64,000 bases of DNA from Embleya scabrispora DSM 41855 (GTDB taxonomy: Bacteria > Actinomycetota > Actinomycetes > Streptomycetales > Streptomycetaceae). The stretch spans positions 397 to 64,396 of the forward strand of contig NZ_KB889680.1 in assembly GCF_000372745.1 (NCBI RefSeq). Direction: 5' to 3'. A program made the translations under genes and the position numbers. The notes beneath the pieces were generated by a model. That model ran no database searches. It was given only the letters and a program-made list of their open reading frames with translations, and had not been told where the DNA came from. Shown here one piece after another: positions 1-64,000 of the stretch. Positions within the stretch are counted from its first letter, which is position 1; the number at the start of each line of letters is the position of its first letter.

Positions 1-443
1 CGATGCGAGTCGACCTTGTCCACGACCGGGAGCTTGGCCTTGGACGTGGCCTCGGCGGCGCCGGCCGTGACGGTCGGCTGGGTGGTGACCGATATGCGCG
101 CTTCGGTGGAGGACTGGGTCGCCCGCACCCGGCCCTTCCCGTCGGCCAGTACCACGGCGTCCCCGCCGACGACCGGGAGGCCGCGGTAGGTGCGCTGGTA
201 CGCGACCGAGAACAGGTCGGCGACCCACGGGGTCACGACCTGGCGTTCGTACTGCTCGTCGGGCCCCTTGGCGAGACTGTCCAGGCCGCTTGCGGCCGCC
301 CGGTCGGCGGCGGATACCGCGAGTGCCTGGGAGTTGGCGGGGGGAGGGGAGGGGTCGGCGGCGGCCGAGGGTCCGGCCGCGCCGATTGCCAAACCGGCGA
401 GCATGGCCAGGACGGTCCCGGCCGTGGTCGTTCTGCGATTCAT
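1..443 (-). CDS. Secreted M4 (thermolysin-like) metallopeptidase, N-terminal part
   Basis: The gene reads leftward and is cut by the window edge, so only about 147 residues are visible. The start is the ATG at 443, preceded by AAGGAG at a good distance. The protein opens with MNRRTTTAG and a hydrophobic stretch ending in an Ala-rich cleavage site, which is a Sec signal peptide. The next part, with [20 protein letters not shown] and [13 protein letters not shown], matches the FTP propeptide that precedes thermolysin-family zinc proteases in Streptomyces. The catalytic HExxH domain lies outside the window, so the M4 call rests on the propeptide alone. The product is probably an extracellular endopeptidase made as a zymogen. 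Confidence 0.7.
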
Positions 444-755
444 CGAGGCTCCTTGGGTGGAAGGCAGACCTCGACCACGACGCCGGCATGCGCCGCGTAC
501 GCCTCGTGAGCGACGCGGGCGACCGTGCAGGCCGGGTTCGTGCCCGAGCGAGCGAAACACTCACACGGGGTTGGGGACTTGGTGAAGTGATCGGCAACGG
601 CCGGCAAATTCTGGCAAACGCCAAGCAGACCCCGGGAGTCGCGGGAGTGCCGGGTCAACCGATCGGGCGGCCCTTCGCTGAATTCCGGTGCCTGTTCCGG
701 GGTTTGTCCGACCGCATTTCGACAGAGAGGGGCGGGAGTCGCGCCGACCCGCCTC
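444..755. other. Intergenic, promoter side of the M4 peptidase
   Basis: This 312-bp gap lies between the M4 peptidase, which starts at 443 and reads left, and the end of the XRE regulator at 756. Open frames crossing it have no coding character that I recognise. I see a short repeated GGCAA pattern near 590-620 but no clear promoter or terminator. Confidence 0.4.
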
Positions 756-2183
756 TCAGTGACCGGGCATCTGCTCCAACAGGTCGCGGACCTCGGGCAG
801 ATCGCTCCAATGCCGGCTCAGACGCCGGCGCAGACTCATCAGTTCCCGATTCGTGGTGGCCGTGCCCAGGCCCGCCGCCTCGTGCACCACCGGCGCGGCG
901 GCGAGCACCGCCGCGTCCGGTTGGCCGGCGCACGCGAGCGCGTCCGCGAGGCGCACCGTGAGCAACACCCGCGCCGGTCGCATCGACACCGGCAACAGGT
1001 CGAGCGCCGCCTGTACCGACCGGACCGCCGAGCGCGCCGAGGGGAGGTCGCCGGTGCGCGCGGCCAGGTCGCGCAGCGCGCCGCCGATGGTGGCCTCCAT
1101 CCGCAGCCGGCCGGCCAGCCCGGTCAACCACGGCGCCTCGGCCCGGTCGCGTTCGTCGAAGCGGTTCACCTGTCGATGCGCGGTGGTGATGCGCCGGCGA
1201 CACTCGGCGATGTCGCCGTCGAGCGCGTGGCCGCGCGCCTGGTACAGCTGGGCCAGCGTGGTGATCCAGGCCCGGCCGGGGTCCACCGCTTCCAGGGCGC
1301 GGGCATAGGCCAGCGCCGCCGCCGCGTCGCCGTCCAGACGGGCCAGCGAGCACACGTCGCCGAGCAACGACGCGCGGGCGCCCGGGCTCTCGCACACGTC
1401 GGCCCAGTTGAGCCCGCGGTCGTACCAGGCCATGCCGATCACGCTCTGCCCCTGCTGCATCCGGAACCGACCGGCCAACTGGGCGTAGTCGGCGGCCAGG
1501 CGCAACTGCGCGTGCGGCGAGCGGCCGTGCGCGTTGAGCGATTCGGCCCAACTGACGATCCGGCGCAGCACGTACTCGACCGAGCCGACCAGCCCGGTGG
1601 TGGCGCCGCCGTGCAGACCGGCCTGGGTGTAGCCGCCGAGCAGGGCGGTGAGCACGTGTACGACGTCCGGATCGACGCCCGCGGGGTTGTTCCCGTCGAT
1701 AGCGCCCAGGATGGTGAGCGCGTCGGCGTACGGCGGCACCTCGCACTCGTGGCAGCCGTCCTTGCCGTGCAGCGGGCAGGGCAGCCCGTGGTACGGCAAC
1801 CGGTCGGGCCAGAACCGGTCGGCCAGCGGCGCGAGGCCGGCGGGCGCCTCGCCGCCGGGAATCACCGAGAAGTGGGTGCGGTGCAGAGCGGGCGGCGGAA
1901 TCGATCGGCTCGTCAACAGCGCGGACAGGTCCCCGCCGGTGTCCAGGAGATCGTCGAGTCGGCGCGGTAGACCGGCGGGCGGCTCGCGCAGGCCGGCCTC
2001 CAGCTTGCTGATCAGGCTGTGGTGGTAGCCGACCCGTAGCCCGAGCTGCTGCTGCGTCATTCCCGCGAGGCGGCGCCGGGTCCGCAGGGTGCGGCCGAAC
2101 TCCGCCCACAACGGTGTCGACGCGACCTTTAGCGGTGGGGACGCGACCTTTGTGGTGACGGGCGCGTTCGGGAGCCTGTTCAC
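756..2183 (-). CDS. XRE-family helix-turn-helix transcriptional regulator
   Basis: A 475-aa cytoplasmic regulator. Residues of about 24-80 form a Cro/C1-type HTH (TLRTRRRLAGMTQQQLGLRV, then SLISKLEAG). The remaining 390 residues are Ala-rich helical sequence resembling the TPR-like sensor region of the large Streptomyces XRE regulators. A short cysteine patch (CPLHGKDGCHECE) near residue 140 could bind a metal. The GTG at 2183 has GGGAGGA six bases upstream and is taken as the start. The first 23 residues contain a near repeat, KVASPPL/KVASTPL, from a 21-bp DNA duplication, so a later start is possible. The gene stands alone; target and ligand are unknown. Confidence 0.8.
   Translation of the reverse strand: MNRLPNAPVTTKVASPPLKVASTPLWAEFGRTLRTRRRLAGMTQQQLGLRVGYHHSLISKLEAGLREPPAGLPRRLDDLLDTGGDLSALLTSRSIPPPALHRTHFSVIPGGEAPAGLAPLADRFWPDRLPYHGLPCPLHGKDGCHECEVPPYADALTILGAIDGNNPAGVDPDVVHVLTALLGGYTQAGLHGGATTGLVGSVEYVLRRIVSWAESLNAHGRSPHAQLRLAADYAQLAGRFRMQQGQSVIGMAWYDRGLNWADVCESPGARASLLGDVCSLARLDGDAAAALAYARALEAVDPGRAWITTLAQLYQARGHALDGDIAECRRRITTAHRQVNRFDERDRAEAPWLTGLAGRLRMEATIGGALRDLAARTGDLPSARSAVRSVQAALDLLPVSMRPARVLLTVRLADALACAGQPDAAVLAAAPVVHEAAGLGTATTNRELMSLRRRLSRHWSDLPEVRDLLEQMPGH
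2119..2151. repeat. 12-bp direct repeat, 21-bp period, at the start of the XRE gene
   Basis: GACGCGACCTTT occurs at 2119-2130 and exactly again at 2140-2151. The copies are 21 bp apart, about two helical turns, so a protein could read both on one face. They lie inside the first codons of the regulator, which would fit autoregulation or a start codon further downstream than the one annotated. Confidence 0.45.
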
Positions 2184-2467
2184 GTTCGTCCTCCCCGAGT
2201 AACTCCGGATGGTCGACGGTTGGTCACTGCCCGGAGCAGGGTGACAGACGACGGTGGGGGTTGTCTGCGGTGGAACGAGTCATTCCGCTTTTGCCGGACG
2301 GGTGCCGGATGGGGGTACGCGGCTGGAACCCGACCTGACACGATGTGACATATCACCCCGCATTACCCGGCTCGACCTCGGACGGCGGTCGTGGACTGTG
2401 CTTGCGGCCGGGACTGCGCGAGACTTGCCATACCGGTAGCACTCACCCCTTCCTTTGCTGAGGCAAT

Positions 2468-2725
2468 ATGCGCTGCACGATCGCTGGCCAGTCCTTCCAC
2501 CTGCAGATGAACGAGGTGGAGCGCGCGATGAGCGGGGTCAAGCCCGACCCGATCACCGGCGAATCGGTCCGTATCGGGCGCCGTACCTATCCGGTCAAGC
2601 AGGTGGGATCGGTGGTCACGGGACAACTTCCGCGTGATTTCAGCGCGGCGGAGGTCTCGCGGGCGCTGACGAAGCTCGGGTTCACCGTTTTGCCGGCGGC
2701 TCCGCCGGCTCCGCCGGAGCTCTGA
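2468..2725 (+). CDS. SCO5918-family small protein
   Basis: An 85-aa protein starting MRCTIAGQSFHLQMNEVERA. The block ESVRIGRRTYPVKQVGSVVT followed by RRDFSA-like sequence (LPRDFSAAEVSRALTKLGF) is characteristic of the small conserved actinobacterial family whose S. coelicolor member is SCO5918. The start is the ATG at 2468, with TGAGGCA just upstream. The biochemical function of the family is not known to me; relatives often sit beside cold-shock or RNA-helicase genes, but neither is present here. The tail is a Pro/Ala run (PAAPPAPPEL). It is cytoplasmic and has its own promoter region, apart from the neighbours. Confidence 0.75.
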   Translation: MRCTIAGQSFHLQMNEVERAMSGVKPDPITGESVRIGRRTYPVKQVGSVVTGQLPRDFSAAEVSRALTKLGFTVLPAAPPAPPEL

Positions 2726-2893
2726 TCCGGCTCTGATTCGGTTCTGATCCGGCTCCGGTCCTTCGGGGTCTTTCCGGGTCTTTCGGCTCGAATGTCGGCC
2801 GGGCGGTGATTGCCCGGCCGGCGCTCGCCGGCTTGTCGGGTGCGCGGCGACTCCAAGGGTTCGCCGACCTCTCGGGTGCCGGGCGGCGTCGCG

Positions 2894-3388
2894 TCAGGCG
2901 CTGGGCGTGGCCCGGCGGGGCAGGCCGTCGAGGAGGCCGCCTCGGGCGCCCGGGCCGGCCGAGGCGCGCAGGTCGTGCGAGGTCAGCGGTTCGCCGCAGT
3001 GTGAGCAGACGTGTACGGCCGTGGTGGGTTGGCCGCAGTGGGTGTGCGTGACGATCAGCGGCGGGCCGTCCGGTGCGGCCCATTGGTCGCCCCACTGACG
3101 CATCGCGTTGAGTACCGGCCACAATGTGCGGCCCTTGTCGGTCAGTCGGTAGTCGTAGCGCGCCGGCTTGTCCTGGTACGCCTCGCGGATCAGGACGCCG
3201 TGCTCGATCAGGTGTTCCAGCCGCTGGGTGAGCACGTTGCGGGAGATGCCCAGCCGCTCGTGGAAGTCGTCGAAGCGGGTCACGCCCAGGAAGGCGTCCC
3301 GCACGATCAGCATCGTCCACCACTCTCCGGCCACCTCCAGGAACTGGGCGACCGAGCAGGGCATCTCCTGGAAACTCTTCCGACGCAT
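2894..3388 (-). CDS. HxlR-family transcriptional regulator
   Basis: A 164-aa winged-helix regulator. The HxlR core is clear: CSVAQFLEVAGEWWTMLIVR, FDDFHERLGISRNVLTQRL and the wing YDYRLTDKGRTLWPVL. The C-terminal extension has HTHCG...HVCSHCGEPL, a possible zinc-binding Cys/His knuckle common in the longer HxlR proteins. It is divergent from the MFS exporter at 3499, and the shared 110 bp holds two dyads. The usual arrangement is a repressor that controls the exporter and itself. The inducer is unknown. Confidence 0.88.
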   Translation of the reverse strand: MRRKSFQEMPCSVAQFLEVAGEWWTMLIVRDAFLGVTRFDDFHERLGISRNVLTQRLEHLIEHGVLIREAYQDKPARYDYRLTDKGRTLWPVLNAMRQWGDQWAAPDGPPLIVTHTHCGQPTTAVHVCSHCGEPLTSHDLRASAGPGARGGLLDGLPRRATPSA

Positions 3389-3420
3389 GGCGCCATCCTA
3401 ACCGGCGAGTCCTTTTATGG

Positions 3421-3482
3421 AACTCAGTGAGTTGCATTATAGAACTTAGCGGCTCTACCTTGAGTTTCGTCATAGAACTCAA
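3421..3482. promoter_or_regulatory. Two dyad operators between the HxlR and MFS genes
   Basis: AACTCAGTGAGTT at 3421-3433 is a perfect palindrome. TTGAGTT at 3460-3466 and AACTCAA at 3476-3482 form a perfect 7-bp inverted repeat around a 9-bp spacer. Both share the half-site AACTCA, and a third degenerate copy (AGAACTTAG) lies between them. The region is AT-rich against its surroundings and sits immediately before the exporter start, as expected for HxlR repressor sites. Confidence 0.65.
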
Positions 3483-3498
3483 CTGAGGGGACGCCGTC

Positions 3499-5013
3499 AT
3501 GGCCAGTACCGATCCGGATCACCCGCCACGCGCCCTCGCCGCAGTCCTGGTCTGCGCGGGCGTCGTGCTCGTCAACCTCGACCTGTTCATCGTCAACGTG
3601 GCGATGCCGTCGCTGGCCGAGACCTGGTCGCACGCCTCGCTCGCCGACCTGTCCTGGGTGCTCAACGCCTACACCGTGGTATTCGCCGCGCTCCTGGTCC
3701 CGGCCGGCCGACTGTCCGACCGGATCGGTCATCGACGGGCGTTTCTGGCCGGAATCGCGGTGTTCACCGTGGCGTCCGCGCTGTGCGCCGCGTCGCCGAC
3801 GCTCGCCGTCCTGGTGATCGCCCGCCTCGCCCAGGCGGTCGGCGCCGCGTTGCTGATGCCCGCGTCGCTCGGCCTGCTGCTCACCTCCTATCCGCCCGAA
3901 CGGCGCGGCGCGGTGATCCGTGCGTGGGCCGCGATCGGCGGACTCGCCGCCGCGCTCGGGCCGATCCTGGGCGGGCTGCTGCTCGAACCCGGTTGGCGCT
4001 GGGTCTTCCTGGTCAACCTGCCGATCGGCGTGCTCACGCTGGTACTCGGCGCGCGTCGGCTGCCCGACCCGGCGCCCACCGACCGGGGGCCGCTGCCCGA
4101 CCTGCTCGGCGCCGCGTTGTTGACCGTGGCGATCGGCGCACTGTCGCTGGGCGTGGTGCGCGCGCCGGACTGGGGCTGGTCGTCCGGTCGTACGCTCGGC
4201 GTCTGGGTGCTCACCCTGCTGTTCGTGGCCGGCTTCCTGCTGCGTAACGGGCGCCATCCGCGTCCGGTGGTCGAGGGCGCACTGGTGCGCAACCGCACCT
4301 ACGCGGTGTCCGGCATCGCCAACATCCTGTTCGGGATCGCGTTCGCCGGGATGCTGATCTCCGGCACGATGTGGATGCAGACCGTGTGGGGCTGGAGCGC
4401 GCTGCGCACCGGGCTGGGCACCGTGCCCGGGCCGCTGTGTGTGCCGTTCGTGACCATCGCGGCCGGCCGCTGCGTGGCCCGCTTCGGACCCGGGCCGCTG
4501 GTGGTGGTCGGCGGGCTCTCGTTCAGCGCGGGCCTGGGGTGGTGGATCGCGCGGCTCGAACCGCACGCGCACTACGCGAGCGACCTGCTGCCCGGCTCGA
4601 TCCTCACCGGCATCGGCGTCGGTCTGATCCTGCCCACGTTGATCGCCACCGCGACCGGCGCACTGACCCCGGATCGGTTCGCCACCGGCTCGGGAGTGAT
4701 CACCATGCTGCGTCAGGTCGGCGCGGCGCTCGGCGTCGCGGTGTTCGTCGCGGCGGTGGGCGCGCCGGCCACGCTCGACGGGTACGACCGGGCCTGGTAC
4801 ATCCTCGGCGCCGCGACCTTGCTCACCGCGGCGGCTGCGCTGTTCTTGCCGCGGCCGGGGCGGGATGCGGGGGCGGGGGCGGTAATGGCCGGGGCTTCGG
4901 AGGCTGCCGGGGATTCGGAAGGTTCGCCGGCTTCGGGAGCCTCGGTGCCATCGGCGGCGGGTTCGACGGTGGCCGGGGCGTCCGGGGTGGCGAGGGCGAT
5001 GCCGGGCTCGTGA
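3499..5013 (+). CDS. MFS drug exporter, DHA2 (EmrB/QacA) family
   Basis: A 504-aa integral membrane protein with about 14 hydrophobic segments. The motifs of the 14-helix drug:H+ antiporters are present: LDLFIVNVAMPSL in helix 1, WVLNAYTVVFAALLVPAGRL and the loop RLSDRIGHRRAF (motif A), and LGPILGGLLLEPGWRWVFLV (motif C region). The start ATG follows a purine-rich GAGGGGA. The last 55 residues are an Ala/Gly/Ser-rich tail (SEAAGDSEGSPASG) beyond the final helix, likely cytoplasmic and disordered. The divergent HxlR gene points to substrate-induced expression. Export of a toxic small molecule is inferred; the substrate is unknown. Confidence 0.88.
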   Translation: MASTDPDHPPRALAAVLVCAGVVLVNLDLFIVNVAMPSLAETWSHASLADLSWVLNAYTVVFAALLVPAGRLSDRIGHRRAFLAGIAVFTVASALCAASPTLAVLVIARLAQAVGAALLMPASLGLLLTSYPPERRGAVIRAWAAIGGLAAALGPILGGLLLEPGWRWVFLVNLPIGVLTLVLGARRLPDPAPTDRGPLPDLLGAALLTVAIGALSLGVVRAPDWGWSSGRTLGVWVLTLLFVAGFLLRNGRHPRPVVEGALVRNRTYAVSGIANILFGIAFAGMLISGTMWMQTVWGWSALRTGLGTVPGPLCVPFVTIAAGRCVARFGPGPLVVVGGLSFSAGLGWWIARLEPHAHYASDLLPGSILTGIGVGLILPTLIATATGALTPDRFATGSGVITMLRQVGAALGVAVFVAAVGAPATLDGYDRAWYILGAATLLTAAAALFLPRPGRDAGAGAVMAGASEAAGDSEGSPASGASVPSAAGSTVAGASGVARAMPGS

Positions 5014-5131
5014 GCGGTGGTGGCGGGAAGGCCCCGCCGGGGCGCACGGCTCGGGAGCCCGGGGCCCGGGGCCGGCTTGGTGATGTCGTGGCCGGGAAGC
5101 GGTGGAGGGCCCGGCCGCGGCATCGGGTCGG

Positions 5132-5728
5132 TCAGGAGTCCTTCGCCGCCTTGGCGGCCTTTGCCGCGCGCTTGGCCTCCTGCTTGTGGGCCCGGACCTT
5201 GGCCAACGACTCGGGGCCGGTGATGTCGGCCACCGACCGATGCGAGCCGACCTCGCCGTAGCCGCCGGCGGCCTCGCGCCAACCCTTCGGAGCCACGCCG
5301 TACTGCTTGCCGAGCAGGGCCAGGAAGATCTGCGCCTTCTGCTTCCCGAAGCCGGGCAACTCCTGGAGACGCCTGAGCAACTCCGTGCCGGTCGCCGCGT
5401 CGGCCCACACGGCGCTCGCCTCGCCGTCGTAGTGCTCGACCAGGTACCGGCACAACTGCTGCACACGGTTCGCCATCGACCCGGGGTAACGGTGTACGGC
5501 GGGCTTGGTGGACAGGAGTTCGGCGAACCCGTCCGGGTCGTACTCGGCGATCTCGTGTGCGTCCAGGTCGGTGCGGCCCAGGCGTTGAGCGATCGTGTAC
5601 GGGCCGGCGAAGGCCCATTCCATCGGGATCTGCTGATCCAGGAGCATGCCGACCAGCGCCGCCAACGCACTGCGTCCGAGCAATTCGTCCGCCTCGGCCT
5701 GCTGGGCGAGGTGCACCTTCGTATTCAT
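5132..5728 (-). CDS. HhH-GPD-type base-excision DNA repair protein
   Basis: A 198-aa protein starting MNTKVHLAQQAEADELLGRS. It carries an EndoIII/AlkA-like helical fold with the hairpin LQELPGFGKQKAQIFLALLG, then a lysine/alanine-rich tail (KRAAKAAKAAK) suited to DNA contact. Length and sequence match the small actinobacterial HhH-GPD proteins annotated as DNA glycosylase-like. The canonical glycosylase catalytic Lys and Asp pair is not obvious, so the substrate cannot be assigned. The frame stays open upstream, but the ATG at 5728 is where family similarity begins. It converges on the MFS gene. Confidence 0.75.
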   Translation of the reverse strand: MNTKVHLAQQAEADELLGRSALAALVGMLLDQQIPMEWAFAGPYTIAQRLGRTDLDAHEIAEYDPDGFAELLSTKPAVHRYPGSMANRVQQLCRYLVEHYDGEASAVWADAATGTELLRRLQELPGFGKQKAQIFLALLGKQYGVAPKGWREAAGGYGEVGSHRSVADITGPESLAKVRAHKQEAKRAAKAAKAAKDS

Positions 5729-5838
5729 CCCTCGATGATCTCCCGCCGGGCGCCGGACGCGCACTCGGACTCGCCGATGCCGCCCCGAGCGGGGTTCGCG
5801 CGCGCGGCGGGCCCGCGGGCGCCGTGCCGCCGGTGGGT

Positions 5839-6100
5839 TCAGTGGCTGCCGGCGCGCGGTACGACCAGGCCCGACTCGTACGCGATGACCACCGCCTGGA
5901 CCCGGTCGCGCAGGCCCAGTCGGCGCAACACCCGGCTCACGTGCGACTTGACCGTCTCCTCGCCGACCACCAGGCGCGCGGCGATCTCCGCGTTCGACAG
6001 GCCCTCGGCGACCAGGCGCAGCACGTCGACCTCCCGGGGAGTGAGGTCGGCCAGACCCGGCGGGGCCGGTCGCGGTCGCAGGCGGGTGAACTCGCCGCGG
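5839..6100 (-). pseudogene. Remnant of a NarL/LuxR-type response regulator (HTH end only)
   Basis: The frame ending at 5839 encodes a complete Lux[24 protein letters not shown], then [20 protein letters not shown]. The short upstream part [12 protein letters not shown] looks like the linker that normally joins it to a receiver domain. Beyond about 6100 the frame runs into the neighbouring serine-hydrolase region and no receiver domain (DD...D...K) is found on this strand. I read it as the 3' end of a response-regulator gene whose 5' two thirds were lost by deletion. A frameshifted intact gene is excluded, since other frames upstream show no receiver either. Confidence 0.6.
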
Positions 6101-6173
6101 CGGCACTGGCTCTGGGCATGTCGCGGTTCGCACGGCGGGACGCGTGAGGGTGGGAAGTGGCGGCCGGTCGGGC

Positions 6174-6995
6174 TCAGTTCGGGGTGTTCGGCGTGCCGGT
6201 CACGGTGGCGGTGGCTGCCCGGGCCACCGTTTCGAGTTGGGTGATGCCGGTGGGCATGGATTGTTGGTTGTCGGAGAGGACGGCGATCAGGAGGGGGCGG
6301 CCGGCGTGGGTGATGTGGGCGATGCTGTTGATCACCCACAGGCCGGTGGCGTCCCGGGGGAGCCAGCCGTTTTTGAGGGCCGGGGTGGTGCCGGAGTCGG
6401 CGGCGGCGGATACGCCCCAGGTCTGGCCGGCTTCGACGGCAGTCATCAGGTCGGCCAGGTAGGCGCGGGAGGCGGCGTCGAGTGGGGAGCCGCCGACGGT
6501 GATCGCGTCGAGCAGGCGGACCTGGTCGGCGGCGGTGGTTCGGGTCAAGCCCCAGGAGCGGCCGGTCGGTTCGGTGTCGGTCAGGCCCAGGGCGCTGTTG
6601 GCGGTGCGGAGGCCGGCGGCGCCGCCGATGGCGGACCACAGGGTGTCGGCGGCGTCGTTGTCGCTGTGTTCGATCATGGCGGCCGCGGTGGATCGTTCGG
6701 TGGTGGTCAGGGTGCGGTGTTCCTGTTGGGCCTGGAGGAGGAGCGCGGCCAGGATGTCCACCTTCACGATGCTGGCGGTGACGTGGAAGCGGTCCGCGTT
6801 GTAGCCGACGAGACGGCCGTCGCTCGGCCGGAGGATGGCCACCGACAGGTTGCCGGTGATCCCGGGCAGTGCGGCGGCGAGGGCGGATGCGGCCGAGGCA
6901 TCGGCGATGGCCGGGTGGACGGCGGGCCGCGGGTCGGCGCCACGGGCGACGTCGGTGCGGGCGTCGGTCGAGGTGGGGGTGTCCGACGGTGGCAA
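6174..6995 (-). CDS. Class A beta-lactamase-like serine hydrolase
   Basis: A 273-aa protein of the penicillin-binding serine hydrolase fold. The SxxK motif appears as [10 protein letters not shown], the SDN motif as [12 protein letters not shown], and the KTG position is KNG ([10 protein letters not shown]). The omega-loop glutamate expected in true class A beta-lactamases is not evident, so a non-lactamase esterase or PBP-like role is as likely. The first start codon in the frame is a TTG at 6995. No signal peptide follows it, although the frame upstream contains a short hydrophobic run (CATLLWPAV) that an unusual start would include. Export is therefore unresolved. Confidence 0.65.
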
Positions 6996-7180
6996 GGCGG
7001 GCTCCGGGCTCTCGGGCGGTGCGGCCGTCGCGGTCGGCGCGGCGCGGAACGAGGCCGGCTCGGCGCGGTTGATGGAGACGGCCGGCCACAGCAGCGTCGC
7101 ACAGTGGAGTCCAGGGGAGTCCGGACGCGGCCGGGGCTGCTGCCGGTGGGTGGTGGCGGGGGGCCTGGGAGACTCGCCGG

Positions 7181-7981
7181 ATGTTGCGCTTTCGGTTCGT
7201 GCTGCGCCCGGTGACGGCGGTCCGGGTCTGGGGTGAGGATGCGCCTCGGTTGGGCTGGTTCATCCTGACGGACGGCTGGTACTCGATCGAACTGGGTGGC
7301 CACGAGCTGCTGCGCTACGCGGACGGCACACCGGGCCCGCAGGCGTCGGCGGCCGGGTGTGCCGAGGCGGGGGCGCCGCCCTGGGTCGACTACCACGTGG
7401 TCCGGTTGTGGGAGGACGTGGTCGACCTGATGCCGCGCGTCCTGGAGCCGGTGCCGCCGGATCTGCTCGACTTCGTGGCGGGCGGGCAACCGGACGCGAC
7501 CCGGCCCGCTGCGCCGGAGGTCGAGGCCGCGAGGTCCTGGCACGCGGGTCACGCGTTGCACATGGGCCACCTGAGCGCGTCGCCGGACATCCGGTTCCGG
7601 CGCACGCTCTCGGGCGGCGCCGACACCATGACCGTCACCTGGGCGCATCCCGCCGACCCGGACGACGACGACCCGATCGTGTTCACCGCCCCGCCGACCG
7701 GCCGGGTCACCCTCTCGACCGAGGCGTTCGTCGCCGCCGTGACCGCATTCGACCGTGAGCTGTTGGCCGCGATGGAGGAGCGGGTCGCCGGTTTCGAGGC
7801 GGTCGGCCCGCCCGCCGGGATCGACCTCGACCTGCGGCTGCTACGCCACGAACAGCACGACCGCGCGACGTGGTTGGACCGAGCGATGGCCCGCGGCGCC
7901 GAGACCGATTGGCCCGCCGTACGAGCGGGCGCCGCCGTGCTGCTCGGGCCGGCGGGCGAGTCGGCGCACTCGCCCGGGTGA
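7181..7981 (+). CDS. DUF5984-like protein
   Basis: A 266-aa soluble protein beginning [18 protein letters not shown], then [20 protein letters not shown]. This opening resembles the DUF5984 family, small actinobacterial proteins of unknown role. It has a conserved-looking Trp/Asp-rich middle ([15 protein letters not shown]) and a C-terminal helical part. No signal peptide, membrane segment or catalytic motif is visible. It is divergent from the serine hydrolase and stands alone. The family name is recalled from the sequence pattern only. Confidence 0.55.
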
Positions 7982-8146
7982 TGTCGACGCCGGGCTCAGG
8001 GCCGACGCGCGCTCCGGCCCACTCGCAGGACGCGCGAGCGGACGACGACGATGTGCCGGGCATACGGCCCTCTTCGACCCGCAATCTACTCGAGAGTAAT
8101 GTCTGCCTTCCGGAAAATCACACCGCGTGCCCGGCATGATCGGACC

Positions 8147-9493
8147 ATGCCCCGTCCCGCTGTACCACCTCGCCGATCGACCACTGACGCTTCGGCTGCC
8201 GCCGACGTTGCCTGGGCGGCCTTCCCGCGGGGACCCTGGCCCGCCGGTGATCGCCTGCCACAGGCCACGCCGAGCGAGGCCCGTCGCGCGCACCTGGAAC
8301 TACCGCGCTCGCTCGCCGTCGTACCCGGCGCAGGTGTCGCTCAGAGTCCTGTGTTCGACCCGGCGCTCACGCACTATGCGCGAGCGGTGCGCGCCGGTGA
8401 GCCTCGATTCGAGGACGCGGCGGCGGAGGCACGGTGGCATCGGGCGCGCCGAGCGGTCGTGGACCACGTGCTGGAGGCGGTTGCCGGGTCCCGGTGGGTG
8501 GACGATCTCGTCTTGCGCGGAAGCGTGTTGCTGAAGGCGTGGTACGGGTCCGTCGCCCGCGAGCCCGGTGACCTGGACTTCGTGGTGACACCGAGTGGAT
8601 GGGACGTCGGCGACGGCAGGACCGAGCGGATGTTCGTCGACATCGCGCGGCGCGCCGAGCACTCTTCCGCCGCCGACGGCGGGCCCTACGACGTGCGGGT
8701 CGTGTCGACGCTCGCGTTGAGCGACGAGATCTGGACCTACGACCGGGTTCCGGGACGGCGGCTGGTGCTGCCGTGGCGGGCCGACGGGGTGCCGGCAGGC
8801 ACGGTGCAACTGGACTTCGTGTTCGGTGAACAGCTGCCTTCCGAACCCGAGCCGACCGAGATTCCCCGCTCGGACGGGAGCGGGTCGCACCTGCTGCTCG
8901 GCGTCACACCGGGACAGTCCCTGGCGTGGAAACTGCTGTGGTTGGTCGACGACATCCATCCGCAAGGCAAGGACCTCTACGACGCGGTCCTGCTCGCGGA
9001 GAACACTTCGCTGGGCGTGCCTTTGTTGCGGGCGACCTTCATGGCAAGCGATCCCTCCCATGGAAGCCGGCCGTTCACCGCGGACTCGCTTGCGGCTCGC
9101 GTGGATCTTCGCGAGTTCCACAAGGAGTACCCGGAGTTGCCCGGTGCGGATCTCGAGGCACGGCTGCTGCGTGCGCTCGCGCCGACCTTTGCGGCAGCGG
9201 CGGGGGTCGGCGCGAACGGGTATCAGCGGGCCGTACTGCGGCTCGCTCCGTGGATCGCCCGGTACGGCCCGTTTCGGGATCGGCCGCAGGTGCTGTTGGC
9301 CAGGCTCGGCGCGGACTCGTGGCACCTGGACGCGGCCGTGGTGGTGTACCGCGAGGTGGTCGGCCGTGGGACGTGCGACATCGCCGAGGCGGCGCGGATC
9401 GTGGCCGAGTACCGCGATGTGAGTGGTGCGTATGACGGTTACTACGCCCGGAATCCGCATCTGATCGGCGAGGCGATCGAGCGGCTGCGGTGA
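8147..9493 (+). CDS. AbiEii/AbiGii-type nucleotidyltransferase (toxin-like)
   Basis: A protein of about 448 aa with an MNT-type nucleotidyltransferase core: LRGSVLLKAWYG (GS motif), PGDLDFVV (metal-binding Asp pair), VQLDFVFGE (third acidic strand), and the helical motif LAWKLLWLVDDIHPQGKDLY typical of AbiEii proteins. The AbiE system is a type IV toxin-antitoxin and phage-defence module in which AbiEii is the toxin. No AbiEi-like antitoxin gene lies on either side, so this is an orphan. The start is uncertain: ATGs at 8099 and 8147 are in frame with weak ribosome sites, and family similarity begins only about residue 70. Confidence 0.7.
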   Translation: MPRPAVPPRRSTTDASAAADVAWAAFPRGPWPAGDRLPQATPSEARRAHLELPRSLAVVPGAGVAQSPVFDPALTHYARAVRAGEPRFEDAAAEARWHRARRAVVDHVLEAVAGSRWVDDLVLRGSVLLKAWYGSVAREPGDLDFVVTPSGWDVGDGRTERMFVDIARRAEHSSAADGGPYDVRVVSTLALSDEIWTYDRVPGRRLVLPWRADGVPAGTVQLDFVFGEQLPSEPEPTEIPRSDGSGSHLLLGVTPGQSLAWKLLWLVDDIHPQGKDLYDAVLLAENTSLGVPLLRATFMASDPSHGSRPFTADSLAARVDLREFHKEYPELPGADLEARLLRALAPTFAAAAGVGANGYQRAVLRLAPWIARYGPFRDRPQVLLARLGADSWHLDAAVVVYREVVGRGTCDIAEAARIVAEYRDVSGAYDGYYARNPHLIGEAIERLR

Positions 9494-9580
9494 GGATGGG
9501 TCCGGCCGAGGTCGGGGCCGCCTCGCCGACCCGTTTCGGGTAGTTGCTTTGCGCCGCACCTGCCCTTCCGGGGGAGGGGG

Positions 9581-11263
9581 TCAGGTCGGTTGCTGGTTCA
9601 GCAGTTCGACGGAGCGCTCGCGCATTTCGATTTTGCGGATCTTGCCGGTCACCGTCATGGGGAAGGTGTCGACGAGGTGGACGTAGCGGGGGATCTTGTA
9701 GTGGGCGAGGCGGCCCGTGCAGAAGTCGCGGAGATCGGTCGCGGTGAGTTCTGCGGCGTCGGGGCGGAGTTTGATCCAGGCCATCAGTTCCTCGCCGTAG
9801 CGCTCGTCGGGTACGCCGACGATCTGGACGTCCTCGATGTCGGGGTGGCCGTACAGGAACTCCTCGATCTCGCGTGGATAGACGTTCTCGCCGCCTCGGA
9901 TCACCATGTCCTTGATCCGGCCGACGATCGAGACGTAGCCGTCCGCGTCCATCGTGGCCAGGTCGCCCGTGTGCATCCAGCCGTCCGCGTCGATCACCTC
10001 GGCGGTGCGCTCGGGGTCTCGCCAGTAACCGAGCATCACCGAGTAGCCCCGGGTGCAGAATTCGCCGGGGGTGCCCTCGGGCACGGTCGTGCCGGTGGTC
10101 GGGTCGATCACCTTGATCTCCAGGTGCGGGTGCACTCGGCCGACCGTGCCGACGCGGCGCTCCAGCGAGTCGTCGCGGCGGGTCTGGGTGGACACCGGCG
10201 AGGTCTCGGTCATGCCGTAACAGATGGTCACCTCGGTCATGCCCATCCGGTCGATGACCCGCTTCATCACCTCGACCGGGCACGGTGAGCCCGCCATCAC
10301 GCCGGTGCGCAGCGTGGAGAGGTCGTACTTGCCCGCCTCGAAGTCGGGCAGCGCGAGTTCGGCGATGAACATGGTCGGGACGCCGTACAGGACCGTGCAG
10401 CGTTCCTCGTGTACGGCGCGCAGCGTGGCGGCCGGGTCGAACAGCGCGGCCGGGACGACCATGCACGCGCCGTGGCTGGTCGCGCCGAGGTTGCCCATCA
10501 CCATGCCGAAGCAGTGGTAGAAGGGCACCGGCAGGCACACCCGGTCGGCGGCCGTCCAGCCCTGGGTCTCCGCCACCTGGAAGCCGTTGCCCAGGATGTT
10601 GCGGTGCGAGAGGGTCGCGCCCTTGGGGAAGCCGGTGGTGCCGGAGGTGTACTGGATGTTGATCGGATCCTCGGGACGCAGCGTGGCCTCGCGGGCGCGC
10701 AACCGCTCGACCGAGACCGTGCCGCCTTCGGCGACCAGCGCCGGCCAGTCCGGGGTGTCGATGTGTACGACGCGGTCCAGGTCGGGGCAGGCGGGGCGGA
10801 CCTCGGTGACCATCGCCGGGTAGTCGCTGGTCTTCACGCGCGACGCGGCGAACAGCAGTTTGGTGCCGGATTGGGTCAGCGCGTACTCGATTTCGTGCAC
10901 CCGGTAGGCCGGGTTGAGGTTGACCAGGATCGCGCCGACCCGGGCGGAGGCGTACTGGACGAGGGTCCACTCGGCGCAGTTGGGCGACCAGATGCCGACC
11001 CGGTCGCCCGCCTCGACGCCGATGCCGATGAGAGCGCGGGCGAGGTCGTCGACGGCGGCGTCGAATTCGGCGTACGTCCAGCGCCGGCCGCTCGCGCACT
11101 CGACGAGGGCGTCGTGGTCGGGGTAGGTGGCGGCGATCCGGGCCAGGTTGGCGCCGATGGTCTCGTGCGGGAGCGGCGGCGTGCGCTCGCCCTGGCGGGT
11201 GGCGAGGCGATTCGGGGCCGGGACGTCCTCGGGCTGCGGGAACGGGGGCGGGGAAGCGGTCAT
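9581..11263 (-). CDS. Acyl-CoA synthetase (AMP-binding, FadD/ACSF2-like)
   Basis: A 560-aa ANL-family ligase that activates a carboxylic acid to an acyl-CoA through an acyl-adenylate. Visible motifs are the P-loop [16 protein letters not shown], the aromatic/GMTE motif [12 protein letters not shown], the ATP-ribose Asp in [12 protein letters not shown], the hinge [20 protein letters not shown], and the catalytic lysine near the end in [11 protein letters not shown]. Sequence and length fit the medium- and broad-chain fatty acyl-CoA synthetases. It is divergent from a GAF-LuxR regulator, with a perfect dyad between them. Chain-length preference cannot be read from sequence. Confidence 0.9.
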
Positions 11264-11397
11264 CGCGGGTCACCTGCCTGGTCGGGATGCGGGGGGTGCC
11301 GTGGGCGCGAGGGGGTGGTGCTGCGGTGTTGCGTCGCGGCGCTGCCGCGTTGCTGTCGCGACGGTAGGTGGGGATGGACGGAGGCGGCGAGCGGTGT

Positions 11398-11413
11398 ACC
11401 CCCGAATGGGGGT
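11398..11413. promoter_or_regulatory. Perfect dyad between the acyl-CoA synthetase and GAF-LuxR genes
   Basis: ACCCCCGAATGGGGGT is a perfect 6-4-6 inverted repeat placed between two divergent genes, 135 bp from the synthetase start and 149 bp from the regulator start. A GC-rich palindrome of this form is a plausible site for the LuxR-type HTH encoded next to it. Confidence 0.55.
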
Positions 11414-11561
11414 GATGCGACGCGGAGCCCGGCAGTACGTTGCCCTTGCGCCGGAGGCGTGCGGCTCGTGGCGGGTGGAGGCGAGCCGAACCCCCGGGTC
11501 GGTCCCGGGCTGATCCCGGGTCGGTCCCGGGCCGGGCACAGGCCGGACGTACGGAGGAAGC

Positions 11562-12443
11562 ATGAGCGGGTACGCGGGCTCGGTCGGCGATTCGGTGGGT
11601 CGGGCGGTCGAGCGGTTCCGGGCGCGGACCGGGGTGGACGTCGCGTTCGCCGGTCCGTGTCCCGATGCGGGGGATCGGCTGGTGATCTCGTATCTGAGCG
11701 GGACCTCGACGCGCGTGCTCGCGGGGCTCACGGTGGTGGCGGGGACCGGGGTCGGCGGCAAGGCGATCGCCACCCGGCGGCCGGTTCGGGTGGTCGACTA
11801 TGTCGCGGCGTCGGCGATCAGCCACGAGTACGACCGCGCGGTCACCACGGAGGGGGTACGGGCGGTGTTCGCGGTGCCGGTGCTTGCGGGGCGCGGGGTG
11901 GCGGCGGTGCTGTACGGGGCGCTGCGGCGGCCGTCGGACTTCGGTGACGGGATCCTGACGTCGGCCTGTGACGCCGCGCGGGATGCCGGGCGGGAGATCG
12001 CGGTTGCCCGTGAGGTCGAGCAACGTATGGCGCAGGCGGCGGAGTTGCCGGGGTGGGCCGCGTTGGAGATCCGGCTGGCGTATGCCGATTTGTTGGCGCT
12101 GGCCGGGGCCGCGACGGATCCCGGGCTGGGGGAGCGGTTGCGGGAGGTGTGCGGGCGGCTGGCGCGGACGGCGGGGGCGGGCGCGGACACCTCCGGTGGG
12201 CTTGCGGATGAGGCCCGTGGGGTGGGGAGGGGGCGGACGGTGCGGATGGTGCGGTTGACGCCTCGGGAGACGGATGTGTTGGCGTTGGTCGCGGTGGGGC
12301 GGACCAATGCGGAGGTGGGGCAGGCGCTCGGGCTGGGGGCGGAGACGGTGAAGAGTTACCTGCGGGCGGCGATGCGGAAATTGGGGGCGCACAATCGGGT
12401 CGAGGCGGTTGTCGCGGCGCGCGCGGGTGGGTATTTGCCGTAG
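11562..12443 (+). CDS. GAF-LuxR transcriptional regulator
   Basis: A 293-aa regulator. Residues of about 10-155 look like a GAF ligand-binding domain (GVGGKAIATRRPVRVVDYVA and VRAVFAVPVLAGRGVAAVLY). Residues of about 225-290 are a LuxR HTH (VRLTPRETDVLALVAVGRTN, then ETVKSYLRAAMRKLGAHNRV). No receiver domain is present, so it senses a small molecule rather than a phosphoryl group. It starts at an ATG preceded by GGAGGAAGC and is divergent from the acyl-CoA synthetase, which it most likely controls. The ligand might be an acid or acyl-CoA; that is inference from context. Confidence 0.82.
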   Translation: MSGYAGSVGDSVGRAVERFRARTGVDVAFAGPCPDAGDRLVISYLSGTSTRVLAGLTVVAGTGVGGKAIATRRPVRVVDYVAASAISHEYDRAVTTEGVRAVFAVPVLAGRGVAAVLYGALRRPSDFGDGILTSACDAARDAGREIAVAREVEQRMAQAAELPGWAALEIRLAYADLLALAGAATDPGLGERLREVCGRLARTAGAGADTSGGLADEARGVGRGRTVRMVRLTPRETDVLALVAVGRTNAEVGQALGLGAETVKSYLRAAMRKLGAHNRVEAVVAARAGGYLP

Positions 12444-12475
12444 TCGCGGGTCGGCCTTGGGGCGTGGCTGAGCGG

Positions 12476-12614
12476 TCCTCGAACGCCGGACGGGTTGTGG
12501 ACGCCGGCCTGCGGCCTGGCTTGTCCTCAAACGCCGGACGGGCTGGATGGTGCCGGACGGGCTGGAGGGTGTCGGGCGGGCCGGGTTGCCTTGTCCTCGG
12601 GCGCCGGATGGCTG
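12476..12614. repeat. Cluster of short interspersed repeats (TCCTC-n-CGCCGGACGGG)
   Basis: Four copies of one short motif lie in the gap before mtnD: 12476-12497, 12524-12546, 12551-12565 (shortened) and 12594-12614. The common core is CGCCGGACGGGCTG, in three copies preceded by TCCTC. A further copy with TCCTCGGGCGCCGGATGGG is at 27588-27606, also intergenic. This looks like a small streptomycete intergenic repeat. No function is evident. Confidence 0.6.
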
Positions 12615-12728
12615 TGGGTGTCTCGGGGGGTGGGCTTGGGGGTGGGTGGGTTGGGGGGAGACGGTAGTTTTGGGGGTGATCCGTTGCTTGGGGGGTCCGC
12701 CCCGATTCAGTTGCCGAGGAGGGACGTC

Positions 12729-13310
12729 ATGTCCTTGCTGACCGTTTGGCCCGAGACCGACGCCGCCGAGTTGATTCTGCGTACCTCGGACCCGGTCGAG
12801 ATCGCCGCCGCGTTGGAGCCGATCGGTGTGCGGTTCGAGCGCTGGACGGCCGATGTCGAGCTGCCCGACGGCGCGACGCAGGACGAGGTGATCGCGGCGT
12901 ACCGGACCGAGGTGGACCGGATCACCGCCGCCGAGGGCTACATCCAGGTCGACGTGATTCGTCTCCAGCCCTCGGACGACCCGGAGTGGCCGGCCAAGGC
13001 CGCCGGGGCGCGGGCCAAGTTCCTCACCGAGCACACCCACGACGACGACGAGGTGCGCTTCTTCGTCGAGGGCGCGGGCATCTTCTACCTGCACATCGCC
13101 GGCCGCGTACACGCCGTGCTGTGCGAGGCGGGCGACCTGCTCTCGGTACCCAAGGGCATCACCCACTGGTTCGACATGGGTGTCGAGCCCTCGGTCGCCG
13201 CGATTCGGTTCTTCCACGACGAGGACGGTTGGATCGGCGACTTCACCGGCGACCCGATCTCCTCCCGCTTCCCGGACTTCGACGAGATCCGGGCCGGGTA
13301 CGCGGCGTGA
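12729..13310 (+). CDS. mtnD: Acireductone dioxygenase
   Basis: A 193-aa cupin enzyme of the methionine salvage pathway, converting acireductone and O2 to 2-keto-4-methylthiobutyrate and formate (Fe form). The metal ligands fit HxHxxxE: His102, His104 and Glu108 in [11 protein letters not shown], with the fourth His in [10 protein letters not shown]. The ATG at 12729 has GGAGGGACG upstream and begins the family-conserved sequence; longer frames upstream are not used. Its stop overlaps the mtnC start (GTGA), so the two are co-translated. Other salvage genes lie at 15.7-25.4 kb. Confidence 0.93.
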
Positions 13311-14056
13311 GCGACGGTACCTCCCCCGCACCGCTGACGGTCGTCGTCGACATCGAGGGCACCACCAGCGCCACCGGCTTCATCACGGAGCAGCTCTACC
13401 CGTACTCCCGCGAGCACTTCGCCCGTTGGCTGGACGAACACGGCGACCACCCGGACGTCGTGCGCGCGGCCGACGGCGTACGGGCACTGATCGGCGAGCC
13501 GGACGCGGACACCAAGCGGATCGTCGAGGCGCTCAACGGCTGGCTCGACCGGGACGAGAAGGTCACCCCGCTCAAGGCTCTCCAGGGCCTGATCTGGGCC
13601 GAGGGCTTCGCGTCCGGCGAACTGACCTCGCACTTCTACCCGGACGCGATCCCGGCGCTGCGCGCGTGGCACGCGGCGGGGCACCGGCTGTACATCTTCT
13701 CGTCCGGCTCGGTCGCCGCGCAGCGCGCGTGGTTCGGCAGTTCGCCGGAGGGTTCGTTGTTGCCGCTGTTCTCCGGCCACTTCGACACCGAGAACGCGGG
13801 GCCCAAGCGGGTGGCCGACTCGTACCGCACCATCGCGGCGATGATCGGCGAGCCGCGACCCGAGCGCCTGGTCTTCCTCTCCGACCTGGTCGAGGAGTTG
13901 GACGCGGCGCGCGAGGCCGGCTGGTGGACGGTCGGCGTGCGCCGGCCCGACGCGAACGAGCCGTACTACGACCGAGGTGTGGGCGACCACCCGGAGACGG
14001 CGACCTTCGCGCGCCTGGACCTGACCGGCGACCGCCCGATCCTGCGCCCGAGCTGA
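13307..14056 (+). CDS. mtnC: Enolase-phosphatase E1
   Basis: A 249-aa HAD-superfamily enzyme that enolises and dephosphorylates 2,3-diketo-5-methylthiopentyl-1-phosphate to acireductone, the substrate of the preceding MtnD. Diagnostic motifs are [15 protein letters not shown] (HAD motif 1 in its E1-specific form), [16 protein letters not shown] (motif 2), and [19 protein letters not shown] (motif 4 region). The GTG start at 13307 shares bases with the mtnD stop. A strong hairpin follows at 14079. Product and substrate relations with mtnD make this a two-step module. Confidence 0.93.
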
Positions 14057-14078
14057 ACCCGAGCGCGAGCAGCGAAAA

Positions 14079-14114
14079 GCGGCCGGTGGAACGGAAGTTC
14101 GTACCACCGGCCGC
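14079..14114. terminator. Hairpin terminator between mtnC and the reductase gene
   Basis: GCGGCCGGTGG at 14079-14089 pairs perfectly with CCACCGGCCGC at 14104-14114 around a 14-base loop. It lies 23 bp after the mtnC stop in a convergent gap and could serve both strands. Confidence 0.75.
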
Positions 14115-14225
14115 CCGGTCGAAAGCCGTCCGGCAGTCCGGGCGGAAGCCGCCCCCCGGCCGTCCGGGCGGAAGCCGCCTTCACGGGCCACCCCGGCCGA
14201 GCCGCTCCGCCCCCGAGTCCCGCCC

Positions 14226-15026
14226 TCAGCCGAACCGTTCCACCCGGATGCGCGAGCTCGGCACCCCCGCCGCGACCAGCAGCCGCCCCGCGTGCTCGGC
14301 GAAGCCGGTCGAGCCGCAGACGAACACCTCGTAGCGCTCGTCCGCGAGCACCGCCGCCGCATGCGGCGCGATCGTCTTCGCGCCGAGCCGGCCCACCGGA
14401 TGCGGATACCCGCTCGGCGCCGCACGGCTGTACAGCACGGTGTGCTCCTCGCCCGGCAGCGGAGCCAACTCCCGCGCGTACAACAGATCCTCCGGAGTAC
14501 GCGCGCAGGCCACCAGGCGCAGCGGCACGGTCGACCCGCGCCGGCGCCGGTGCCGGACCATGGCCATCAGCGGGACCAGCCCGGAACCGCCGGCCACCAG
14601 CAGTGCCGGCCGGTCGCCGGGCCACGCGAAGAACCCGCCGAGCGGGCCGCGCACCTCCAGGACGTCGCCGACCCGGGCCACGTCGTGCACGAAGCCGGAC
14701 ACCTCGCCGCCCGGCATACGATCGACGGTGAGCTCGATGTGCCCCTCGTCGTCCGGCGCCGAGCCGACCGAGTAGTGGCGCTGCGCGGTGTACCCGTCGG
14801 CGGCGGTCAATCGCAGCATGTAGTGCTGACCCGCGACGTGCGCGTGCCACACGGGCAGGGCGAGCCGTACGGTGACCGCGTTGGGCGTCTCCCGGCGCAC
14901 CTCGACCACGGTCGCCGCCTGCCAGTCCACCTTCCCGCGCAGACTCGGCGCGGCGCGGCCGGGTGCGGCGAAGGCGGGAATCGGCGGCGTGCCCGGCCCG
15001 CCGGCCGACATGGTCGTCTCAGTCAC
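14226..15026 (-). CDS. FAD/NAD(P)-binding oxidoreductase (ferredoxin-reductase type)
   Basis: A 266-aa flavoprotein reductase. The FAD site is QRHYSVGSAP (RxYS motif), followed by the loop at VRGPLGGFFAW. The nicotinamide site is LLVAGGSGLVPLMAMVRHR, and the C-terminal VFVCGSTGFAEHAG closes the NAD domain. No iron-sulphur domain is present. The GTG at 15026 overlaps the end of the molybdopterin oxidase gene by eight bases, so the two are translated together. The likely role is electron transfer between NAD(P)H and its molybdoenzyme partner. It is the last gene of the long minus-strand operon. Confidence 0.85.
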   Translation of the reverse strand: MTETTMSAGGPGTPPIPAFAAPGRAAPSLRGKVDWQAATVVEVRRETPNAVTVRLALPVWHAHVAGQHYMLRLTAADGYTAQRHYSVGSAPDDEGHIELTVDRMPGGEVSGFVHDVARVGDVLEVRGPLGGFFAWPGDRPALLVAGGSGLVPLMAMVRHRRRRGSTVPLRLVACARTPEDLLYARELAPLPGEEHTVLYSRAAPSGYPHPVGRLGAKTIAPHAAAVLADERYEVFVCGSTGFAEHAGRLLVAAGVPSSRIRVERFG

Positions 15027-15633
15027 CGGAGTACCTCTCCTCCGCCCACGGATCACCGCGGTGGTGATAGCCGTTGACCTCCCAGAAGCCCGGTTCGTCG
15101 TGGTCGAGCAGGCGCAGGCCCGCGATCCACTTGACGCTCTTCCAGAAGTACAGGTGCGGCACCAGCAGCCGGGCGGGCCCGCCGTGCGCCGGGGTCAGTG
15201 GCGCGCCCTCGAAGTCGAACGCGATCCAGGCCCGGCCGCCGGTCAGGTCGGCGAGCGCGAGGTTGGTGGTGTAGCCGGTGTGCGAGTAGGCCACCGCATG
15301 GGTGGCCGTCGACCGCGGGCCCGCCTCGGCCAGGAACGCGTCCAGCGGGACGCCGCCGAAGTCGGTGCTCAGCCTGGACCAGGACGTGACGCAGTGGATC
15401 GGCCCGTCGTAGGTCTCGCGGGGCAGCGCGTGGGCCTGCTCCCAGTCCCACGCGCGCGGCCGGTCGACCAGTCCGTCGACCCGGAACGACCAGTCGGCCG
15501 CCGCGAGTTCGGGGGTGACCTCGGCGGAGAGCACGGGGAAGTCGTGGCGTGCGTCGTACTGACCCGGAGGCAGGCGCGGGTCGCGCTCGGCGGCCGTGTG
15601 CCGACCGACGAAGCCACGCGTGGTGGAACTCAT
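15019..15633 (-). CDS. Sulfite oxidase-like molybdopterin oxidoreductase
   Basis: A 204-aa protein matching the molybdopterin-binding domain of sulfite oxidase/YedY-type enzymes. The molybdenum-ligand cysteine is in GPIHCVTSWSRL, and other conserved parts are YSHTGYTTNLAL, GPARLLVPHLYFWKSVKWI and the C-terminal FWEVNGYHHRGDPW. It lacks a twin-arginine signal, so it is cytoplasmic, unlike periplasmic MsrP. The start ATG at 15633 has GGGAGGT upstream and is the last unit of a 21-bp repeat array. The reductase gene overlaps its end. Substrate is unknown; sulfite, sulfoxide or another sulphur compound from methylthio metabolism would suit the operon. Confidence 0.82.
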   Translation of the reverse strand: MSSTTRGFVGRHTAAERDPRLPPGQYDARHDFPVLSAEVTPELAAADWSFRVDGLVDRPRAWDWEQAHALPRETYDGPIHCVTSWSRLSTDFGGVPLDAFLAEAGPRSTATHAVAYSHTGYTTNLALADLTGGRAWIAFDFEGAPLTPAHGGPARLLVPHLYFWKSVKWIAGLRLLDHDEPGFWEVNGYHHRGDPWAEERYSGD

Positions 15634-15750
15634 GTCCAGACCTCCCGACTGGTGTCGAGACCTCCATGGCTCACGTCGAGCGTTCCACGGCTCACGTCGA
15701 GACCTCCACGGCTCATGTCGAGTGCCCCCTGGCTCATGTCGAGATCCCCG
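15631..15750 (-). repeat. 21-bp tandem array of stop/start coupling junctions
   Basis: The landmark tcgag/tccag on the + strand recurs at 15635, 15655, 15676, 15697, 15718 and 15739, giving periods of 20, 21, 21, 21 and 21. Read on the minus strand, five of the six units contain RTGA, a start codon overlapping a stop; the unit at 15653 has ACC instead. Three units have GGAGGT six or so bases before this position. Starts are at 15737, 15716, 15695, 15674 and the real gene start 15633. The first ATG overlaps the deaminase stop. The frame from 15737 is open for 35 codons of 7-residue repeats (MSQGALD, MSRGGLD, VSRGTLD, VSHGGLD, TSREVWT) and ends at 15630, again in ATGA with the oxidase start. 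Confidence 0.8.
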
Positions 15751-17164
15751 ATGCGGACACCCCGGACGCGCCCTCCCGCGAGGGCGCCGATCCGGTGTCG
15801 TTCGGGTCGGGAGCGCGACCCGGTCGTCCGGACGGGTTCGGCAGCGTGGCGGCGAGGGCATTCAGGTCCTCGATCGCCGCGCCTTCGTCGATCGTAAGCA
15901 GTCGACGGTCGCGCATGACGATTCGGCCGTCGATCACCGTGTCCCGCACGTCGGCGGGACCGGCCGCGTAGGCGAGCATCGACCACGGGTCGTGCCTGGG
16001 CGTCAGGTGGGGCCGGTTCAGGTCCAGCACGACCAGGTCGGCCGCCTTGCCGACCTCGATCGACCCGGTCAGCGCGCCGATGCCGATTGCCCGGGCGCCG
16101 TCCGCGGTGGCCATCCGGAGCGCGGTGCGGGCCCCGATCAAGGTCGGATCGGGCGCGCCGCCCGGGGTGACCCGGTGCAGGGTCGCGGCGGCGCGGATCG
16201 GGCCGAACAGGTCGAGCGTGTTGGCGCTGACCGCGCCGTCGGTGCCCAGGCCCACCGGCACGCCGGCGGCGAGCAATTCGGGCAGCCGGGCCACTCCGGA
16301 GGCGAGCTTGAGGTTGGAGACCGGACAGTGCGCCACACCCGCTCCGGACGCCGCGACCAGCGCGATCTCCTCGTCGGTGAGGTGGACCGCGTGCGCCAGC
16401 AGCGTGCCCGGGCGCAACAGGCCCAGGTCGTGCAGGAGTTCCACCGGACGGCGGCCGTACCGCTCGCGCACGCCGGCCACCTCGACCGCGTTCTCCGCCG
16501 CGTGGATGTGCAGCAACGCGTCGTGTTCGCGGGCCAGTTCGCCGACGGCGAGCAACTGGTCCGGGTTCAGCGTGTAGGTGCTGTGCGGAGTCACGCAGCG
16601 GGTCGGCACGGCGTGGGCGGACGCTCGGTCACCCGCCGAGCGGGCGAGCGACTCGGCTGCCCGACGCAGCCGCGCGGCGAAGTCGAGGCCGTCCGGAGGC
16701 CCGGGCACGTCCATGAACGTCGGCCCGGTGACCAGCCGAAAGCCCGCCTCGGCGGCGGCCGCGAGCCCCGCCTCGGGGAACCAGTACATGTCCATCGCGG
16801 TGGTCACCCCCGCCCGGATCGACTCGGCCAGGGCGAGGCGGACCGCGACGCGCACGACCTCGGCGCTCAGCACCGCGCTCTCGGCGGCCACCAGCCGCTC
16901 CAGGAACACCTGGAGGTCGACGTCGTCGGCCCGGCCCCGGAACAGCGTCATCGCCGAATGCGCGTGCGCGTTGACCAGGCCGGGCAACACCAGGCACCCG
17001 CGCGCGTCCAGGGTCGGCGCCGCCGGATACCGGGTGCCCAACTCGGTCGCCGAGCCGACCGCGACGATCCGGCCGGCCTCGATCGCCACCGCTCCGTCGG
17101 GGATGTACGTGTCGGCGGCGTCCGCCGTGAGCACCGCGCCGCCGGTGACGAGCAGGTCGATCAC
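15734..17164 (-). CDS. Amidohydrolase of the MTA/SAH deaminase type
   Basis: A 476-aa metal-dependent hydrolase. Motifs are the HxH metal pair in GLVNAHAHSAMTLFRGRADD, the third His in LLHIHAAENAVEV, a conserved HCPVSNLKLASGVA, and the metal Asp in VGLGTDGAVSANTLD. The phrase MTLFRGRADDVDLQVFLE is typical of 5'-methylthioadenosine/S-adenosylhomocysteine deaminases and related guanine or cytosine deaminases. Its GTG start overlaps the phosphorylase stop (GTGA) and its stop overlaps the first unit of the repeat array. Deamination of imported MTA or adenosine analogues before phosphorolysis is the role suggested by context. The last 40 residues are a low-complexity tail. Confidence 0.82.
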   Translation of the reverse strand: MIDLLVTGGAVLTADAADTYIPDGAVAIEAGRIVAVGSATELGTRYPAAPTLDARGCLVLPGLVNAHAHSAMTLFRGRADDVDLQVFLERLVAAESAVLSAEVVRVAVRLALAESIRAGVTTAMDMYWFPEAGLAAAAEAGFRLVTGPTFMDVPGPPDGLDFAARLRRAAESLARSAGDRASAHAVPTRCVTPHSTYTLNPDQLLAVGELAREHDALLHIHAAENAVEVAGVRERYGRRPVELLHDLGLLRPGTLLAHAVHLTDEEIALVAASGAGVAHCPVSNLKLASGVARLPELLAAGVPVGLGTDGAVSANTLDLFGPIRAAATLHRVTPGGAPDPTLIGARTALRMATADGARAIGIGALTGSIEVGKAADLVVLDLNRPHLTPRHDPWSMLAYAAGPADVRDTVIDGRIVMRDRRLLTIDEGAAIEDLNALAATLPNPSGRPGRAPDPNDTGSAPSREGASGVSASGIST

Positions 17165-17949
17165 GCCCGGTCCGCCGCCTCGCCGGCCTCGTCCAGGGCC
17201 AGCCGGTACAGCGCGTCCAGCGCCACCACGACGCCGCGCTCGACGCCCTCGGCGACCACCCGTCGGTGCGGGTCGTACGTCGAGCCGCCGGACTCGTCGA
17301 CCAGGTCGTCGGCCGCGATCCCGTCCACGACCAGCACGCCGCCCGCCCGGTGTCCGCCCAGGGCGGCGAACACCAGCAGCGCGGACAACTCCATCTCGAT
17401 CGCGAGCACGCCGGCCGCCTGATACGGCTTCATCGGCAGCTCCAGCACGCCCGGCATGAACGCGGCCCGGGTCCACACGATGCCCCGGTGGTACGGCGCG
17501 GCGTGCGCGCGGGCCGCGCCGTCGAGCGCGAGGACCACCTCGGGGGTGGCGAAGGCCGGGAACTCGGCCGGGACCAGCTGCTGCGTCACTCCGTCGTCGC
17601 GGACCGCGCCGGTGGCCACCACCAGATCGCCGTCGCCCACGCCGCGCGCCATCGCGCCCGCGGTGCCGAGTCGGATGAAGGTACGCACGCCCGCCTCGGC
17701 CAGTTCGCCGAACAGGCACACCGCGCCCGGACCGCCCACGCCGTGCGAGGACACCACGATCGGCACGCCGCGCCAGCTGCCCGCGTAGCTGACGTACTCG
17801 CGGTTGGCGCCGATCTGCCGCGCGTCGTCCAGCCGTTCGGCGACCAGCGCGGCGCGCGCCGGGTCGCCGACGACCAGCGCGTGCGCGGGCAGGCCGCTGC
17901 TGGGGATCTTGGTGATCGGCAGTACGGCCGGACGGGTGGTGCTGCTCAT
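17161..17949 (-). CDS. Nucleoside phosphorylase (NP-I family, uridine/purine type)
   Basis: A 262-aa phosphorylase that cleaves a nucleoside to the base and ribose-1-phosphate. Family signs are the phosphate-binding LVVGDPARAALVAERLD, the ribose/phosphate loop IRLGTAGAMARGVGDGDLV, and the EMELSALLVF helix that binds the ribose hydroxyls. It belongs to the hexameric NP-I branch (uridine phosphorylase/DeoD), not the trimeric MTAP branch. ATG 17949 overlaps the stop of the upstream permease, and its own stop overlaps the deaminase start. In this operon a methylthioinosine or purine-nucleoside substrate is plausible, which would feed MtnA; uridine or inosine remain possible. Confidence 0.82.
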   Translation of the reverse strand: MSSTTRPAVLPITKIPSSGLPAHALVVGDPARAALVAERLDDARQIGANREYVSYAGSWRGVPIVVSSHGVGGPGAVCLFGELAEAGVRTFIRLGTAGAMARGVGDGDLVVATGAVRDDGVTQQLVPAEFPAFATPEVVLALDGAARAHAAPYHRGIVWTRAAFMPGVLELPMKPYQAAGVLAIEMELSALLVFAALGGHRAGGVLVVDGIAADDLVDESGGSTYDPHRRVVAEGVERGVVVALDALYRLALDEAGEAADRA

Positions 17950-18917
17950 GACTGCGACTCCGAGGTGGTGCGGGCGAATCGGCGAGGACGGGGGATGCGA
18001 CCGGTGAGCCGGCCCGGGGGCGCGGCCGCGCCGCGGCGGGCGCGTGAGCGGGTGGCCAGGAACAGCGCGACCAGGGTCATCACGTACGGCGCGGCATCGG
18101 CGGCCTGCTGCGGCATCCCCTCGCCCTGGAGCCGGAATCCGACCGCTTCGACCAGGCCGAACAGGATGCCCGCGAGCAGCACGCCGATCGGCAGCGCGCG
18201 CCCGAGCATCACCGCGACCACGGCGATCCAGCCGCGCCCGGCGGTCATGTTCTCGGAGAACAGGGTCACGTTGCCCAGCGCGAGCTGCGCGCCGGCCAGC
18301 CCGCACAGGGCGCCCGAGGTCAGGATCGCGGCGTAGCGGTAGCGGGCGACGCTGACGCCGAGCGACTGGGCGGCCTCCGGCGCCTCGCCCACGCCGCGCA
18401 GCCGCACGCCCCAGGGGTGCCGGGACAGCAGTACGGCGATCACCACGACGGCGACCCAGGACAGGTACACCAGCGGTGAGTGGCCGGACAGCGCGCGGCC
18501 CAGGAAGGGCACCGACTCCAGGCCGGGGATGTCGACCGGTTGCAGGCCCTTGAGGTCGGGGTCGCCGAAGGTGCCCTGCTTGCCGAAGATCGTGCGCAGC
18601 AGGAAGCCGGTCAGTCCGACGGCGAGCAGGTTCAGCGCGATGCACAGCACCACCGCGTCCGCGCCCAGGGTGACCGCGCCGATCGCGAGCAGCAGTGAGA
18701 AGACCATCGCGGCGAGCACCGCGGAGATCACGCCGACCCACACGCTGCCGCCGAACCAACTGCCGGTGACGGCCGCGAAGCAGCCGATCAGCATGGTGCC
18801 TTCCAGCGACACGTTGAACACGCCGGCGCGTTCGCACAGCGCGCCGCCGAGGGCGGCGAACAGGATCGGGGTGAGCGCGCGCAGCGCGGAGAAGATCAGT
18901 TCGGCGTCGAAGGACAT
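17946..18917 (-). CDS. Nucleoside ABC transporter permease 2
   Basis: A 323-aa membrane protein with about nine hydrophobic segments, matching the second permease of BMP/NupNOPQ-type importers (LTPILFAALGGALCERAGVF, NVSLEGTMLIGCFAAV, GVNVGEA-like GVRLRGVGEAPEAAQSLGVS). The ATG at 18917 has GGAGGT eight bases upstream. A GTG at 18923 overlapping the previous stop is an alternative that adds two residues. The gene pairs with permease 1 to form the channel. It overlaps the phosphorylase start by ATGA. Confidence 0.9.
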   Translation of the reverse strand: MSFDAELIFSALRALTPILFAALGGALCERAGVFNVSLEGTMLIGCFAAVTGSWFGGSVWVGVISAVLAAMVFSLLLAIGAVTLGADAVVLCIALNLLAVGLTGFLLRTIFGKQGTFGDPDLKGLQPVDIPGLESVPFLGRALSGHSPLVYLSWVAVVVIAVLLSRHPWGVRLRGVGEAPEAAQSLGVSVARYRYAAILTSGALCGLAGAQLALGNVTLFSENMTAGRGWIAVVAVMLGRALPIGVLLAGILFGLVEAVGFRLQGEGMPQQAADAAPYVMTLVALFLATRSRARRGAAAPPGRLTGRIPRPRRFARTTSESQS

Positions 18918-18919
18918 GG

Positions 18920-20164
18920 TCACTTACCTCCGTCGCCGCGCGCGGGGGCGGGCGGCCCGGCGACGCCGGTGTCGAGTACGCCGGTCGTGAGCATGCCGGT
19001 GTCGAGGACGCCGGCTTCGGGATCCGGCGGTGGGTGGCCCGCGGTGTCGGGTCCTCGGCCGAATCGGCGCAACCATCCGCCCTTGCGGAACACGCCGCCG
19101 CGTACCGCGAGGAAGAGGATGACCACGGCCTGGAGAACGGCGGTGAGCTGCTGCGGCACCGCGGTCTCCTGTTCCATGCCGAAGCCGCCGATGGTCAGCG
19201 CGCTGAAGAAGAACCCGGCGGCGACCGTGCCCACCGGGGACGCGGCGGCGAGCAGCGCGGCGAGCAGGCCGGTCCAGGTGTAGCCGGGCGTGGTCAGCGC
19301 GCCGTCGACCATGCGGTACGGGAAGCCGAGCACGGTGATCGCGCCGACCAGGCCGGCCAGCGACCCGGACGCGAACATCAGCCGCAGGGTGAGCCGGGAC
19401 CGGTCCACCCCCGCGTAGCCGGCGAAGCGCGCGCCCAGGCCGGTCATCCGCACCTCGTAGCCGGCGGCGGTGCGGTGGTCGACCACGAAGTAGATCACCG
19501 CGGCCAGCACGATCAGCACGATGCCCACGCTGACCCCGGTGCCCGCGCCGGACCCGGCGGCGAACTCGGGCAGCTTGACGCCCTCGGGCAGCCGTTCGGT
19601 CTGCGGGATGCCGGAACCCTTCTGGAGCAGCGGGAAGCGCACCATGTAGGACACGAACGACATCGCCGGGTAGCTCAGCAGCAGGCTGCTGACCAGCAGC
19701 GGGACACCGCAGCGGGTCTCCAGGACGGCGGCGAGCGCGGCCCACAGGCCGCCCGCGAGCATGCCCGCGAGCAACGCCAGGACCACGGTGACGGCACTGG
19801 GGAAGGGCGAGTACAGGCCGACCGAGACGGCGGCCAGGCCGCCCAGCACGAGTTGGCCGTCGCCGCCGAGGTTGACCAGGCCCGCGCGCAGCGGGATGGC
19901 CAGGGCCAGGGCGAGGCCGACGATGGGGATGCACTCGCCGAGCGTGTCGCCGATGCCTTCGGAGCCGAACGCCCCGGTGAGCACCGAGCCGTACGCGGTA
20001 AGCGGGTCGGCGCCGGTGCCGGCCAGGATGATCGCGCCCAGGATCAGCGCGGCCACGACGGACACGGTGACCGGGGAGAAGACCGCGCCGCGCACGCGCA
20101 GTGCCACCCGGGCGGCCGGACTCGATGGGTGCTCGGTGGCCGTACCGGCCTTGCTGGCAGTCAT
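18920..20164 (-). CDS. Nucleoside ABC transporter permease 1
   Basis: A 414-aa membrane protein with the first-permease signature of BMP-dependent nucleoside importers: VLTGAFGSEGIGDTLGECIP, LAIPLRAGLVNLGGDGQLVL and YEVRMTGLGARFAGYAGVD. About ten hydrophobic segments span residues 30-350. The ATG at 20164 begins 13 bp after the ATPase stop; longer frames upstream run into the ATPase gene. The C-terminal 60 residues are a cytoplasmic-looking Pro/Gly tail with a repeated LDTG (VLDTGMLTTGVLDTG). Its stop overlaps the start region of permease 2. Confidence 0.9.
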   Translation of the reverse strand: MTASKAGTATEHPSSPAARVALRVRGAVFSPVTVSVVAALILGAIILAGTGADPLTAYGSVLTGAFGSEGIGDTLGECIPIVGLALALAIPLRAGLVNLGGDGQLVLGGLAAVSVGLYSPFPSAVTVVLALLAGMLAGGLWAALAAVLETRCGVPLLVSSLLLSYPAMSFVSYMVRFPLLQKGSGIPQTERLPEGVKLPEFAAGSGAGTGVSVGIVLIVLAAVIYFVVDHRTAAGYEVRMTGLGARFAGYAGVDRSRLTLRLMFASGSLAGLVGAITVLGFPYRMVDGALTTPGYTWTGLLAALLAAASPVGTVAAGFFFSALTIGGFGMEQETAVPQQLTAVLQAVVILFLAVRGGVFRKGGWLRRFGRGPDTAGHPPPDPEAGVLDTGMLTTGVLDTGVAGPPAPARGDGGK

Positions 20165-20177
20165 ATCTGATAACCCG

Positions 20178-21800
20178 TCAGACCTGGTGGGCGGTGGTCG
20201 GTGCGGTGGAGGAGGCGTCGTCGCCGGCATCGGGGTCGGCCGCGGCGGCCGAACGGGTCGGGTCGCCACCCGCCATGGCCAGGCCGATGGCGTGCACGTC
20301 CGCCTCGGCACGCGGCAACTCGGCGACGATCCGGCCCTCGTACATGACCAGGACGCGATCCGACAGCGCGAGGATCTCGCTCAACTCGGCGGAGACCAGC
20401 AGCACGCCGTGGCCGGCGTCGCGATACTCGACCAGGCGCGCGTGGATGTTCTCGATCGAGCCGATGTCCACGCCGCGGGTGGGCTGTTCGACCAGGAGCA
20501 GCGGCGCGTCGTGGGTGATCTCCCGGCCCAGGATCGCCTTTTGCTGGTTGCCGCCGGACAGCGTGCCGATCGTGACGGCGGACGAGGCGGCCTTGACCCC
20601 GAATCGTTCGATCACGCGCGCGGCGTGTTCGCGGATCGCCGCCCGACGCAGGAAGCCGCCCCGACCGGCCAGCGGCGGAGTGCGGTGGAAGCCCATCGCG
20701 AGGTTGTCGGCCAACGAGGCGTCCCGGGCGGCGCCGACCGTGGCCCGGTCCTCGGGCACGTAGGCAAGGCCCGCGCGGCGGCGCTGTTGTACCGAGGCAT
20801 CGCCGACGTCCCGGCCGGCCACGAGCACCCGGCCCGCGTCGATCGGGCGCAACCCGGCCAGCGCCTCGACCAGTTCGCTCTGCCCGTTGCCGGCCACGCC
20901 CGCCACGCCGACGATCTCGCCCGCGCGCACGGTCAGCGACACGTTCTCGACCAGGGGTTTGGCGCCGCGTCCGGCGGACACGGTCAGGCCGCGCACCTCC
21001 AGCACGTCGGCGGCGGGGGTGCCCGCCGGGTGGGTGCGGTCCAGGTCGATCCGGCGACCGGTCATGGCGAGGGCGATCTCGGCCGGGGTGGTCTCGGCCG
21101 TCGCGAGCCGGGCGGTGACCCGGCCGTCGCGCAGCACGGTGACCCGGTCGCTGACCGCCATCACCTCGCCCAGCTTGTGGGTGACCAGCAGGATCGTGCG
21201 GCCGGAGCGGGCCAGCCCGCGGATGACGGCGAGCAGGCGGTCCGCCTCCGCGGGGGTCAGCACGGCGGTGGGCTCGTCCAGGATCAACACGCGCGCGTCG
21301 CGGTAGAGCAGCTTGAGGATCTCCACCCGCTGCTGCACCCCGATCGGCAGGTCCGCGACCCGGGCGTCGGGCGGTACGTGCAGGCCGTGCGTGTCGACGA
21401 GTTCGGCGACCCGGGCCCGGGCGGTGGCCCGATCCACCAGGCCGCGCCGGGTGGGCTCGCTGCCGTAGACCACGTTCTCCGTGACGGTCAACGACGGGAA
21501 GAGCTTGAAGCCCTGGTGGACCATGCCCAGTCCGGCCGCGATCGCCTGCACGGGCGAGCCGAAGGAGTGCTCGGTGCCGCGCAGCAGGATGCGGCCGGCG
21601 TCCGGCCGTTGCAGGCCGTACAGGATCGACATCAGTGTCGACTTGCCCGCGCCGTTCTCGCCCATCACCGCGTGGATCTCGCCGGAGGCGACCCGCAGGT
21701 CGACCCGGTCGTTGGCCAGCACGCCCGGGAAACGCCGGACGATGCCGCGCATTTCGACCTCGGCGATGTCACCGGGGGCGGCGGCGTGCTGATCGTTCAT
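20178..21800 (-). CDS. Nucleoside ABC transporter ATPase (double domain)
   Basis: A 540-aa protein with two fused ATP-binding cassettes, the usual form for BMP-linked and sugar-type importers. Domain 1 has Walker A MGENGAGKSTLM, Q-loop VHQGFKLFP, signature LPIGVQQRVEILK and Walker B VLILDEPTAVL. Domain 2 has a degenerate Walker A (GVAGNGQSELVEAL), signature TLSGGNQQKAILG and VEQPTRGVD. The weak second Walker A is normal for the family. It energises uptake through the two permeases encoded just downstream. Between it and the upstream BMP gene lies a strong hairpin. Confidence 0.92.
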   Translation of the reverse strand: MNDQHAAAPGDIAEVEMRGIVRRFPGVLANDRVDLRVASGEIHAVMGENGAGKSTLMSILYGLQRPDAGRILLRGTEHSFGSPVQAIAAGLGMVHQGFKLFPSLTVTENVVYGSEPTRRGLVDRATARARVAELVDTHGLHVPPDARVADLPIGVQQRVEILKLLYRDARVLILDEPTAVLTPAEADRLLAVIRGLARSGRTILLVTHKLGEVMAVSDRVTVLRDGRVTARLATAETTPAEIALAMTGRRIDLDRTHPAGTPAADVLEVRGLTVSAGRGAKPLVENVSLTVRAGEIVGVAGVAGNGQSELVEALAGLRPIDAGRVLVAGRDVGDASVQQRRRAGLAYVPEDRATVGAARDASLADNLAMGFHRTPPLAGRGGFLRRAAIREHAARVIERFGVKAASSAVTIGTLSGGNQQKAILGREITHDAPLLLVEQPTRGVDIGSIENIHARLVEYRDAGHGVLLVSAELSEILALSDRVLVMYEGRIVAELPRAEADVHAIGLAMAGGDPTRSAAAADPDAGDDASSTAPTTAHQV

Positions 21801-21842
21801 CGGGTGTCTCTCCGGTGCGAAGGGCTGCGGCGGGCGGGCGTT

Positions 21843-21876
21843 CGCCGGTGCCGGGTCCGCGGACCCGACACCGGCG
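21843..21876 (-). terminator. Intra-operon hairpin between the BMP and ATPase genes
   Basis: CGCCGGTG at 21843-21850 pairs with CACCGGCG at 21869-21876, enclosing the 16-bp perfect palindrome CGGGTCCGCGGACCCG (21852-21867). It lies between the BMP lipoprotein stop and the ATPase start, 42 bp before the latter. It could act as a partial terminator or 3' mRNA stabiliser, giving more binding protein than transporter. Confidence 0.65.
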
Positions 21877-21895
21877 CGGCGCGGAGCCGGCGGAA

Positions 21896-22969
21896 CTACT
21901 TGGCGGCGGCCGGGTCGGCCACGGTGACGCTGCCCGCGACGATCTGGTCACGCAGACCCAGGACGGTCTTGAGCACGTCCGGGTGCTGGGCGATCAGGCA
22001 CTGCGAGGTCTCCAGGCCGGGCTCCATGCCGGTGAGCGTGATGCCGCCCTCCTTGAGGCCGTACGAGGTGACGCCGCCGGCCTTGCCGCCGGAGATCTGC
22101 TCGACGCCCTTCTCGACCGCGATGTCGGTGCGCTTGATCACGTTGTCCACGACCGTGCCCGGCGCCGCCGAGCACTGGTTGACGTCGACGCCGAACGCCT
22201 GCACGCCCGCGGCCTTGGCGGCGTTGAACACGCCCAGGTTGCCCGCGGCGGAGGCGGCGCCCATGATCTGGTCGACGTCCTTGGCCTTGAGCGACGCGGT
22301 CTGCTCGCCGGCCCGGGCGGGGTCGTTGAACGGCTTCTGGCCGCCGACGAACAGCTGGGTGAAGGCACTCGCCGGGTTGGTCTGCTTGGCGCCCGCGCCG
22401 AACGGGTCGGAGAAGCGGCGGATCTGCGGGCTGTCCAGCGCGACCACCGCGCCGACCTTGCCGCTCTTGGTCAGCAGGCCCGCCTCGGCGCCGGCGAGGA
22501 AGGTGCCCTCGTGCTCGCGGAAGGTCGCGCAGGTGATGTTCGGGTACGGCTTGCTCGTGCACGAGTCGACGAACAGGAACTGCTGCTTGGGGTTGGCCTC
22601 GGCCTGCTGGGCCAGCACGTCGGCGAACTCGAAGCCGACGGCGACCACGACGGCGGGCTTCTGGCGGACCGCGGCCTCGACGTTCTGCTGGATCGCGCTG
22701 GTGTCCTTGCTCTCCAGGACGGTCGCGCTGCCGCCGGCCTTCTTGGCCGCGTTCTGCGCGCCGGTGGCGGCGAGCTTGAGGAAGTCGTTGACGCCGATCG
22801 GTTCGGGCGTCACCAGCACGACGTTCTTGGCGGCGTCCCCGCCACCCGTGCCGCCGGCGGCCGGCGTCTTGTCCTTGTCGGCGGAGGCGTTGCACGCCGT
22901 GGCGGCCAGCGCGGTGCCGACGACGACGGCGGCCACGGCCAGGCGGTGGCGGGAGGTGATGCGGTACAT
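21896..22969 (-). CDS. BMP-family nucleoside-binding lipoprotein
   Basis: A 357-aa extracytoplasmic substrate-binding lipoprotein. The signal peptide MYRITSRHRLAVAAVVVG ends in a lipobox with Cys26 (ALAATAC). The mature part shows Bmp/Med features: VVLVTPEPIGVNDFLKLA, VVVAVGFEFADVLAQQA, FLFVDSCTSKPYPNI, and GVFNAAKAAGVQAFGVD. Members bind purine nucleosides for an ABC importer. It is the first gene of the operon and faces mtnA across a 681-bp region. Unusually for the family, four Cys are present in the mature part (SCTS, ITCAT, NQCSA, SQCLI), which may form disulphides outside the cell. Confidence 0.88.
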   Translation of the reverse strand: MYRITSRHRLAVAAVVVGTALAATACNASADKDKTPAAGGTGGGDAAKNVVLVTPEPIGVNDFLKLAATGAQNAAKKAGGSATVLESKDTSAIQQNVEAAVRQKPAVVVAVGFEFADVLAQQAEANPKQQFLFVDSCTSKPYPNITCATFREHEGTFLAGAEAGLLTKSGKVGAVVALDSPQIRRFSDPFGAGAKQTNPASAFTQLFVGGQKPFNDPARAGEQTASLKAKDVDQIMGAASAAGNLGVFNAAKAAGVQAFGVDVNQCSAAPGTVVDNVIKRTDIAVEKGVEQISGGKAGGVTSYGLKEGGITLTGMEPGLETSQCLIAQHPDVLKTVLGLRDQIVAGSVTVADPAAAK

Positions 22970-23348
22970 GAGCGTCCTTGGGAGGAGTGTCGATCCCGGC
23001 GGGGCGGCCCGGAGTCGGCGGTTCGGGGACGGGAACCACGCGGTTCCGTCGGTCTCGGCGCCCGGTGGCGCCTCGGTTCCGCGGGCTGCGATGCGTTCGC
23101 GTGTCTCGATCGGCGGTCGGCGCGATCGAAGGGGCGCGATCGATCAGGCTCGATCGATCAGCAGGGGCGCCGACAACAGCGGCCGGTGCGGCGCATACGT
23201 ACGGCGGGTACGCCGTGGAGGCCGCGCTTGTCGAGCGGAAGGGGCGGACGGTCACACGCCATGGAGCGGCCGCGGCACTCGATACGTACGTCGCAACGCC
23301 ACGTTTCGGCCACAGCCGGCTCCTTTCCGGTCGCACCAGTCCGGTCTC

Positions 23349-23365
23349 GATGTGATGATCACATC
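23349..23365. promoter_or_regulatory. Perfect 7-3-7 dyad GATGTGA-TGA-TCACATC
   Basis: GATGTGA (23349-23355) and TCACATC (23359-23365) are perfect inverted repeats around TGA. The shape is typical of GntR-family or similar dimeric repressor sites. No regulator gene is next to it. Confidence 0.5.
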
Positions 23366-23415
23366 CGACTGGTTTCGGGGGAGGTTAGCACCCCCACCAG
23401 GCACTTCTCGTACTT

Positions 23416-23450
23416 GTTCACCATGTGGACCGATTGTCCACCATGTGAAC
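23416..23450. promoter_or_regulatory. Pair of 15-bp near-palindromes, 20-bp spacing
   Basis: GTTCACCATGTGGAC (23416-23430) and GTCCACCATGTGAAC (23436-23450) have the form GTYCAC-CAT-GTGRAC. Each has one mismatch in its arms, and the mismatch in one copy is mirrored in the other. Centre-to-centre distance is 20 bp, about two helical turns, as for two dimers bound side by side. The pair lies 200 bp before mtnA and 447 bp before the BMP gene. Confidence 0.55.
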
Positions 23451-23650
23451 AATGGGTCACCGCCACGACACGCACGCGTTCCGGATGCCGGGCGGGGGTC
23501 GGGCACGTGTTCGCGGGCGACGTAGCATCCGTAGTGTCACCGCGTGCGCTCGCTCCCGCCCGTGGTTCGCCGCCGGGTCGGTGACTTCGCACATGTTCGC
23601 GGCCGCCGCGCCCGCCCGGCACTCGATCATCCGCCCGGAAAGGACCCCCG

Positions 23651-24646
23651 ATGGCCTCCGAGATACGCTCGCTCGCCTGGCACGGCACCGGCTTGCGCCT
23701 GCTCGACCAGACCGCGCTGCCGCAGCGGATCGTGTACCTCGACATCACCGACGTGGACGCGCTGATCGACGCGATCCGCCGACTCGCGGTGCGCGGTGCA
23801 CCGGCGCTGGGCGCGGCCGGCGCGTTCGGCGTCGCGGTGGCCATGCTCCAGGGCGCGCGCGAGGGCTGGGACGCGGACCGACTCGCCGGTGAGATCGCCC
23901 GGATCCGGGACGCCCGGCCCACCGCGGTCAACCTGGCCGGCGGCGTGCAGCGGGTGCTGCCGTTCGCCGCCAAGGGTGTGGACGCGGTGCTCGCCGAGGC
24001 CGAGGCGGTGGTCCGCGAGGACATCGAGGCCAACCACGCGATCGGCCGGCACGGCGCGGACTGGATCCTGTCCCGGGTCGAGCGCCGCCCGCTGCGCGTA
24101 CTGACCCACTGCAACACCGGCTCGCTGGCCACCGCCGGTTGGGGGACCGCGCTCGGCATCGTCCGCGAACTGCACGCGCGCGGCGTGCTGGAGGTCGTCT
24201 ACGTCGACGAGACGCGGCCGCTGCTCCAGGGCTCGCGGCTGACCGCGTGGGAGTTGGACCAGGAGGGCATCGCGCACCTGGTCCAGCCGGACGGCGCGGC
24301 GGCGAGCACGATCCTGCGCGGCCTGGTGGACGTCGCGGTGATCGGCGCGGACCGGATCGCCGCCAACGGCGACACCGCGAACAAGATCGGCTCGGTCGGC
24401 GTCGCGCTGGCCTGCGCCGACGCGGGCATCCCGTTCGTGGTCGCGGCGCCGCTGACCACGTTCGACGACGCGACCGCGCACGGCGACGAGATCACCATCG
24501 AGGAGCGGCCGGAGTCCGAGGTGCTGGAGGTGGCCGGCGTCCGGGTCGCCCCGGCCGACTCGCGCGCCTTCAACCCGGCCTTCGACGTCACGCCGGCTCG
24601 GTTGATCAGCGCGATCGTCAACGAGACGGGCGTACGCGAGTACTGA
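23651..24646 (+). CDS. mtnA: S-methyl-5-thioribose-1-phosphate isomerase
   Basis: A 331-aa enzyme of the eIF2B-alpha-like isomerase family, converting methylthioribose-1-phosphate to methylthioribulose-1-phosphate. Motifs include RRLAVRGAPALGAAGAFGVA (substrate loop), the catalytic Cys154 in LTHCNTGSLATAGWGT, YVDETRPLLQGSRLTAWEL, and the catalytic Asp234 in VIGADRIAANGDTANKIG. Length and start (ATG after GGAAAGG) agree with the family. It accepts the product of the nucleoside phosphorylase step and hands on to MtnB, which is encoded convergently just downstream. It is divergent from the nucleoside uptake operon. Confidence 0.93.
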   Translation: MASEIRSLAWHGTGLRLLDQTALPQRIVYLDITDVDALIDAIRRLAVRGAPALGAAGAFGVAVAMLQGAREGWDADRLAGEIARIRDARPTAVNLAGGVQRVLPFAAKGVDAVLAEAEAVVREDIEANHAIGRHGADWILSRVERRPLRVLTHCNTGSLATAGWGTALGIVRELHARGVLEVVYVDETRPLLQGSRLTAWELDQEGIAHLVQPDGAAASTILRGLVDVAVIGADRIAANGDTANKIGSVGVALACADAGIPFVVAAPLTTFDDATAHGDEITIEERPESEVLEVAGVRVAPADSRAFNPAFDVTPARLISAIVNETGVREY

Positions 24647-24668
24647 TCCGATGCCGGGAGAAGGCTGA

Positions 24669-24713
24669 CCCGACACACCCGAACCGGGTACGCGACCCGG
24701 CTCGGGTGTCGGT
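24669..24713. terminator. Hairpin between convergent mtnA and mtnB
   Basis: CCGACAC...CCGA.CCGGGT on the left (from 24669) pairs with ACCCGG.TCGG.GTGTCGG on the right (to about 24713), with a two-base bulge, one mismatch and a short ACGCG-type loop. Position between convergent genes supports a two-way terminator. Confidence 0.65.
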
Positions 24714-24718
24714 CGGGC

Positions 24719-25366
24719 TCAGCCCTCGGCGACGCGGTATTCGAGGAGCCACTCGACGACCTCGACGTGGTGGCGGGCCCGGATCGGGTCCGCGCCCCAC
24801 ACGTACATCCCGTGCGAGGCGACCACCACGGCGGGCACGCCGGGGACCAGCGCGGCCTCCAGCCGGTCGCCGAGTTCGGTCATGTCCTGGCTGTTGGCGA
24901 TCACCGGGATGGTGACCGTCTCGTCGTGCGCGGAGCGGCCGATGCCCTTGAGCATCTCCAGGTCGCGCAACTCGATCCCGGCCGGCCAGCGCCGACCCGC
25001 GCGCACCGCCGAGACGGTGTGCACGTGGAAGACCGCGCCCGCGCCGGTCAGCGCCACCACTCGCGCGTGCAGTCCGGCCTCGGCGGACGGCCGGCGCGGC
25101 GGCGTGCTCGCCTCCTCGGGGACCGGCACGCCGGCCGCGTCCACCACGACCAGGTCGTCCGCCGCCAACTCGCCCTTGTCCAGGCCCGAGGCGGTGACCG
25201 CGAGCCGCAGGGGCTCACGCGAGAGCACCACGGACAGGTTCCCGGAGGTGCCGCGCATCCAACCGAGTCCGGCGAAGCGGGCGGCCTCGCGGGCCAGGGT
25301 GGCCCCGGCGGCGGCGCGCGCGGAGGCCGGAACCGAGGCGGGGTTACCGGCGTCGGGGGTCGTCAT
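24719..25366 (-). CDS. mtnB: Methylthioribulose-1-phosphate dehydratase
   Basis: A 215-aa class II aldolase-like zinc enzyme that dehydrates methylthioribulose-1-phosphate to the diketo compound used by MtnC. Visible features are GWMRGTSGNLSVVLSR, VTASGLDKGELAADDLVVVD, the zinc-binding HVHTVSAV pair and the later His in ASHGMYVWGADPIRARHHVE. The ATG at 25366 starts the conserved sequence. A 12-bp direct repeat lies 26-58 bp upstream. With mtnA, mtnC and mtnD in the same window, the pathway from methylthioribose-1-phosphate to ketomethylthiobutyrate is complete. Confidence 0.92.
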   Translation of the reverse strand: MTTPDAGNPASVPASARAAAGATLAREAARFAGLGWMRGTSGNLSVVLSREPLRLAVTASGLDKGELAADDLVVVDAAGVPVPEEASTPPRRPSAEAGLHARVVALTGAGAVFHVHTVSAVRAGRRWPAGIELRDLEMLKGIGRSAHDETVTIPVIANSQDMTELGDRLEAALVPGVPAVVVASHGMYVWGADPIRARHHVEVVEWLLEYRVAEG

Positions 25367-25391
25367 GGAGGGTCCTCACTGTTCACGGTCC

Positions 25392-25424
25392 GGTCGAACC
25401 GGCTCACAGTGTGGTCGAACCGGC
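25392..25424. repeat. GGTCGAACCGGC direct repeat upstream of mtnB
   Basis: GGTCGAACCGGC occurs at 25392-25403 and 25413-25424, a 21-bp period. The first copy sits within the palindrome CCGGTCGAACCGG. The pair is 26 bp before the mtnB start and flanked by TGTTCAC and TCACAGT. This is a good candidate operator for mtnB. Confidence 0.55.
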
Positions 25425-25533
25425 AGATCGAACCATCATTTCACCCACGCCCCGGCGAGCCCGGATCGGTACCGGGCCGGCCACCCGCGTCGAGCCGTGC
25501 CAGGGCGGGTCGGCGGCCACGCGGCCCGACGGC

Positions 25534-26517
25534 TCAGGGCCGGCCGCGGTTCTGGCCGTCGTAGCGCAGGATCGGGCTGTCCTCGCGCAGCAGCCGCTGC
25601 CGGTAGGCCACCGCGAGCCAGGCGGCCTCGCGGTAGGCGGCCTCCAACTCGTGGTAGACGGTGTCGATCAGGGCGGGTGCGGGACCGTTCTCGGTCCGAA
25701 AGGCCAGGAACAACCGGACCGTGAGCGGATCGCCGGCCAAAGGTCGGACCGCCATGTCCGGTCGCGGGCGCGAGGTGGGTTGGCACGGCGTGACCACCTC
25801 GCCGATCGCGACCAGGGACGCGGCGGTGAGGTAATCACCGTGCAGGATGCGGGGGTTGATGCCGGCATCGGACAACACCTCGCGCAGTCCCTCCCATTCG
25901 CCGTCCACGCTCGGGTCGACCATCCACTGATCGTCGGCCAGATCGGCGAGTTTGACCTCGGACTCGGCCGCGGCCTGGTGATCCGGCGACATCGCGATGA
26001 ACTGCGGCTCCCGCTCGACCAGTACGCGACGCCGAACCCCGTCCGGCACGCGCAGTGGGAAACCCTCGACCTCGTGCACGAACGCGACGTCGAGCTGACC
26101 GGCGGCGACCATCCCGAGCAGCGTGCTCGCCGACACGTCCACCCGCAAGTAGGTGTCGGTGGTGGGCAGTCGCAGCCGAAGCCGGCGCAACCAGTCGGCG
26201 ATCACCCGGTTCGCGGTGCCGCCGATGCGCAGGTGGGGCCCGGCGGTTCGGACCGCCTCGGCCTGGGTGTCGATGACCAGCGCGCTCATCTCGGCCATGA
26301 TGGGGCGGGCCCGATGCAGCATCGTGAGGCCGAGTGGAGTGGGTCGGCTGCCGGTCCGGTCGCGGACGAACAGCGGTGCGCCCAGGGCGTTTTCGATTCT
26401 TCTGAGCTGCGCGGTCAAGGACGGCTGGGTCATGCCGAGCAACCGGGCCGCAGCGTGCAGGCTGCCGGTGTCGCCGATGGCACACAGTGCGCGGAGGTGC
26501 CTCACCTCTAGCTCCAT
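25534..26517 (-). CDS. LysR-family regulator, SnpR-like
   Basis: A 327-aa LysR regulator. The N-terminal winged HTH is classical (LRALCAIGDTGSLHAAARLL, then QPSLTAQLRRIENALGAPLF). The rest is a two-lobed effector domain. The ATG at 26517 matches the family start MELEVRHLRAL; the open frame extends further upstream without similarity. It is divergent from a snapalysin gene at 26748. In Streptomyces lividans and relatives the same arrangement is snpR-snpA, in which the LysR protein activates the secreted small neutral protease. That precedent is the main basis for the role. The effector is unknown. Confidence 0.85.
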   Translation of the reverse strand: MELEVRHLRALCAIGDTGSLHAAARLLGMTQPSLTAQLRRIENALGAPLFVRDRTGSRPTPLGLTMLHRARPIMAEMSALVIDTQAEAVRTAGPHLRIGGTANRVIADWLRRLRLRLPTTDTYLRVDVSASTLLGMVAAGQLDVAFVHEVEGFPLRVPDGVRRRVLVEREPQFIAMSPDHQAAAESEVKLADLADDQWMVDPSVDGEWEGLREVLSDAGINPRILHGDYLTAASLVAIGEVVTPCQPTSRPRPDMAVRPLAGDPLTVRLFLAFRTENGPAPALIDTVYHELEAAYREAAWLAVAYRQRLLREDSPILRYDGQNRGRP

Positions 26518-26526
26518 GATGCGGAG

Positions 26527-26661
26527 GATAGGACGCACTATCGCGGTCGTACCAGACACCGGCGGGCGCGGGATCCGGGGGTGGGGCGTGAATCTTGTGA
26601 AACACGATGAGTGAATGTGCGGTGACGGTACGGGAACGGGCGGTGATACGACGGTGCTATC
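26527..26661. promoter_or_regulatory. Two GATA-n-TATC dyads between snpR-like and snpA-like genes
   Basis: GATAGGACGCACTATC (26527-26542) lies ten bases from the regulator start. GATACGACGGTGCTATC (26645-26661) lies 86 bp before the protease start. Both share GATA(C/G)GACG...CTATC. LysR regulators bind interrupted dyads of this size, one site for autoregulation and one for activation of the target. Confidence 0.55.
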
Positions 26662-26747
26662 GCCGATTGTCATCATCCGGGCCGGACCGGGCTCCCGTGA
26701 GACTCGTTGCGCACCGAACAGGTCTTCGGCACCCCAAGGAGCCCCCC

Positions 26748-27419
26748 ATGTCCCCACTGCGTCCCCGGAACCCCCGTAAGACCGTGATCACCGCGATACT
26801 CGGCCTCGGCCTCGCCGGCGGACTGATCGCCGCGCCCTCGGCGGCGGCCGGCAACGATGGAGTAGCGGCTCCCCTCCGCGCCTCCGCGCAGTACTCCGGT
26901 CAGGAAAGCCAGGCGCAGAACCAGGCGTTCTTCGATGCCGTGTTGAAGTCCGTGGCGGGCAAGCGCGCCGCGGCGGGGAACTCGGCGGCGGTGGTCACCG
27001 TCACGTACAGCGCCGCCAGCGCACCCACCTTCCGTACCCAGATTGCTCGTTCCGCGCAGATCTGGAACAGCTCGGTCACCAACGTCCGCCTTCAGGAAGG
27101 CAGCAACCCGGACTTCCGGTACTACGAGGGCAACGACTCGCGTGGTTCGTACGCGAGCACGAACGGCCACGGCAGTGGCTACATCTTCCTCGACTACCGA
27201 CAGAACCAGCAGTACGACTCGACCCGGGTCACCGCCCACGAGACCGGACACGTGCTCGGTCTGCCGGACCACTACTCGGGTCCGTGCAGCGAACTGATGT
27301 CCGGCGGCGGCCCCGGCACGTCCTGCACCAACCCGAACCCGAACGCGACGGAACGCGCACGGGTGAACCAGCTCTGGCGCAACGGCCTCGCGGCGGTCGC
27401 GGCTTCCGCGGCCTCCTGA
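26748..27419 (+). CDS. snpA: Snapalysin-type secreted zinc metalloprotease (M7)
   Basis: A 223-aa secreted protease. The ATG at 26748 follows AAGGAG. Residues 1-34 form a Sec signal peptide ([20 protein letters not shown], cleaved near PSAAAG), then a propeptide to about residue 75. The mature part has the M7 metzincin motif HExxHxxGxxD with His164, Glu165, His168, Gly171 and Asp174 ([13 protein letters not shown]), a Met-turn in CSELMSGG, and a disulphide pair. It is the small neutral protease of Streptomyces that hydrolyses milk and other proteins outside the cell. Regulation by the divergent LysR is expected. A strong hairpin terminator follows. Confidence 0.92.
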
Positions 27420-27483
27420 TCCGATCCGGCGACGCGCAGCCGGGCCGACCGGCCCGGGCTCCCCTGCGCGTCGTCCACCGACC

Positions 27484-27522
27484 CGGCACCCGGCCATCGC
27501 CCCTCGCGGTGGCCGGGTGCCG
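27484..27522 (+). terminator. Hairpin terminator after snpA
   Basis: CGGCACCCGGCCA (27484-27496) pairs perfectly with TGGCCGGGTGCCG (27510-27522), a 13-bp stem with a 13-base loop, 65 bp after the stop. The rest of the 310-bp gap up to 27729 is G-rich and holds one copy of the TCCTC...CGCCGG repeat at 27588-27606. Confidence 0.78.
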
Positions 27523-27729
27523 TTCCATGGCCGGCCCGCGGGGGATTCGGCGGGCCGTCGGGCGCATTGGGCCTGGCGTCGGCTTCGTCCTCGGGCGCCG
27601 GATGGGCCGCATTGGTCGTGTGGAGCCGGTGGCCCCGCCGTCGCTGCCGTGTCCGCTTCTGCCTCCGCCGCCTCGCCCCGGCGTTCGGTTTCGGTTTTGG
27701 GGTGGGGGATTGGGCGGGAGGATGGGGGG

Positions 27730-28152
27730 ATGGTCGGGGAAGACGGTGTGCCGGTTGTGGTGGTGGACGCGGCGAACGTGGTCGGGTCGGTGCCGGACGG
27801 GTGGTGGAAGGATCGGTTCGGGGCCACCGAGCGGTTGCGGGACGCCCTGGTGGGGATGGCGGCGGCGGGGCTGCCCGGTGGGGCGGGTGCGCCGGAGTGG
27901 GCGCGGCGGGGGCCGTTGCACATCGTTCTCGTGGTCGAGGGTGCGGCCGGCGGGGTTTCCGAGGTGCCCGGAGTGCGGGTCGTGCGGGCTCCGGGGAGCG
28001 GCGACGACCGGATGGTCGAGTTCGTCGCGGCCGAGCGCGCGAGCGTGCCCGCGCGTCGCTGCCTCGTGGTGACGGCCGACCGCGGCCTGCGGGATCGGGT
28101 GCGCGCGCTCGGCGCCGAGGTGACGGGTCCTCGGGCGGTGCGCCCGGGCTGA
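27730..28152 (+). CDS. Small PIN/NYN-like protein (often labelled NTP pyrophosphohydrolase)
   Basis: A 140-aa soluble protein. It begins MVGEDGVPVVVVDAANVVG, and the VVDAANVVGSVPDGWWKDR opening, a conserved Glu in LVVEG, VRAPGSGDDRMVEFV and LVVTADRGLRDRVRALGAEV are typical of a conserved actinobacterial family. The alternating acidic residues at strand ends (DAAN, GDDR, TADRG) resemble a PIN/NYN nuclease core, which is why I prefer a nuclease-like reading over the pyrophosphohydrolase label. The ATG at 27730 has GGGAGGA upstream. It stands alone and activity is unproven. Confidence 0.65.
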   Translation: MVGEDGVPVVVVDAANVVGSVPDGWWKDRFGATERLRDALVGMAAAGLPGGAGAPEWARRGPLHIVLVVEGAAGGVSEVPGVRVVRAPGSGDDRMVEFVAAERASVPARRCLVVTADRGLRDRVRALGAEVTGPRAVRPG

Positions 28153-28285
28153 TTCGGGCTCACCCGCCGATGGCGGATATCGTGAGGTACGGCGGCCCGC
28201 CCACGCGGGGCCGACGTACCGAGGTCCCGTCCGCGCCGCCGGCCGTACCCGACACCCCGCCCCGTGGGCAATCGCCGGAGGAAGC

Positions 28286-28741
28286 ATGACCACCAACCGA
28301 GTCCGCAAGGGCGTGATCCGAGGCCGGATGGCCGCCTCCGGCGAGTCGTACGTCGTCGCCGCCCGCCGGATGACCGTCCCGCGCGGGTCCAAGGCCCCCG
28401 ACGCGCGGACCGCCGCAGCGCTGGCCACCCGCTACTGGGAGCCCGCCGAGAGCCTGGACCTGCCCTGCCCGTGTGGGGGCACCTGCGCTCCGGGCGAGCG
28501 CTGCACCCGTTGCCACGCCACCTACCGGCACGCCGCCCGGACTCCCGGCAGCGCCGGCGACGTCGAGGTCTGGCAGGACCGGTACGACTGCACCGGCTGC
28601 GCGAACAGCTACTCCTTCACGGTGACCCTCCCGGACCGCCCCTGGGGCACCGTGCAGACCGTCCCGCGACGCGGCGGCCAGGAACCGGTCGTCCGGATCA
28701 AGCCGTTCGAGGGCATCGACCACCCGAACCTCCCGGCCTGA
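28286..28741 (+). CDS. Hypothetical protein with Cys-rich (zinc-ribbon-like) region
   Basis: A 151-aa protein with a clear ribosome site (GGAGGA, eight bases before the ATG). The N-terminus (VRKGVIRGRMAASGESYVVA) is basic and looks nucleic-acid binding. Residues of about 60-110 contain two cysteine clusters, CPCGGTCAPGERCTRCHATY and DCTGCAN, which could bind one or two zinc ions. I do not recognise the family. It is monocistronic, with a GC-rich leader, and converges on the next gene. Confidence 0.6.
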   Translation: MTTNRVRKGVIRGRMAASGESYVVAARRMTVPRGSKAPDARTAAALATRYWEPAESLDLPCPCGGTCAPGERCTRCHATYRHAARTPGSAGDVEVWQDRYDCTGCANSYSFTVTLPDRPWGTVQTVPRRGGQEPVVRIKPFEGIDHPNLPA

Positions 28742-28794
28742 TCCCGCGCCTTCACCAAGGACCGGCGGGCCGGTGGTCGGCTCGAATCCCCGTT

Positions 28795-29772
28795 TCACTG
28801 TCCCGCGGGCAGGGGCTTCCTGCCCTTCACGGGTTCCAGTCGAAAGCGCTGGTCGGCGCTGCCCGAGCAGAGGGCCTGGGCCGCCTCGGCCTTGACCGTG
28901 GTCTCGTGGGGGCCGCCGAGGATGCCGACGCACAGACCGCTGTGGACCGGGCGAAGCCGGAAGACGCCGGGGTCCACCGGTTCGATCAGGAAACGCTCGT
29001 GGGCGGCGCCGGTGCAATCGCCGGGGCTGAGCAGCGCGCCGGGAACCAGGATGGCGTCGTCCACCCGAAGGCAGCCGACGCCGTCCACCGGGTTGCGCCA
29101 CTTGATCAGGTAGACGTCCGGCGCCACGGCGACCAGGTAGGTGTCCGGGACCACGTCGCCGCACGGGCGCTGGACGGCGATCGGGCGGTCGGTACGGCCG
29201 TTGCGTTCCCGGCCTTCGCCCAGGCACAACGACCCGTCGCCGATGTGGGTGGGCTTGATCAGGTAGAAGCCGTCGCGGACCCGGTTGGGAAAGGCGGCAT
29301 TTTCGTCGCCGTCCCCGTCGTCGGTGCCGTATCGGACGGCGCCGATCACGCCGATCGCGATCAGGAGGCCGGCCACGCCGACGGCGATCGCAATCAGCCG
29401 CCGCGGGCGGCGCCCGGTCGGCAGGGGTGGCGCGGGGTCGGGTACCTCGGCGGGTGCGGGCGTCGCGCGCTGTTCGCTCACTCGCCCCGCCGCGAGGTCC
29501 TCGCGGACCGTCAGCCAGCGGGCGGCGGCCTCCGCGTCCAGGCCGCAGGCGAACACCAACGCCTCGACCAGATCGGCCCGGGGGAGGGTGCCGCGACCGA
29601 GCGCGGCGGCGACCGTGCTGGCGGGCAGCACGTGCCCGGACGCCTCGGCCTTGGCCGCCAGTTGACGGTATGTCAGTGCCGACCACTCGCGTAACTCGCG
29701 TAACGCGGCCACGTACTCTGCGGCAGTGGTTGCGCTGTCCGGCCGGGGAGTCGTGTCGTCACACCGTGTCAC
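28795..29772 (-). CDS. Membrane protein with N-terminal HTH and C-terminal trefoil-like domain
   Basis: A 325-aa single-pass protein. Residues 15-95 resemble a Cro/C1-type HTH (LREWSALTYRQLAAKAEASG, then LPASTVAAALGRGTLPRADL), as in other actinobacterial XRE-membrane fusions. A Pro-rich linker leads to a transmembrane helix at about 127-147 (LIAIAVGVAGLLIAIGVIGA). The outer 170 residues contain three similar segments with Cys pairs (GDGSLCLGEG, DGVGCLRVDD, HSGLCVGILG), suggesting a beta-trefoil ricin-type sugar-binding fold. It may couple an extracellular ligand to DNA or a cytoplasmic partner. The start is a GTG at 29772. Confidence 0.65.
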   Translation of the reverse strand: MTRCDDTTPRPDSATTAAEYVAALRELREWSALTYRQLAAKAEASGHVLPASTVAAALGRGTLPRADLVEALVFACGLDAEAAARWLTVREDLAAGRVSEQRATPAPAEVPDPAPPLPTGRRPRRLIAIAVGVAGLLIAIGVIGAVRYGTDDGDGDENAAFPNRVRDGFYLIKPTHIGDGSLCLGEGRERNGRTDRPIAVQRPCGDVVPDTYLVAVAPDVYLIKWRNPVDGVGCLRVDDAILVPGALLSPGDCTGAAHERFLIEPVDPGVFRLRPVHSGLCVGILGGPHETTVKAEAAQALCSGSADQRFRLEPVKGRKPLPAGQ

Positions 29773-30229
29773 AAGGGTCCCGTTCGTTCACGTGGAAGCG
29801 TACACGCGGTAGCGAATGCGGCACCCATCGTGCCGGCAGTTCGGCGGGTCGGGGAGTCCCAGAAAAGTAACGAACCGGACCGGAATCCCGCCGTCGGCCC
29901 GGCGCGTTCGTACTCGGCCGGAGTGTGCCGGCGGCTGGTGATTGGTCTGAACCCCCTGTCCCGAGCCGTTCGGGACACGTGCCGCCCCTCGCCGTGACCT
30001 GCCGGGACAGGCGAGCGCCGTCCGGGACCGCCGAATCGGCTTGCCGACGGCCGCGTCGAACCCGCACTGTCGGGGGTTGCCCGACGGGTCGGGCCGCGGC
30101 GCGAAAGCGGTGATCGGGGGTGGCGGGTCGACCCGTCGGGCGAATCGGTGCGGCGGCCCGATCCGGCCGACTTCCGGCCCCGGTGGGCCGGCGCGCGCCG
30201 GGTGGCGGCGATGCGGTACGAAATCACCT
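29773..30229. other. Intergenic region between divergent genes
   Basis: A 457-bp gap holding the promoters of the HTH-membrane protein (leftward) and thpR (rightward). A GTGTCACA-type direct repeat overlaps the start of the leftward gene (29757-29773). No gene, RNA or strong dyad was recognised in the rest. Confidence 0.4.
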
Positions 30230-30820
30230 GTGAACGACGATGCCGCCCCGACCCGACCCCGGACCGTACGACTGTTCGTGGCGCTGGCCCCGCCGGACGA
30301 CGCCAAGGACGAACTGGCCCGGGCACTGCGGCCGATCCACGCCGCACATCCCCGGCTGCGCTGGAACCGGATCGAGGACTGGCACATCACGCTGGCCTTC
30401 CTCGGCGAGGTGCCGGTCGACGTGGTCGAGGCGCTGCGCGCACCACTGGCCGAGGTCGCCGCCTCGACCCGGCCGGTCGGCCTCGAACTGCGCGGCGCCG
30501 GGCAGTTCGACGAGCGCGTGTTGTGGAGCGGCGTGCAGGGCGAGTCGGACGCGCTGCACACGCTGGCCGACGTGGTGCGCGGCGTGGTTCGGGCGGGCGG
30601 CGTCGCGTTGGAGGACCGACCGCTGCGGGCGCACCTGACCCTGGCCCGGGCCCGCCGGGACAACCTCGACGGCATCGCGGCGGCCGCCCGCGAACTGGCC
30701 GGTTTCGCCGGCCGCCGCTGGTCGGCCCGGCGCCTGCACCTGGTCGGCAGCAACCTGGGCCGCGGCCCCGGCCCGATTCACTACCGCGATGTCGACTCCT
30801 GGCCGCTGACCGGCCACTGA
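30230..30820 (+). CDS. thpR: RNA 2',3'-cyclic phosphodiesterase (2H family)
   Basis: A 196-aa 2H phosphoesterase that opens 2',3'-cyclic phosphate ends of RNA. The two HxT motifs that define the active site are His52-Ile-Thr54 ([10 protein letters not shown]) and His135-Leu-Thr137 ([10 protein letters not shown]). Also typical are the opening [20 protein letters not shown] and [11 protein letters not shown] near the end. The GTG at 30230 gives the family length; it lacks a strong ribosome site and longer frames upstream have no similarity. It converges on icd and shares a terminator hairpin with it. Confidence 0.88.
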
Positions 30821-30870
30821 GGCGGTACCGCCGTACATCTCGGGCGGCACCGGATGCGGCCGAAAACGCC

Positions 30871-30910
30871 GAACCGCCCCGGCCGGGCGGGTGGCCGGCC
30901 GGGGCGGTTC
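30871..30910. terminator. Shared terminator of thpR and icd
   Basis: GAACCGCCCCGGCC (30871-30884) pairs perfectly with GGCCGGGGCGGTTC (30897-30910), a 14-bp stem with a 12-base loop between two convergent genes. Confidence 0.8.
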
Positions 30911-30917
30911 GAAGGGG

Positions 30918-34804
<3,887 letters not shown>

Positions 34805-34860
34805 CGTTGGTGCGTTGGTGCGTTGGTGCGTTGGTGCGTTGGTGCGTTGGTGCGTCGGTG
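34805..34860. repeat. 8-bp tandem repeat (GTTGGTGC)n
   Basis: Six exact copies of GTTGGTGC run from 34805 to 34852, directly after the oxidase stop codon, followed by one degenerate copy (GTCGGTGT). It is a simple-sequence repeat prone to slippage. It lies 124 bp before the S9 peptidase start. Confidence 0.9.
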
Positions 34861-34983
34861 TCGTTCGTGTGTCGCGCCGCCCGTTGCCGCGTTGCTCGCC
34901 GCGTGCCGTCCGTTGCCGGTTCCCGGTGAGATTCCTCGTATCGCGTTTCGGCGGGACGCCTCGTCGTGCGCGTCCGTCATCGA

Positions 34984-37029
34984 ATGGAGATCGCGTTGAC
35001 TCCCGAACACTTCGAAACCGTCGAACAACACTTCCGGCGGCTGCACGAGCCCGCTTTCGGCGCGGCGCACGCGGCGGCCGACCCGAGCATCCGACCGGAC
35101 GGAACGGCGGTCGCCTTCACCGGTTCCGTGTTCACCGAACTGGTTGGCCAAGCCGTTACTCGGGTATGTCTGGCCGAGGCGGGCGGAGTTCGTATCCTGA
35201 CCGAAGGCGCGGGCAGCCAACGCATGCCCCGGTTCTCGCCGGACGGGACACTGCTCGCCCACCTTTCGGACGCCGAGCGCCCGGGCGACTTCCAACTCGA
35301 CGTGCTCGACGTGGCCACCGGGACGAGCGTGTGGCGGCCTCGGGTGCCCGGCACGGTGGAATACCTGAGCTGGTCGCCGGACGGTTCGGCGCTGTTGCTC
35401 GGCGTGGCCGGGTACGGCGCGGACCTCGCGGGCGGGCAGGGCTCCGGGACGACCGCGTCCGGGCCCGGGGAGGTGCCCGACTGGGCGCCGGTGGTCGATA
35501 CGAACTCGCCCGAACGCGGCGCCCGTTCGATCTGGATCGCGGAGCCGGCCGCGGGTCCGCGGAGCTGGGTGCTGCGGCAGGTGAGCGGTCCCGGGACGAA
35601 CGTGTGGGAGGCGTGTTGGGCGGGCTCCGACGCGCTGGTCTGCGTGACGAGCCCGGGGGCGGGTGAGGAGTCCTGGTACACCGCGGACCTGCGGCGGATC
35701 GCGCGGGCCGACGGGACGCAGACGGTACTGTGCACCGGTGAGCGGCAGTTCGGTGTGCCGTCCGCGTCGCCGTCGGGCCGGACGGTGGCCGTGGTGGAGG
35801 CGCTGTGCTCGGATCGCCAGGTGGTCGCCGGCGATCTGGTGCTGATCACGGTGGATGCGACGGGGTCCGCCGCGGATTCGGTGCGGATCGACACGAACGG
35901 CGTCGACGTCACCTCGACCGGCTGGCTCGACGAGGACCGGCTCGGGTGGACCGGGATACGCGGGCTCGACACGGTGGTCGGGGAGTACGAGCGGACCTCG
36001 GGCAAGGTCACCGAGCTCTGGCAAGGCGTCGATACCTTCGGTGGTCGCTATCCCGAACTCTCCTTCTCCACGCACGGGCACGCCGGCGTCCGGCACGGCT
36101 ACGACCGCTACCCGGAACTGGTGATCGTGCGGGGCGACTCCGTCCACACGATCGCGTCACTGGCCCACCCGGGCGCGGACTACCTGAGCGCGATCGCGGG
36201 CACCGCCGAGGCGGTGACCTGGACCGCGCCCGACGGCCTGGAGATCCAGGGCATCCTGTGCCGGCCGGCGGGTCCCGGGCCGTTTCCGCTGGTGACCCAT
36301 CTGCACGGCGGCCCGGTCTGGGGCTTTCGGAGCAGCTGGTCGATGGCCTTCCAGGGCACGCCGCTGCTGGTCGGTCGCGGGTACGCGGTGCTGCATCCCA
36401 ACCCGCGCGGCAGCGCCGGGCGCGGACAACGCTTCGTCGAGGCGGTGTTCGGCGACATGGGCGGCTCGGACACGCAGGATGTACTGTCCGGGATCGACGC
36501 GATGATCGCCCGGGGCATCGCCGATCCGGATCGGCTCGGCTTGATGGGCGGCTCGTACGGCGGGTTCATGTCGGCATGGTTGATCACCCAGGACGAGCGG
36601 TTCGCGGCGGCGGCGCCGACCGCGCCGGTCACCGACTGGATCTCGCAGCACCACACCTCGAACATCCCGCACTTCGACCGGATCTTCCTGGCCGACGAGC
36701 CGCTCTCCTACACCGGCCGCTACGTCGAGCGCAGCCCGCTGCGCTTCGCGGCGCAGGTGCGCACGCCCACTCTGCTGACGGCGGGCGCACTGGATCGATG
36801 CACCCCCGCCGGGCAGGCCATGGAGTTCCACCGCGCGCTGGTCGAGTCCGGCGTGGAGTCGACCCTCGTGGTGTATCCGCAGGAGGGCCACGGGGTACGG
36901 GCCTTCCCGGCCCTGATCGACCACTGTGCCCGCGTTCTGGGTTGGTTCGAACGACACATGGCGCCTGCTTCGGCGGGCGATGGCGCGGTGCCGGCCCAGG
37001 GCTCCGGGGCGGGGGGCGCGGCGGGCTGA
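34984..37029 (+). CDS. S9-family serine peptidase (prolyl oligopeptidase/acylaminoacyl type)
   Basis: A 681-aa cytoplasmic peptidase. The N-terminal 400 residues form a beta-propeller (repeats such as MPRFSPDGTLLAHLSD and VEYLSWSPDGSALLLG), followed by an alpha/beta hydrolase domain. The catalytic triad is Ser524 (GGSYGGFMSA), Asp604 (AGALDRCTPAGQ) and His636 (PQEGHGVRAF). HGGP and NPRGSAGRGQRF are the oxyanion and neighbouring S9C motifs. It hydrolyses short peptides. No signal peptide. The ATG at 34984 was chosen; a GTG at 34966 is also in frame. A convergent terminator follows at 37110. Confidence 0.9.
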   Translation: MEIALTPEHFETVEQHFRRLHEPAFGAAHAAADPSIRPDGTAVAFTGSVFTELVGQAVTRVCLAEAGGVRILTEGAGSQRMPRFSPDGTLLAHLSDAERPGDFQLDVLDVATGTSVWRPRVPGTVEYLSWSPDGSALLLGVAGYGADLAGGQGSGTTASGPGEVPDWAPVVDTNSPERGARSIWIAEPAAGPRSWVLRQVSGPGTNVWEACWAGSDALVCVTSPGAGEESWYTADLRRIARADGTQTVLCTGERQFGVPSASPSGRTVAVVEALCSDRQVVAGDLVLITVDATGSAADSVRIDTNGVDVTSTGWLDEDRLGWTGIRGLDTVVGEYERTSGKVTELWQGVDTFGGRYPELSFSTHGHAGVRHGYDRYPELVIVRGDSVHTIASLAHPGADYLSAIAGTAEAVTWTAPDGLEIQGILCRPAGPGPFPLVTHLHGGPVWGFRSSWSMAFQGTPLLVGRGYAVLHPNPRGSAGRGQRFVEAVFGDMGGSDTQDVLSGIDAMIARGIADPDRLGLMGGSYGGFMSAWLITQDERFAAAAPTAPVTDWISQHHTSNIPHFDRIFLADEPLSYTGRYVERSPLRFAAQVRTPTLLTAGALDRCTPAGQAMEFHRALVESGVESTLVVYPQEGHGVRAFPALIDHCARVLGWFERHMAPASAGDGAVPAQGSGAGGAAG

Positions 37030-37109
37030 AATGCGTTGCGGGGTACCGCTGTTGGGCCGAAGACGCGGGAAGGGCCCCGGAAACGCCCGTGCGGCTCGGC
37101 ACGGCCCAA

Positions 37110-37145
37110 GAAGGGCCCGCCACGCGTGGGCGAGGCGGGCCCTTC
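37110..37145. terminator. Terminator between the S9 peptidase and glycerophosphodiesterase
   Basis: GAAGGGCCCGCC (37110-37121) pairs perfectly with GGCGGGCCCTTC (37134-37145), a 12-base loop, between convergent genes. Confidence 0.8.
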
Positions 37146-37189
37146 GGGGTCAGCGGTATGAGGGTCCCTGTTCGGACCCGGGGCGTGTG

Positions 37190-38314
37190 TCAGGCCGCCG
37201 GCAGGCCGGCGCGGGCGGCGACGGCGGTGTCGGGCTGGTCGGCGAAGACGCCGTCCAGGCCGAGGCCGTAGAAGAGTTCGTACTCGGATGTGATGTCGCC
37301 GCGCGCGTTCGGGTCGGCGCCGAGCCGGAAGTCCAGTGGGAGGAACTGGTTCTCCGCGCGGAACGTCCAGGCGTGCACGATCAGTCCGGCACGGTGCGCG
37401 TCCCGGATCACCGAGGTCGGGGCGAGCAACTTGCCCGCGGCGTCACGCGGGACGATCAAATTCTTGTTGGTGCCGATGCCGTCCGCGTAGGTGCCGATCC
37501 ACTTCAGGTTCTCCGGCTTGACCAGGTCCTGGTAGGTGCGCGGGTCGTTCGCCACCGCGAGGTCGTAAGGGCGGCCGGTCGCGTCGAGCAGTTGCACGAG
37601 CTTGACGTCGATCATCCGGTTCAGCTTGCGCAGGTTCGTGGTCTCGAAGGACTGGATGTACACCTTGTCCTTGCGGCCGGAGAGCCGGTTGTGCTTGAGC
37701 GTCTGCACCAGGGGCTCCTCCAGCGGCAGCCCGATCGACTGGAAGTAGGTCGGGTGCTTGGTCTCCGGGTACACGCCGATCGTGCGGTTCACCCGCCGGC
37801 CCTCGGTCCGGGCCAGGTCCAGCACCTCCTGGAGGGTGGGCACCTCGAACCTGCCGTCGAAGGCGGTGTTCGTGGGCCGCACCTGCGGCAGCCGCTCCTT
37901 GGCCCGCAGCGTCTTGAGTTCGGCGAGGGTCAAGTCCTCGGTGAACCAACCGGTGACCGGGGTCCCGTCGATGGTCTTGGTGGTCCTGCGCGCGGCGAAC
38001 TCCGGATGCGTGGCGATGTCCGTGGTGCCGGAGATCTCGTTCTCGTGCCGGGCGACCAGCACCCCGTCCTTGGTCGAGACCAGGTCGGGTTCGATGTAGT
38101 CGGCGCCCAGCCGGATCGCCAGGCGGTAGCTCTCCAGGGTGTGCTCGGGCCGGTATCCACTGGCACCGCGGTGGCCGATCACGATCGGGTGGGCCGAGGG
38201 ACGCGACGAGGCGCGGGACGTGTCGTCCTGGGCCGCGGCGGCGGGTACCGCGACCAGGGTCGCCAGCAGCACGCCGGCCACACCGAGCGCGGGAAGGATA
38301 CGTCGCAACGCCAT
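37190..38314 (-). CDS. Secreted glycerophosphodiester phosphodiesterase
   Basis: A 374-aa exported phosphodiesterase (GDPD family) that releases glycerol-3-phosphate from glycerophosphodiesters. The Sec signal MALRRILPALGVAGVLLATL ends near AAAAQDD. The catalytic core is IVIGHRGASGYRPEHTLESY (HRGA...PEHT, where PENT is usual), IEPDLVSTKDGVLVARHENE and KVYIQSFETTNLRKL. The C-terminal GLDGVFADQPDTAV is also typical. The start was chosen for the signal peptide; AGGAG touches the ATG directly, which is unusual spacing. The role is probably phosphate or glycerol scavenging. Confidence 0.9.
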   Translation of the reverse strand: MALRRILPALGVAGVLLATLVAVPAAAAQDDTSRASSRPSAHPIVIGHRGASGYRPEHTLESYRLAIRLGADYIEPDLVSTKDGVLVARHENEISGTTDIATHPEFAARRTTKTIDGTPVTGWFTEDLTLAELKTLRAKERLPQVRPTNTAFDGRFEVPTLQEVLDLARTEGRRVNRTIGVYPETKHPTYFQSIGLPLEEPLVQTLKHNRLSGRKDKVYIQSFETTNLRKLNRMIDVKLVQLLDATGRPYDLAVANDPRTYQDLVKPENLKWIGTYADGIGTNKNLIVPRDAAGKLLAPTSVIRDAHRAGLIVHAWTFRAENQFLPLDFRLGADPNARGDITSEYELFYGLGLDGVFADQPDTAVAARAGLPAA

Positions 38315-38648
38315 CTCCTGTTCGTCCGGACGCGGCGAAACCGCGCGGGAGCACGAATCGTGCAAGCACGCCGAGTCAACCCGGATCGCACGATGCCCCG
38401 CCAGGACGAACCCGTGGCCCATTGATGAACCTCCGGGAAACGCGGGGAGGCCGCGTCTTGTTGGTGGGGCTGGGCGGGGCCTCGGGGTGCGGCGGGGCCG
38501 CGGCGGGAGTGCCGCGTCGGGGCGCTGCGTTGTTGCCCGGCCGGACCGGGGCCGACCCCCGTACGGTCCCGGTCCAGCCTTCGGGACGGCCCGTGTCCCG
38601 GTTCGCGACGTGCTTCGTGCCCGATCCGCGCCGCCGTTCGCGACCCGG
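38315..38648. other. Intergenic upstream of the glycerophosphodiesterase
   Basis: A 334-bp GC-rich gap between two minus-strand genes. It must contain the promoter of the glycerophosphodiesterase. I see no Pho-box-like direct repeat of GTTCACC type and no gene. Confidence 0.35.
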
Positions 38649-39749
38649 TCAGTGGGCCGGGGTCTCCGCCGGGAGTTCGGTGAAGGTCTCGAATCGGGTC
38701 AGGTGTTCCGGGGCGAGCGCGCGCAGGAAGCTCTCCGCGGCGAACGCCTGGCCGGCCGCGACCGCGCCGGTCGCGGTGTGCGCTCCGGCGAGGACGCGCT
38801 CGACGGCCTCCACCACGATCGGCGCGGTCACCGCGTAGATGTCGCGCCCGGCGACCACCGCGCGCCGCTCCCGGCCGCCGCGGCGGACGACCGCCTCGAC
38901 GAGATAGGTCTGCGCCGATCGGCCCTGCTCGTCGGCGGCCGAGGGCGCCGGGGTGGCCGGGTCGCGGATGTCCGTCAGCGGCGCGAGGTTCATCACCGCG
39001 CGGACCTCCGGAGTGTCCAGGTGACGCGGGATGGTCACCTGGTCGGCGGTGGCGAACTCGTTGATCTGCTGCTTCCCGAACGGCGCCGGGAACTCCCAGT
39101 CGGAGACCTCGGTCGAGTAGGAGAACGGGCTCAACCGACCCTTGGTGAACACGAGATGACGTCCCGCGTTGGTCTCACCGGTGAGCCGGGTGCCCGCGGT
39201 CGGCAGCCAACTGTCCAGCCCGAAGGCGATGGTGATCTCGTCCGCGTTCGGCCAATCGCCCATGGCCACGGTGGCCAGCAGGTCACCCAGCCCGCCGTAG
39301 AAGGCCATCGACGGCGCAAGCACGAGCCCCTTCTGCGCCGCCTGCTCGGACCGGGTGTCGAACAAGGCTGCCGTGGCGGCCTGTTCCGCGGCCACGTCCA
39401 GGTAGTGCGCACCCGCGCGGATGGCCGCATCGGCCACCGGGAGCGTGGTCTCCGAGAACGGGCCCGCGCAGTTCACGACCGCCGCGACGCCGGCGAACGC
39501 ACGATCCAGCGCCTCGGCGTCATCGGCGGCGGCGACCCACCGCGGCGCGTCCGGGTACTCGGCGCCGATCTCGTCGAGCTTCGCCCCATCCCGGCCGACG
39601 AGCACCACGGCCCGGCCTCTGCGGTGCAACTCCGCGACCACGAAGCGCGCCGTGTGCCCGTAGGCCCCGTAGACGGCGACCGGGCGAGCCGAGGAGGTGG
39701 GTGAAGTCTCGGTGGCGGCAAACGGGTTCGAGGCGCTGTTCTCGGTCAT
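38649..39749 (-). CDS. Saccharopine dehydrogenase-like NAD(P)-binding protein
   Basis: A 366-aa protein with an N-terminal Rossmann fold in the saccharopine dehydrogenase NADP-binding class: VAVYGAYGHTARFVVAELHR, RAVVLVGRDGAKLDEI, AVVNCAGPFSETTLPVADAA and AGAHYLDVAAEQAATAALFD. Most bacterial members of this trans-acting-enoylreductase-like group have unknown substrates, and lysine metabolism should not be assumed. The ATG at 39749 follows AGAGAGAAA. Monocistronic. Confidence 0.8.
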   Translation of the reverse strand: MTENSASNPFAATETSPTSSARPVAVYGAYGHTARFVVAELHRRGRAVVLVGRDGAKLDEIGAEYPDAPRWVAAADDAEALDRAFAGVAAVVNCAGPFSETTLPVADAAIRAGAHYLDVAAEQAATAALFDTRSEQAAQKGLVLAPSMAFYGGLGDLLATVAMGDWPNADEITIAFGLDSWLPTAGTRLTGETNAGRHLVFTKGRLSPFSYSTEVSDWEFPAPFGKQQINEFATADQVTIPRHLDTPEVRAVMNLAPLTDIRDPATPAPSAADEQGRSAQTYLVEAVVRRGGRERRAVVAGRDIYAVTAPIVVEAVERVLAGAHTATGAVAAGQAFAAESFLRALAPEHLTRFETFTELPAETPAH

Positions 39750-40327
39750 CGTTTCTCTCTCTGGAACCGGGCGCCCGGCCGACGGTGCGGCCGGGCGGAA
39801 AGGAGTACGTGTCCATGATCCGTTGGCGCCCCGACCCCCACCAGCGTCTGAAACGACAAGGCCCGTACAGTTTCGGACACGCACCGGCGCCACCATGCGC
39901 CGACGCTTCACCCACAGTCGCGGGGTGGGCCGATCGTCACCCGGATGATTACCCGGAGCTGGTTCATCGCCTGGGAGTTCGACCGTAGAGTGATTGCCGG
40001 CGCGGGCTCGTGTTCGCGTGCCTTGTGCCGCTTTGACCGTGCCCTGTCCCCGACTTGCCACCGCGTCGTTCGCCTTTCACCCCTCGTCCCCTCGTCCGCT
40101 CGTCCCTTCGCCTCCTCGTCTTTGCGTTGCCTGAGCTGTCGTTCGTCCGTTCTTCCCCTGTCCGACCCCTCGCCGGGTCGGATTCGTGCGTCCTGTCGTG
40201 TCGCGTCGCTGCCGGGTCTTTGGCCGAGGTGCGCGGGCTCGATGCGCGGACCCGGCGACGCGTTGATCGTGCGCCGCCGGATCCGCCGTCACTTCGGAAT
40301 TCAGCCACGACACAGGAGGCCCACGCC
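39750..40327. other. Intergenic between divergent genes
   Basis: A 578-bp gap with promoters for the reductase (left) and the M1 peptidase (right). The section 40075-40190 is strongly pyrimidine-rich on the + strand (CGTC/CTCG words). No gene or dyad was recognised. AGGAGG at 40313-40318 is the ribosome site of the M1 peptidase. Confidence 0.4.
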
Positions 40328-41728
40328 TTGGCTTCGAAGTTCGCCCGCCCCGTTCTCGCTCTCGTAGCGACCCCCGCACTCGCCGCCCTGCTGGTCGGCG
40401 CCGCCACCTCGGGAGGCGCTGCGACGCCCGGCGCCCCGGGCGCGGGCGACCCGTACTTCCCGCTGTCCGGCAACGGCGGGTACCACGTCGTCCACTACGG
40501 TCTCGACCTCGACTACACGCCCACGACCAGACGGCTCGAAGGCACCGCCGACCTCGCCGTCACGACGACGCGCAAGCTCAGCTCGTTCAACCTCGACCTG
40601 TCCGGGCTGACCGTGGACAGCGTGCGGATCGACGGCAGGCGGGCGGCGTTCAGTCGCGACGGCGCCGAACTCACGGTCACCCCGGCGCATGCGCTGGACA
40701 AGGGCCGCAGGTTCCATGTCGTGGTCACCTACTCGGGTGTACCGGAGTACGTGACCGACCCCGACGGCTCGCCCGACGGGTGGATCATCCAGCCGGACGG
40801 CTCGGTCTTCGTGGCCAATGAACCGCAGGGTGCGATGACCTGGTTCCCGAGCAACAGCCACCCGAGTGACAAGTCCACGTACGACGTCAAGGTGACCGTT
40901 CCCGACGGCTGGACCGCGGTGTCCAACGGCCGACTCCGCGACCAGCGCAGCCGGGCCGGCAAGACCACCTTCTCGTGGTCCGAGTCCAAGCCGATGGCCG
41001 CCTACCTGGCGACCGCGAGCATCGGCAAGTTCCAGGTCGAGCAGTACGTGACCAGGAGCGGCCTGCCGATCTACAACGCCGTGGCGCCGAGCCAGGCGGC
41101 GGCGGCCAAGCCGGTCCTGGACCAACTGCCCGCCGTGATCGAATGGGAGAGCGGGTTGTTCGGCCGCTACCCGTTCGAGGCGGCCGGCTCCATCGTCGAG
41201 GACGCGCCCGACGTCGGCTACGCGTTGGAGACGCAGACCCGACCGATCTACGACCGGGCCCCGGACATCGGAACGCTCGTCCACGAGACGGCGCACCAGT
41301 GGTTCGGCGACTCGGTCACGCCGACCAAGTGGCAGGACATCTGGCTGAACGAGGGCTTCGCCACGTACGCCGAGTGGCTCTGGGCCGCCGAGCACGGCGG
41401 GCTCAGCACCGCTGACCAGTTCGCCGCCGACTACGCGCTGCCGGCCACCGACTCGCTGTGGGCCTTCCCGGCCGGCGACCCCGGCGACGGTGGCCACATC
41501 TTCGCCAAGCCGCCCTACGAGCGCGGCGCCATGGTGCTGGAGAAGCTCCGCCAGACCGTCGGCGACCGAGCCTTCTTCACCATCCTCAAAACCTGGGCCG
41601 GCGACCACCGCTACGACCACGGCGACTCCGCGCAGTTCATCGCCCTCAGCAAGCGAATCTCCGGCAAAAACCTCGACGCCCTCTTCGCCACATGGCTCTA
41701 CGGCCAGGGCAAACCGGCAACCCCGTAA
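40328..41728 (+). CDS. Secreted M1-family zinc aminopeptidase
   Basis: A 466-aa exported metallopeptidase. The start is a TTG at 40328, nine bases after AGGAGG, and gives a clean signal peptide (ASKFARPVLALVATPALAAL). The zinc site is HExxH-18x-E with His319, Glu320, His323 and Glu342 (LVHETAHQWFGDSV, then WLNEGFATYAEW). The N-terminal beta domain starts at GGYHVVHYGLDLDYTP. The exopeptidase loop is ALETQTRP, where GAMEN is usual in classical M1 enzymes; the same variant is common in short streptomycete members. A hairpin terminator follows. Confidence 0.9.
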   Translation: MASKFARPVLALVATPALAALLVGAATSGGAATPGAPGAGDPYFPLSGNGGYHVVHYGLDLDYTPTTRRLEGTADLAVTTTRKLSSFNLDLSGLTVDSVRIDGRRAAFSRDGAELTVTPAHALDKGRRFHVVVTYSGVPEYVTDPDGSPDGWIIQPDGSVFVANEPQGAMTWFPSNSHPSDKSTYDVKVTVPDGWTAVSNGRLRDQRSRAGKTTFSWSESKPMAAYLATASIGKFQVEQYVTRSGLPIYNAVAPSQAAAAKPVLDQLPAVIEWESGLFGRYPFEAAGSIVEDAPDVGYALETQTRPIYDRAPDIGTLVHETAHQWFGDSVTPTKWQDIWLNEGFATYAEWLWAAEHGGLSTADQFAADYALPATDSLWAFPAGDPGDGGHIFAKPPYERGAMVLEKLRQTVGDRAFFTILKTWAGDHRYDHGDSAQFIALSKRISGKNLDALFATWLYGQGKPATP

Positions 41729-41742
41729 CCCGACCCGCTCCC

Positions 41743-41772
41743 GCCGACCTCACCACATTCGGTGAGGTCGGC
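41743..41772 (+). terminator. Terminator after the M1 peptidase
   Basis: GCCGACCTCACC (41743-41754) pairs perfectly with GGTGAGGTCGGC (41761-41772) around ACATTC, 14 bp after the stop. Confidence 0.82.
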
Positions 41773-41865
41773 GAAGCGACTCACCCCACACCGTCGGAGC
41801 CCCCGGATCGGCACCGAACTCGCCACGTTCCAGTGCACGCACGTCCCGAGCCCCGGTCGACCTCG

Positions 41866-42207
41866 AACTACGAGCACCGGGTGCGCGGGCGGTTTGCCCG
41901 GACCGGGCTACCGGTTCCGGGCGTGCTCGTGGATGCCGCCGCAGTCGCGGAAGGCAAGCCGTCACCGGTTCCTTACCTGCTTGCAGCCGAACGACTTGGC
42001 GCCAGGCCGGAGGACTGCCTGGTCGTTGAGGACGCCCCATCCGGAGTCGAGTCCGGACTGCGGGCCGGCATGACGGTATGGGGAGTCAACGCCTCGGTCC
42101 CGGTGGACGGCGTGCACCGCCACTTCGCGAGCCTGTACGAGGCAGTGCCTGACATCCTCGCCTTCACGAGGGACTCGCACCGGGACTCTACGGTCCAAGT
42201 GCCCTGA
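41866..42207 (+). pseudogene. C-terminal remnant of a HAD-family phosphatase
   Basis: The frame ending at 42207 encodes GLPVPGVLVDAAAVAEGKPS, PVPYLLAAERLGARPEDCLV and VEDAPSGVESGLRAGMTVWG, the second half of a HAD-IA sugar-phosphatase (motif 3 Lys in EGKPSP, motif 4 Asp in VEDAPSG). The N-terminal half with motif 1 (DxDGT) and the cap domain is missing, and no start codon with a ribosome site precedes the similarity. It is a degraded gene next to the M1 terminator. Confidence 0.7.
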
Positions 42208-42317
42208 CTGAGAACGAATCGACGATCGCCGCGCTCGGCTCGGCATTGCGGCCCTCCCGTCGGCGAAGCCGATCCCGGAGCCGATCGTGCGGGTCGTCGA
42301 CGGGGCGGGCAATCTCC

Positions 42318-42779
42318 TCACATGCCCTCAAGCCGTTCATGGAGTTCCTCGGCGAATCGTGTCCGGTAGACGCCGTGGACGATGGCTTCGGGAGACTGGT
42401 AGCCCCTGTGCTCAGGGTCCGAGACATCCCCGTCCCACGGCGCCACGCCTTCCGGAAGCAGCGGAGCCCGGCCCAGATACATCCGAGCGACTTCTTCCAG
42501 CCGTAGTTCTCCCACAACCACCGAGTTCCACAGCCCGTAGCCCTGCCCGACCACCCACATGCACAGATCTTCGGTGCCGTCTTCGGACCAGACGTCCCCG
42601 TCCACGCTCACACCTTCCGAGAAGTCGGCCAGCGATTCCGCCGCGGACTCGTATGCGAGCGCGAAGGCTTCAAGCACCTCCCGCGACTGGGACTCCAACC
42701 ACAACTCCAGGGCGGACAGACGCGGTCGTGTCGCTTCCAGGACCTCCCAGAACCAATCGGAAACATGATCCGGTCCCAT
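42318..42779 (-). CDS. DUF4240-like protein
   Basis: A 153-aa acidic soluble protein starting MGPDHVSDWFWEVLEATRPR. The opening FWxxLE, the helical RLSALELWLESQSREVLEAF and the acidic Trp-containing middle (VWSEDGTEDLCMWVVGQGYG) resemble DUF4240, small bacterial proteins of unknown function found singly or near immunity genes. AGGAG sits five bases before the ATG at 42779. The frame is open upstream without similarity. No partner is evident. Confidence 0.6.
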   Translation of the reverse strand: MGPDHVSDWFWEVLEATRPRLSALELWLESQSREVLEAFALAYESAAESLADFSEGVSVDGDVWSEDGTEDLCMWVVGQGYGLWNSVVVGELRLEEVARMYLGRAPLLPEGVAPWDGDVSDPEHRGYQSPEAIVHGVYRTRFAEELHERLEGM

Positions 42780-42959
42780 CTCGGCTCCTGTGTCGACGGC
42801 TGCGGTACTCGCCCGACCGTACAGCGCGTACAGCGTGATGGATTCCCCTGTTTCGGGTGCGCCCGTCGAAGAAGCCGGGTGGGACTGCAACCTTTGGGGC
42901 CGCTCGCGGGCTACTACAGGCGACAAGTCTTCGGTGGTACGCGGCGGAACGGGGAGCGG

Positions 42960-43640
42960 ATGGACAGGGCCGAGAGGCACCGCGGGCGCGCGCAGGGCGC
43001 GGCGGGCAAACCGGGTGTCGACGAAGACGAGGCCGAGTTCAAGGAGTTCGTGCTCGGCGCACGCACCCGGTTGTTGCGGACCGCCTACCTGCTCACAGGT
43101 GATCACCACCGCGCCGAGGATCTGGTGCAGACCGCTCTGATCCGGGTCTACAAGCGCTGGCGTCGCATCGATCGCACCATGGGTGCCGAGGCGTATACGC
43201 GGCGGATCGTGGTCAATCTGCACAACTCGTGGTGGCGGCGCAAGTCCTCGCGCGAGCAGAGCCGGGCCGAACTGCCCGAGGGGGTGGCACGCAACGCGCA
43301 TGCCCTGGTCGAGTTGCACACCGACATGTGGGCCGCGCTGGCGACGCTGTCACCGCGTACGCGGGCGGTGTTGGTCCTTCGCTACTACGAGGACCTGCCC
43401 GAGGCGGAGGTCGCCCACATCCTCGGCAGCCCGATCGGCACCGTGAAGAGCCAACACGCCCGTGGCCTGGCCCGGTTGCGCGCCGTGCTCGCGACGGAGC
43501 GGCCGGAGTCGGCCGAGCCGACGGCCTCGGCCTCGGAGCCGATCCGGGCCGAGTCGCCCCGCCCGACGGACGGCCGGACCGGATCCGGGTCCGGGTCCGA
43601 AGCCGGCGCCGTGTCCGCACGGACCATCGCACACACCTGA
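42960..43640 (+). CDS. SigE-family ECF RNA polymerase sigma factor
   Basis: A 226-aa sigma-70 family factor. Region 2 is FVLGARTRLLRTAYLLTGDH, AEDLVQTALIRVYKRW. Region 4 is LSPRTRAVLVLRYYEDLPEA, then GSPIGTVKSQHARGLARLRA. This is the SigE (SACE_3216-like) type in which the anti-sigma partner is usually encoded next. The ATG at 42960 has GGGGAG upstream. The last 50 residues are a Ser/Glu/Gly-rich tail (RTGSGSGSEAGA) not needed for DNA binding. It is followed after 11 bp by the membrane-anchored protein below. Confidence 0.88.
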   Translation: MDRAERHRGRAQGAAGKPGVDEDEAEFKEFVLGARTRLLRTAYLLTGDHHRAEDLVQTALIRVYKRWRRIDRTMGAEAYTRRIVVNLHNSWWRRKSSREQSRAELPEGVARNAHALVELHTDMWAALATLSPRTRAVLVLRYYEDLPEAEVAHILGSPIGTVKSQHARGLARLRAVLATERPESAEPTASASEPIRAESPRPTDGRTGSGSGSEAGAVSARTIAHT

Positions 43641-43651
43641 GGAGGAACGAG

Positions 43652-44578
43652 ATGGATGACAACAGCACTGCGCCGGACCCGGTCGTCACGCGTTTGACGG
43701 CCACTCTTCGGGCGCACGCGGACACGGTCGAGCCCGCCCACTCGGTGTACGAGAGCCTGCGGAGGGACATCGGGCGGGCCCGGCGGCGCCGGCTGGCGGC
43801 GTGCGCGGCGGGCGTCGCGACCATCGCCGTCGCCGGCGGCATCGCCTTCACGTCGAGCGGTGCGAGCCTCGGCGAGGGCTCGGCCGCGAGTCACCGGCAG
43901 GCTCCGTGGAGCGCGTGCAGGACGGATGAGACCGGGCGGGTCATGCCCACCGGCGCCACGAAAGCCCTGTTGGCGCGGGCGATCAAGGACTACGGACCGG
44001 CCGAGGGCCGCGACTCGGCCCAGCGGAAACTGCTGGAAGTCATCGTGTGCCAGGTGGACTACTGGGCGCACGGCAGCGACGGGCTGGGCTTTCGGGTGAT
44101 GTGGCGAGGCACCTTCGCGTCCGGCGCGACCGGCGTGGTCCTGCGCGTCACCCGAGGGACCGACACCGTCGACTTCGTCAACACGAGCTACGGCAAACGC
44201 AGTCATCCCGCCGTTCCGGTCGAGCGGGCGAACGAGCCGTCCTGGTTGGTCCTGGAGGTGAGCCGGACGGTATGGGAGACCTGGGCTCCTCCCGGTTCCA
44301 CCGTCGAGTTGTACGACCGGACGACGAACCGCCTGATCGCCTCCGGGACGGCGAACGACAAGGGCTACGCGGCGATCTTCCCGGACCGGCCGGTCGACCC
44401 GGCGGCGCAGACGAGGATGGTCACCGTGTTTCCGTCCGGTGTTCGCAAGGACGGGCCGCTGCCATGGACCTACGGTGACCCCGAGGAGTGCCGAGTCCTG
44501 TTCCGGACCCCCGTATGCGACCCGATCGGCCCGGTGGCCCCGACGCGGCCGGAACACGCGCCCGCCGCCCGGGGGTAG
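43652..44578 (+). CDS. Membrane-anchored protein in the sigma-factor operon (anti-sigma candidate)
   Basis: A 308-aa protein with GAGGAGG just before its ATG and only 11 bp after the sigma-factor stop, so the two are co-transcribed. Residues 1-50 are cytoplasmic and include TLRAHADTVEPAHSVYESLR and a basic RRDIGRARRRR. A single transmembrane helix follows (ACAAGVATIAVAGGIAFTSS). The outer 230 residues hold paired cysteines (SACRTD, IVCQVD, EECRVLF, PVCDP) and no known catalytic motif. The short inner part lacks the HxxxCxxC zinc motif of ZAS anti-sigma factors. Gene order suggests signal reception for the sigma factor. Confidence 0.65.
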   Translation: MDDNSTAPDPVVTRLTATLRAHADTVEPAHSVYESLRRDIGRARRRRLAACAAGVATIAVAGGIAFTSSGASLGEGSAASHRQAPWSACRTDETGRVMPTGATKALLARAIKDYGPAEGRDSAQRKLLEVIVCQVDYWAHGSDGLGFRVMWRGTFASGATGVVLRVTRGTDTVDFVNTSYGKRSHPAVPVERANEPSWLVLEVSRTVWETWAPPGSTVELYDRTTNRLIASGTANDKGYAAIFPDRPVDPAAQTRMVTVFPSGVRKDGPLPWTYGDPEECRVLFRTPVCDPIGPVAPTRPEHAPAARG

Positions 44579-45380
44579 CCCTGCCGACCTCCGCATCGAC
44601 CCGGTGCGAAAAGGGAGTTCGCGCCGGGTCGGGTCGATCCGGGTCGCCGGGTGGAATGCGACGGGAGAGGAGGTGGGGAATTCCGGGGGCGGCTCAGGCG
44701 CCGAGTGGCCAATCGAGGCCCGTCGGCTTCGGGACGGGCGGATCCGGCGTTCCGCAACTCGTTCGTCGGTCCGGGGATTTCGCTGCGTGGGTGGCCGGCG
44801 GACACGGTGTGACCGGCGGTGCAATTCCGCTCGGGAAATACCGCCGCGAGTGCTCGGTGCGGGTTGCGTCGAGCGAATTGTGTTTAGCATCATGGCAGCG
44901 GGACAGATTGTGTCACAGTCGACGGGTGACGCGGCGTCGGCGGTACGGCATGATCGGCGCGACGGTGGACCCGGTTCCCGTACGAGTCTCGGAGCCGAGG
45001 AAAAACGGTTGGTCTCGGCTTCGAATCGGGTCGGGCAGTAGGCGAGTCGGCCGTGCGGAACCCTGCTGTGGGCGAGTCCTGCCCGCGCTGTCACGGGGAC
45101 GGGGCCGCCGACCGGTGGATGCGGCGCGGTAGCGGGCATGGGCGCGGAACGACACGGCATCGAATACATATACAAATATCAGGTTTGCGTGGTGAGGTGC
45201 GGCGCACGGCAGGCGGACGTATTCGTGGATTACGAATACCGGTCCCATATGCGAAGGTGCCCGAGTTCGGATGCGTCGATACCCGAAGGTTCGCCGACAG
45301 CCGTGGGTGAATGATGTGCGGAGCCGACTTCACCGCTCGTGAGCCCGTAATTTCCATGAGCATTCCGAAATGGTGATCAT
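44579..45380. other. 802-bp gap upstream of the NRPS cluster regulator
   Basis: The left end holds an 8-bp hairpin, CGACCCGG (44597-44604) with CCGGGTCG (44624-44631), a probable terminator of the sigma-factor operon. The middle has no gene I can support. 45157-45260 is markedly AT-rich for this genome (CATATACAAATATCAGG), and is likely to hold the promoter of the regulator at 45381. This region marks the left boundary of the NRPS cluster. Confidence 0.5.
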
Positions 45381-45911
45381 GTGGAAGTCAAGGTTTTACG
45401 GTGGCCATCCGAGGCGGAAAAGCGCGCGATGTGCAGGTCGAGGGGATTGCCCTGCCTGCTGGTCCTGGAGGGTCATGGGGTGTCGGTGCCCACGGGACTG
45501 AACGTCCTGGAGGACTGGGTGAGGCCACCGATCAGCCGGGAGGACTTCGGGGCGCGCCGTGCCGCACTCGCGGCCAGGGCCCAGGCGGGCGCACTACCCT
45601 GCATCGACCGTGAGGGCGTGCTGCGCTTCGGCGGACGCAGACTGTCGTTGTCGCCGGCGGAGGCGGATCTGATGCGCGTTCTGGTGGAGTCGTTCCAGGA
45701 GGTCGTGTCTCGGGAAAGCCTGGTCCGCCGGGTATGGCCGGGCGACTGTGCGCAGCGGCGCAACGCCTTGGATCTGCGCATACTGCGACTGCGCCGACGC
45801 ATCGGCTCCCTGCACTTGTCCATCCGCACGGCCTGGGGACGCGGGTATCTCCTCGACATCCACGACCCGCGGGAAGGCGACCTCGTCTGGGCGGGCGCCG
45901 ACGGGCACTGA
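45381..45911 (+). CDS. Stand-alone winged-helix (OmpR/PhoB-type) regulator with TTA codon
   Basis: A 176-aa putative cluster regulator. Residues of about 78-160 form a trans_reg_C winged helix: LRFGGRRLSLSPAEADLMRV, VSRESLVRRVWPGD and the wing LDLRILRLRRRIGSLHLSIR, then TAWGRGYLL. The N-terminal 75 residues are not a receiver domain (no phospho-Asp pattern) and I do not recognise them. The GTG at 45381 is the first start; an ATG at 45429 is the alternative. With the GTG start, codon 6 is TTA (45396-45398), which in Streptomyces makes translation depend on the bldA tRNA. It sits at the edge of the NRPS genes and converges on them. Confidence 0.75.
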   Translation: MEVKVLRWPSEAEKRAMCRSRGLPCLLVLEGHGVSVPTGLNVLEDWVRPPISREDFGARRAALAARAQAGALPCIDREGVLRFGGRRLSLSPAEADLMRVLVESFQEVVSRESLVRRVWPGDCAQRRNALDLRILRLRRRIGSLHLSIRTAWGRGYLLDIHDPREGDLVWAGADGH

Positions 45912-45962
45912 CGACCCACCACGCATCGCGCGCATCGGTAGGACGTGTACCCGCTCGGCCGC

Positions 45963-47333
45963 TCAGCCGGTGGCCCGGGACAGCGCCGCCAGTCGGGCGT
46001 GCAGCATCCCGGTCAACTCCGTAGCGGCCTCGCGGGACACGTCCGCCGGTCGATAGGCCAGGGCACCCGCCGGCCCGCGACCCGGCCGGATGCCCAACTC
46101 CAGGCTCAAGGACGTCTTCGCGTAGCCGAAATCCACGTCCTCGACGCCGAGACAACCCGGCAGGGACGCCGTCCCGTCCTCCTCGTCCAGGGTCAGCCGC
46201 ACCCGGATGTCCTGGTCCAGGGTCGCGTCGGCACCGGTGAGGGCGGCCAGGACGCGCTCGAAGGGCGCGTCACCGTCGCCCAACGCCGCCGTCAGCCCGT
46301 CCCGGGCCCGCCGGATCGACTCGACGCCCCCCGCCACCGATCGCGCCGGGACCCGGACGACCAGCGTGTTGGCCAAGTCCGCCAACACGCCGCCCAGTTC
46401 CGGTCGGTGGCGACCCGAGGTGCAACACCCCACCAGGGTCTCCGGGCGGTCGTGAAACTCGGCCACCACCGAGCCCCAGGCCGCCAACAACACGGCGAAC
46501 AGGCTCGATCCGGTCGACCGCGCCAGGCGGTCGAGTCCGCGGCCGGTCGCACCGTCGATCCGCACCGGTATCCGCGCCCCCGCCCGGTCCCCCGAGTCGG
46601 GCAGATCGAGCGGTACGGATCCCGCCAAGCGAGCGGTGCTGCGGTCGAGTTGCTGCCGGATCACCCCCGAGACCAGGCTGTGCCGCTGCCAGTGGGCCAC
46701 GTCGCGCGGCCGCAACCGGCCGGACACCGGCACCCCGTACAACGCCGGCAGCAGCACCGTACGCAGCCCGTACCGATCACACGCGATGTCGTGCGCCACC
46801 ACCGTCAGCAACACCGCCGCCGGGCGCGCGTCCAGCACCCGCACCCGCACCGGCGGCCGATCCAGCCGGAACGGCGATCGCCCGTCCCGCAGGGCCAGTT
46901 GCCCGGCCGCCCGGAAGGCGTGCGCCGGATCCGGCGAGGCCGCGACGACCCGCTCCACCGGTATGTCGTCGGCCTCGTGGACGCGCACCCGCACGCCGGC
47001 CGACCCGGCCGCGACGTAGGAGCCGCGCAGGGTCTCGTAGGACTCGATCGCCCGACGCACGGCCCGCATCACCTGCTCGGGCGCGCGGTCCGGCGGAAAG
47101 CCGCACACCAGGCCGACGTGATGGAAGTCGCCGTCGTCGCCGTCGCGATGGGCCCGCCACAACGACTCCTGCTTCACCGTGACCTCGGCCGGCTCCGCCT
47201 CGACCCGCTCGGGGCCGCCGTCCAGGTGGTGCAGGAGCCCCTGTTCGGCCAGGCGCGCGGTCAACAGTTCACGCTTGGCCGGCGACAGCGCCGCCATCCG
47301 CGCGCGCAGGTCCGCGCCGGTGTCCGCGCTCAC
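45963..47333 (-). CDS. Stand-alone condensation-like protein with altered active site
   Basis: A 456-aa NRPS condensation-superfamily protein, last in the minus-strand operon. The N-terminal helix SPAKRELLTARLAEQGL is the short segment often placed before C domains. The two-lobed C fold follows, with the second-lobe signature SLFAVLLAAWGSVVAEFHDR. In place of HHxxxDG it has HDIACDR (VVAHDIACDRYG), so the second, catalytic His is Asp. Peptide-bond formation is doubtful; a structural, epimerisation-like or other acyl-transfer role is possible. Its GTG start overlaps the stop of the upstream C-A-T gene. Confidence 0.8.
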   Translation of the reverse strand: MSADTGADLRARMAALSPAKRELLTARLAEQGLLHHLDGGPERVEAEPAEVTVKQESLWRAHRDGDDGDFHHVGLVCGFPPDRAPEQVMRAVRRAIESYETLRGSYVAAGSAGVRVRVHEADDIPVERVVAASPDPAHAFRAAGQLALRDGRSPFRLDRPPVRVRVLDARPAAVLLTVVAHDIACDRYGLRTVLLPALYGVPVSGRLRPRDVAHWQRHSLVSGVIRQQLDRSTARLAGSVPLDLPDSGDRAGARIPVRIDGATGRGLDRLARSTGSSLFAVLLAAWGSVVAEFHDRPETLVGCCTSGRHRPELGGVLADLANTLVVRVPARSVAGGVESIRRARDGLTAALGDGDAPFERVLAALTGADATLDQDIRVRLTLDEEDGTASLPGCLGVEDVDFGYAKTSLSLELGIRPGRGPAGALAYRPADVSREAATELTGMLHARLAALSRATG

Positions 47334-50300
47334 GGGCCCGTCTCCCGCACCTCGTCCTCCGCCGGACCCGCGATCTCGGCGACCAGCGCGGCCACGCTCC
47401 GCTCACCCTCGCGGTATCGGTCGATGGCGGCGGCCAGGTCCGCGACGGCGCTGGACTCCAGCCACGTGCGCAGCGGCAGGCGAACCCCGAACCGGCTGCG
47501 GACGGCGGCGATCACCCGAGTCGCGAGCAGCGAATTGCCGCCCACGGCGAAGAAGTCGTCGAGCACGCCGACGCTCGGCACGCGCAATACCTCCTGCCAG
47601 ATCCGCGCGACCTCCCGCTCGGTGTCGGTGCGCGGCGCCACACCGGCGGTCAACCGCTCGTCGATGCTGCGCTGCGGGGCGGGCAACGCCTTACGGTCGA
47701 TCTTGCCGGTGTGCCCGAGTGGGAACGCGGAGAGCAGCGAGATCGAGGTCGGCACCATGTAGCCGGGCATCCGTGCGGCGAGGAAGGCGCGCAGTTCGGC
47801 CACGTCCAGGTCGTCCGAACGTGGCACGACGTAGCCGGCGAGACTGCGTTCGCTGCCGTCGCCCCACGGGACGACCAGGCACTCGCGGACCCCGGGGTGT
47901 TCGGCGATCTCCGCCTCCACCTCGTGCGGTTCGATCCGGATGCCGCGCACCTTCACCTGATGGTCGCTGCGGCCCAGGAAGTGCAGGTTGCCGTCCGGCA
48001 ACAGGGTCGCCACGTCTCCCGTGCGATACAGCCTTGCCCCGCCGCCCGCGAACGGGTCGGGCAGGAACCGGTCGGCGGTCAGGCCCGGACGGCCGTGGTA
48101 GCCGCGCGTGACGCTCTCGCCACCGATGTACACCTCCCCGCGCGCGCCGAACGGCACCGGCTCCAGATGCCGGTCCAACACGTACGTCGTCTCGTTGTTC
48201 ATCGGCCGCCCCGACCGCACGAACGGCAGCCCGCTCTTTCGGGGCACCACGTGGAAGGTGGAGTCGATGGAGACCTCGGTGACGCCGTACAGGTTGATCA
48301 GGTCCGCGTCCAGCGTCGCGTGGAATCGCTCGGCGAGCGTGGGCGGGATCGGCTCACCGCTGGCGAAGACGAAACGCAGCGACGTGCACGCGGCGGCGTC
48401 CTCGGCGGTGAGGAACGTCTGGAGCATCGCCGGGACGAAGTGCAGGGTGGCGACGCGTTCGGTGCGGACCAACTCGGTGAAGCGGTTGAGGTCCAAATGC
48501 AGCCTCGGTGGTGCGAGCACGGCCCGCGCACCGACGAACAGCGGCCAGAACAGTTCCCATACGGCGGCGTCGAAGCTGTACGCGGTCCACTGCAACGCGG
48601 CCTCGTCCGGCTCGAGTTCGTACAGTCGACTGATCCACCGGACGAAGTTGACCGCGCCGCCGTGCTGGACGAGTACGCCCTTGGGACGACCGGTGGAGCC
48701 CGAGGTGTACATCACGTAGGCGAGGTTGTCCGGAGCCACCCCCGTGTGCGGTCGATCGCACGGGTGATGGCCCCACGCCTGCGGCTCGTCCAGGACGACC
48801 GGGTTGCGCGCCCGAGGCAACAACCCGAGCAGGTGCCGCTGCACGAGCAGCACCGGACAGTCCAGGTCCTCGGCCAGGTAGGTCAGCCGGTCCGGCGGGA
48901 ACGAGGGGTCCAGCGGGGCGTAGGCGCCACCCGCCTTGAGGATCGCCAGGATGGCCACGTTGAGCTCGAACCCGGGCTCGGCGCACAGGCCCACGATGGT
49001 GTCGGGCCGGACGCCGAGGTCGATCAGGTGGTGCGCCAGGCGGTTCGCCGCGCGATCCGCCTCGGCGTAGCTCATCGACTCGCCCTCGTGCACCAGGGCG
49101 GGGCGGTCCGGAGTGCGGTCCACCTGGTCCTCGACGTGCCGGTGCAGGCACCTGTCGCGCGGATGGTCCACCGCCGTGTCGTTGTGTGCGTTCAGTGCCG
49201 CCCACTCGGTCGCGTCGACCAGGGGGAGCCGGCTCATCGGGGTGTCGGGCGCGGCGGCGGCTCCGGTGAGCACGGCCGCGGTACAGCGCAGCAGCCGCTC
49301 CACCCGCTCGGCGTCGGCGACCTCCGGGGCGTGCCGGGCCACCAGGGTCAGCGTCGCACCGTCGTCCTCGACGCCGACGACGAGCGCCGGCCCGGCCGGC
49401 TCCGGTGCCGGCACGGACGCGTCGTCGCGCGCGTCGACCACCGAGTCGTACAGCGCCGGGCCGCGTTCCGCGCCGGAGAGTTCGTGCAACACCGCGCCCG
49501 GGAGCTGCCCGTGGGCGCGGGCCCGTTCCATCCACTCCGACAACCGGGCGATCCACGCCGCGGCGGGCGTGTCGTCCAGCCGTACGGGAGTGGGCAGGGT
49601 GCGTTCGAAGGGGCTCAGGCACGCGCGCAGGGCGGGGGGCCGGGTGTCGACCGACAAGCCGATCACGGCGAGTGGTTCGCCGCGGAACCTGGCCACCACC
49701 GAGGCCCACGCGGCGGCGACCACCCGCAGCTTGCACGAGTGCGCGGTCGCGGCCAGTGCCCGGACCGCGACGGTCGCGGGAGCGGACAGCGCGACCCGCA
49801 CCGTGCCGGGCTCGCGCCCGCGGCGGGCGGCGGGTTCGGGAAACAGCGGCGTGATGCCGTCGACGTCGGCGAGCGAGCACCGCCAGAACTCGGTCGCCTC
49901 GGCCTGCTCCGCCGGGTCCGGACGGAGCAGGAGGTCGTTCGGCCGATCCACCGGTTGCTCGCCGCGCACCAGGGCCGCCAGGTCGCTCAGGAGCAGGTGT
50001 GCGCCCAACTCGTCGACCAGCAGCGGATGGTAGGTCAGTACCGCCTCACGGGTCGCGTCCGACCACGAGAGTCGGCCGAGCGCACCGGCCGGCCCCGGTG
50101 GCAACCCGCGCCGGGGCTGCTCGTCGGCGGCACGGTCGTGCCCCGCCGGGTCGCCGGCCCGGTCGTTTGCCGCCGGGTCGTCGGCCCGCACGAACGGCGG
50201 CGCGATGCCCGTCCGGACGAGCGCGGGCTGTGCCTGCGACCAGTCGACAGCGATCGCCAACTCCGGCCGCAAGGCCATGAGTTCGAGCCAGGCCCGGTGC

Positions 50301-50461
50301 ACGTCGGCGGCCGCCGCGTCGGCCAGGGTGAGGTGGGCCCGGCGGTCGGGCCCGCGCGCGGAGTCGTCCAGGGCCGCCGCGACGAGCACGTCCTGCCGGG
50401 CGGGGGAGAGGGGCACGCGGTCGGGAACGGAGCGGCCGTCTGCGGGTGTTACCACTGCCAC
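47330..50461 (-). CDS. NRPS module C-A-T, Ser-like adenylation code
   Basis: A 1043-aa synthetase. C-like domain at about 30-440, with HPLLVDE where HHxxxDG is expected, so the catalytic His is Pro. A domain at about 485-930 with YVMYTSGSTGRPKGVLVQH, SFDAAVWELFW, NLYGVTEVSID, YRTGDVATLL, DHQVKVRGIRIEPHE and HTGKIDRKAL. By eye its ten-residue code is D-A-W-H-F-S-L-I-D-K, nearest to serine codes (DVWHFSLVDK type). T domain with Ser977 (GGNSLL). The GTG at 50461 follows GAGG and lies seven bases after the upstream stop. This is the one unmistakably functional amino-acid-activating domain of the minus-strand operon. Confidence 0.88.
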   Translation of the reverse strand: MAVVTPADGRSVPDRVPLSPARQDVLVAAALDDSARGPDRRAHLTLADAAAADVHRAWLELMALRPELAIAVDWSQAQPALVRTGIAPPFVRADDPAANDRAGDPAGHDRAADEQPRRGLPPGPAGALGRLSWSDATREAVLTYHPLLVDELGAHLLLSDLAALVRGEQPVDRPNDLLLRPDPAEQAEATEFWRCSLADVDGITPLFPEPAARRGREPGTVRVALSAPATVAVRALAATAHSCKLRVVAAAWASVVARFRGEPLAVIGLSVDTRPPALRACLSPFERTLPTPVRLDDTPAAAWIARLSEWMERARAHGQLPGAVLHELSGAERGPALYDSVVDARDDASVPAPEPAGPALVVGVEDDGATLTLVARHAPEVADAERVERLLRCTAAVLTGAAAAPDTPMSRLPLVDATEWAALNAHNDTAVDHPRDRCLHRHVEDQVDRTPDRPALVHEGESMSYAEADRAANRLAHHLIDLGVRPDTIVGLCAEPGFELNVAILAILKAGGAYAPLDPSFPPDRLTYLAEDLDCPVLLVQRHLLGLLPRARNPVVLDEPQAWGHHPCDRPHTGVAPDNLAYVMYTSGSTGRPKGVLVQHGGAVNFVRWISRLYELEPDEAALQWTAYSFDAAVWELFWPLFVGARAVLAPPRLHLDLNRFTELVRTERVATLHFVPAMLQTFLTAEDAAACTSLRFVFASGEPIPPTLAERFHATLDADLINLYGVTEVSIDSTFHVVPRKSGLPFVRSGRPMNNETTYVLDRHLEPVPFGARGEVYIGGESVTRGYHGRPGLTADRFLPDPFAGGGARLYRTGDVATLLPDGNLHFLGRSDHQVKVRGIRIEPHEVEAEIAEHPGVRECLVVPWGDGSERSLAGYVVPRSDDLDVAELRAFLAARMPGYMVPTSISLLSAFPLGHTGKIDRKALPAPQRSIDERLTAGVAPRTDTEREVARIWQEVLRVPSVGVLDDFFAVGGNSLLATRVIAAVRSRFGVRLPLRTWLESSAVADLAAAIDRYREGERSVAALVAEIAGPAEDEVRETGP

Positions 50462-50468
50462 GGTGACC

Positions 50469-53400
50469 TCACGAGAGTCGATTCGGGTCGATCGGATCCG
50501 TCTTCGCCGTGCCGTGCGGTGCCTGCTCCGACGGATGTCGCGCTGCGGGGCCGGACGGGTGCGGCGGTACGGGCCCCGGTGCGTCGTCGGGGGCCTCCTC
50601 GACGGTGGTGAGCAGTGCGTCGATGGTGTCCAGGTCCCGGGACTCGACGGCACGCACACGCTCGATCGACTCGGCGAGCCGGCGCAGCGTGGGGGCCGCG
50701 AACACGTCGGCCGGCGCGACATCGACCCCGTGGGTCGCGCGCACCCGGGCCAGGACCTGAATCAACTGGAGGGAGGTGCCGCCGAGTCCGAAGAAGTTGT
50801 CGTCGCGGCCCACCCGGGGTACACCCAGGACCGGGACCAGGACGTCCGCCGCCAGGGCCCGCTCCGTGTCGGTCGCGGGCGGCGTGTACGGGCGGGAGTC
50901 GAACCGGGCGCCGCGTTCGGCGGCGGCCCGGGCGGCGTGGTCGAGTTCGGCGCCGGCGGGTATCCCCGGTGCACCGTCGTGGACGCCGTCGCCCTCGACC
51001 ACGAGTACACATTCGGGTACGGCGACGGCCGGCAGGTCGTGACGCAACAGGTCGACCAGGTCCTCCGGTGACGGGTCCCGCGCGGCGGACGTGTGGATCG
51101 CCGCGTACGGACGCTCGGCCCGGCCCCAGTCGAGCGGCTGGACACCGGCCGCGGCCGGCCGGCCACCGCGTCGCGCGAGCGCTGCCGCGAGATCCTCGAC
51201 CAGGATCGAGCGCCCACGCGCACACACCCGGTCCTCGGGCAGACGGACCAGGCGCAGCGTGCCGCCGGCGCCGACCCGGACCAGCGCGCGCGTGTTCACC
51301 ACCCGGCCGCCGGTGCCGGCCGGATCGGGACGGAAGTCGTCGGCGCAGGCGGCCGGTTCGTCGAGGTAGGCCGCGCCGGGATCCACTCGGGCCCAGAGTG
51401 TCCCGGTGCCGCCGACGGGCACGGCCATCAGGTCGTCGTTGAGCACGTGGTACGGCGCCGGGCAGGTCGGGCCGTGCGGGTCCGGGCCGGTCAGCACGGC
51501 GTCCGGGGCCGCCGCGGCCCACCAGCGGCGCCGCGGTGCGGCATCGTCCCGCTCGCCCGGCGACGCGGGCTCGGTGAGCCGGCGATACGAGGCGCGCAGG
51601 TCCAACAGGTGCACCGGGACGGACTCGGCGAACGCGCCGGCCAGTTCCGCCACCGTGGCCCCGGCCTCGGCCAGTACGTCGAAGCGCGCGTCGACCGTCC
51701 CGTGGGTGGGCGGCAGCAGCGTGGCGCCGGAGCAGGCGGCGGCGAGCACGCACACGGCCGCGTCCTCGCCGCCCCAGTCGAAGTCGGGTGCGAACACGTC
51801 CGAGGCGGACAGCCCTGAAGCCTCGGCGTGCCGAACCGCGGCGCGCAGCAGTGCCGATGAGGGGATCCGCAGCACGCGTGGCGACGGATACGCCCGCAGG
51901 CCGACCAGGAGTGCGCCCGGGGTGTCCTCGGGCCGGCGGGCGGAGGCCGTGGGTGGCTTTCGGTCGGCGGTCGCGATCTCGGTGATCGTGCCGTCCGGGA
52001 ACAGCTCGAACCGGGCATGGGCCGCGCCCGCCACCCGATCCGACCACGTCGGCGGGTCCTCGGCGCAGCGCACCAGCACGTCCGCTCCGAAGCCGAGCGC
52101 GGCGGGCAGTGCGACGGCGCAGGCGGCGGAGTCGTCGGCGTGCAGCACGACCGCGTCACCGACACGTACGCCGGCCCCGGCCAGCGCCTCCCGGAACCCG
52201 CGCACGGCCGCCGCGACCCGCGCGCCCGTCAGAGGGCCGCCCGGCGCACGGATCACCACGTCGTCCGGGGCTCGGCCGGCCCAGCCGGCGAAGACGTCGA
52301 CACGGCCGAAGGCGCCTTCCCGGGCGGTCGCGGTCGCGGGTGTGACGTCAGCGCGCGGTGGGGGCTCGGCGCCCGTTGCCGGATCCGCCACAGCGCCCGG
52401 GGCGGGTCGCGTGACGACTCCCGCGTCCGGATCCGCTACGGCGTGCGATGCCGGTTCCGCCACGGCTCCCGCCGTCGGATCCGCCGTGTCGCCAGGTGCC
52501 GGTTCCGCCACGGCTCCCGCCGTCGGTTCCGCCGTGCCGGCCGCTGCCGGCGGCGCCACAGCCCCCGCGGCCCGATCCGCCTCGCCTCCCGGAGCCGGCT
52601 CCCACGTGGTGCTCGCCGCCGGGTCCAGGAAGTGCGCGACCAGTGCCGTGAGGGCGTCGACCGTGGACCGGTCGAAGAGATCGGGATCGTATTCGGCGAG
52701 CAGTTCGGCCGCCCCGCTCGCATCGCCGGCCAGCACCAGTTCGAGGTCGTACATCGGCACGGGCGAGGGCATCAGCCGGATCCGGGCCTGACCGCCGCCC
52801 AGCCGCGGTGCCGGCAGGGACACGGCGTCCAGGCCCACCGGGAGCAGCGGTTCCGCCCCCCATGTGGGCGGTGGCGCGTCGGCGAGCGCGGCGATCGGCA
52901 ACGGCTCGCGTACGGACGCGGCAACCGCCTCCCGGGCGCGAGTGGTCAGCGAGGCCGCGTCCACGCCACCGACGATCGGCAACGCCAGTACGCCGGCCGT
53001 GCCGAGCCGCCCCACCAGGTTCGCGGTCTGCGGCGTGTGCCGGCCGGGATCGTCCAGGCCCAGCCGCAGCGGCGACGCCGCGCCGAACCTGCGCAGGGCC
53101 GCCCCCACCGCGGCCACCAGCGCGACCGGCGGGTCGGCGGGCGCGGGTGCCGGCCGGCGCAGCGCGGCACCGGCCGCGGACGGCGGCCCGGCGACGGGCG
53201 ACCGGTCGTAGGGCAGCAGCGAGGGCTGCGCCGGTCCCAGCCGGGCGGCGGCCGTGGGGAGCAGGTCGGCCAGGCGCTCCGGGGTGAATCGACGACGATG
53301 CCAGTACGCGTGGTCCGCGACGTCGAACCCGCCCGTCACCGGCACCGCACCGTCCTCGTAGGCGCGCGCGACGGCGGCCAGGAGCAGCCCCACGGAGGTG

Positions 53401-53888
53401 CGGTCGACGCAATGCCGGGCCACGGCGAGCGACAGCGCGCTGCCCGCGTCGCACGTGGTGACCGCCGCCCGGCACAGCGGACCGTGCCGAGGATCGAACG
53501 GCCGACTCCACGCGGGTTCGTCCGGCGAATCGTGCCAACCCACCCGGGCACCTCGACCCGGCGTCTGCACGAGGCTGCCCCCGCGTTCGCCGACCAGCAG
53601 GTCCAGTGCCGGCGTTGCCGCCGCGACGGACTCGACTGCGGCGCGCAGTCGTTCGTGGTCGAGCCGATGCGCGGTCTCCAGGCGGGCCGCGACCGCCATC
53701 CGGGCCAGGTCCGGCACCGCCGACGCGGCCGTGTACAGCCACTCCTGATCCAGCGTGAGCGGCACCTCGGCGCCCTCGGGGCGGGGCTCGGTGAACTCCC
53801 GGCCGCGCGCCCGGTGGTCGATCCGGCGCAGCACGGACCGCAGGGCCCGGCGGCGGTCCTGTGGCGTCAACCTTCCCGGCCCGGTCAT
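50469..53888 (-). CDS. NRPS protein C-(degenerate A)-T
   Basis: An 1139-aa synthetase. The C-like domain (about 30-430) has RHCVDRT in place of HHxxxDG, so the first His and the Asp are both Arg. A repeat-rich Ala/Pro/Glu linker follows (430-510). The next 450 residues keep the length and general order of an adenylation domain (ARVAAAVRGFREALAGAGVR, VGDAVVLHADDSAACAVALP) but lack the A3 TSGTTGxPKG loop, the A5 YGPTE, the A7 TGD and the A8 hinge. The end is a normal carrier domain with Ser1039 (DNFFGLGGTSLQLIQVLARV) and a Pro-rich tail. The carrier must be loaded by another protein. ATG 53888 overlaps the previous stop. Confidence 0.8.
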   Translation of the reverse strand: MTGPGRLTPQDRRRALRSVLRRIDHRARGREFTEPRPEGAEVPLTLDQEWLYTAASAVPDLARMAVAARLETAHRLDHERLRAAVESVAAATPALDLLVGERGGSLVQTPGRGARVGWHDSPDEPAWSRPFDPRHGPLCRAAVTTCDAGSALSLAVARHCVDRTSVGLLLAAVARAYEDGAVPVTGGFDVADHAYWHRRRFTPERLADLLPTAAARLGPAQPSLLPYDRSPVAGPPSAAGAALRRPAPAPADPPVALVAAVGAALRRFGAASPLRLGLDDPGRHTPQTANLVGRLGTAGVLALPIVGGVDAASLTTRAREAVAASVREPLPIAALADAPPPTWGAEPLLPVGLDAVSLPAPRLGGGQARIRLMPSPVPMYDLELVLAGDASGAAELLAEYDPDLFDRSTVDALTALVAHFLDPAASTTWEPAPGGEADRAAGAVAPPAAAGTAEPTAGAVAEPAPGDTADPTAGAVAEPASHAVADPDAGVVTRPAPGAVADPATGAEPPPRADVTPATATAREGAFGRVDVFAGWAGRAPDDVVIRAPGGPLTGARVAAAVRGFREALAGAGVRVGDAVVLHADDSAACAVALPAALGFGADVLVRCAEDPPTWSDRVAGAAHARFELFPDGTITEIATADRKPPTASARRPEDTPGALLVGLRAYPSPRVLRIPSSALLRAAVRHAEASGLSASDVFAPDFDWGGEDAAVCVLAAACSGATLLPPTHGTVDARFDVLAEAGATVAELAGAFAESVPVHLLDLRASYRRLTEPASPGERDDAAPRRRWWAAAAPDAVLTGPDPHGPTCPAPYHVLNDDLMAVPVGGTGTLWARVDPGAAYLDEPAACADDFRPDPAGTGGRVVNTRALVRVGAGGTLRLVRLPEDRVCARGRSILVEDLAAALARRGGRPAAAGVQPLDWGRAERPYAAIHTSAARDPSPEDLVDLLRHDLPAVAVPECVLVVEGDGVHDGAPGIPAGAELDHAARAAAERGARFDSRPYTPPATDTERALAADVLVPVLGVPRVGRDDNFFGLGGTSLQLIQVLARVRATHGVDVAPADVFAAPTLRRLAESIERVRAVESRDLDTIDALLTTVEEAPDDAPGPVPPHPSGPAARHPSEQAPHGTAKTDPIDPNRLS
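52451..52546 (-). repeat. 48-bp direct repeat in the C-A* linker
   Basis: Two adjacent 48-bp units (52451-52498 and 52499-52546) share CCGGTTCCGCCACGGCTCCC and the following GCCGTCGG(A/T)TCCGCCGTG. More degenerate copies extend both ways from about 52370 to 52600. The period is a multiple of three, so the protein gains Ala/Val/Glu/Pro-rich repeats (TAGAVAEPAPGDTADP) between the domains. Confidence 0.75.
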
Positions 53889-55291
53889 CCGAGGTCTTCC
53901 CCCTTCAGGGTGTCGAGGATCCGCCGCCGCTCGGCCGGGGTCATCCAGGCCACATCGCGCACGGCACGATCGGGCCGACTCACCGCCCAGTCGAGGAACA
54001 CGCCCAGTCGGGCGGCCAGATCCGCGCCGGTGGCGTCGTCGAACAGGGTCCTGCTGTAGTCGAGGCGCAGCATCGGCCGGGGCCCGCCGAGCAGGAACGT
54101 GGCGTTCAGGTCGAACCGACTCAGCTCGTACTCGGGCGCCACGAACTCGCACTCCAGACCGTCGAGTTCCAGCGACGGTGGGGCGTCCACTCCGGAGCAG
54201 AAGGCGCGGAAGAGCGGATTGCGGTCGTTGCGCCGATCCGGGCCCAGGGCGCGGACCAACTCCTCGAAGGGCAACGCCTGATGGGCCAGCGCGTCGGCCA
54301 GTGTCCGATGGGTACGGCGCACCAGCTCGACGAACGGCTCGTCCGGACGCAGCGCCGAACGCAGACACAGCGTGTTGACGAAGCAGCCGATCAGCGGCTC
54401 CAGGGCCAGATCCGTGCGCCCGCTGACGGGGGTGCCCACCACGAAGTCCCGCTGACCGCTGTAGCGGCCGAGCACCGCGAACCACGCGGCCAACGCGACG
54501 GCGAACGAACTCGTCCCGGCCCGCGCGGCCACCGCACGCAGGCGCTGCACGGTCGCGGGGGACACCTCGTGCTGCACGGTGCCCACGGCCCCGCCGACCC
54601 CGTGTCCGGGCCGGTCGGTGGGCAGTTCCAACTCCTGTACGCCCGCCAGCGCGGTGCGCCAGTGTCGCAGCAGCGACTCGCGTTCGCGTTCCAGCGTTTC
54701 CCGCTCCCACCAGGCGTAGTCGCTGTAGGAGACCTTCGGTGCGGGCAGTTCCGGCACGCCGCCTCGACCCAGGTCCTCGGCGAGTTCGCGCAGCAGGATC
54801 GCGGTGGACCAGCCGTCGAAGGCGAGGTGATGCAGGGTCAGGACCAGCACGACCGCACCGTCCGCGTCGCCGAGGGCGGCCAGCCGGACCCGCAGCGGGG
54901 GTTCGTGTTCCAGATCGAAGACGTGCCGCAGTTCCTCGGTCGCCGTCGCGACGGCGCGCTCCATCGGGTCGGTGCCGGGCGCGGCGGGCCGATGGTCCAC
55001 GGTGGGCGGACCGTCGGCCGGCACACGCTGCACCGGCGGCCCGTCGGCACGCGGCTCGACGACGGTGCGCAGCGGCTCGTGTCGGCGCACGAGGCGGTGG
55101 ATCGCGCCGACGAGCGCGTCGACGTCGGGTCTGCCGCGAAGCAGCAGCGCGACCTGGAGGTTGTACTCGGCCGTCGGCCGCCTGCTGGTGTGCACGAACC
55201 ACAGCCGGGCCTGCGCGGTCGACAGCGGCGCGGGACGCTTGGCGACGGGGACGACCGGGGTCCGGGGCGGGGCCGAGTCGGGGGCGCTCAT
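53885..55291 (-). CDS. Free-standing NRPS condensation domain, active-site intact
   Basis: A 468-aa stand-alone C domain. The catalytic motif is complete: His154-His155 and Asp159 in LHHLAFDGWSTA. Other core motifs are LSTAQARLWFVH (C1), VRRHEPLRTVV (C2), YSDYAWWERETLE (C4), GTPVSGRTDLALEPLIGCFV (C5/C6) and HQALPFEELVRAL (C7). The motif pattern fits the LCL class that joins two L-residues. With the neighbouring C domains altered, this protein is the likely bond-forming catalyst of the operon, working in trans. ATG 55291 overlaps the threonine-aldolase-like stop, and its stop overlaps the next start. Confidence 0.88.
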   Translation of the reverse strand: MSAPDSAPPRTPVVPVAKRPAPLSTAQARLWFVHTSRRPTAEYNLQVALLLRGRPDVDALVGAIHRLVRRHEPLRTVVEPRADGPPVQRVPADGPPTVDHRPAAPGTDPMERAVATATEELRHVFDLEHEPPLRVRLAALGDADGAVVLVLTLHHLAFDGWSTAILLRELAEDLGRGGVPELPAPKVSYSDYAWWERETLERERESLLRHWRTALAGVQELELPTDRPGHGVGGAVGTVQHEVSPATVQRLRAVAARAGTSSFAVALAAWFAVLGRYSGQRDFVVGTPVSGRTDLALEPLIGCFVNTLCLRSALRPDEPFVELVRRTHRTLADALAHQALPFEELVRALGPDRRNDRNPLFRAFCSGVDAPPSLELDGLECEFVAPEYELSRFDLNATFLLGGPRPMLRLDYSRTLFDDATGADLAARLGVFLDWAVSRPDRAVRDVAWMTPAERRRILDTLKGEDLG

Positions 55292-56343
55292 CCGGGCACC
55301 GCCGATCCGAGCAGCGTGCCCGCTGCCCGGGCGGCGGCGGCCACGGCCCGTTGCACGCCCGCGTCCGACACGTCCCGGTGGGTGACGAACCTGACCACGC
55401 CCGGGATCACCTCCGTGACCAGGACACCGTGTTCGCCCAGCGCTGCCACGAAGGGGGCAGCCGTGTCGCCGATCGGCAGCGTCACGATGTTGGTGCGCGG
55501 CGGATCCGGCGCCGCCCACTCGGGCAGCACCTCCCGTAATCCGCCCGCGAGTTCGGCCGCGCGCCGGTGATCGGCGGCGAGTTCGTCGATCCCGTCCAGC
55601 GCGATCGAGCCGGCCGCGGCCATGATGCCGACCTGCCGCAATGTCGCGCCGAGGCGACGCCGGACGTCGGCCGCGCGCACCCGCACCTCGCCCGTGCAGC
55701 ACAACAGCGAACCCATCGGCGCGCCCAGGCCCTTGTACAGGGAGAACGTCAGGGTGTCGCACAGTGCTCCGACGGCGGCGGGCGCATACCCGCCCGCCAG
55801 GCACGCGTTGAACAGCCGGGCGCCGTCGCAGTGCACCGGGACCCCGGCCGCGCGGCAGGCCGTCGAGACCTCGCGCAGGCGATCCAGGTCCCATACCGAA
55901 CCACCGCTCGCGCTGTGCGTGTTCTCCACCGCGACCATGCCGGTGCGCGGGGCCCGCCAATCGTGGCGATCGAGCAATTCGGCGATGTGCTCGACCCCGA
56001 ACATCCCCCGGTGCCCCCGGATCGGGCCGAGCTGGACGCCGGCGAGGCCGGAGGTGGAGTGCGACTCCCAGCGGACCAGGTCGGAGTCCGCCTCCGCGAG
56101 CACCTCGTGGCCGGGCGGGACCAGCGCCATCACCGCCGCCAGATTGGCCATCGTGCCGCCCACCACGAACAGCGCGTCCTCGGTGCCGATCAGCCGCGCG
56201 GCCCGCTCCTCCAGGGCACGTACGGTGGGATCCTCGCCGTAGAAGTCGTCGCCGACCCGGGCCGTGGCCATGGCCTCGCGCATTCGCGCGGTCGGTAGGG
56301 TCACCGTGTCCGAGCGCAGATCCACGGGCGCGGAATTGCTCAC
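55288..56343 (-). CDS. PLP-dependent threonine-aldolase/beta-eliminating lyase-like enzyme
   Basis: A 351-aa fold-type I PLP enzyme. The GTG at 56343 follows GAGGAGG. Features are DLRSDTVTLPTARMREAM, VGDDFYGEDPTVRALEERAA, VENTHSASGGSVWDLDRLRE, HCDGARLFNACLAGG and the PLP lysine Lys204 in FSLYKGLGAPMGS. This is the low-specificity threonine aldolase (GLY1) family, which cleaves or forms beta-hydroxy amino acids with glycine. Fungal alanine racemases of peptide clusters also belong here, so racemisation is a second possibility. As the first gene of the NRPS operon it probably supplies a precursor. It has a TTA codon (55539-55537, residue 269). Confidence 0.85.
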   Translation of the reverse strand: MSNSAPVDLRSDTVTLPTARMREAMATARVGDDFYGEDPTVRALEERAARLIGTEDALFVVGGTMANLAAVMALVPPGHEVLAEADSDLVRWESHSTSGLAGVQLGPIRGHRGMFGVEHIAELLDRHDWRAPRTGMVAVENTHSASGGSVWDLDRLREVSTACRAAGVPVHCDGARLFNACLAGGYAPAAVGALCDTLTFSLYKGLGAPMGSLLCCTGEVRVRAADVRRRLGATLRQVGIMAAAGSIALDGIDELAADHRRAAELAGGLREVLPEWAAPDPPRTNIVTLPIGDTAAPFVAALGEHGVLVTEVIPGVVRFVTHRDVSDAGVQRAVAAAARAAGTLLGSAVPG

Positions 56344-56645
56344 CGGAAGCCTCCTCGGGTTGCCCGGGGCGGTCGACACCGTCGCGCGTCACCGCACGAC
56401 GGACACGAGGGCACGCGTCGCCGAACGAGGGCACGCGTCGCCCCGAACCGGTATCGTGCGCCGAAATCCGACCCGTTGCCGATTATCTTTCAAGAACCCG
56501 TCGGTCCTTTCCGGAGTATTTCCCGTGCCCTTCCGGGATCCGGACCCGATGGGTAACTCTGGGCGCGGTGGAATTCGCTCCGGAGTCGATACGCCGGGCC
56601 CGACGACCACCCGGCGGCAGCTTCCGGACAACAAAGGAGACTTCG
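56344..56645. promoter_or_regulatory. Divergent promoter region of the two NRPS operons, with 20-bp direct repeat
   Basis: A 302-bp gap between the minus-strand operon (start 56343) and mbtH (56646). ACGAGGGCACGCGTCGCC occurs exactly at 56405-56422 and 56425-56442, a 20-bp period. Direct repeats of about two helical turns are the usual target of OmpR/PhoB-type winged-helix dimers, such as the one encoded at 45381. The DNA to the right (56470-56530) is AT-richer and could hold the rightward promoter. AAAGGAG precedes mbtH. Confidence 0.6.
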
Positions 56646-56852
56646 ATGGAGGAGCAGGCGGACGACCGCGTCTACAACGTCGTGGTGAACGACGAGGACC
56701 AATATTCCATCTGGTTCGCCGATCGTGCGTTGCCGGACGGGTGGCGCGCGGAGGGTACCGGCGGCAGCAGGCAGGAATGCCTCGACCACATCGAACGGGT
56801 GTGGACCGACATGCGACCGCGCAGCGTCCGCGAGCGCCTGGCCGTGGACTGA
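56646..56852 (+). CDS. MbtH-family protein
   Basis: A 68-aa activator that binds adenylation domains of NRPSs and makes them soluble and active. The family signature is present as VVNDEDQYSIWFADRALPDG, W, then GSRQECLDHIERVWTDMRP. The usual Pro after SxW is Phe here (SIWF). AAAGGAG lies eight bases before the ATG. Its stop overlaps the next gene start by one base (TGATG), so it is made together with the A domain it most likely serves. Confidence 0.93.
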   Translation: MEEQADDRVYNVVVNDEDQYSIWFADRALPDGWRAEGTGGSRQECLDHIERVWTDMRPRSVRERLAVD

Positions 56853-59578
56853 TGGGCGAGAGCCCCGCCGACCCGCCGCCGCACGGGGACCGGACCGCGG
56901 ACGACGCTGCGACGGCCCTGCTCGACCTGCCCATGGAGGCGGCCCGGGGCAACGGGCCCGTGCTGCGCACCCGGACGCACGTGGTCGCCATCCCCGACGA
57001 CGGGCGGAGCCGGCGACCGACGCCGGCCGCCGTGCTCGCCGCCTATGTCGCCGTCCTGCAGCGGTACACCGGCGCGCGCGCCCTCGTGCTCGCCGTGGAC
57101 CCGGCGGCGCGGCGGGACGATGTCGGGACGCCGGACGCCGCGGACGAGTCGGACCGCACCGGCACCGGCGGGGTCGTCCATCCCGCCGCCCGCCGGATCC
57201 GGGTGACCTGTGCTCCGCGTGACACCGGCGCCCGACTGGTCGCCGAGGCGGACCGGCGGCTGCGGGAGGCCGGCGGGATCCCCGGATCCGAGCGGCCCGC
57301 GCGGCACTCCGCGGGCTTTCGGGTACGACGGGCGCAGGCCGGTCGCGCCGGGCCGTCCCGGGGAGCCGACGCGGACTCCGGCGCGTTCGGGCCCACTGGG
57401 ACGGGCGCCGCACGCTCCGGCCGACCCGGGCCCGTGCGGACGAGCGACGCCGACGCCGGCGGACCCGGGGCCACCGGAACGAGCGACGCGGATCCCGGCC
57501 GACCCGGGCCCGCGCGGACGAGCGACACGGACCCCGCCCGACCCGGCCCCGCGCGAGGCGCCGCCGAACTGACGCTCACCCTCGTCCGGAACCCGGATCG
57601 CGACGCCGCACACCTGGAGATCACCCACGACGCCGACCTGATCGACGCCGACACCGCCGAACGATTCGGCCGGCACGTACTGCGCATGCTCGACGGCATC
57701 TCCCGCCGCCCCCACACCCCCGTCGCCGACCTGGATCTGCTCGGCCCGGACGATCACGCGCTGCTGCGGGCCTGGGGGGCCACGCCGGACATCCCCGACG
57801 CGCCGCGCCCGCTCGGGCGGCTGCTCGCCGACCGGGCGGCGGCCACGCCCGACGCGGTCGCCCTCGCCTACCGGGACGAGGAGCTGACGTACGGCGAACT
57901 CGACGCGCGCGCGGACGCGTTGGCCCACCGCCTCCTGGCGAGCGGGACCACGATGGGCGCGGTGGTCGGCCTGTGCATGCCCCGCTGCCCCGAACTGGTC
58001 GTGGCGATGCTCGCCGTGCACCGCGCCGGCGCCGCCGCGCTGATGCTCGATCCCAAGGCGCCCGACGCATACCTGGGCCGCTTCGTCGAGCAGGCCGGGG
58101 CGCGGCTCGTGGTCACCACGAACCGGTTCGAGCGCACGCTGCCCCCGGAGGCGCAGGACGTGCCGGTGCTCGCGCCGGCCGGCCGCGTCCCCGGCCCGGC
58201 CGCCCCCGAACGGCCGCTCCCGGAGCCGGGAACGGACGATCCGGCCTTCCTGGTGCAGACCTCCGGGTCCACCGGCACACCCAAGCTGGTCGTGGTCACC
58301 CATCGCGGCGTGGCGCACGCGGCCATGGCGCAGATCCGGGCCCACGGGGTGAGCGCGGGGGAGCGCGGCGGCTGGACGTTTCCGCCGCAGACCAACGTGT
58401 CGGTGAGCGTCGTGGTGTGGGCCCACCTGATCGCCGGCGCGCCCTTGCACATCGCGGCCGACGAGGACCTGTCCACACCGGAACACCTGCGCGACTGGCT
58501 GCTGTCCCGGGGAATCACCCAGGTGTTCGTGGTGGCCCCACTCGCGGAGGCGCTGCTCGGGATCGCCTGGCCCGCTCGCACCCCACTGCGCACCCTGCTC
58601 ACCGGGAGTGACCGGGTGCGCCGCTGGGCCCCGGCGGAACTGCCGTTCGAGGTGGGCAACTGGTACGGCGCCAACGAGGTGAACATCGTCACCTCGCCGC
58701 TGATCCCCCGGGAGCGGCCGATCACCTCGCACACCGCGACCGCGCGCGACCGCACCCTGCCACCGCCGATCGGGCGCCCGTGGCCCGGCGCCCGACTGTA
58801 CGTCCTGGATCGCGACCTGCGGCTCGTCCCGCCCGGCGTGGTCGGCGAACTGGCGGTCTCCGGGCCCGAGCAGGCGCGCGGATACCTGACCGCCCGACAG
58901 ACGGCCGAGCGCTTCGTGCCGGACCCGTTCGCCGACGCGCCCGGCGGTCGGCTCTACCTCACCGGCGACTTGGTCCGCTTCCGCGCGAACGGAGTCCTCG
59001 AACACCGGGGACGGGCGGACCACCAGCTCAAGATCGCGGGCATGCGGGTCGAGGTGGGCGAGGTCGAACAGGCCCTCCTGGCCGCCGAGGGTGTGCGCGC
59101 GGCGGCGGTCGCGGCGCCGGAGGACCCCCGGGGCGTCCGGCGCCTCGTCGCCTACGTGGTGGCATCGGACGGCCTGGACACCCACGCCCTGCGCGGCGAA
59201 CTCGCCCGGGCGTTGCCGGACCACATGGTGCCGCAACTCTTCCTGCGGCTGGCCGCGTTGCCGCTCAACTCCGGCGACAAGATCGACCGCAACGCCCTGC
59301 CGACGCCCGACTGGGGGCCCGCGACCGATGCGCGCCCGGACGCGGGCGAGGAGCGCACGGCGGTGGAGGAGGCTCTGGTGCGGGTGTGGGAGGAGATCCT
59401 GTACCGCGAACACCTGGGCGTGCACGACGACTTCTTCCTGCTCGGCGGCGAGTCGTTGAGCGCCGGGCGCGCGGTACGGCTGATCACCGAGCGGCTCGGC
59501 GTGGTGCTCAAGGTCCGCGCGCTGATGCTCAATCCGACACCGGCCGAACTGGCCCGCGAACTCGCCCACCCGGCCTGA
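56852..59578 (+). CDS. NRPS protein (half C)-A-T with unusual adenylation code
   Basis: A 908-aa synthetase. Residues 1-310 resemble only the C-terminal lobe of a C domain (PAAVLAAYVAVLQRYTGARA, then DADLIDADTAERFGRHVLRM); the lobe with HHxxxDG is absent, and a 65-residue repeat (171-235) interrupts it. The A domain (about 320-830) has FLVQTSGSTGTPKLVVVTH, NWYGANEVNIV, LYLTGDLVRF, DHQLKIAGMRVEVGE and GDKIDRNALP. By eye its code is V-S-V-V-L-T-W-I-V-K, lacking the Asp that binds the alpha-amino group. T domain with Ser868 (GGESLS). MbtH is encoded directly before it. Confidence 0.85.
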   Translation: MGESPADPPPHGDRTADDAATALLDLPMEAARGNGPVLRTRTHVVAIPDDGRSRRPTPAAVLAAYVAVLQRYTGARALVLAVDPAARRDDVGTPDAADESDRTGTGGVVHPAARRIRVTCAPRDTGARLVAEADRRLREAGGIPGSERPARHSAGFRVRRAQAGRAGPSRGADADSGAFGPTGTGAARSGRPGPVRTSDADAGGPGATGTSDADPGRPGPARTSDTDPARPGPARGAAELTLTLVRNPDRDAAHLEITHDADLIDADTAERFGRHVLRMLDGISRRPHTPVADLDLLGPDDHALLRAWGATPDIPDAPRPLGRLLADRAAATPDAVALAYRDEELTYGELDARADALAHRLLASGTTMGAVVGLCMPRCPELVVAMLAVHRAGAAALMLDPKAPDAYLGRFVEQAGARLVVTTNRFERTLPPEAQDVPVLAPAGRVPGPAAPERPLPEPGTDDPAFLVQTSGSTGTPKLVVVTHRGVAHAAMAQIRAHGVSAGERGGWTFPPQTNVSVSVVVWAHLIAGAPLHIAADEDLSTPEHLRDWLLSRGITQVFVVAPLAEALLGIAWPARTPLRTLLTGSDRVRRWAPAELPFEVGNWYGANEVNIVTSPLIPRERPITSHTATARDRTLPPPIGRPWPGARLYVLDRDLRLVPPGVVGELAVSGPEQARGYLTARQTAERFVPDPFADAPGGRLYLTGDLVRFRANGVLEHRGRADHQLKIAGMRVEVGEVEQALLAAEGVRAAAVAAPEDPRGVRRLVAYVVASDGLDTHALRGELARALPDHMVPQLFLRLAALPLNSGDKIDRNALPTPDWGPATDARPDAGEERTAVEEALVRVWEEILYREHLGVHDDFFLLGGESLSAGRAVRLITERLGVVLKVRALMLNPTPAELARELAHPA
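57362..57556 (+). repeat. 39-bp (13-residue) tandem repeat, five units, inside the NRPS
   Basis: Residues 171-235 of the 908-aa protein are five 13-residue units: GADADSGAFGPTG, TGAARSGRPGPVR, TSDADAGGPGATG, TSDADPGRPGPAR and TSDTDPARPGPAR. At the DNA level the last three are closest (ACGAGCGACGC...). It is an in-frame minisatellite that lengthens a linker. Confidence 0.88.
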
Positions 59579-59640
59579 CCGGTCCCCGGGCGCCTCGGCT
59601 CGGGGCGGCCGGCGACGGGACCCGCGACAGCGGGACGCGA

Positions 59641-59691
59641 GACGAGGGGCGCTGCCCGACCGGCGTCTCCGGTCGTGCGCCGCCCCTCGTC
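59641..59691. terminator. Double hairpin between convergent NRPS and thioesterase genes
   Basis: GACGAGGGGCG (59641-59651) pairs with CGCCCCTCGTC (59681-59691). Inside it CGACCGG (59657-59663) pairs with CCGGTCG (59669-59675). All pairs are perfect. The two genes end at 59578 and 59710, so it can stop transcription from both sides. Confidence 0.85.
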
Positions 59692-59709
59692 CGAGTCGGA
59701 TTCGGCCGG

Positions 59710-60483
59710 TCAGTCGGTCGCCCCGGCGCGGGCGAGATCGCGCGCCACGACCTCCACGAGAGCCTTGGGGCAGCGCAGGAAATCCAGGTGCCTGCCCGCC
59801 AGCGCCACCACGCGCACGTCCGCGCACTCCGCCCAGCCCGGCGCCACCGTCTCCGGCGGCACCACATCGTCCTGGGACCACGAGATCACCGTCACCGGGC
59901 TGGGCAGCCGGCGGGTGACGTCGTAGCGGTAGGGCCGTTGCAGCACCAGGTCCTCGCGCAGGACCCGGGCGCCCAGTTCGGCCATCTCGTCCGGTGGTTC
60001 GCCCTGGCCGGTCTGGCGATACCGCTGCCGTACCTCCGCCGCGAGGTCGGCGGTGTCCAGGTCGACGAAGTTCAGCGCGCCGTACAGTCCCAGATGCGGC
60101 GCACCCCAACTCGACGCGAACAGCCGCTCGGGCAGCGGCAGTCCCCGGTCCTCCAGGGTCAGGATCGTCTCCAGCGCGAACGGCACCGCGCCGCAATGCC
60201 CGATGAAGGCGAACGGCCGGTCGAGCAGCGGCGCGAGCTGCGCGACGAGGTCCGCGGCGAAGCCCGCGTGATCGGCCGGCGCGCTCTCGCGAAAGCGATT
60301 CTCCCGGCCGGGCGGCTGGAGCGCGCACACGGCGATGCCGTCGGGCAGCGTCTGCGGCCACTGCCGGTACGAGGAGGCGCCCACTCCCGCGTACGGGAAG
60401 CAGAACAACAGTGATCCGCTGTCGTCCGGCGGCTTTCGAAGCAACCATTTCCCGGTCTGTACAGGTGTATTCACCCCGGACAC
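59710..60483 (-). CDS. Type II thioesterase with Cys in place of the nucleophilic Ser
   Basis: A 257-aa alpha/beta hydrolase of the NRPS/PKS type II thioesterase family, which clears mis-loaded carrier domains. Features are LFCFPYAGVGASSYRQWPQT, LQPPGRENRFRE, the elbow FIGHCGAVPFALE, ASSWGAPHLG, and the C-terminal Asp/His in SQDDVVPPE and AGRHLDFL. The elbow is normally GHSMGA; here it is GHCGA, with Cys97 at the nucleophile position and one residue fewer. A Cys nucleophile changes reactivity and favours acyl transfer or lactone/lactam chemistry. The start GTG at 60483 is not strongly supported. Confidence 0.85.
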   Translation of the reverse strand: MSGVNTPVQTGKWLLRKPPDDSGSLLFCFPYAGVGASSYRQWPQTLPDGIAVCALQPPGRENRFRESAPADHAGFAADLVAQLAPLLDRPFAFIGHCGAVPFALETILTLEDRGLPLPERLFASSWGAPHLGLYGALNFVDLDTADLAAEVRQRYRQTGQGEPPDEMAELGARVLREDLVLQRPYRYDVTRRLPSPVTVISWSQDDVVPPETVAPGWAECADVRVVALAGRHLDFLRCPKALVEVVARDLARAGATD

Positions 60484-60680
60484 GGTAGTCGCGGAAGCAC
60501 CGGTCGAAAAGGCGTCGGCGGTTTATCGAAAGACTTCGGAAAGAAGTTCGTGAACGCGTCCCGGTGATTCCTTTCGCGGTCGAGAAAGAATCATTGCCGA
60601 GGGCCGGGAGCCGATATACGTTCCGGACTGTGCGTGCGCCGCACCGAGTGCGCCTGGACGCAGGACGGGAGAACTCCGCG
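60484..60680. promoter_or_regulatory. Divergent promoter region thioesterase / P450
   Basis: A 197-bp region, AT-richer than its surroundings (GGTTTATCGAAAGACTTCGG and AAAGAATCATTGCC). It must drive the thioesterase leftward and the P450-NRPS pair rightward. I cannot place -35/-10 elements with certainty. The 18-bp repeat found at 56405 is not present here. Confidence 0.45.
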
Positions 60681-61976
60681 ATGCTCATGACCGGCCCCGG
60701 GATCGACGAGCGAGTGCCGCTCGACTCGATCGATCTCTACGATCCACGCCGATTCCAGACCCATCCGCAACACGTCGCCCTGGCGACGCTGCGCGAGGTG
60801 GCGCCCGTATGGGCCCAGCACACCCCCGACGGTGCCCGCTTCTGGTCCGTCACGCGCTACGACGACGTCGTGCGCGTCCTCAAGGACGCGCGCCGGTACA
60901 GCTCCGAACACGGCACGATCCTCGACGTCACCGGCGGGGACAGCGCCGGGGGCAAGACCATCAACCTGATGGACCGTCCGCGGCACACGGCGGTGCGCAC
61001 ACCCGCGTTCCACACCATGACCACGAACATCCTCGCCCAGCGCACGGAGAACATCCGCGCGCACGTGTTACGGATCATCGAGCCGCTGACGGCGGGTGGC
61101 GAGCACGACTTCGCCCGGTCGATGTTCGATCTGCCGATGGCCGCCGTCGGCGAGATCCTGGGCATCCCCCGCCGGTACTGGGCCGACATCCCGCGCTGGA
61201 CCATGGCGGGAGTCGCCCCCGACGACCCGGAGTTCGCCAAGGGACAGACCGCCCAGACGCTGCGCGAGGCGCACCACGACCTGTTCGCCATGTTCAGCGA
61301 GCTGATCGCCGACCGCCGCCGCGAACCCCGAGACGACCTGGTCTCGCGGCTCACGCGGGTGGAGCTCGACGGCGCGCCGATGGAAGACAGCCTGGTCCTG
61401 CTCAACTGCTACAGCTTCGTCATGGGCGCCACCACCACGACACCGCACACCGCCACGCACATGCTGCTGGCGCTGCTGGAGCGCCCCGAGGTCTGGCGCC
61501 GCGTCCAGGAGAATCCCGAGCTGGCGGCGGCGGCCGTACAGGAGTCGCTGCGCTGGTCCACCCCGACCAACCACCTGATGCGCCGGACCCGCACCGAGGT
61601 GGAGATCGCCGGCACCAGGATCGGCGCGGGGGAACTGGTGGTGGCCTGGGTGGCCTCCGCGAACCGCGACGATCGGGTGTTCACCGACCCGTTCTCGTTC
61701 CTGATCGACCGCACGCCCAACCCGCACATCGCCTTCGGCATCGGCCCGCACTACTGCGTCGGCGGGCCGGCCGCCAGGGTGGCGCTCACCGTGCTGCTGG
61801 AGGAACTGGTCACCCGATTCGACCGGTTCGAACTCGCCGGGGAGCCGACCCATCTGCGCTCGAACTTCATCAACGGTCTCACCCGGCTGCCGATCACGGC
61901 CCACCCGCGCACCGGTGCGGCCAAGGCGGCGAGGGCGGCGAGGGCGGCGAGGGCCAAGGAGGTGACCCGGTCGTGA
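60681..61976 (+). CDS. Cytochrome P450
   Basis: A 431-aa bacterial P450. The haem-binding loop is FGIGPHYCVGGPAAR with Cys359, the ExxR motif is ESLRWSTPTNHLMRR, and the I-helix is FVMGATTTTPHTATHM, where the usual acid before Thr is replaced by Thr. NLMDRPRHTAVRTPAFHTM is the conserved C-helix region. The ATG at 60681 has GGGAGA nine bases upstream. In NRPS clusters such enzymes often hydroxylate the beta-carbon of a carrier-bound amino acid; that is inference. Leu130 is encoded by TTA (61068-61070), a bldA signal. The stop overlaps the next NRPS start. The tail AARAARAARAKE comes from a 9-bp repeat. Confidence 0.92.
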   Translation: MLMTGPGIDERVPLDSIDLYDPRRFQTHPQHVALATLREVAPVWAQHTPDGARFWSVTRYDDVVRVLKDARRYSSEHGTILDVTGGDSAGGKTINLMDRPRHTAVRTPAFHTMTTNILAQRTENIRAHVLRIIEPLTAGGEHDFARSMFDLPMAAVGEILGIPRRYWADIPRWTMAGVAPDDPEFAKGQTAQTLREAHHDLFAMFSELIADRRREPRDDLVSRLTRVELDGAPMEDSLVLLNCYSFVMGATTTTPHTATHMLLALLERPEVWRRVQENPELAAAAVQESLRWSTPTNHLMRRTRTEVEIAGTRIGAGELVVAWVASANRDDRVFTDPFSFLIDRTPNPHIAFGIGPHYCVGGPAARVALTVLLEELVTRFDRFELAGEPTHLRSNFINGLTRLPITAHPRTGAAKAARAARAARAKEVTRS

Positions 61977-64000
61977 CGGCCACCCCGACCGAAGCGCTCC
62001 CGGCGACACCGGTACAGGAACAGATGTGGCTGGTCGACGAGATGGACCGCGACGCGGCCGTGTACAACGAACATCTGGTCTTCGAACTGGTCGGGCCGCT
62101 GTCCGTGCCCGCCCTCGAAGCCGGATTCGACCTGCTGGTCGAGCGGCACACGGCGCTGCGCACGATCCTGCCCGTGGACAAGGGTCGGCTGCGCCAATCC
62201 GTGGTGGCCCCGTGGTCGGTGCGACTGGACCCGCCGCTCGACTTCACCGGTCGCCGCGAGGACGCGTTGCACTGGGCCCGCACACTGGTGGAGGAGCCGT
62301 ACAGCACGACGGTGACCCCGCCGGTGCGATTCGGCCTGGCCCGGCTCGGCCCACGTGAGCACCTGCTCGTGCTCGGCTTCCACCACGAGGTCATGGACGC
62401 CGGCGCCGCCGCGCACCTGCTCGACGAACTCGCCGTGGCCTACACCGCCCACCGAGCCGGTCGCCGGGCGGAGCCGGCGCCGGTGACCGCCGACTACCGC
62501 GACTTCACCCGGTGGCACTGCGAACTCCTGGAAACCGGCGCACTGGACGCCGAACGGAGCGCATGGGTGGCCGAGTTGGCCGACGCCCCGCACGTGTTGC
62601 GGATGCCGGAGGACGCGCCGAGGCCGGCGACCAAGCGCAACCGCGGTGCCCTGGCGATCCATCCCTTCCCGGCCGGCACGGTGCCCCGGCTGCGCCGGTT
62701 CGCCGCCGGCCATCGGGTCACCCCGTTCCACGCGCTGCTCGCGGCGTTCACGACCGTGCTGCACCGACACACGCGTGCCGAGGACATGGTGCTCGGGATC
62801 TGCGGGGACGGCCGACCGGAGCAGTACCCCGACGTGGTCGGCCCGCTGTCCTGCATGATCCCGGTGCGCATGCGGGCACCGGGCGATCTGCCGTTCGCCG
62901 AACTGCTGGCCGCCGCTCGTGACGCCACGCTCACCGCGTACGACCGGCAGTTCATCCCCTTCCGACAGGTCGTGCGGGAGAGCCTGGTCAGCCGGGACCC
63001 CGGCCACTCGCCGCTGGTCCAGGTGGTCTTCAACGCGCCACCGCTGCACTTTCGCCCGGACACCTTCCCGGACCTGACCATGAGCGTCGTACATGTGCCG
63101 CGCGGGCGTTGCCGTTTCGATCTGCTGTTCAACCTCGAATGGCACGGCGACGACATCGTCGCCACCGTCGAGTACGACACCGCGATCTTCGCGGCGGCCA
63201 CCGTCAAGCGGCTCGTCGACCACTTCGCGGCAGCCGTGGAGTCCGCGATTGCCGACCCCTACGCAACCCTGGACGCCCTCGAACTCGGGCCTCCGGCAGT
63301 CGACTTCGCGGCCCCGAGACGCGCGGCGGACGACGACGACATCCGCCACACCCTCCAGACGCCCGGTGGACCGGTCCTCCTGGGTTCGGATCCGGCCCGG
63401 CCGAGCGACGACCGAGGTGAGGTGTCGGCCGTACCCGGCCTCGCCGAGGTCAGGGAGCCCACCGGGGCGCTCGCGCCCTGCGGCCTGGAAGGTGTGCTGC
63501 ACATCGACGGGACCCCGGTGCCCGACCCGCCGGCCGGCGGCGCGCTGCGGGTACGCCGGGTCGAGGACGGCCGCCTGTTGTGGCGGATCGTGGGCCCGTC
63601 CCGGGACGAGGAACCGACGGAGGGCCGGCGACCCCACCCCGCCGGGGCGAGCCGGCGGCGCGCCCCGGCCGTGGAGCGGCGGGTCGTCGAACTGTGCCGT
63701 GAACTCCTGGAGGACGACTCGATCACCGGCGCGGACGACTTCTTCGCGGTGGGCGGCCACTCGATGATCGCCTCGCGACTGGCGCAGACCCTCTCCGACG
63801 AGTTCGGGGCGCACATCCCGCTGCTCTTCGTCTTCGAGAACCCCGAACTGCACGAGTTCGCCGCCGCGATCGCCGCCCGCCACCCGGCGGTGGCCGACGC
63901 GCTCGCCGAGCTGGAGACGCTCACCGACGACGAGATCGGGGCACTCGCCGGGTCCGAACAGCCCGACGAACCCGCGCCGGACGACCCGCCCGTGCCGAGC
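61973..64000 (+). CDS. NRPS protein C-(A remnant)-T, cut by the window end
   Basis: The GTG at 61973 overlaps the P450 stop (GTGA); the frame is open to the last base, 676 codons. The C domain (1-430) starts ALPATPVQEQMWLVDEMDRD and has an intact catalytic motif, His137-His138 and Asp142 (FHHEVMDAGAAA, with Ala for the final Gly). Between residues of about 440 and 560, where an A domain of 500 residues would be expected, there are only about 120 residues. Part of this (LAPCGLEGVLHIDG, then LRVRRVEDGRLLWRI) resembles the end of an A domain. A carrier domain follows with Ser597 (DDFFAVGGHSMIASRLAQTL). The carrier is presumably loaded in trans. Confidence 0.83.
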   Translation, partial: MTATPTEALPATPVQEQMWLVDEMDRDAAVYNEHLVFELVGPLSVPALEAGFDLLVERHTALRTILPVDKGRLRQSVVAPWSVRLDPPLDFTGRREDALHWARTLVEEPYSTTVTPPVRFGLARLGPREHLLVLGFHHEVMDAGAAAHLLDELAVAYTAHRAGRRAEPAPVTADYRDFTRWHCELLETGALDAERSAWVAELADAPHVLRMPEDAPRPATKRNRGALAIHPFPAGTVPRLRRFAAGHRVTPFHALLAAFTTVLHRHTRAEDMVLGICGDGRPEQYPDVVGPLSCMIPVRMRAPGDLPFAELLAAARDATLTAYDRQFIPFRQVVRESLVSRDPGHSPLVQVVFNAPPLHFRPDTFPDLTMSVVHVPRGRCRFDLLFNLEWHGDDIVATVEYDTAIFAAATVKRLVDHFAAAVESAIADPYATLDALELGPPAVDFAAPRRAADDDDIRHTLQTPGGPVLLGSDPARPSDDRGEVSAVPGLAEVREPTGALAPCGLEGVLHIDGTPVPDPPAGGALRVRRVEDGRLLWRIVGPSRDEEPTEGRRPHPAGASRRRAPAVERRVVELCRELLEDDSITGADDFFAVGGHSMIASRLAQTLSDEFGAHIPLLFVFENPELHEFAAAIAARHPAVADALAELETLTDDEIGALAGSEQPDEPAPDDPPVPS

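Follow-up and report, generated by a model that had tools for sequence, protein, structure and literature searches.

The right-hand part of the window (the whole 64,000-nucleotide stretch of DNA analysed here) carries a series of broken-looking peptide synthetase genes, with condensation (C), adenylation (A) and carrier (T) domains that are split, shortened or altered. The following genes were annotated from the left end of the cluster up to the window edge:

g02, 45381..45911, plus strand: leftmost gene of the cluster, a 176-aa DNA-binding regulator whose C-terminal domain is OmpR-type (PF00486, 58.8 bits)
g03, 45963..47333, minus strand: free-standing C-like protein, HHxxxDG changed to HDxxxDR (PF00668, 53.3 bits)
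g04, 47330..50461, minus strand: C-like (altered, HPxxxD)-A-T protein (AMP-binding 286.9 bits, PP-binding 48.9 bits)
g05, 50469..53888, minus strand: dead C-like domain (ARxxxD), dead A remnant and intact T domain (DNFFxLGGTS)
g06, 53885..55291, minus strand: free-standing canonical C domain, HHLAFDG (PF00668, 254.8 bits)
g07, 55288..56343, minus strand: PLP-dependent aldolase of the GntG/threonine-aldolase family (PF01212, 262.6 bits; NF041359, 287.1 bits against a cut-off of 230)
g08, 56646..56852, plus strand: MbtH-like protein (PF03621, 75.2 bits)
g09, 56852..59578, plus strand: stand-alone A-T protein
g10, 59710..60444, minus strand: type II thioesterase-like protein whose nucleophile motif, GHCGA, has Cys for Ser (PF00975, 64.1 bits)
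g11, 60564..61976, plus strand: P450 (PF00067, 89.6 bits), 48% identical to g25
g12, 61973..64000 (continues to 65335; L010:2370-5732), plus strand: C-T-C protein in which a stub remains of the A domain, about 120 aa long

A first-pass annotation of this region had counted four carrier domains, only two A domains with all core motifs and only two C domains with HHxxxD. Within the window these counts hold: the carriers lie in g04, g05, g09 and g12 according to Pfam, the A domains in g04 and g09, and the HHxxxD motifs in g06 and the first C domain of g12. The MbtH protein, P450, PLP enzyme, thioesterase and regulator that it listed were likewise all found, the last being the OmpR-type protein assigned by Pfam. 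However, position 64000 is the edge of the window and not of the cluster. The contig extends 43.7 kb further, and when it was read to the right of 64000, as had been advised, the cluster proved to run to near 90318. It comprises 30 genes (g02–g31; 45381–90318 in extended window coordinates, C119:45777-90714), 19 of them entirely beyond the window. These 19 include two further A-T proteins (g16 and g24), the genes of two precursor pathways, another thioesterase and a reductase. The second C domain of g12 (HHLVMDY) lies just past the window edge; Pfam finds Condensation twice plus PP-binding in this protein, and both C domains keep HHxxxD. Together with the one in g06, this brings the canonical C domains of the cluster to three. 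The broken-looking genes of the window are therefore the left part of an apparently intact 30-gene antibiotic-type cluster, whose product is probably a short peptide with a flat tryptophan-derived ring and may have DNA as its target.

Next, we compared the cluster with related genomes. In a second genus (G024, C22:107286-152045), all 30 genes are collinear and co-oriented, at 47–84% identity. Another species of the same genus (G003) has 22/30 genes on its contigs, four of these cut by contig ends. The regulator g02 has orthologues at the equivalent position (94% identity in G003, 81% in G024), g06 is 69% identical in G024, and g03 was detected in 3/100 genomes, our own included. For 17 genes among the 22 found in G003, dN/dS was measured at 0.14–0.34 (g03, 0.25; the C-terminal part of g05, 0.28; the 15 others, 0.14–0.34). 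When split by domain, intact domains mostly showed the lowest values, for example 0.35, 0.16 and 0.21 for the C-like, A and T domains of g04, or 0.31 for the A remnant and 0.18 for the T domain of g05. The A stub of g12 was highest (0.67 and 0.81, against 0.19–0.45 for the C domains of the same protein), and the second, canonical C domain of g12 reached 0.45 in the comparison of our genome with G024, equal to altered domains.

These data bear on the possibility that the cluster is decaying and without function, or an artefact of assembly. Catalytic motifs are indeed lost in many domains, but the second genus shares both the gene order and the altered motifs, and together with the dN/dS range this argues against decay, which had been named beforehand as an outcome that would overturn the first reading. 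Furthermore, each gene lies within one uninterrupted open frame between two stops, and the GC-frame pattern favours a single coding frame per gene. Decay and frameshifts were rejected on the coding-frame pattern, synteny, conserved altered motifs and dN/dS, and we regard this explanation as extremely improbable. The description of the cluster as mostly degenerate was misleading, since 19 of the 30 genes lay outside the window and the alterations are conserved across genera. Overall, gene content, collinearity, conserved altered sites and dN/dS well below 1 apparently mark a 45-kb nonribosomal peptide synthetase (NRPS) cluster of dissociated design.

The altered C-like regions were then analysed individually. 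Pfam gave no Condensation match for the C-like region of g04 and no match for the N-terminal ~320 residues of g09, and its Condensation match in g05 (19.5 bits) fell below the cut-off; an own profile was therefore built on four canonical C domains to check the C-like labels. It scored 78.9 bits for g03, 48.3 for g05 and 30.7 for g04, recognised C-domain fragments in the N-terminal part of g09 (27.7 bits), and gave -1.0 bits or less for five control stretches. The motifs themselves are stable: g03 can be aligned with canonical C domains and keeps AHDIACDR unchanged in three species, g04 keeps HPxxxD in three species, and g16 shows HDxxxD in both readable species. In g05, the AMP-binding match (23 bits) lies below the cut-off of 29.9 and the A3 stretch is unrecognisable; this region is lost in our genome and in G024 (the contigs of G003 have no coverage there), and the T core is intact in three species. 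Epimerisation domains carry the motif HHxxxDxxSW, which is absent from all seven C-type regions of the cluster, and the Pfam results hold no separate epimerisation entry. Sequence also gave no support for g03 as an X domain, the P450-recruiting C-like domain of glycopeptide synthetases: the g03 profile best matches Txo2/Txo1, and the X-domain structure 6m7l_B comes 7th among 28 matches. AlphaFold models from three-row alignments had a mean pLDDT of 48.9 for g03 and 45.8 for the A-T part of g05 and were set aside.

In the reading preferred here, the altered C-like domains g03, g04 and g16 would be docking or gating parts and not bond formers. More speculatively, those that have lost the second His (g03 and g16 with HDxxxD, g04 with HPxxxD) could form a dedicated non-bond-forming class that holds a dissociated NRPS together by docking the P450s, the shuttle thioesterase or the A-less carriers, with the free-standing g03 ordering an otherwise unlinked line. 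Just as boldly, HDxxxD might instead catalyse other chemistry on the carrier-bound chain.

The carriers of g05 and g12 lack a working A domain, and the A-T protein g09 and the thioesterase g10 lie just upstream of g12; this supports the loading in trans that the first-pass annotation had proposed. Its short product is consistent with a total of three canonical C domains. The combination of a C-T-C protein without A domain, a separate A-T protein and an adjoining type II thioesterase recurs in G024 and G003. The best reading is a dissociated NRPS loaded in trans, with g09 and g10 feeding the A-less g12. In this scheme, g09 would activate one unit, possibly the aryl acid of the chromophore pathway described below, as the alpha-amine-binding Asp seems to be missing from its pocket; g10 would carry this unit to the g12 carrier; the g05 carrier would likewise be loaded in trans; and g06 and the two C domains of g12 would join about four units. 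The A-domain codes of g04, g09, g16 and g24 are positional readings by eye, partly ambiguous and, for g09, dependent on a one-residue gap, and a literature search with six A-domain code strings found no paper. A substrate is therefore named only for g04, whose pocket looks Ser-like. In addition, the sequence TNVSV[ST]VVVWA of g09 is found in three species.

The closest precedents are legonmycin/legonindolizidine and WS9326A, with a separate A-T protein, a stand-alone type II thioesterase and an A-less C-T-C part. According to PMC8748450, such an arrangement has been demonstrated with LgnB, LgnA and the C-T-C portion of LgnD, and a similar one is proposed to operate in WS22-23/WS5-20/module 7. 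In contrast to these systems, g12 retains an A stub and the cluster has a second A-less carrier (g05); the position of Ser77 in LgnA is taken by Cys in g10, and WS9326A module 7 continues as C-T-C-A-T, whereas g12 stops after the second C domain. Cystobactamid offers a further parallel: in CysH-CysB-CysK, an assembly-line module with a dead A domain receives its unit from a stand-alone module by way of a shuttle (PMC7966384). However, CysB is a SyrC/CmaE homologue, whereas g10 is nearest to RifR-type thioesterases among solved structures.

The Cys of g10 aligns with the RifR Ser and is kept in three species, but it is not diagnostic of a shuttle. Our genome has 30 PF00975 matches, 27 of them over the cut-off; 16 of these 27 (g10 and g29 included) were scored with a two-sequence profile, 11 were unscored, and 2/16 gave no motif. 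GHC also occurs in four further members (L061, L064, L067 and L068), so the Cys lends weak support to a shuttle role. It is possible, though we think it less probable, that an A domain from another module acts in trans on the g05 and g12 carriers without an intermediary, as CmnA-A1 does on CmnI, and that g10 has a purely editing or hydrolytic role. Trans loading of the A-less module CmnI is demonstrated in PMC12400406, and the C-like domain of g16 finds its best PDB match in the CmnI structure (9uay); similarly, RifR, the closest PDB structure to g10, is named as a hydrolytic type II thioesterase in PMC8748450. Nevertheless, the adjacency of g09, g10 and g12 and the C-T-C layout suit the shuttle precedents better.

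The candidate precursor pathways lie beyond the window. A gene set for 2,3-diaminobutyrate consists of a kinase, a PLP beta-replacement enzyme and an argininosuccinate-lyase homologue, and the cluster contains all three (g13, g26 and g28). For g13, only the GHMP N-terminal domain was recognised, with no NCBIfam model above cut-off and no meaningful structure match; g26 scored 199.7 against the SbnA model, below its cut-off of 349.95. A search of genome contigs with g28 gave at least five loci, among the matches listed all in Azospirillum, Azorhizobium, Pseudorhizobium and Neorhizobium. In these alphaproteobacteria, homologues of g13, g26, g27 and g28 lie side by side, with all four (38–57% identity) in 4/5 loci (L017–L021). 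Judged by its genes, the cluster likely encodes a pathway in which g13, the SbnA-like g26, the ATP-grasp protein g27 and the lyase g28 would make 2,3-diaminobutyrate from threonine. The free-standing thioester reductase g14 (293.7 bits, cut-off 213.35) would free the chain in aldehyde or alcohol form. A highly dissociated NRPS and a 2,3-diaminobutyrate unit, here predicted, are also features of pacidamycin, sansanmycin and mureidomycin (PMC4858918). Unlike in these uridyl peptide antibiotics, no nucleoside-biosynthesis candidate was recognised among the Pfam matches of the 30 genes.

The second pathway resembles that for the chromophores of thiocoraline, sandramycin and echinomycin. Family-level candidates are the A-T protein g24 for Trp, the MbtH protein g08, the P450 g25 (matching structures 4l0e and 3mgx), the type II thioesterase g29, the Trp dioxygenase g20, the aminotransferase g21 and, for the TioH-role oxidoreductase, the SDR g23; 7/8 roles of the sandramycin chromophore pathway thereby have a candidate in the cluster. 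Unlike these pathways, ours has an extra methyltransferase (g22) and no separate TioJ-like ligase among the 30 genes, a role in which g09 might serve. Pfam found no integrated methyltransferase or thioesterase domain, of the kind that the multimodular synthetases of quinomycin-type bisintercalators contain, in g04, g05, g09, g12, g16 or g24. Trp would be loaded on g24 and beta-hydroxylated by g25; g29 would release beta-hydroxy-Trp, g20 would open the ring, and g21 would cyclise the product, with g23 and g22, to a methylated 3-hydroxyquinaldic-acid-type chromophore.

Alternatively, g21 and g22 could make beta-methyl-tryptophan or beta-methyl-kynurenine, like StnR and StnQ1 of streptonigrin, an aminotransferase and a C-methyltransferase of indolepyruvate according to PMC4742848. 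Two genomes (G031 and G034; 80 kb searched in each) have homologues of g20–g23, and g24, g25 and g29 are never a best match there, so that the g20–g23 set may serve another role. However, our cluster does contain the hydroxylation set g24, g25 and g29, which fits the thiocoraline and sandramycin roles, and none of the 30 proteins has a cupin match in Pfam; we therefore consider the beta-methyl products rather unlikely and retain the quinaldic-type chromophore.

Self-protection would be conferred by g17 and the DrrA-like ABC pair g30-g31 (DrrA1-3_C, 29.4 bits), and this role suggests a DNA-directed product. The AlkZ-family protein g17 (PF06224, 195.6 bits; AlkZ structure 5uuj at 6.4e-12) lies inside the cluster, like the AlkZ-family resistance proteins of azinomycin and hedamycin. 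In contrast to most family members compared, it has QNT at the aligned place of the catalytic (Q/H)-aliphatic-Q, both in our genome and in G024, which makes its glycosylase activity doubtful. Our genome holds eight AlkZ-family genes over the cut-off; QAQ is present in 5/7 of the others aligned; the motif of L035 reads HAT, and L037 gave no usable alignment. The QNT motif and the eight genes weaken g17 as proof of a DNA-alkylating product.

Altogether, we hold with moderate confidence the full proposal of a trans-loaded, dissociated NRPS with a quinaldic-type chromophore, 2,3-diaminobutyrate, reductive release and self-protection. That the product is already known, from a cluster published elsewhere or in MIBiG, seems unlikely: every sub-pathway is known, but a full-text literature search for the feature combinations gave no such cluster among the matches listed, going by their titles and the opening of their abstracts. 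The cluster is conserved in two genera and has no known product; in it a dissociated synthetase comes together with a DNA-intercalator-type chromophore pathway, a likely diaminobutyrate pathway and a release step that is probably reductive. Its separately expressible proteins make the rules of carrier loading in trans and the use of altered C domains directly testable. Should the product prove to target DNA, g17 would represent a DNA-repair family with an active site that is out of the ordinary.

The NRPS genes of the window look, from their content and order, like part of one apparently intact cluster of 30 genes (g02–g31, 45381–90318, numbering continued along the contig), 19 of which (g13–g31) lie wholly beyond the window. 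The window spans C119:397–64396, and the DNA was examined from C119:40000 to the end of this contig (108,133 bases; the genome comprises 11.39 Mb in 190 contigs). Genes were called by GC-frame decoding and ORF analysis, and the nearest start codon was chosen by us as the start. Searches with g12 (41 genomes, source genome included, E ≤1e-150) and g03 (100 genomes, likewise, E ≤1e-60) found the cluster in the same three genomes: Embleya scabrispora, another Embleya species (G003) and a member of a second genus of the family (G024). G024 carries 30/30 genes in identical order and strands at 47–84% identity. The G003 draft (1650 contigs) holds at least 22/30 on three contigs (g02–g05, g09–g16 and g19–g28), with g05, g09, g16 and g28 interrupted by contig ends. 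When g01–g37 were compared with 78.5 kb of G024, best matches were limited to g02–g31, which suggests the cluster ends at g02 and g31, the left flank being represented by g01 only. Further along, 93415–107737 (L011 from 13812, and L012) contains a Lys/Orn monooxygenase, ArgJ, an ArgB-like amino-acid kinase and a large NRPS (≥3160 aa) that continues past the contig end; this is probably a separate siderophore cluster.

Table. Genes of the cluster (C, condensation; A, adenylation; T, carrier domain).
g02, in window: OmpR-type DNA-binding protein
g03, in window: C-like
g04, in window: C-like-A-T
g05, in window: C-like-A remnant-T
g06, in window: C
g07, 55288–56343 (window): PLP aldolase
g08, in window: MbtH
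g09, in window: A-T
g10, in window: thioesterase
g11, in window: P450
g12, in window: C-T-(C)
g13, 65337–66350: GHMP kinase
g14, 66334–67749: thioester reductase
g15, 67746–68504: methyltransferase
g16, 68576–71686: A-T-C-like
g17, 71908–73077: AlkZ-like
g18, 73276–74817 (L010:13673–15214): TAP-like hydrolase
g19, 74977–76194: P450
g20, 76162–76944: Trp 2,3-dioxygenase
g21, 76941–78194: aminotransferase
g22, 78303–79271: methyltransferase
g23, 79300–79998: SDR
g24, 80393–82225: A-T
g25, 82225–83475: P450
g26, 83472–84677: PALP-fold enzyme
g27, 84674–85906: ATP-grasp ligase
g28, 85903–87570: argininosuccinate-lyase homologue
g29, 87567–88334: thioesterase
g30 + g31, 88394–90318: ABC transporter

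The first-pass annotation had described mostly degenerate modules, and its domain counts agree with our inventory of the window genes. The whole cluster has six carriers, four intact A domains (g04, g09, g16, g24), three canonical C domains (g06 HHLAFDG; g12 HHEVMDA and HHLVMDY) and four C-like regions without HHxxxD (g03 HDxxxD, g04 HPxxxD, g05 ARxxxD, g16 HDxxxD). The Pfam Condensation model scored above cut-off in g03 and g16, below it in g05, and did not match the C-like region of g04. Our own profile, built from four canonical C domains, gave 78.9 bits for g03, 52.0 for g16, 48.3 for g05, 30.7 for g04 and, in fragments, 27.7 for the g09 N-terminus; five control stretches scored at most -1.0 bits, and the A stub of g12 -3.8. 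The motifs HDxxxDR of g03, within a stretch of invariant residues, and HPxxxD of g04 recur in all three species, and HDxxxD of g16 in the two that are readable. In g05, the A3 region is lost in E. scabrispora and G024 (the G003 sequence begins at residue 687, past it), and the T core LGGTS is intact in all three. As judged from these alignments, the odd domains are conserved across species and not lost.

Simple pairwise dN/dS estimates (Nei-Gojobori for E. scabrispora versus G003) were then compared between domains. Against G003, 17 of 22 genes gave 0.14–0.34 (g03 0.25; g05 0.28, 415 codons), with intact domains at 0.16 (g04 A), 0.20 (g12 C1) and 0.19 (g12 C2) and altered regions at 0.25 (g03), 0.35 (g04 C-like) and 0.31 (g05 A remnant). 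Against G024, the values were 0.24 and 0.25 for the A domains of g04 and g16, 0.30, 0.30 and 0.45 for the canonical C domains g06, g12 C1 and g12 C2, 0.40, 0.48, 0.51 and 0.57 for the C-like regions of g03, g16, g04 and g05, and 0.46 for the g05 A remnant; canonical g12 C2 thus overlaps the altered regions here. The g12 A stub reached 0.67 (G003) and 0.81 (G024). These values indicate a weaker but real constraint on the altered regions, the g12 stub being nearest to a free linker. Decay, which the first-pass annotation had named among the outcomes that would overturn its reading, is rejected by the collinearity in G024, the retained altered motifs and the dN/dS of 0.14–0.34.

Both g12 and g05 have a T domain without a working A domain, and the genes immediately upstream of g12 encode an A-T protein standing on its own (g09), a thioesterase-like protein (g10) and a P450 (g11). 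The A-less carriers, with g09 and g10 beside g12, support the earlier proposal of loading in trans. Some shuttle enzymes use a Cys nucleophile, and g10 has Cys (GHCGA, aligned with the RifR Ser) in 3/3 species. The type II thioesterase LgnA, whose nucleophile is in contrast Ser77, has been shown to pass an aminoacyl group from an A-T protein on to a C-T-C stretch, and such a transfer is proposed for WS9326A (PMC8748450). Since LgnA uses Ser, and GHC also occurs in four other proteins of the genome (L061, L064, L067, L068), the Cys of g10 is weak evidence for a shuttle. Alternative routes are the CysB shuttle, which supplies a module whose A domain is dead (PMC7966384), service of CmnI by an A domain in trans (PMC12400406), and the trans A-T-Te proteins of friulimicin-type clusters (PMC9113097). 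By analogy, g02–g31 probably works like these trans-loaded, dissociated NRPSs.

The putative precursor pathways of g02–g31 resemble known ones. For 3-hydroxyquinaldic acid of thiocoraline and sandramycin, the enzymes described are TioK (A-T), TioT (MbtH), TioI (P450), TioQ (thioesterase), TioF (dioxygenase), TioG (aminotransferase) and TioH (oxidoreductase), with TioJ activating the acid (PMC9962454, PMC4052310); echinomycin shares the first steps, which were tested in vitro (PMC3578932). Candidates for this pathway are g24, g08, g25, g29, g20, g21 and g23, assigned by family and context rather than by comparison with Tio/Qui sequences. The structure matches of g25 include 4l0e and 3mgx, which we take to be the carrier-acting hydroxylases P450sky and OxyD, and two reconstructed CYP125 ancestors score above both. 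The active-site histidines of such dioxygenases are kept in g20 on inspection by eye; the genome has four dioxygenase genes. Unlike the thiocoraline/sandramycin set, the cluster has an additional methyltransferase, g22, and a rival to the quinaldic acid route is methylation of a keto acid, for which StnR/StnQ1 provide a precedent (PMC4742848). Another cluster, in G031 and G034, has homologues of g20 (33, 36%), g21 (46%) and g22 (51%), with a g23 homologue (53%) farther away; in the 80 kb fetched of each genome, no place had g24, g25 or g29 as best match. These loci (L046–L053, another family) form a similar large cluster with three places matching the P450 g19.

A second precursor may be 2,3-diaminobutyrate, a unit of uridyl peptides (PMC4858918, PMC4572928). 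Homologues of g13, g26, g27 and g28 are adjacent in Azospirillum and rhizobia at 38–57% identity in 4/5 loci; at the fifth, L019, the g26 homologue reaches only 27%. The five loci (L017–L021) stem from Azospirillum, Azorhizobium and rhizobial genomes, and the L019 set adjoins an NRPS. Of the model PRK02186 (ATP-grasp/argininosuccinate-lyase), one half is matched by g27 and the other by g28, each below the whole-model cut-off. 2,3-Diaminobutyrate would be a fitting product of a kinase acting with a beta-replacement enzyme and a lyase that releases fumarate; the assignment of the four genes to steps, and threonine as substrate, are our assumption. Chain release is likely reductive, because g14 scores above the thioester reductase cut-off. 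g07, which scores above the GntG PLP aldolase cut-off and lies near g11 and g10, could split a beta-hydroxy amino acid, once released, to give an aldehyde, and the TAP-like alpha/beta hydrolase g18, kept in G024 (66%), is possibly a peptidase trimming or detoxifying the product.

Among the literature matches listed, drawn from an incomplete collection of papers, no cluster of this kind was found. g02–g31 differs from the bisintercalators in the NRPS features tested, and it showed no nucleoside genes like those of the uridyl peptides. g17 belongs to the AlkZ family (AlkZ structure match 6.4e-12), and its catalytic Q-x-Q position reads QNT in E. scabrispora and G024. Eight AlkZ-family genes exceed the Pfam cut-off in the genome (L031–L038), L035 reading HATD, which resembles the AZL2 motif. 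The family is described as enriched in clusters, its tested members protecting against genotoxic products (PMC9040887). Although the QNT motif and the number of such genes count against this role for g17, it is plausible that the product of g02–g31 is directed at DNA.
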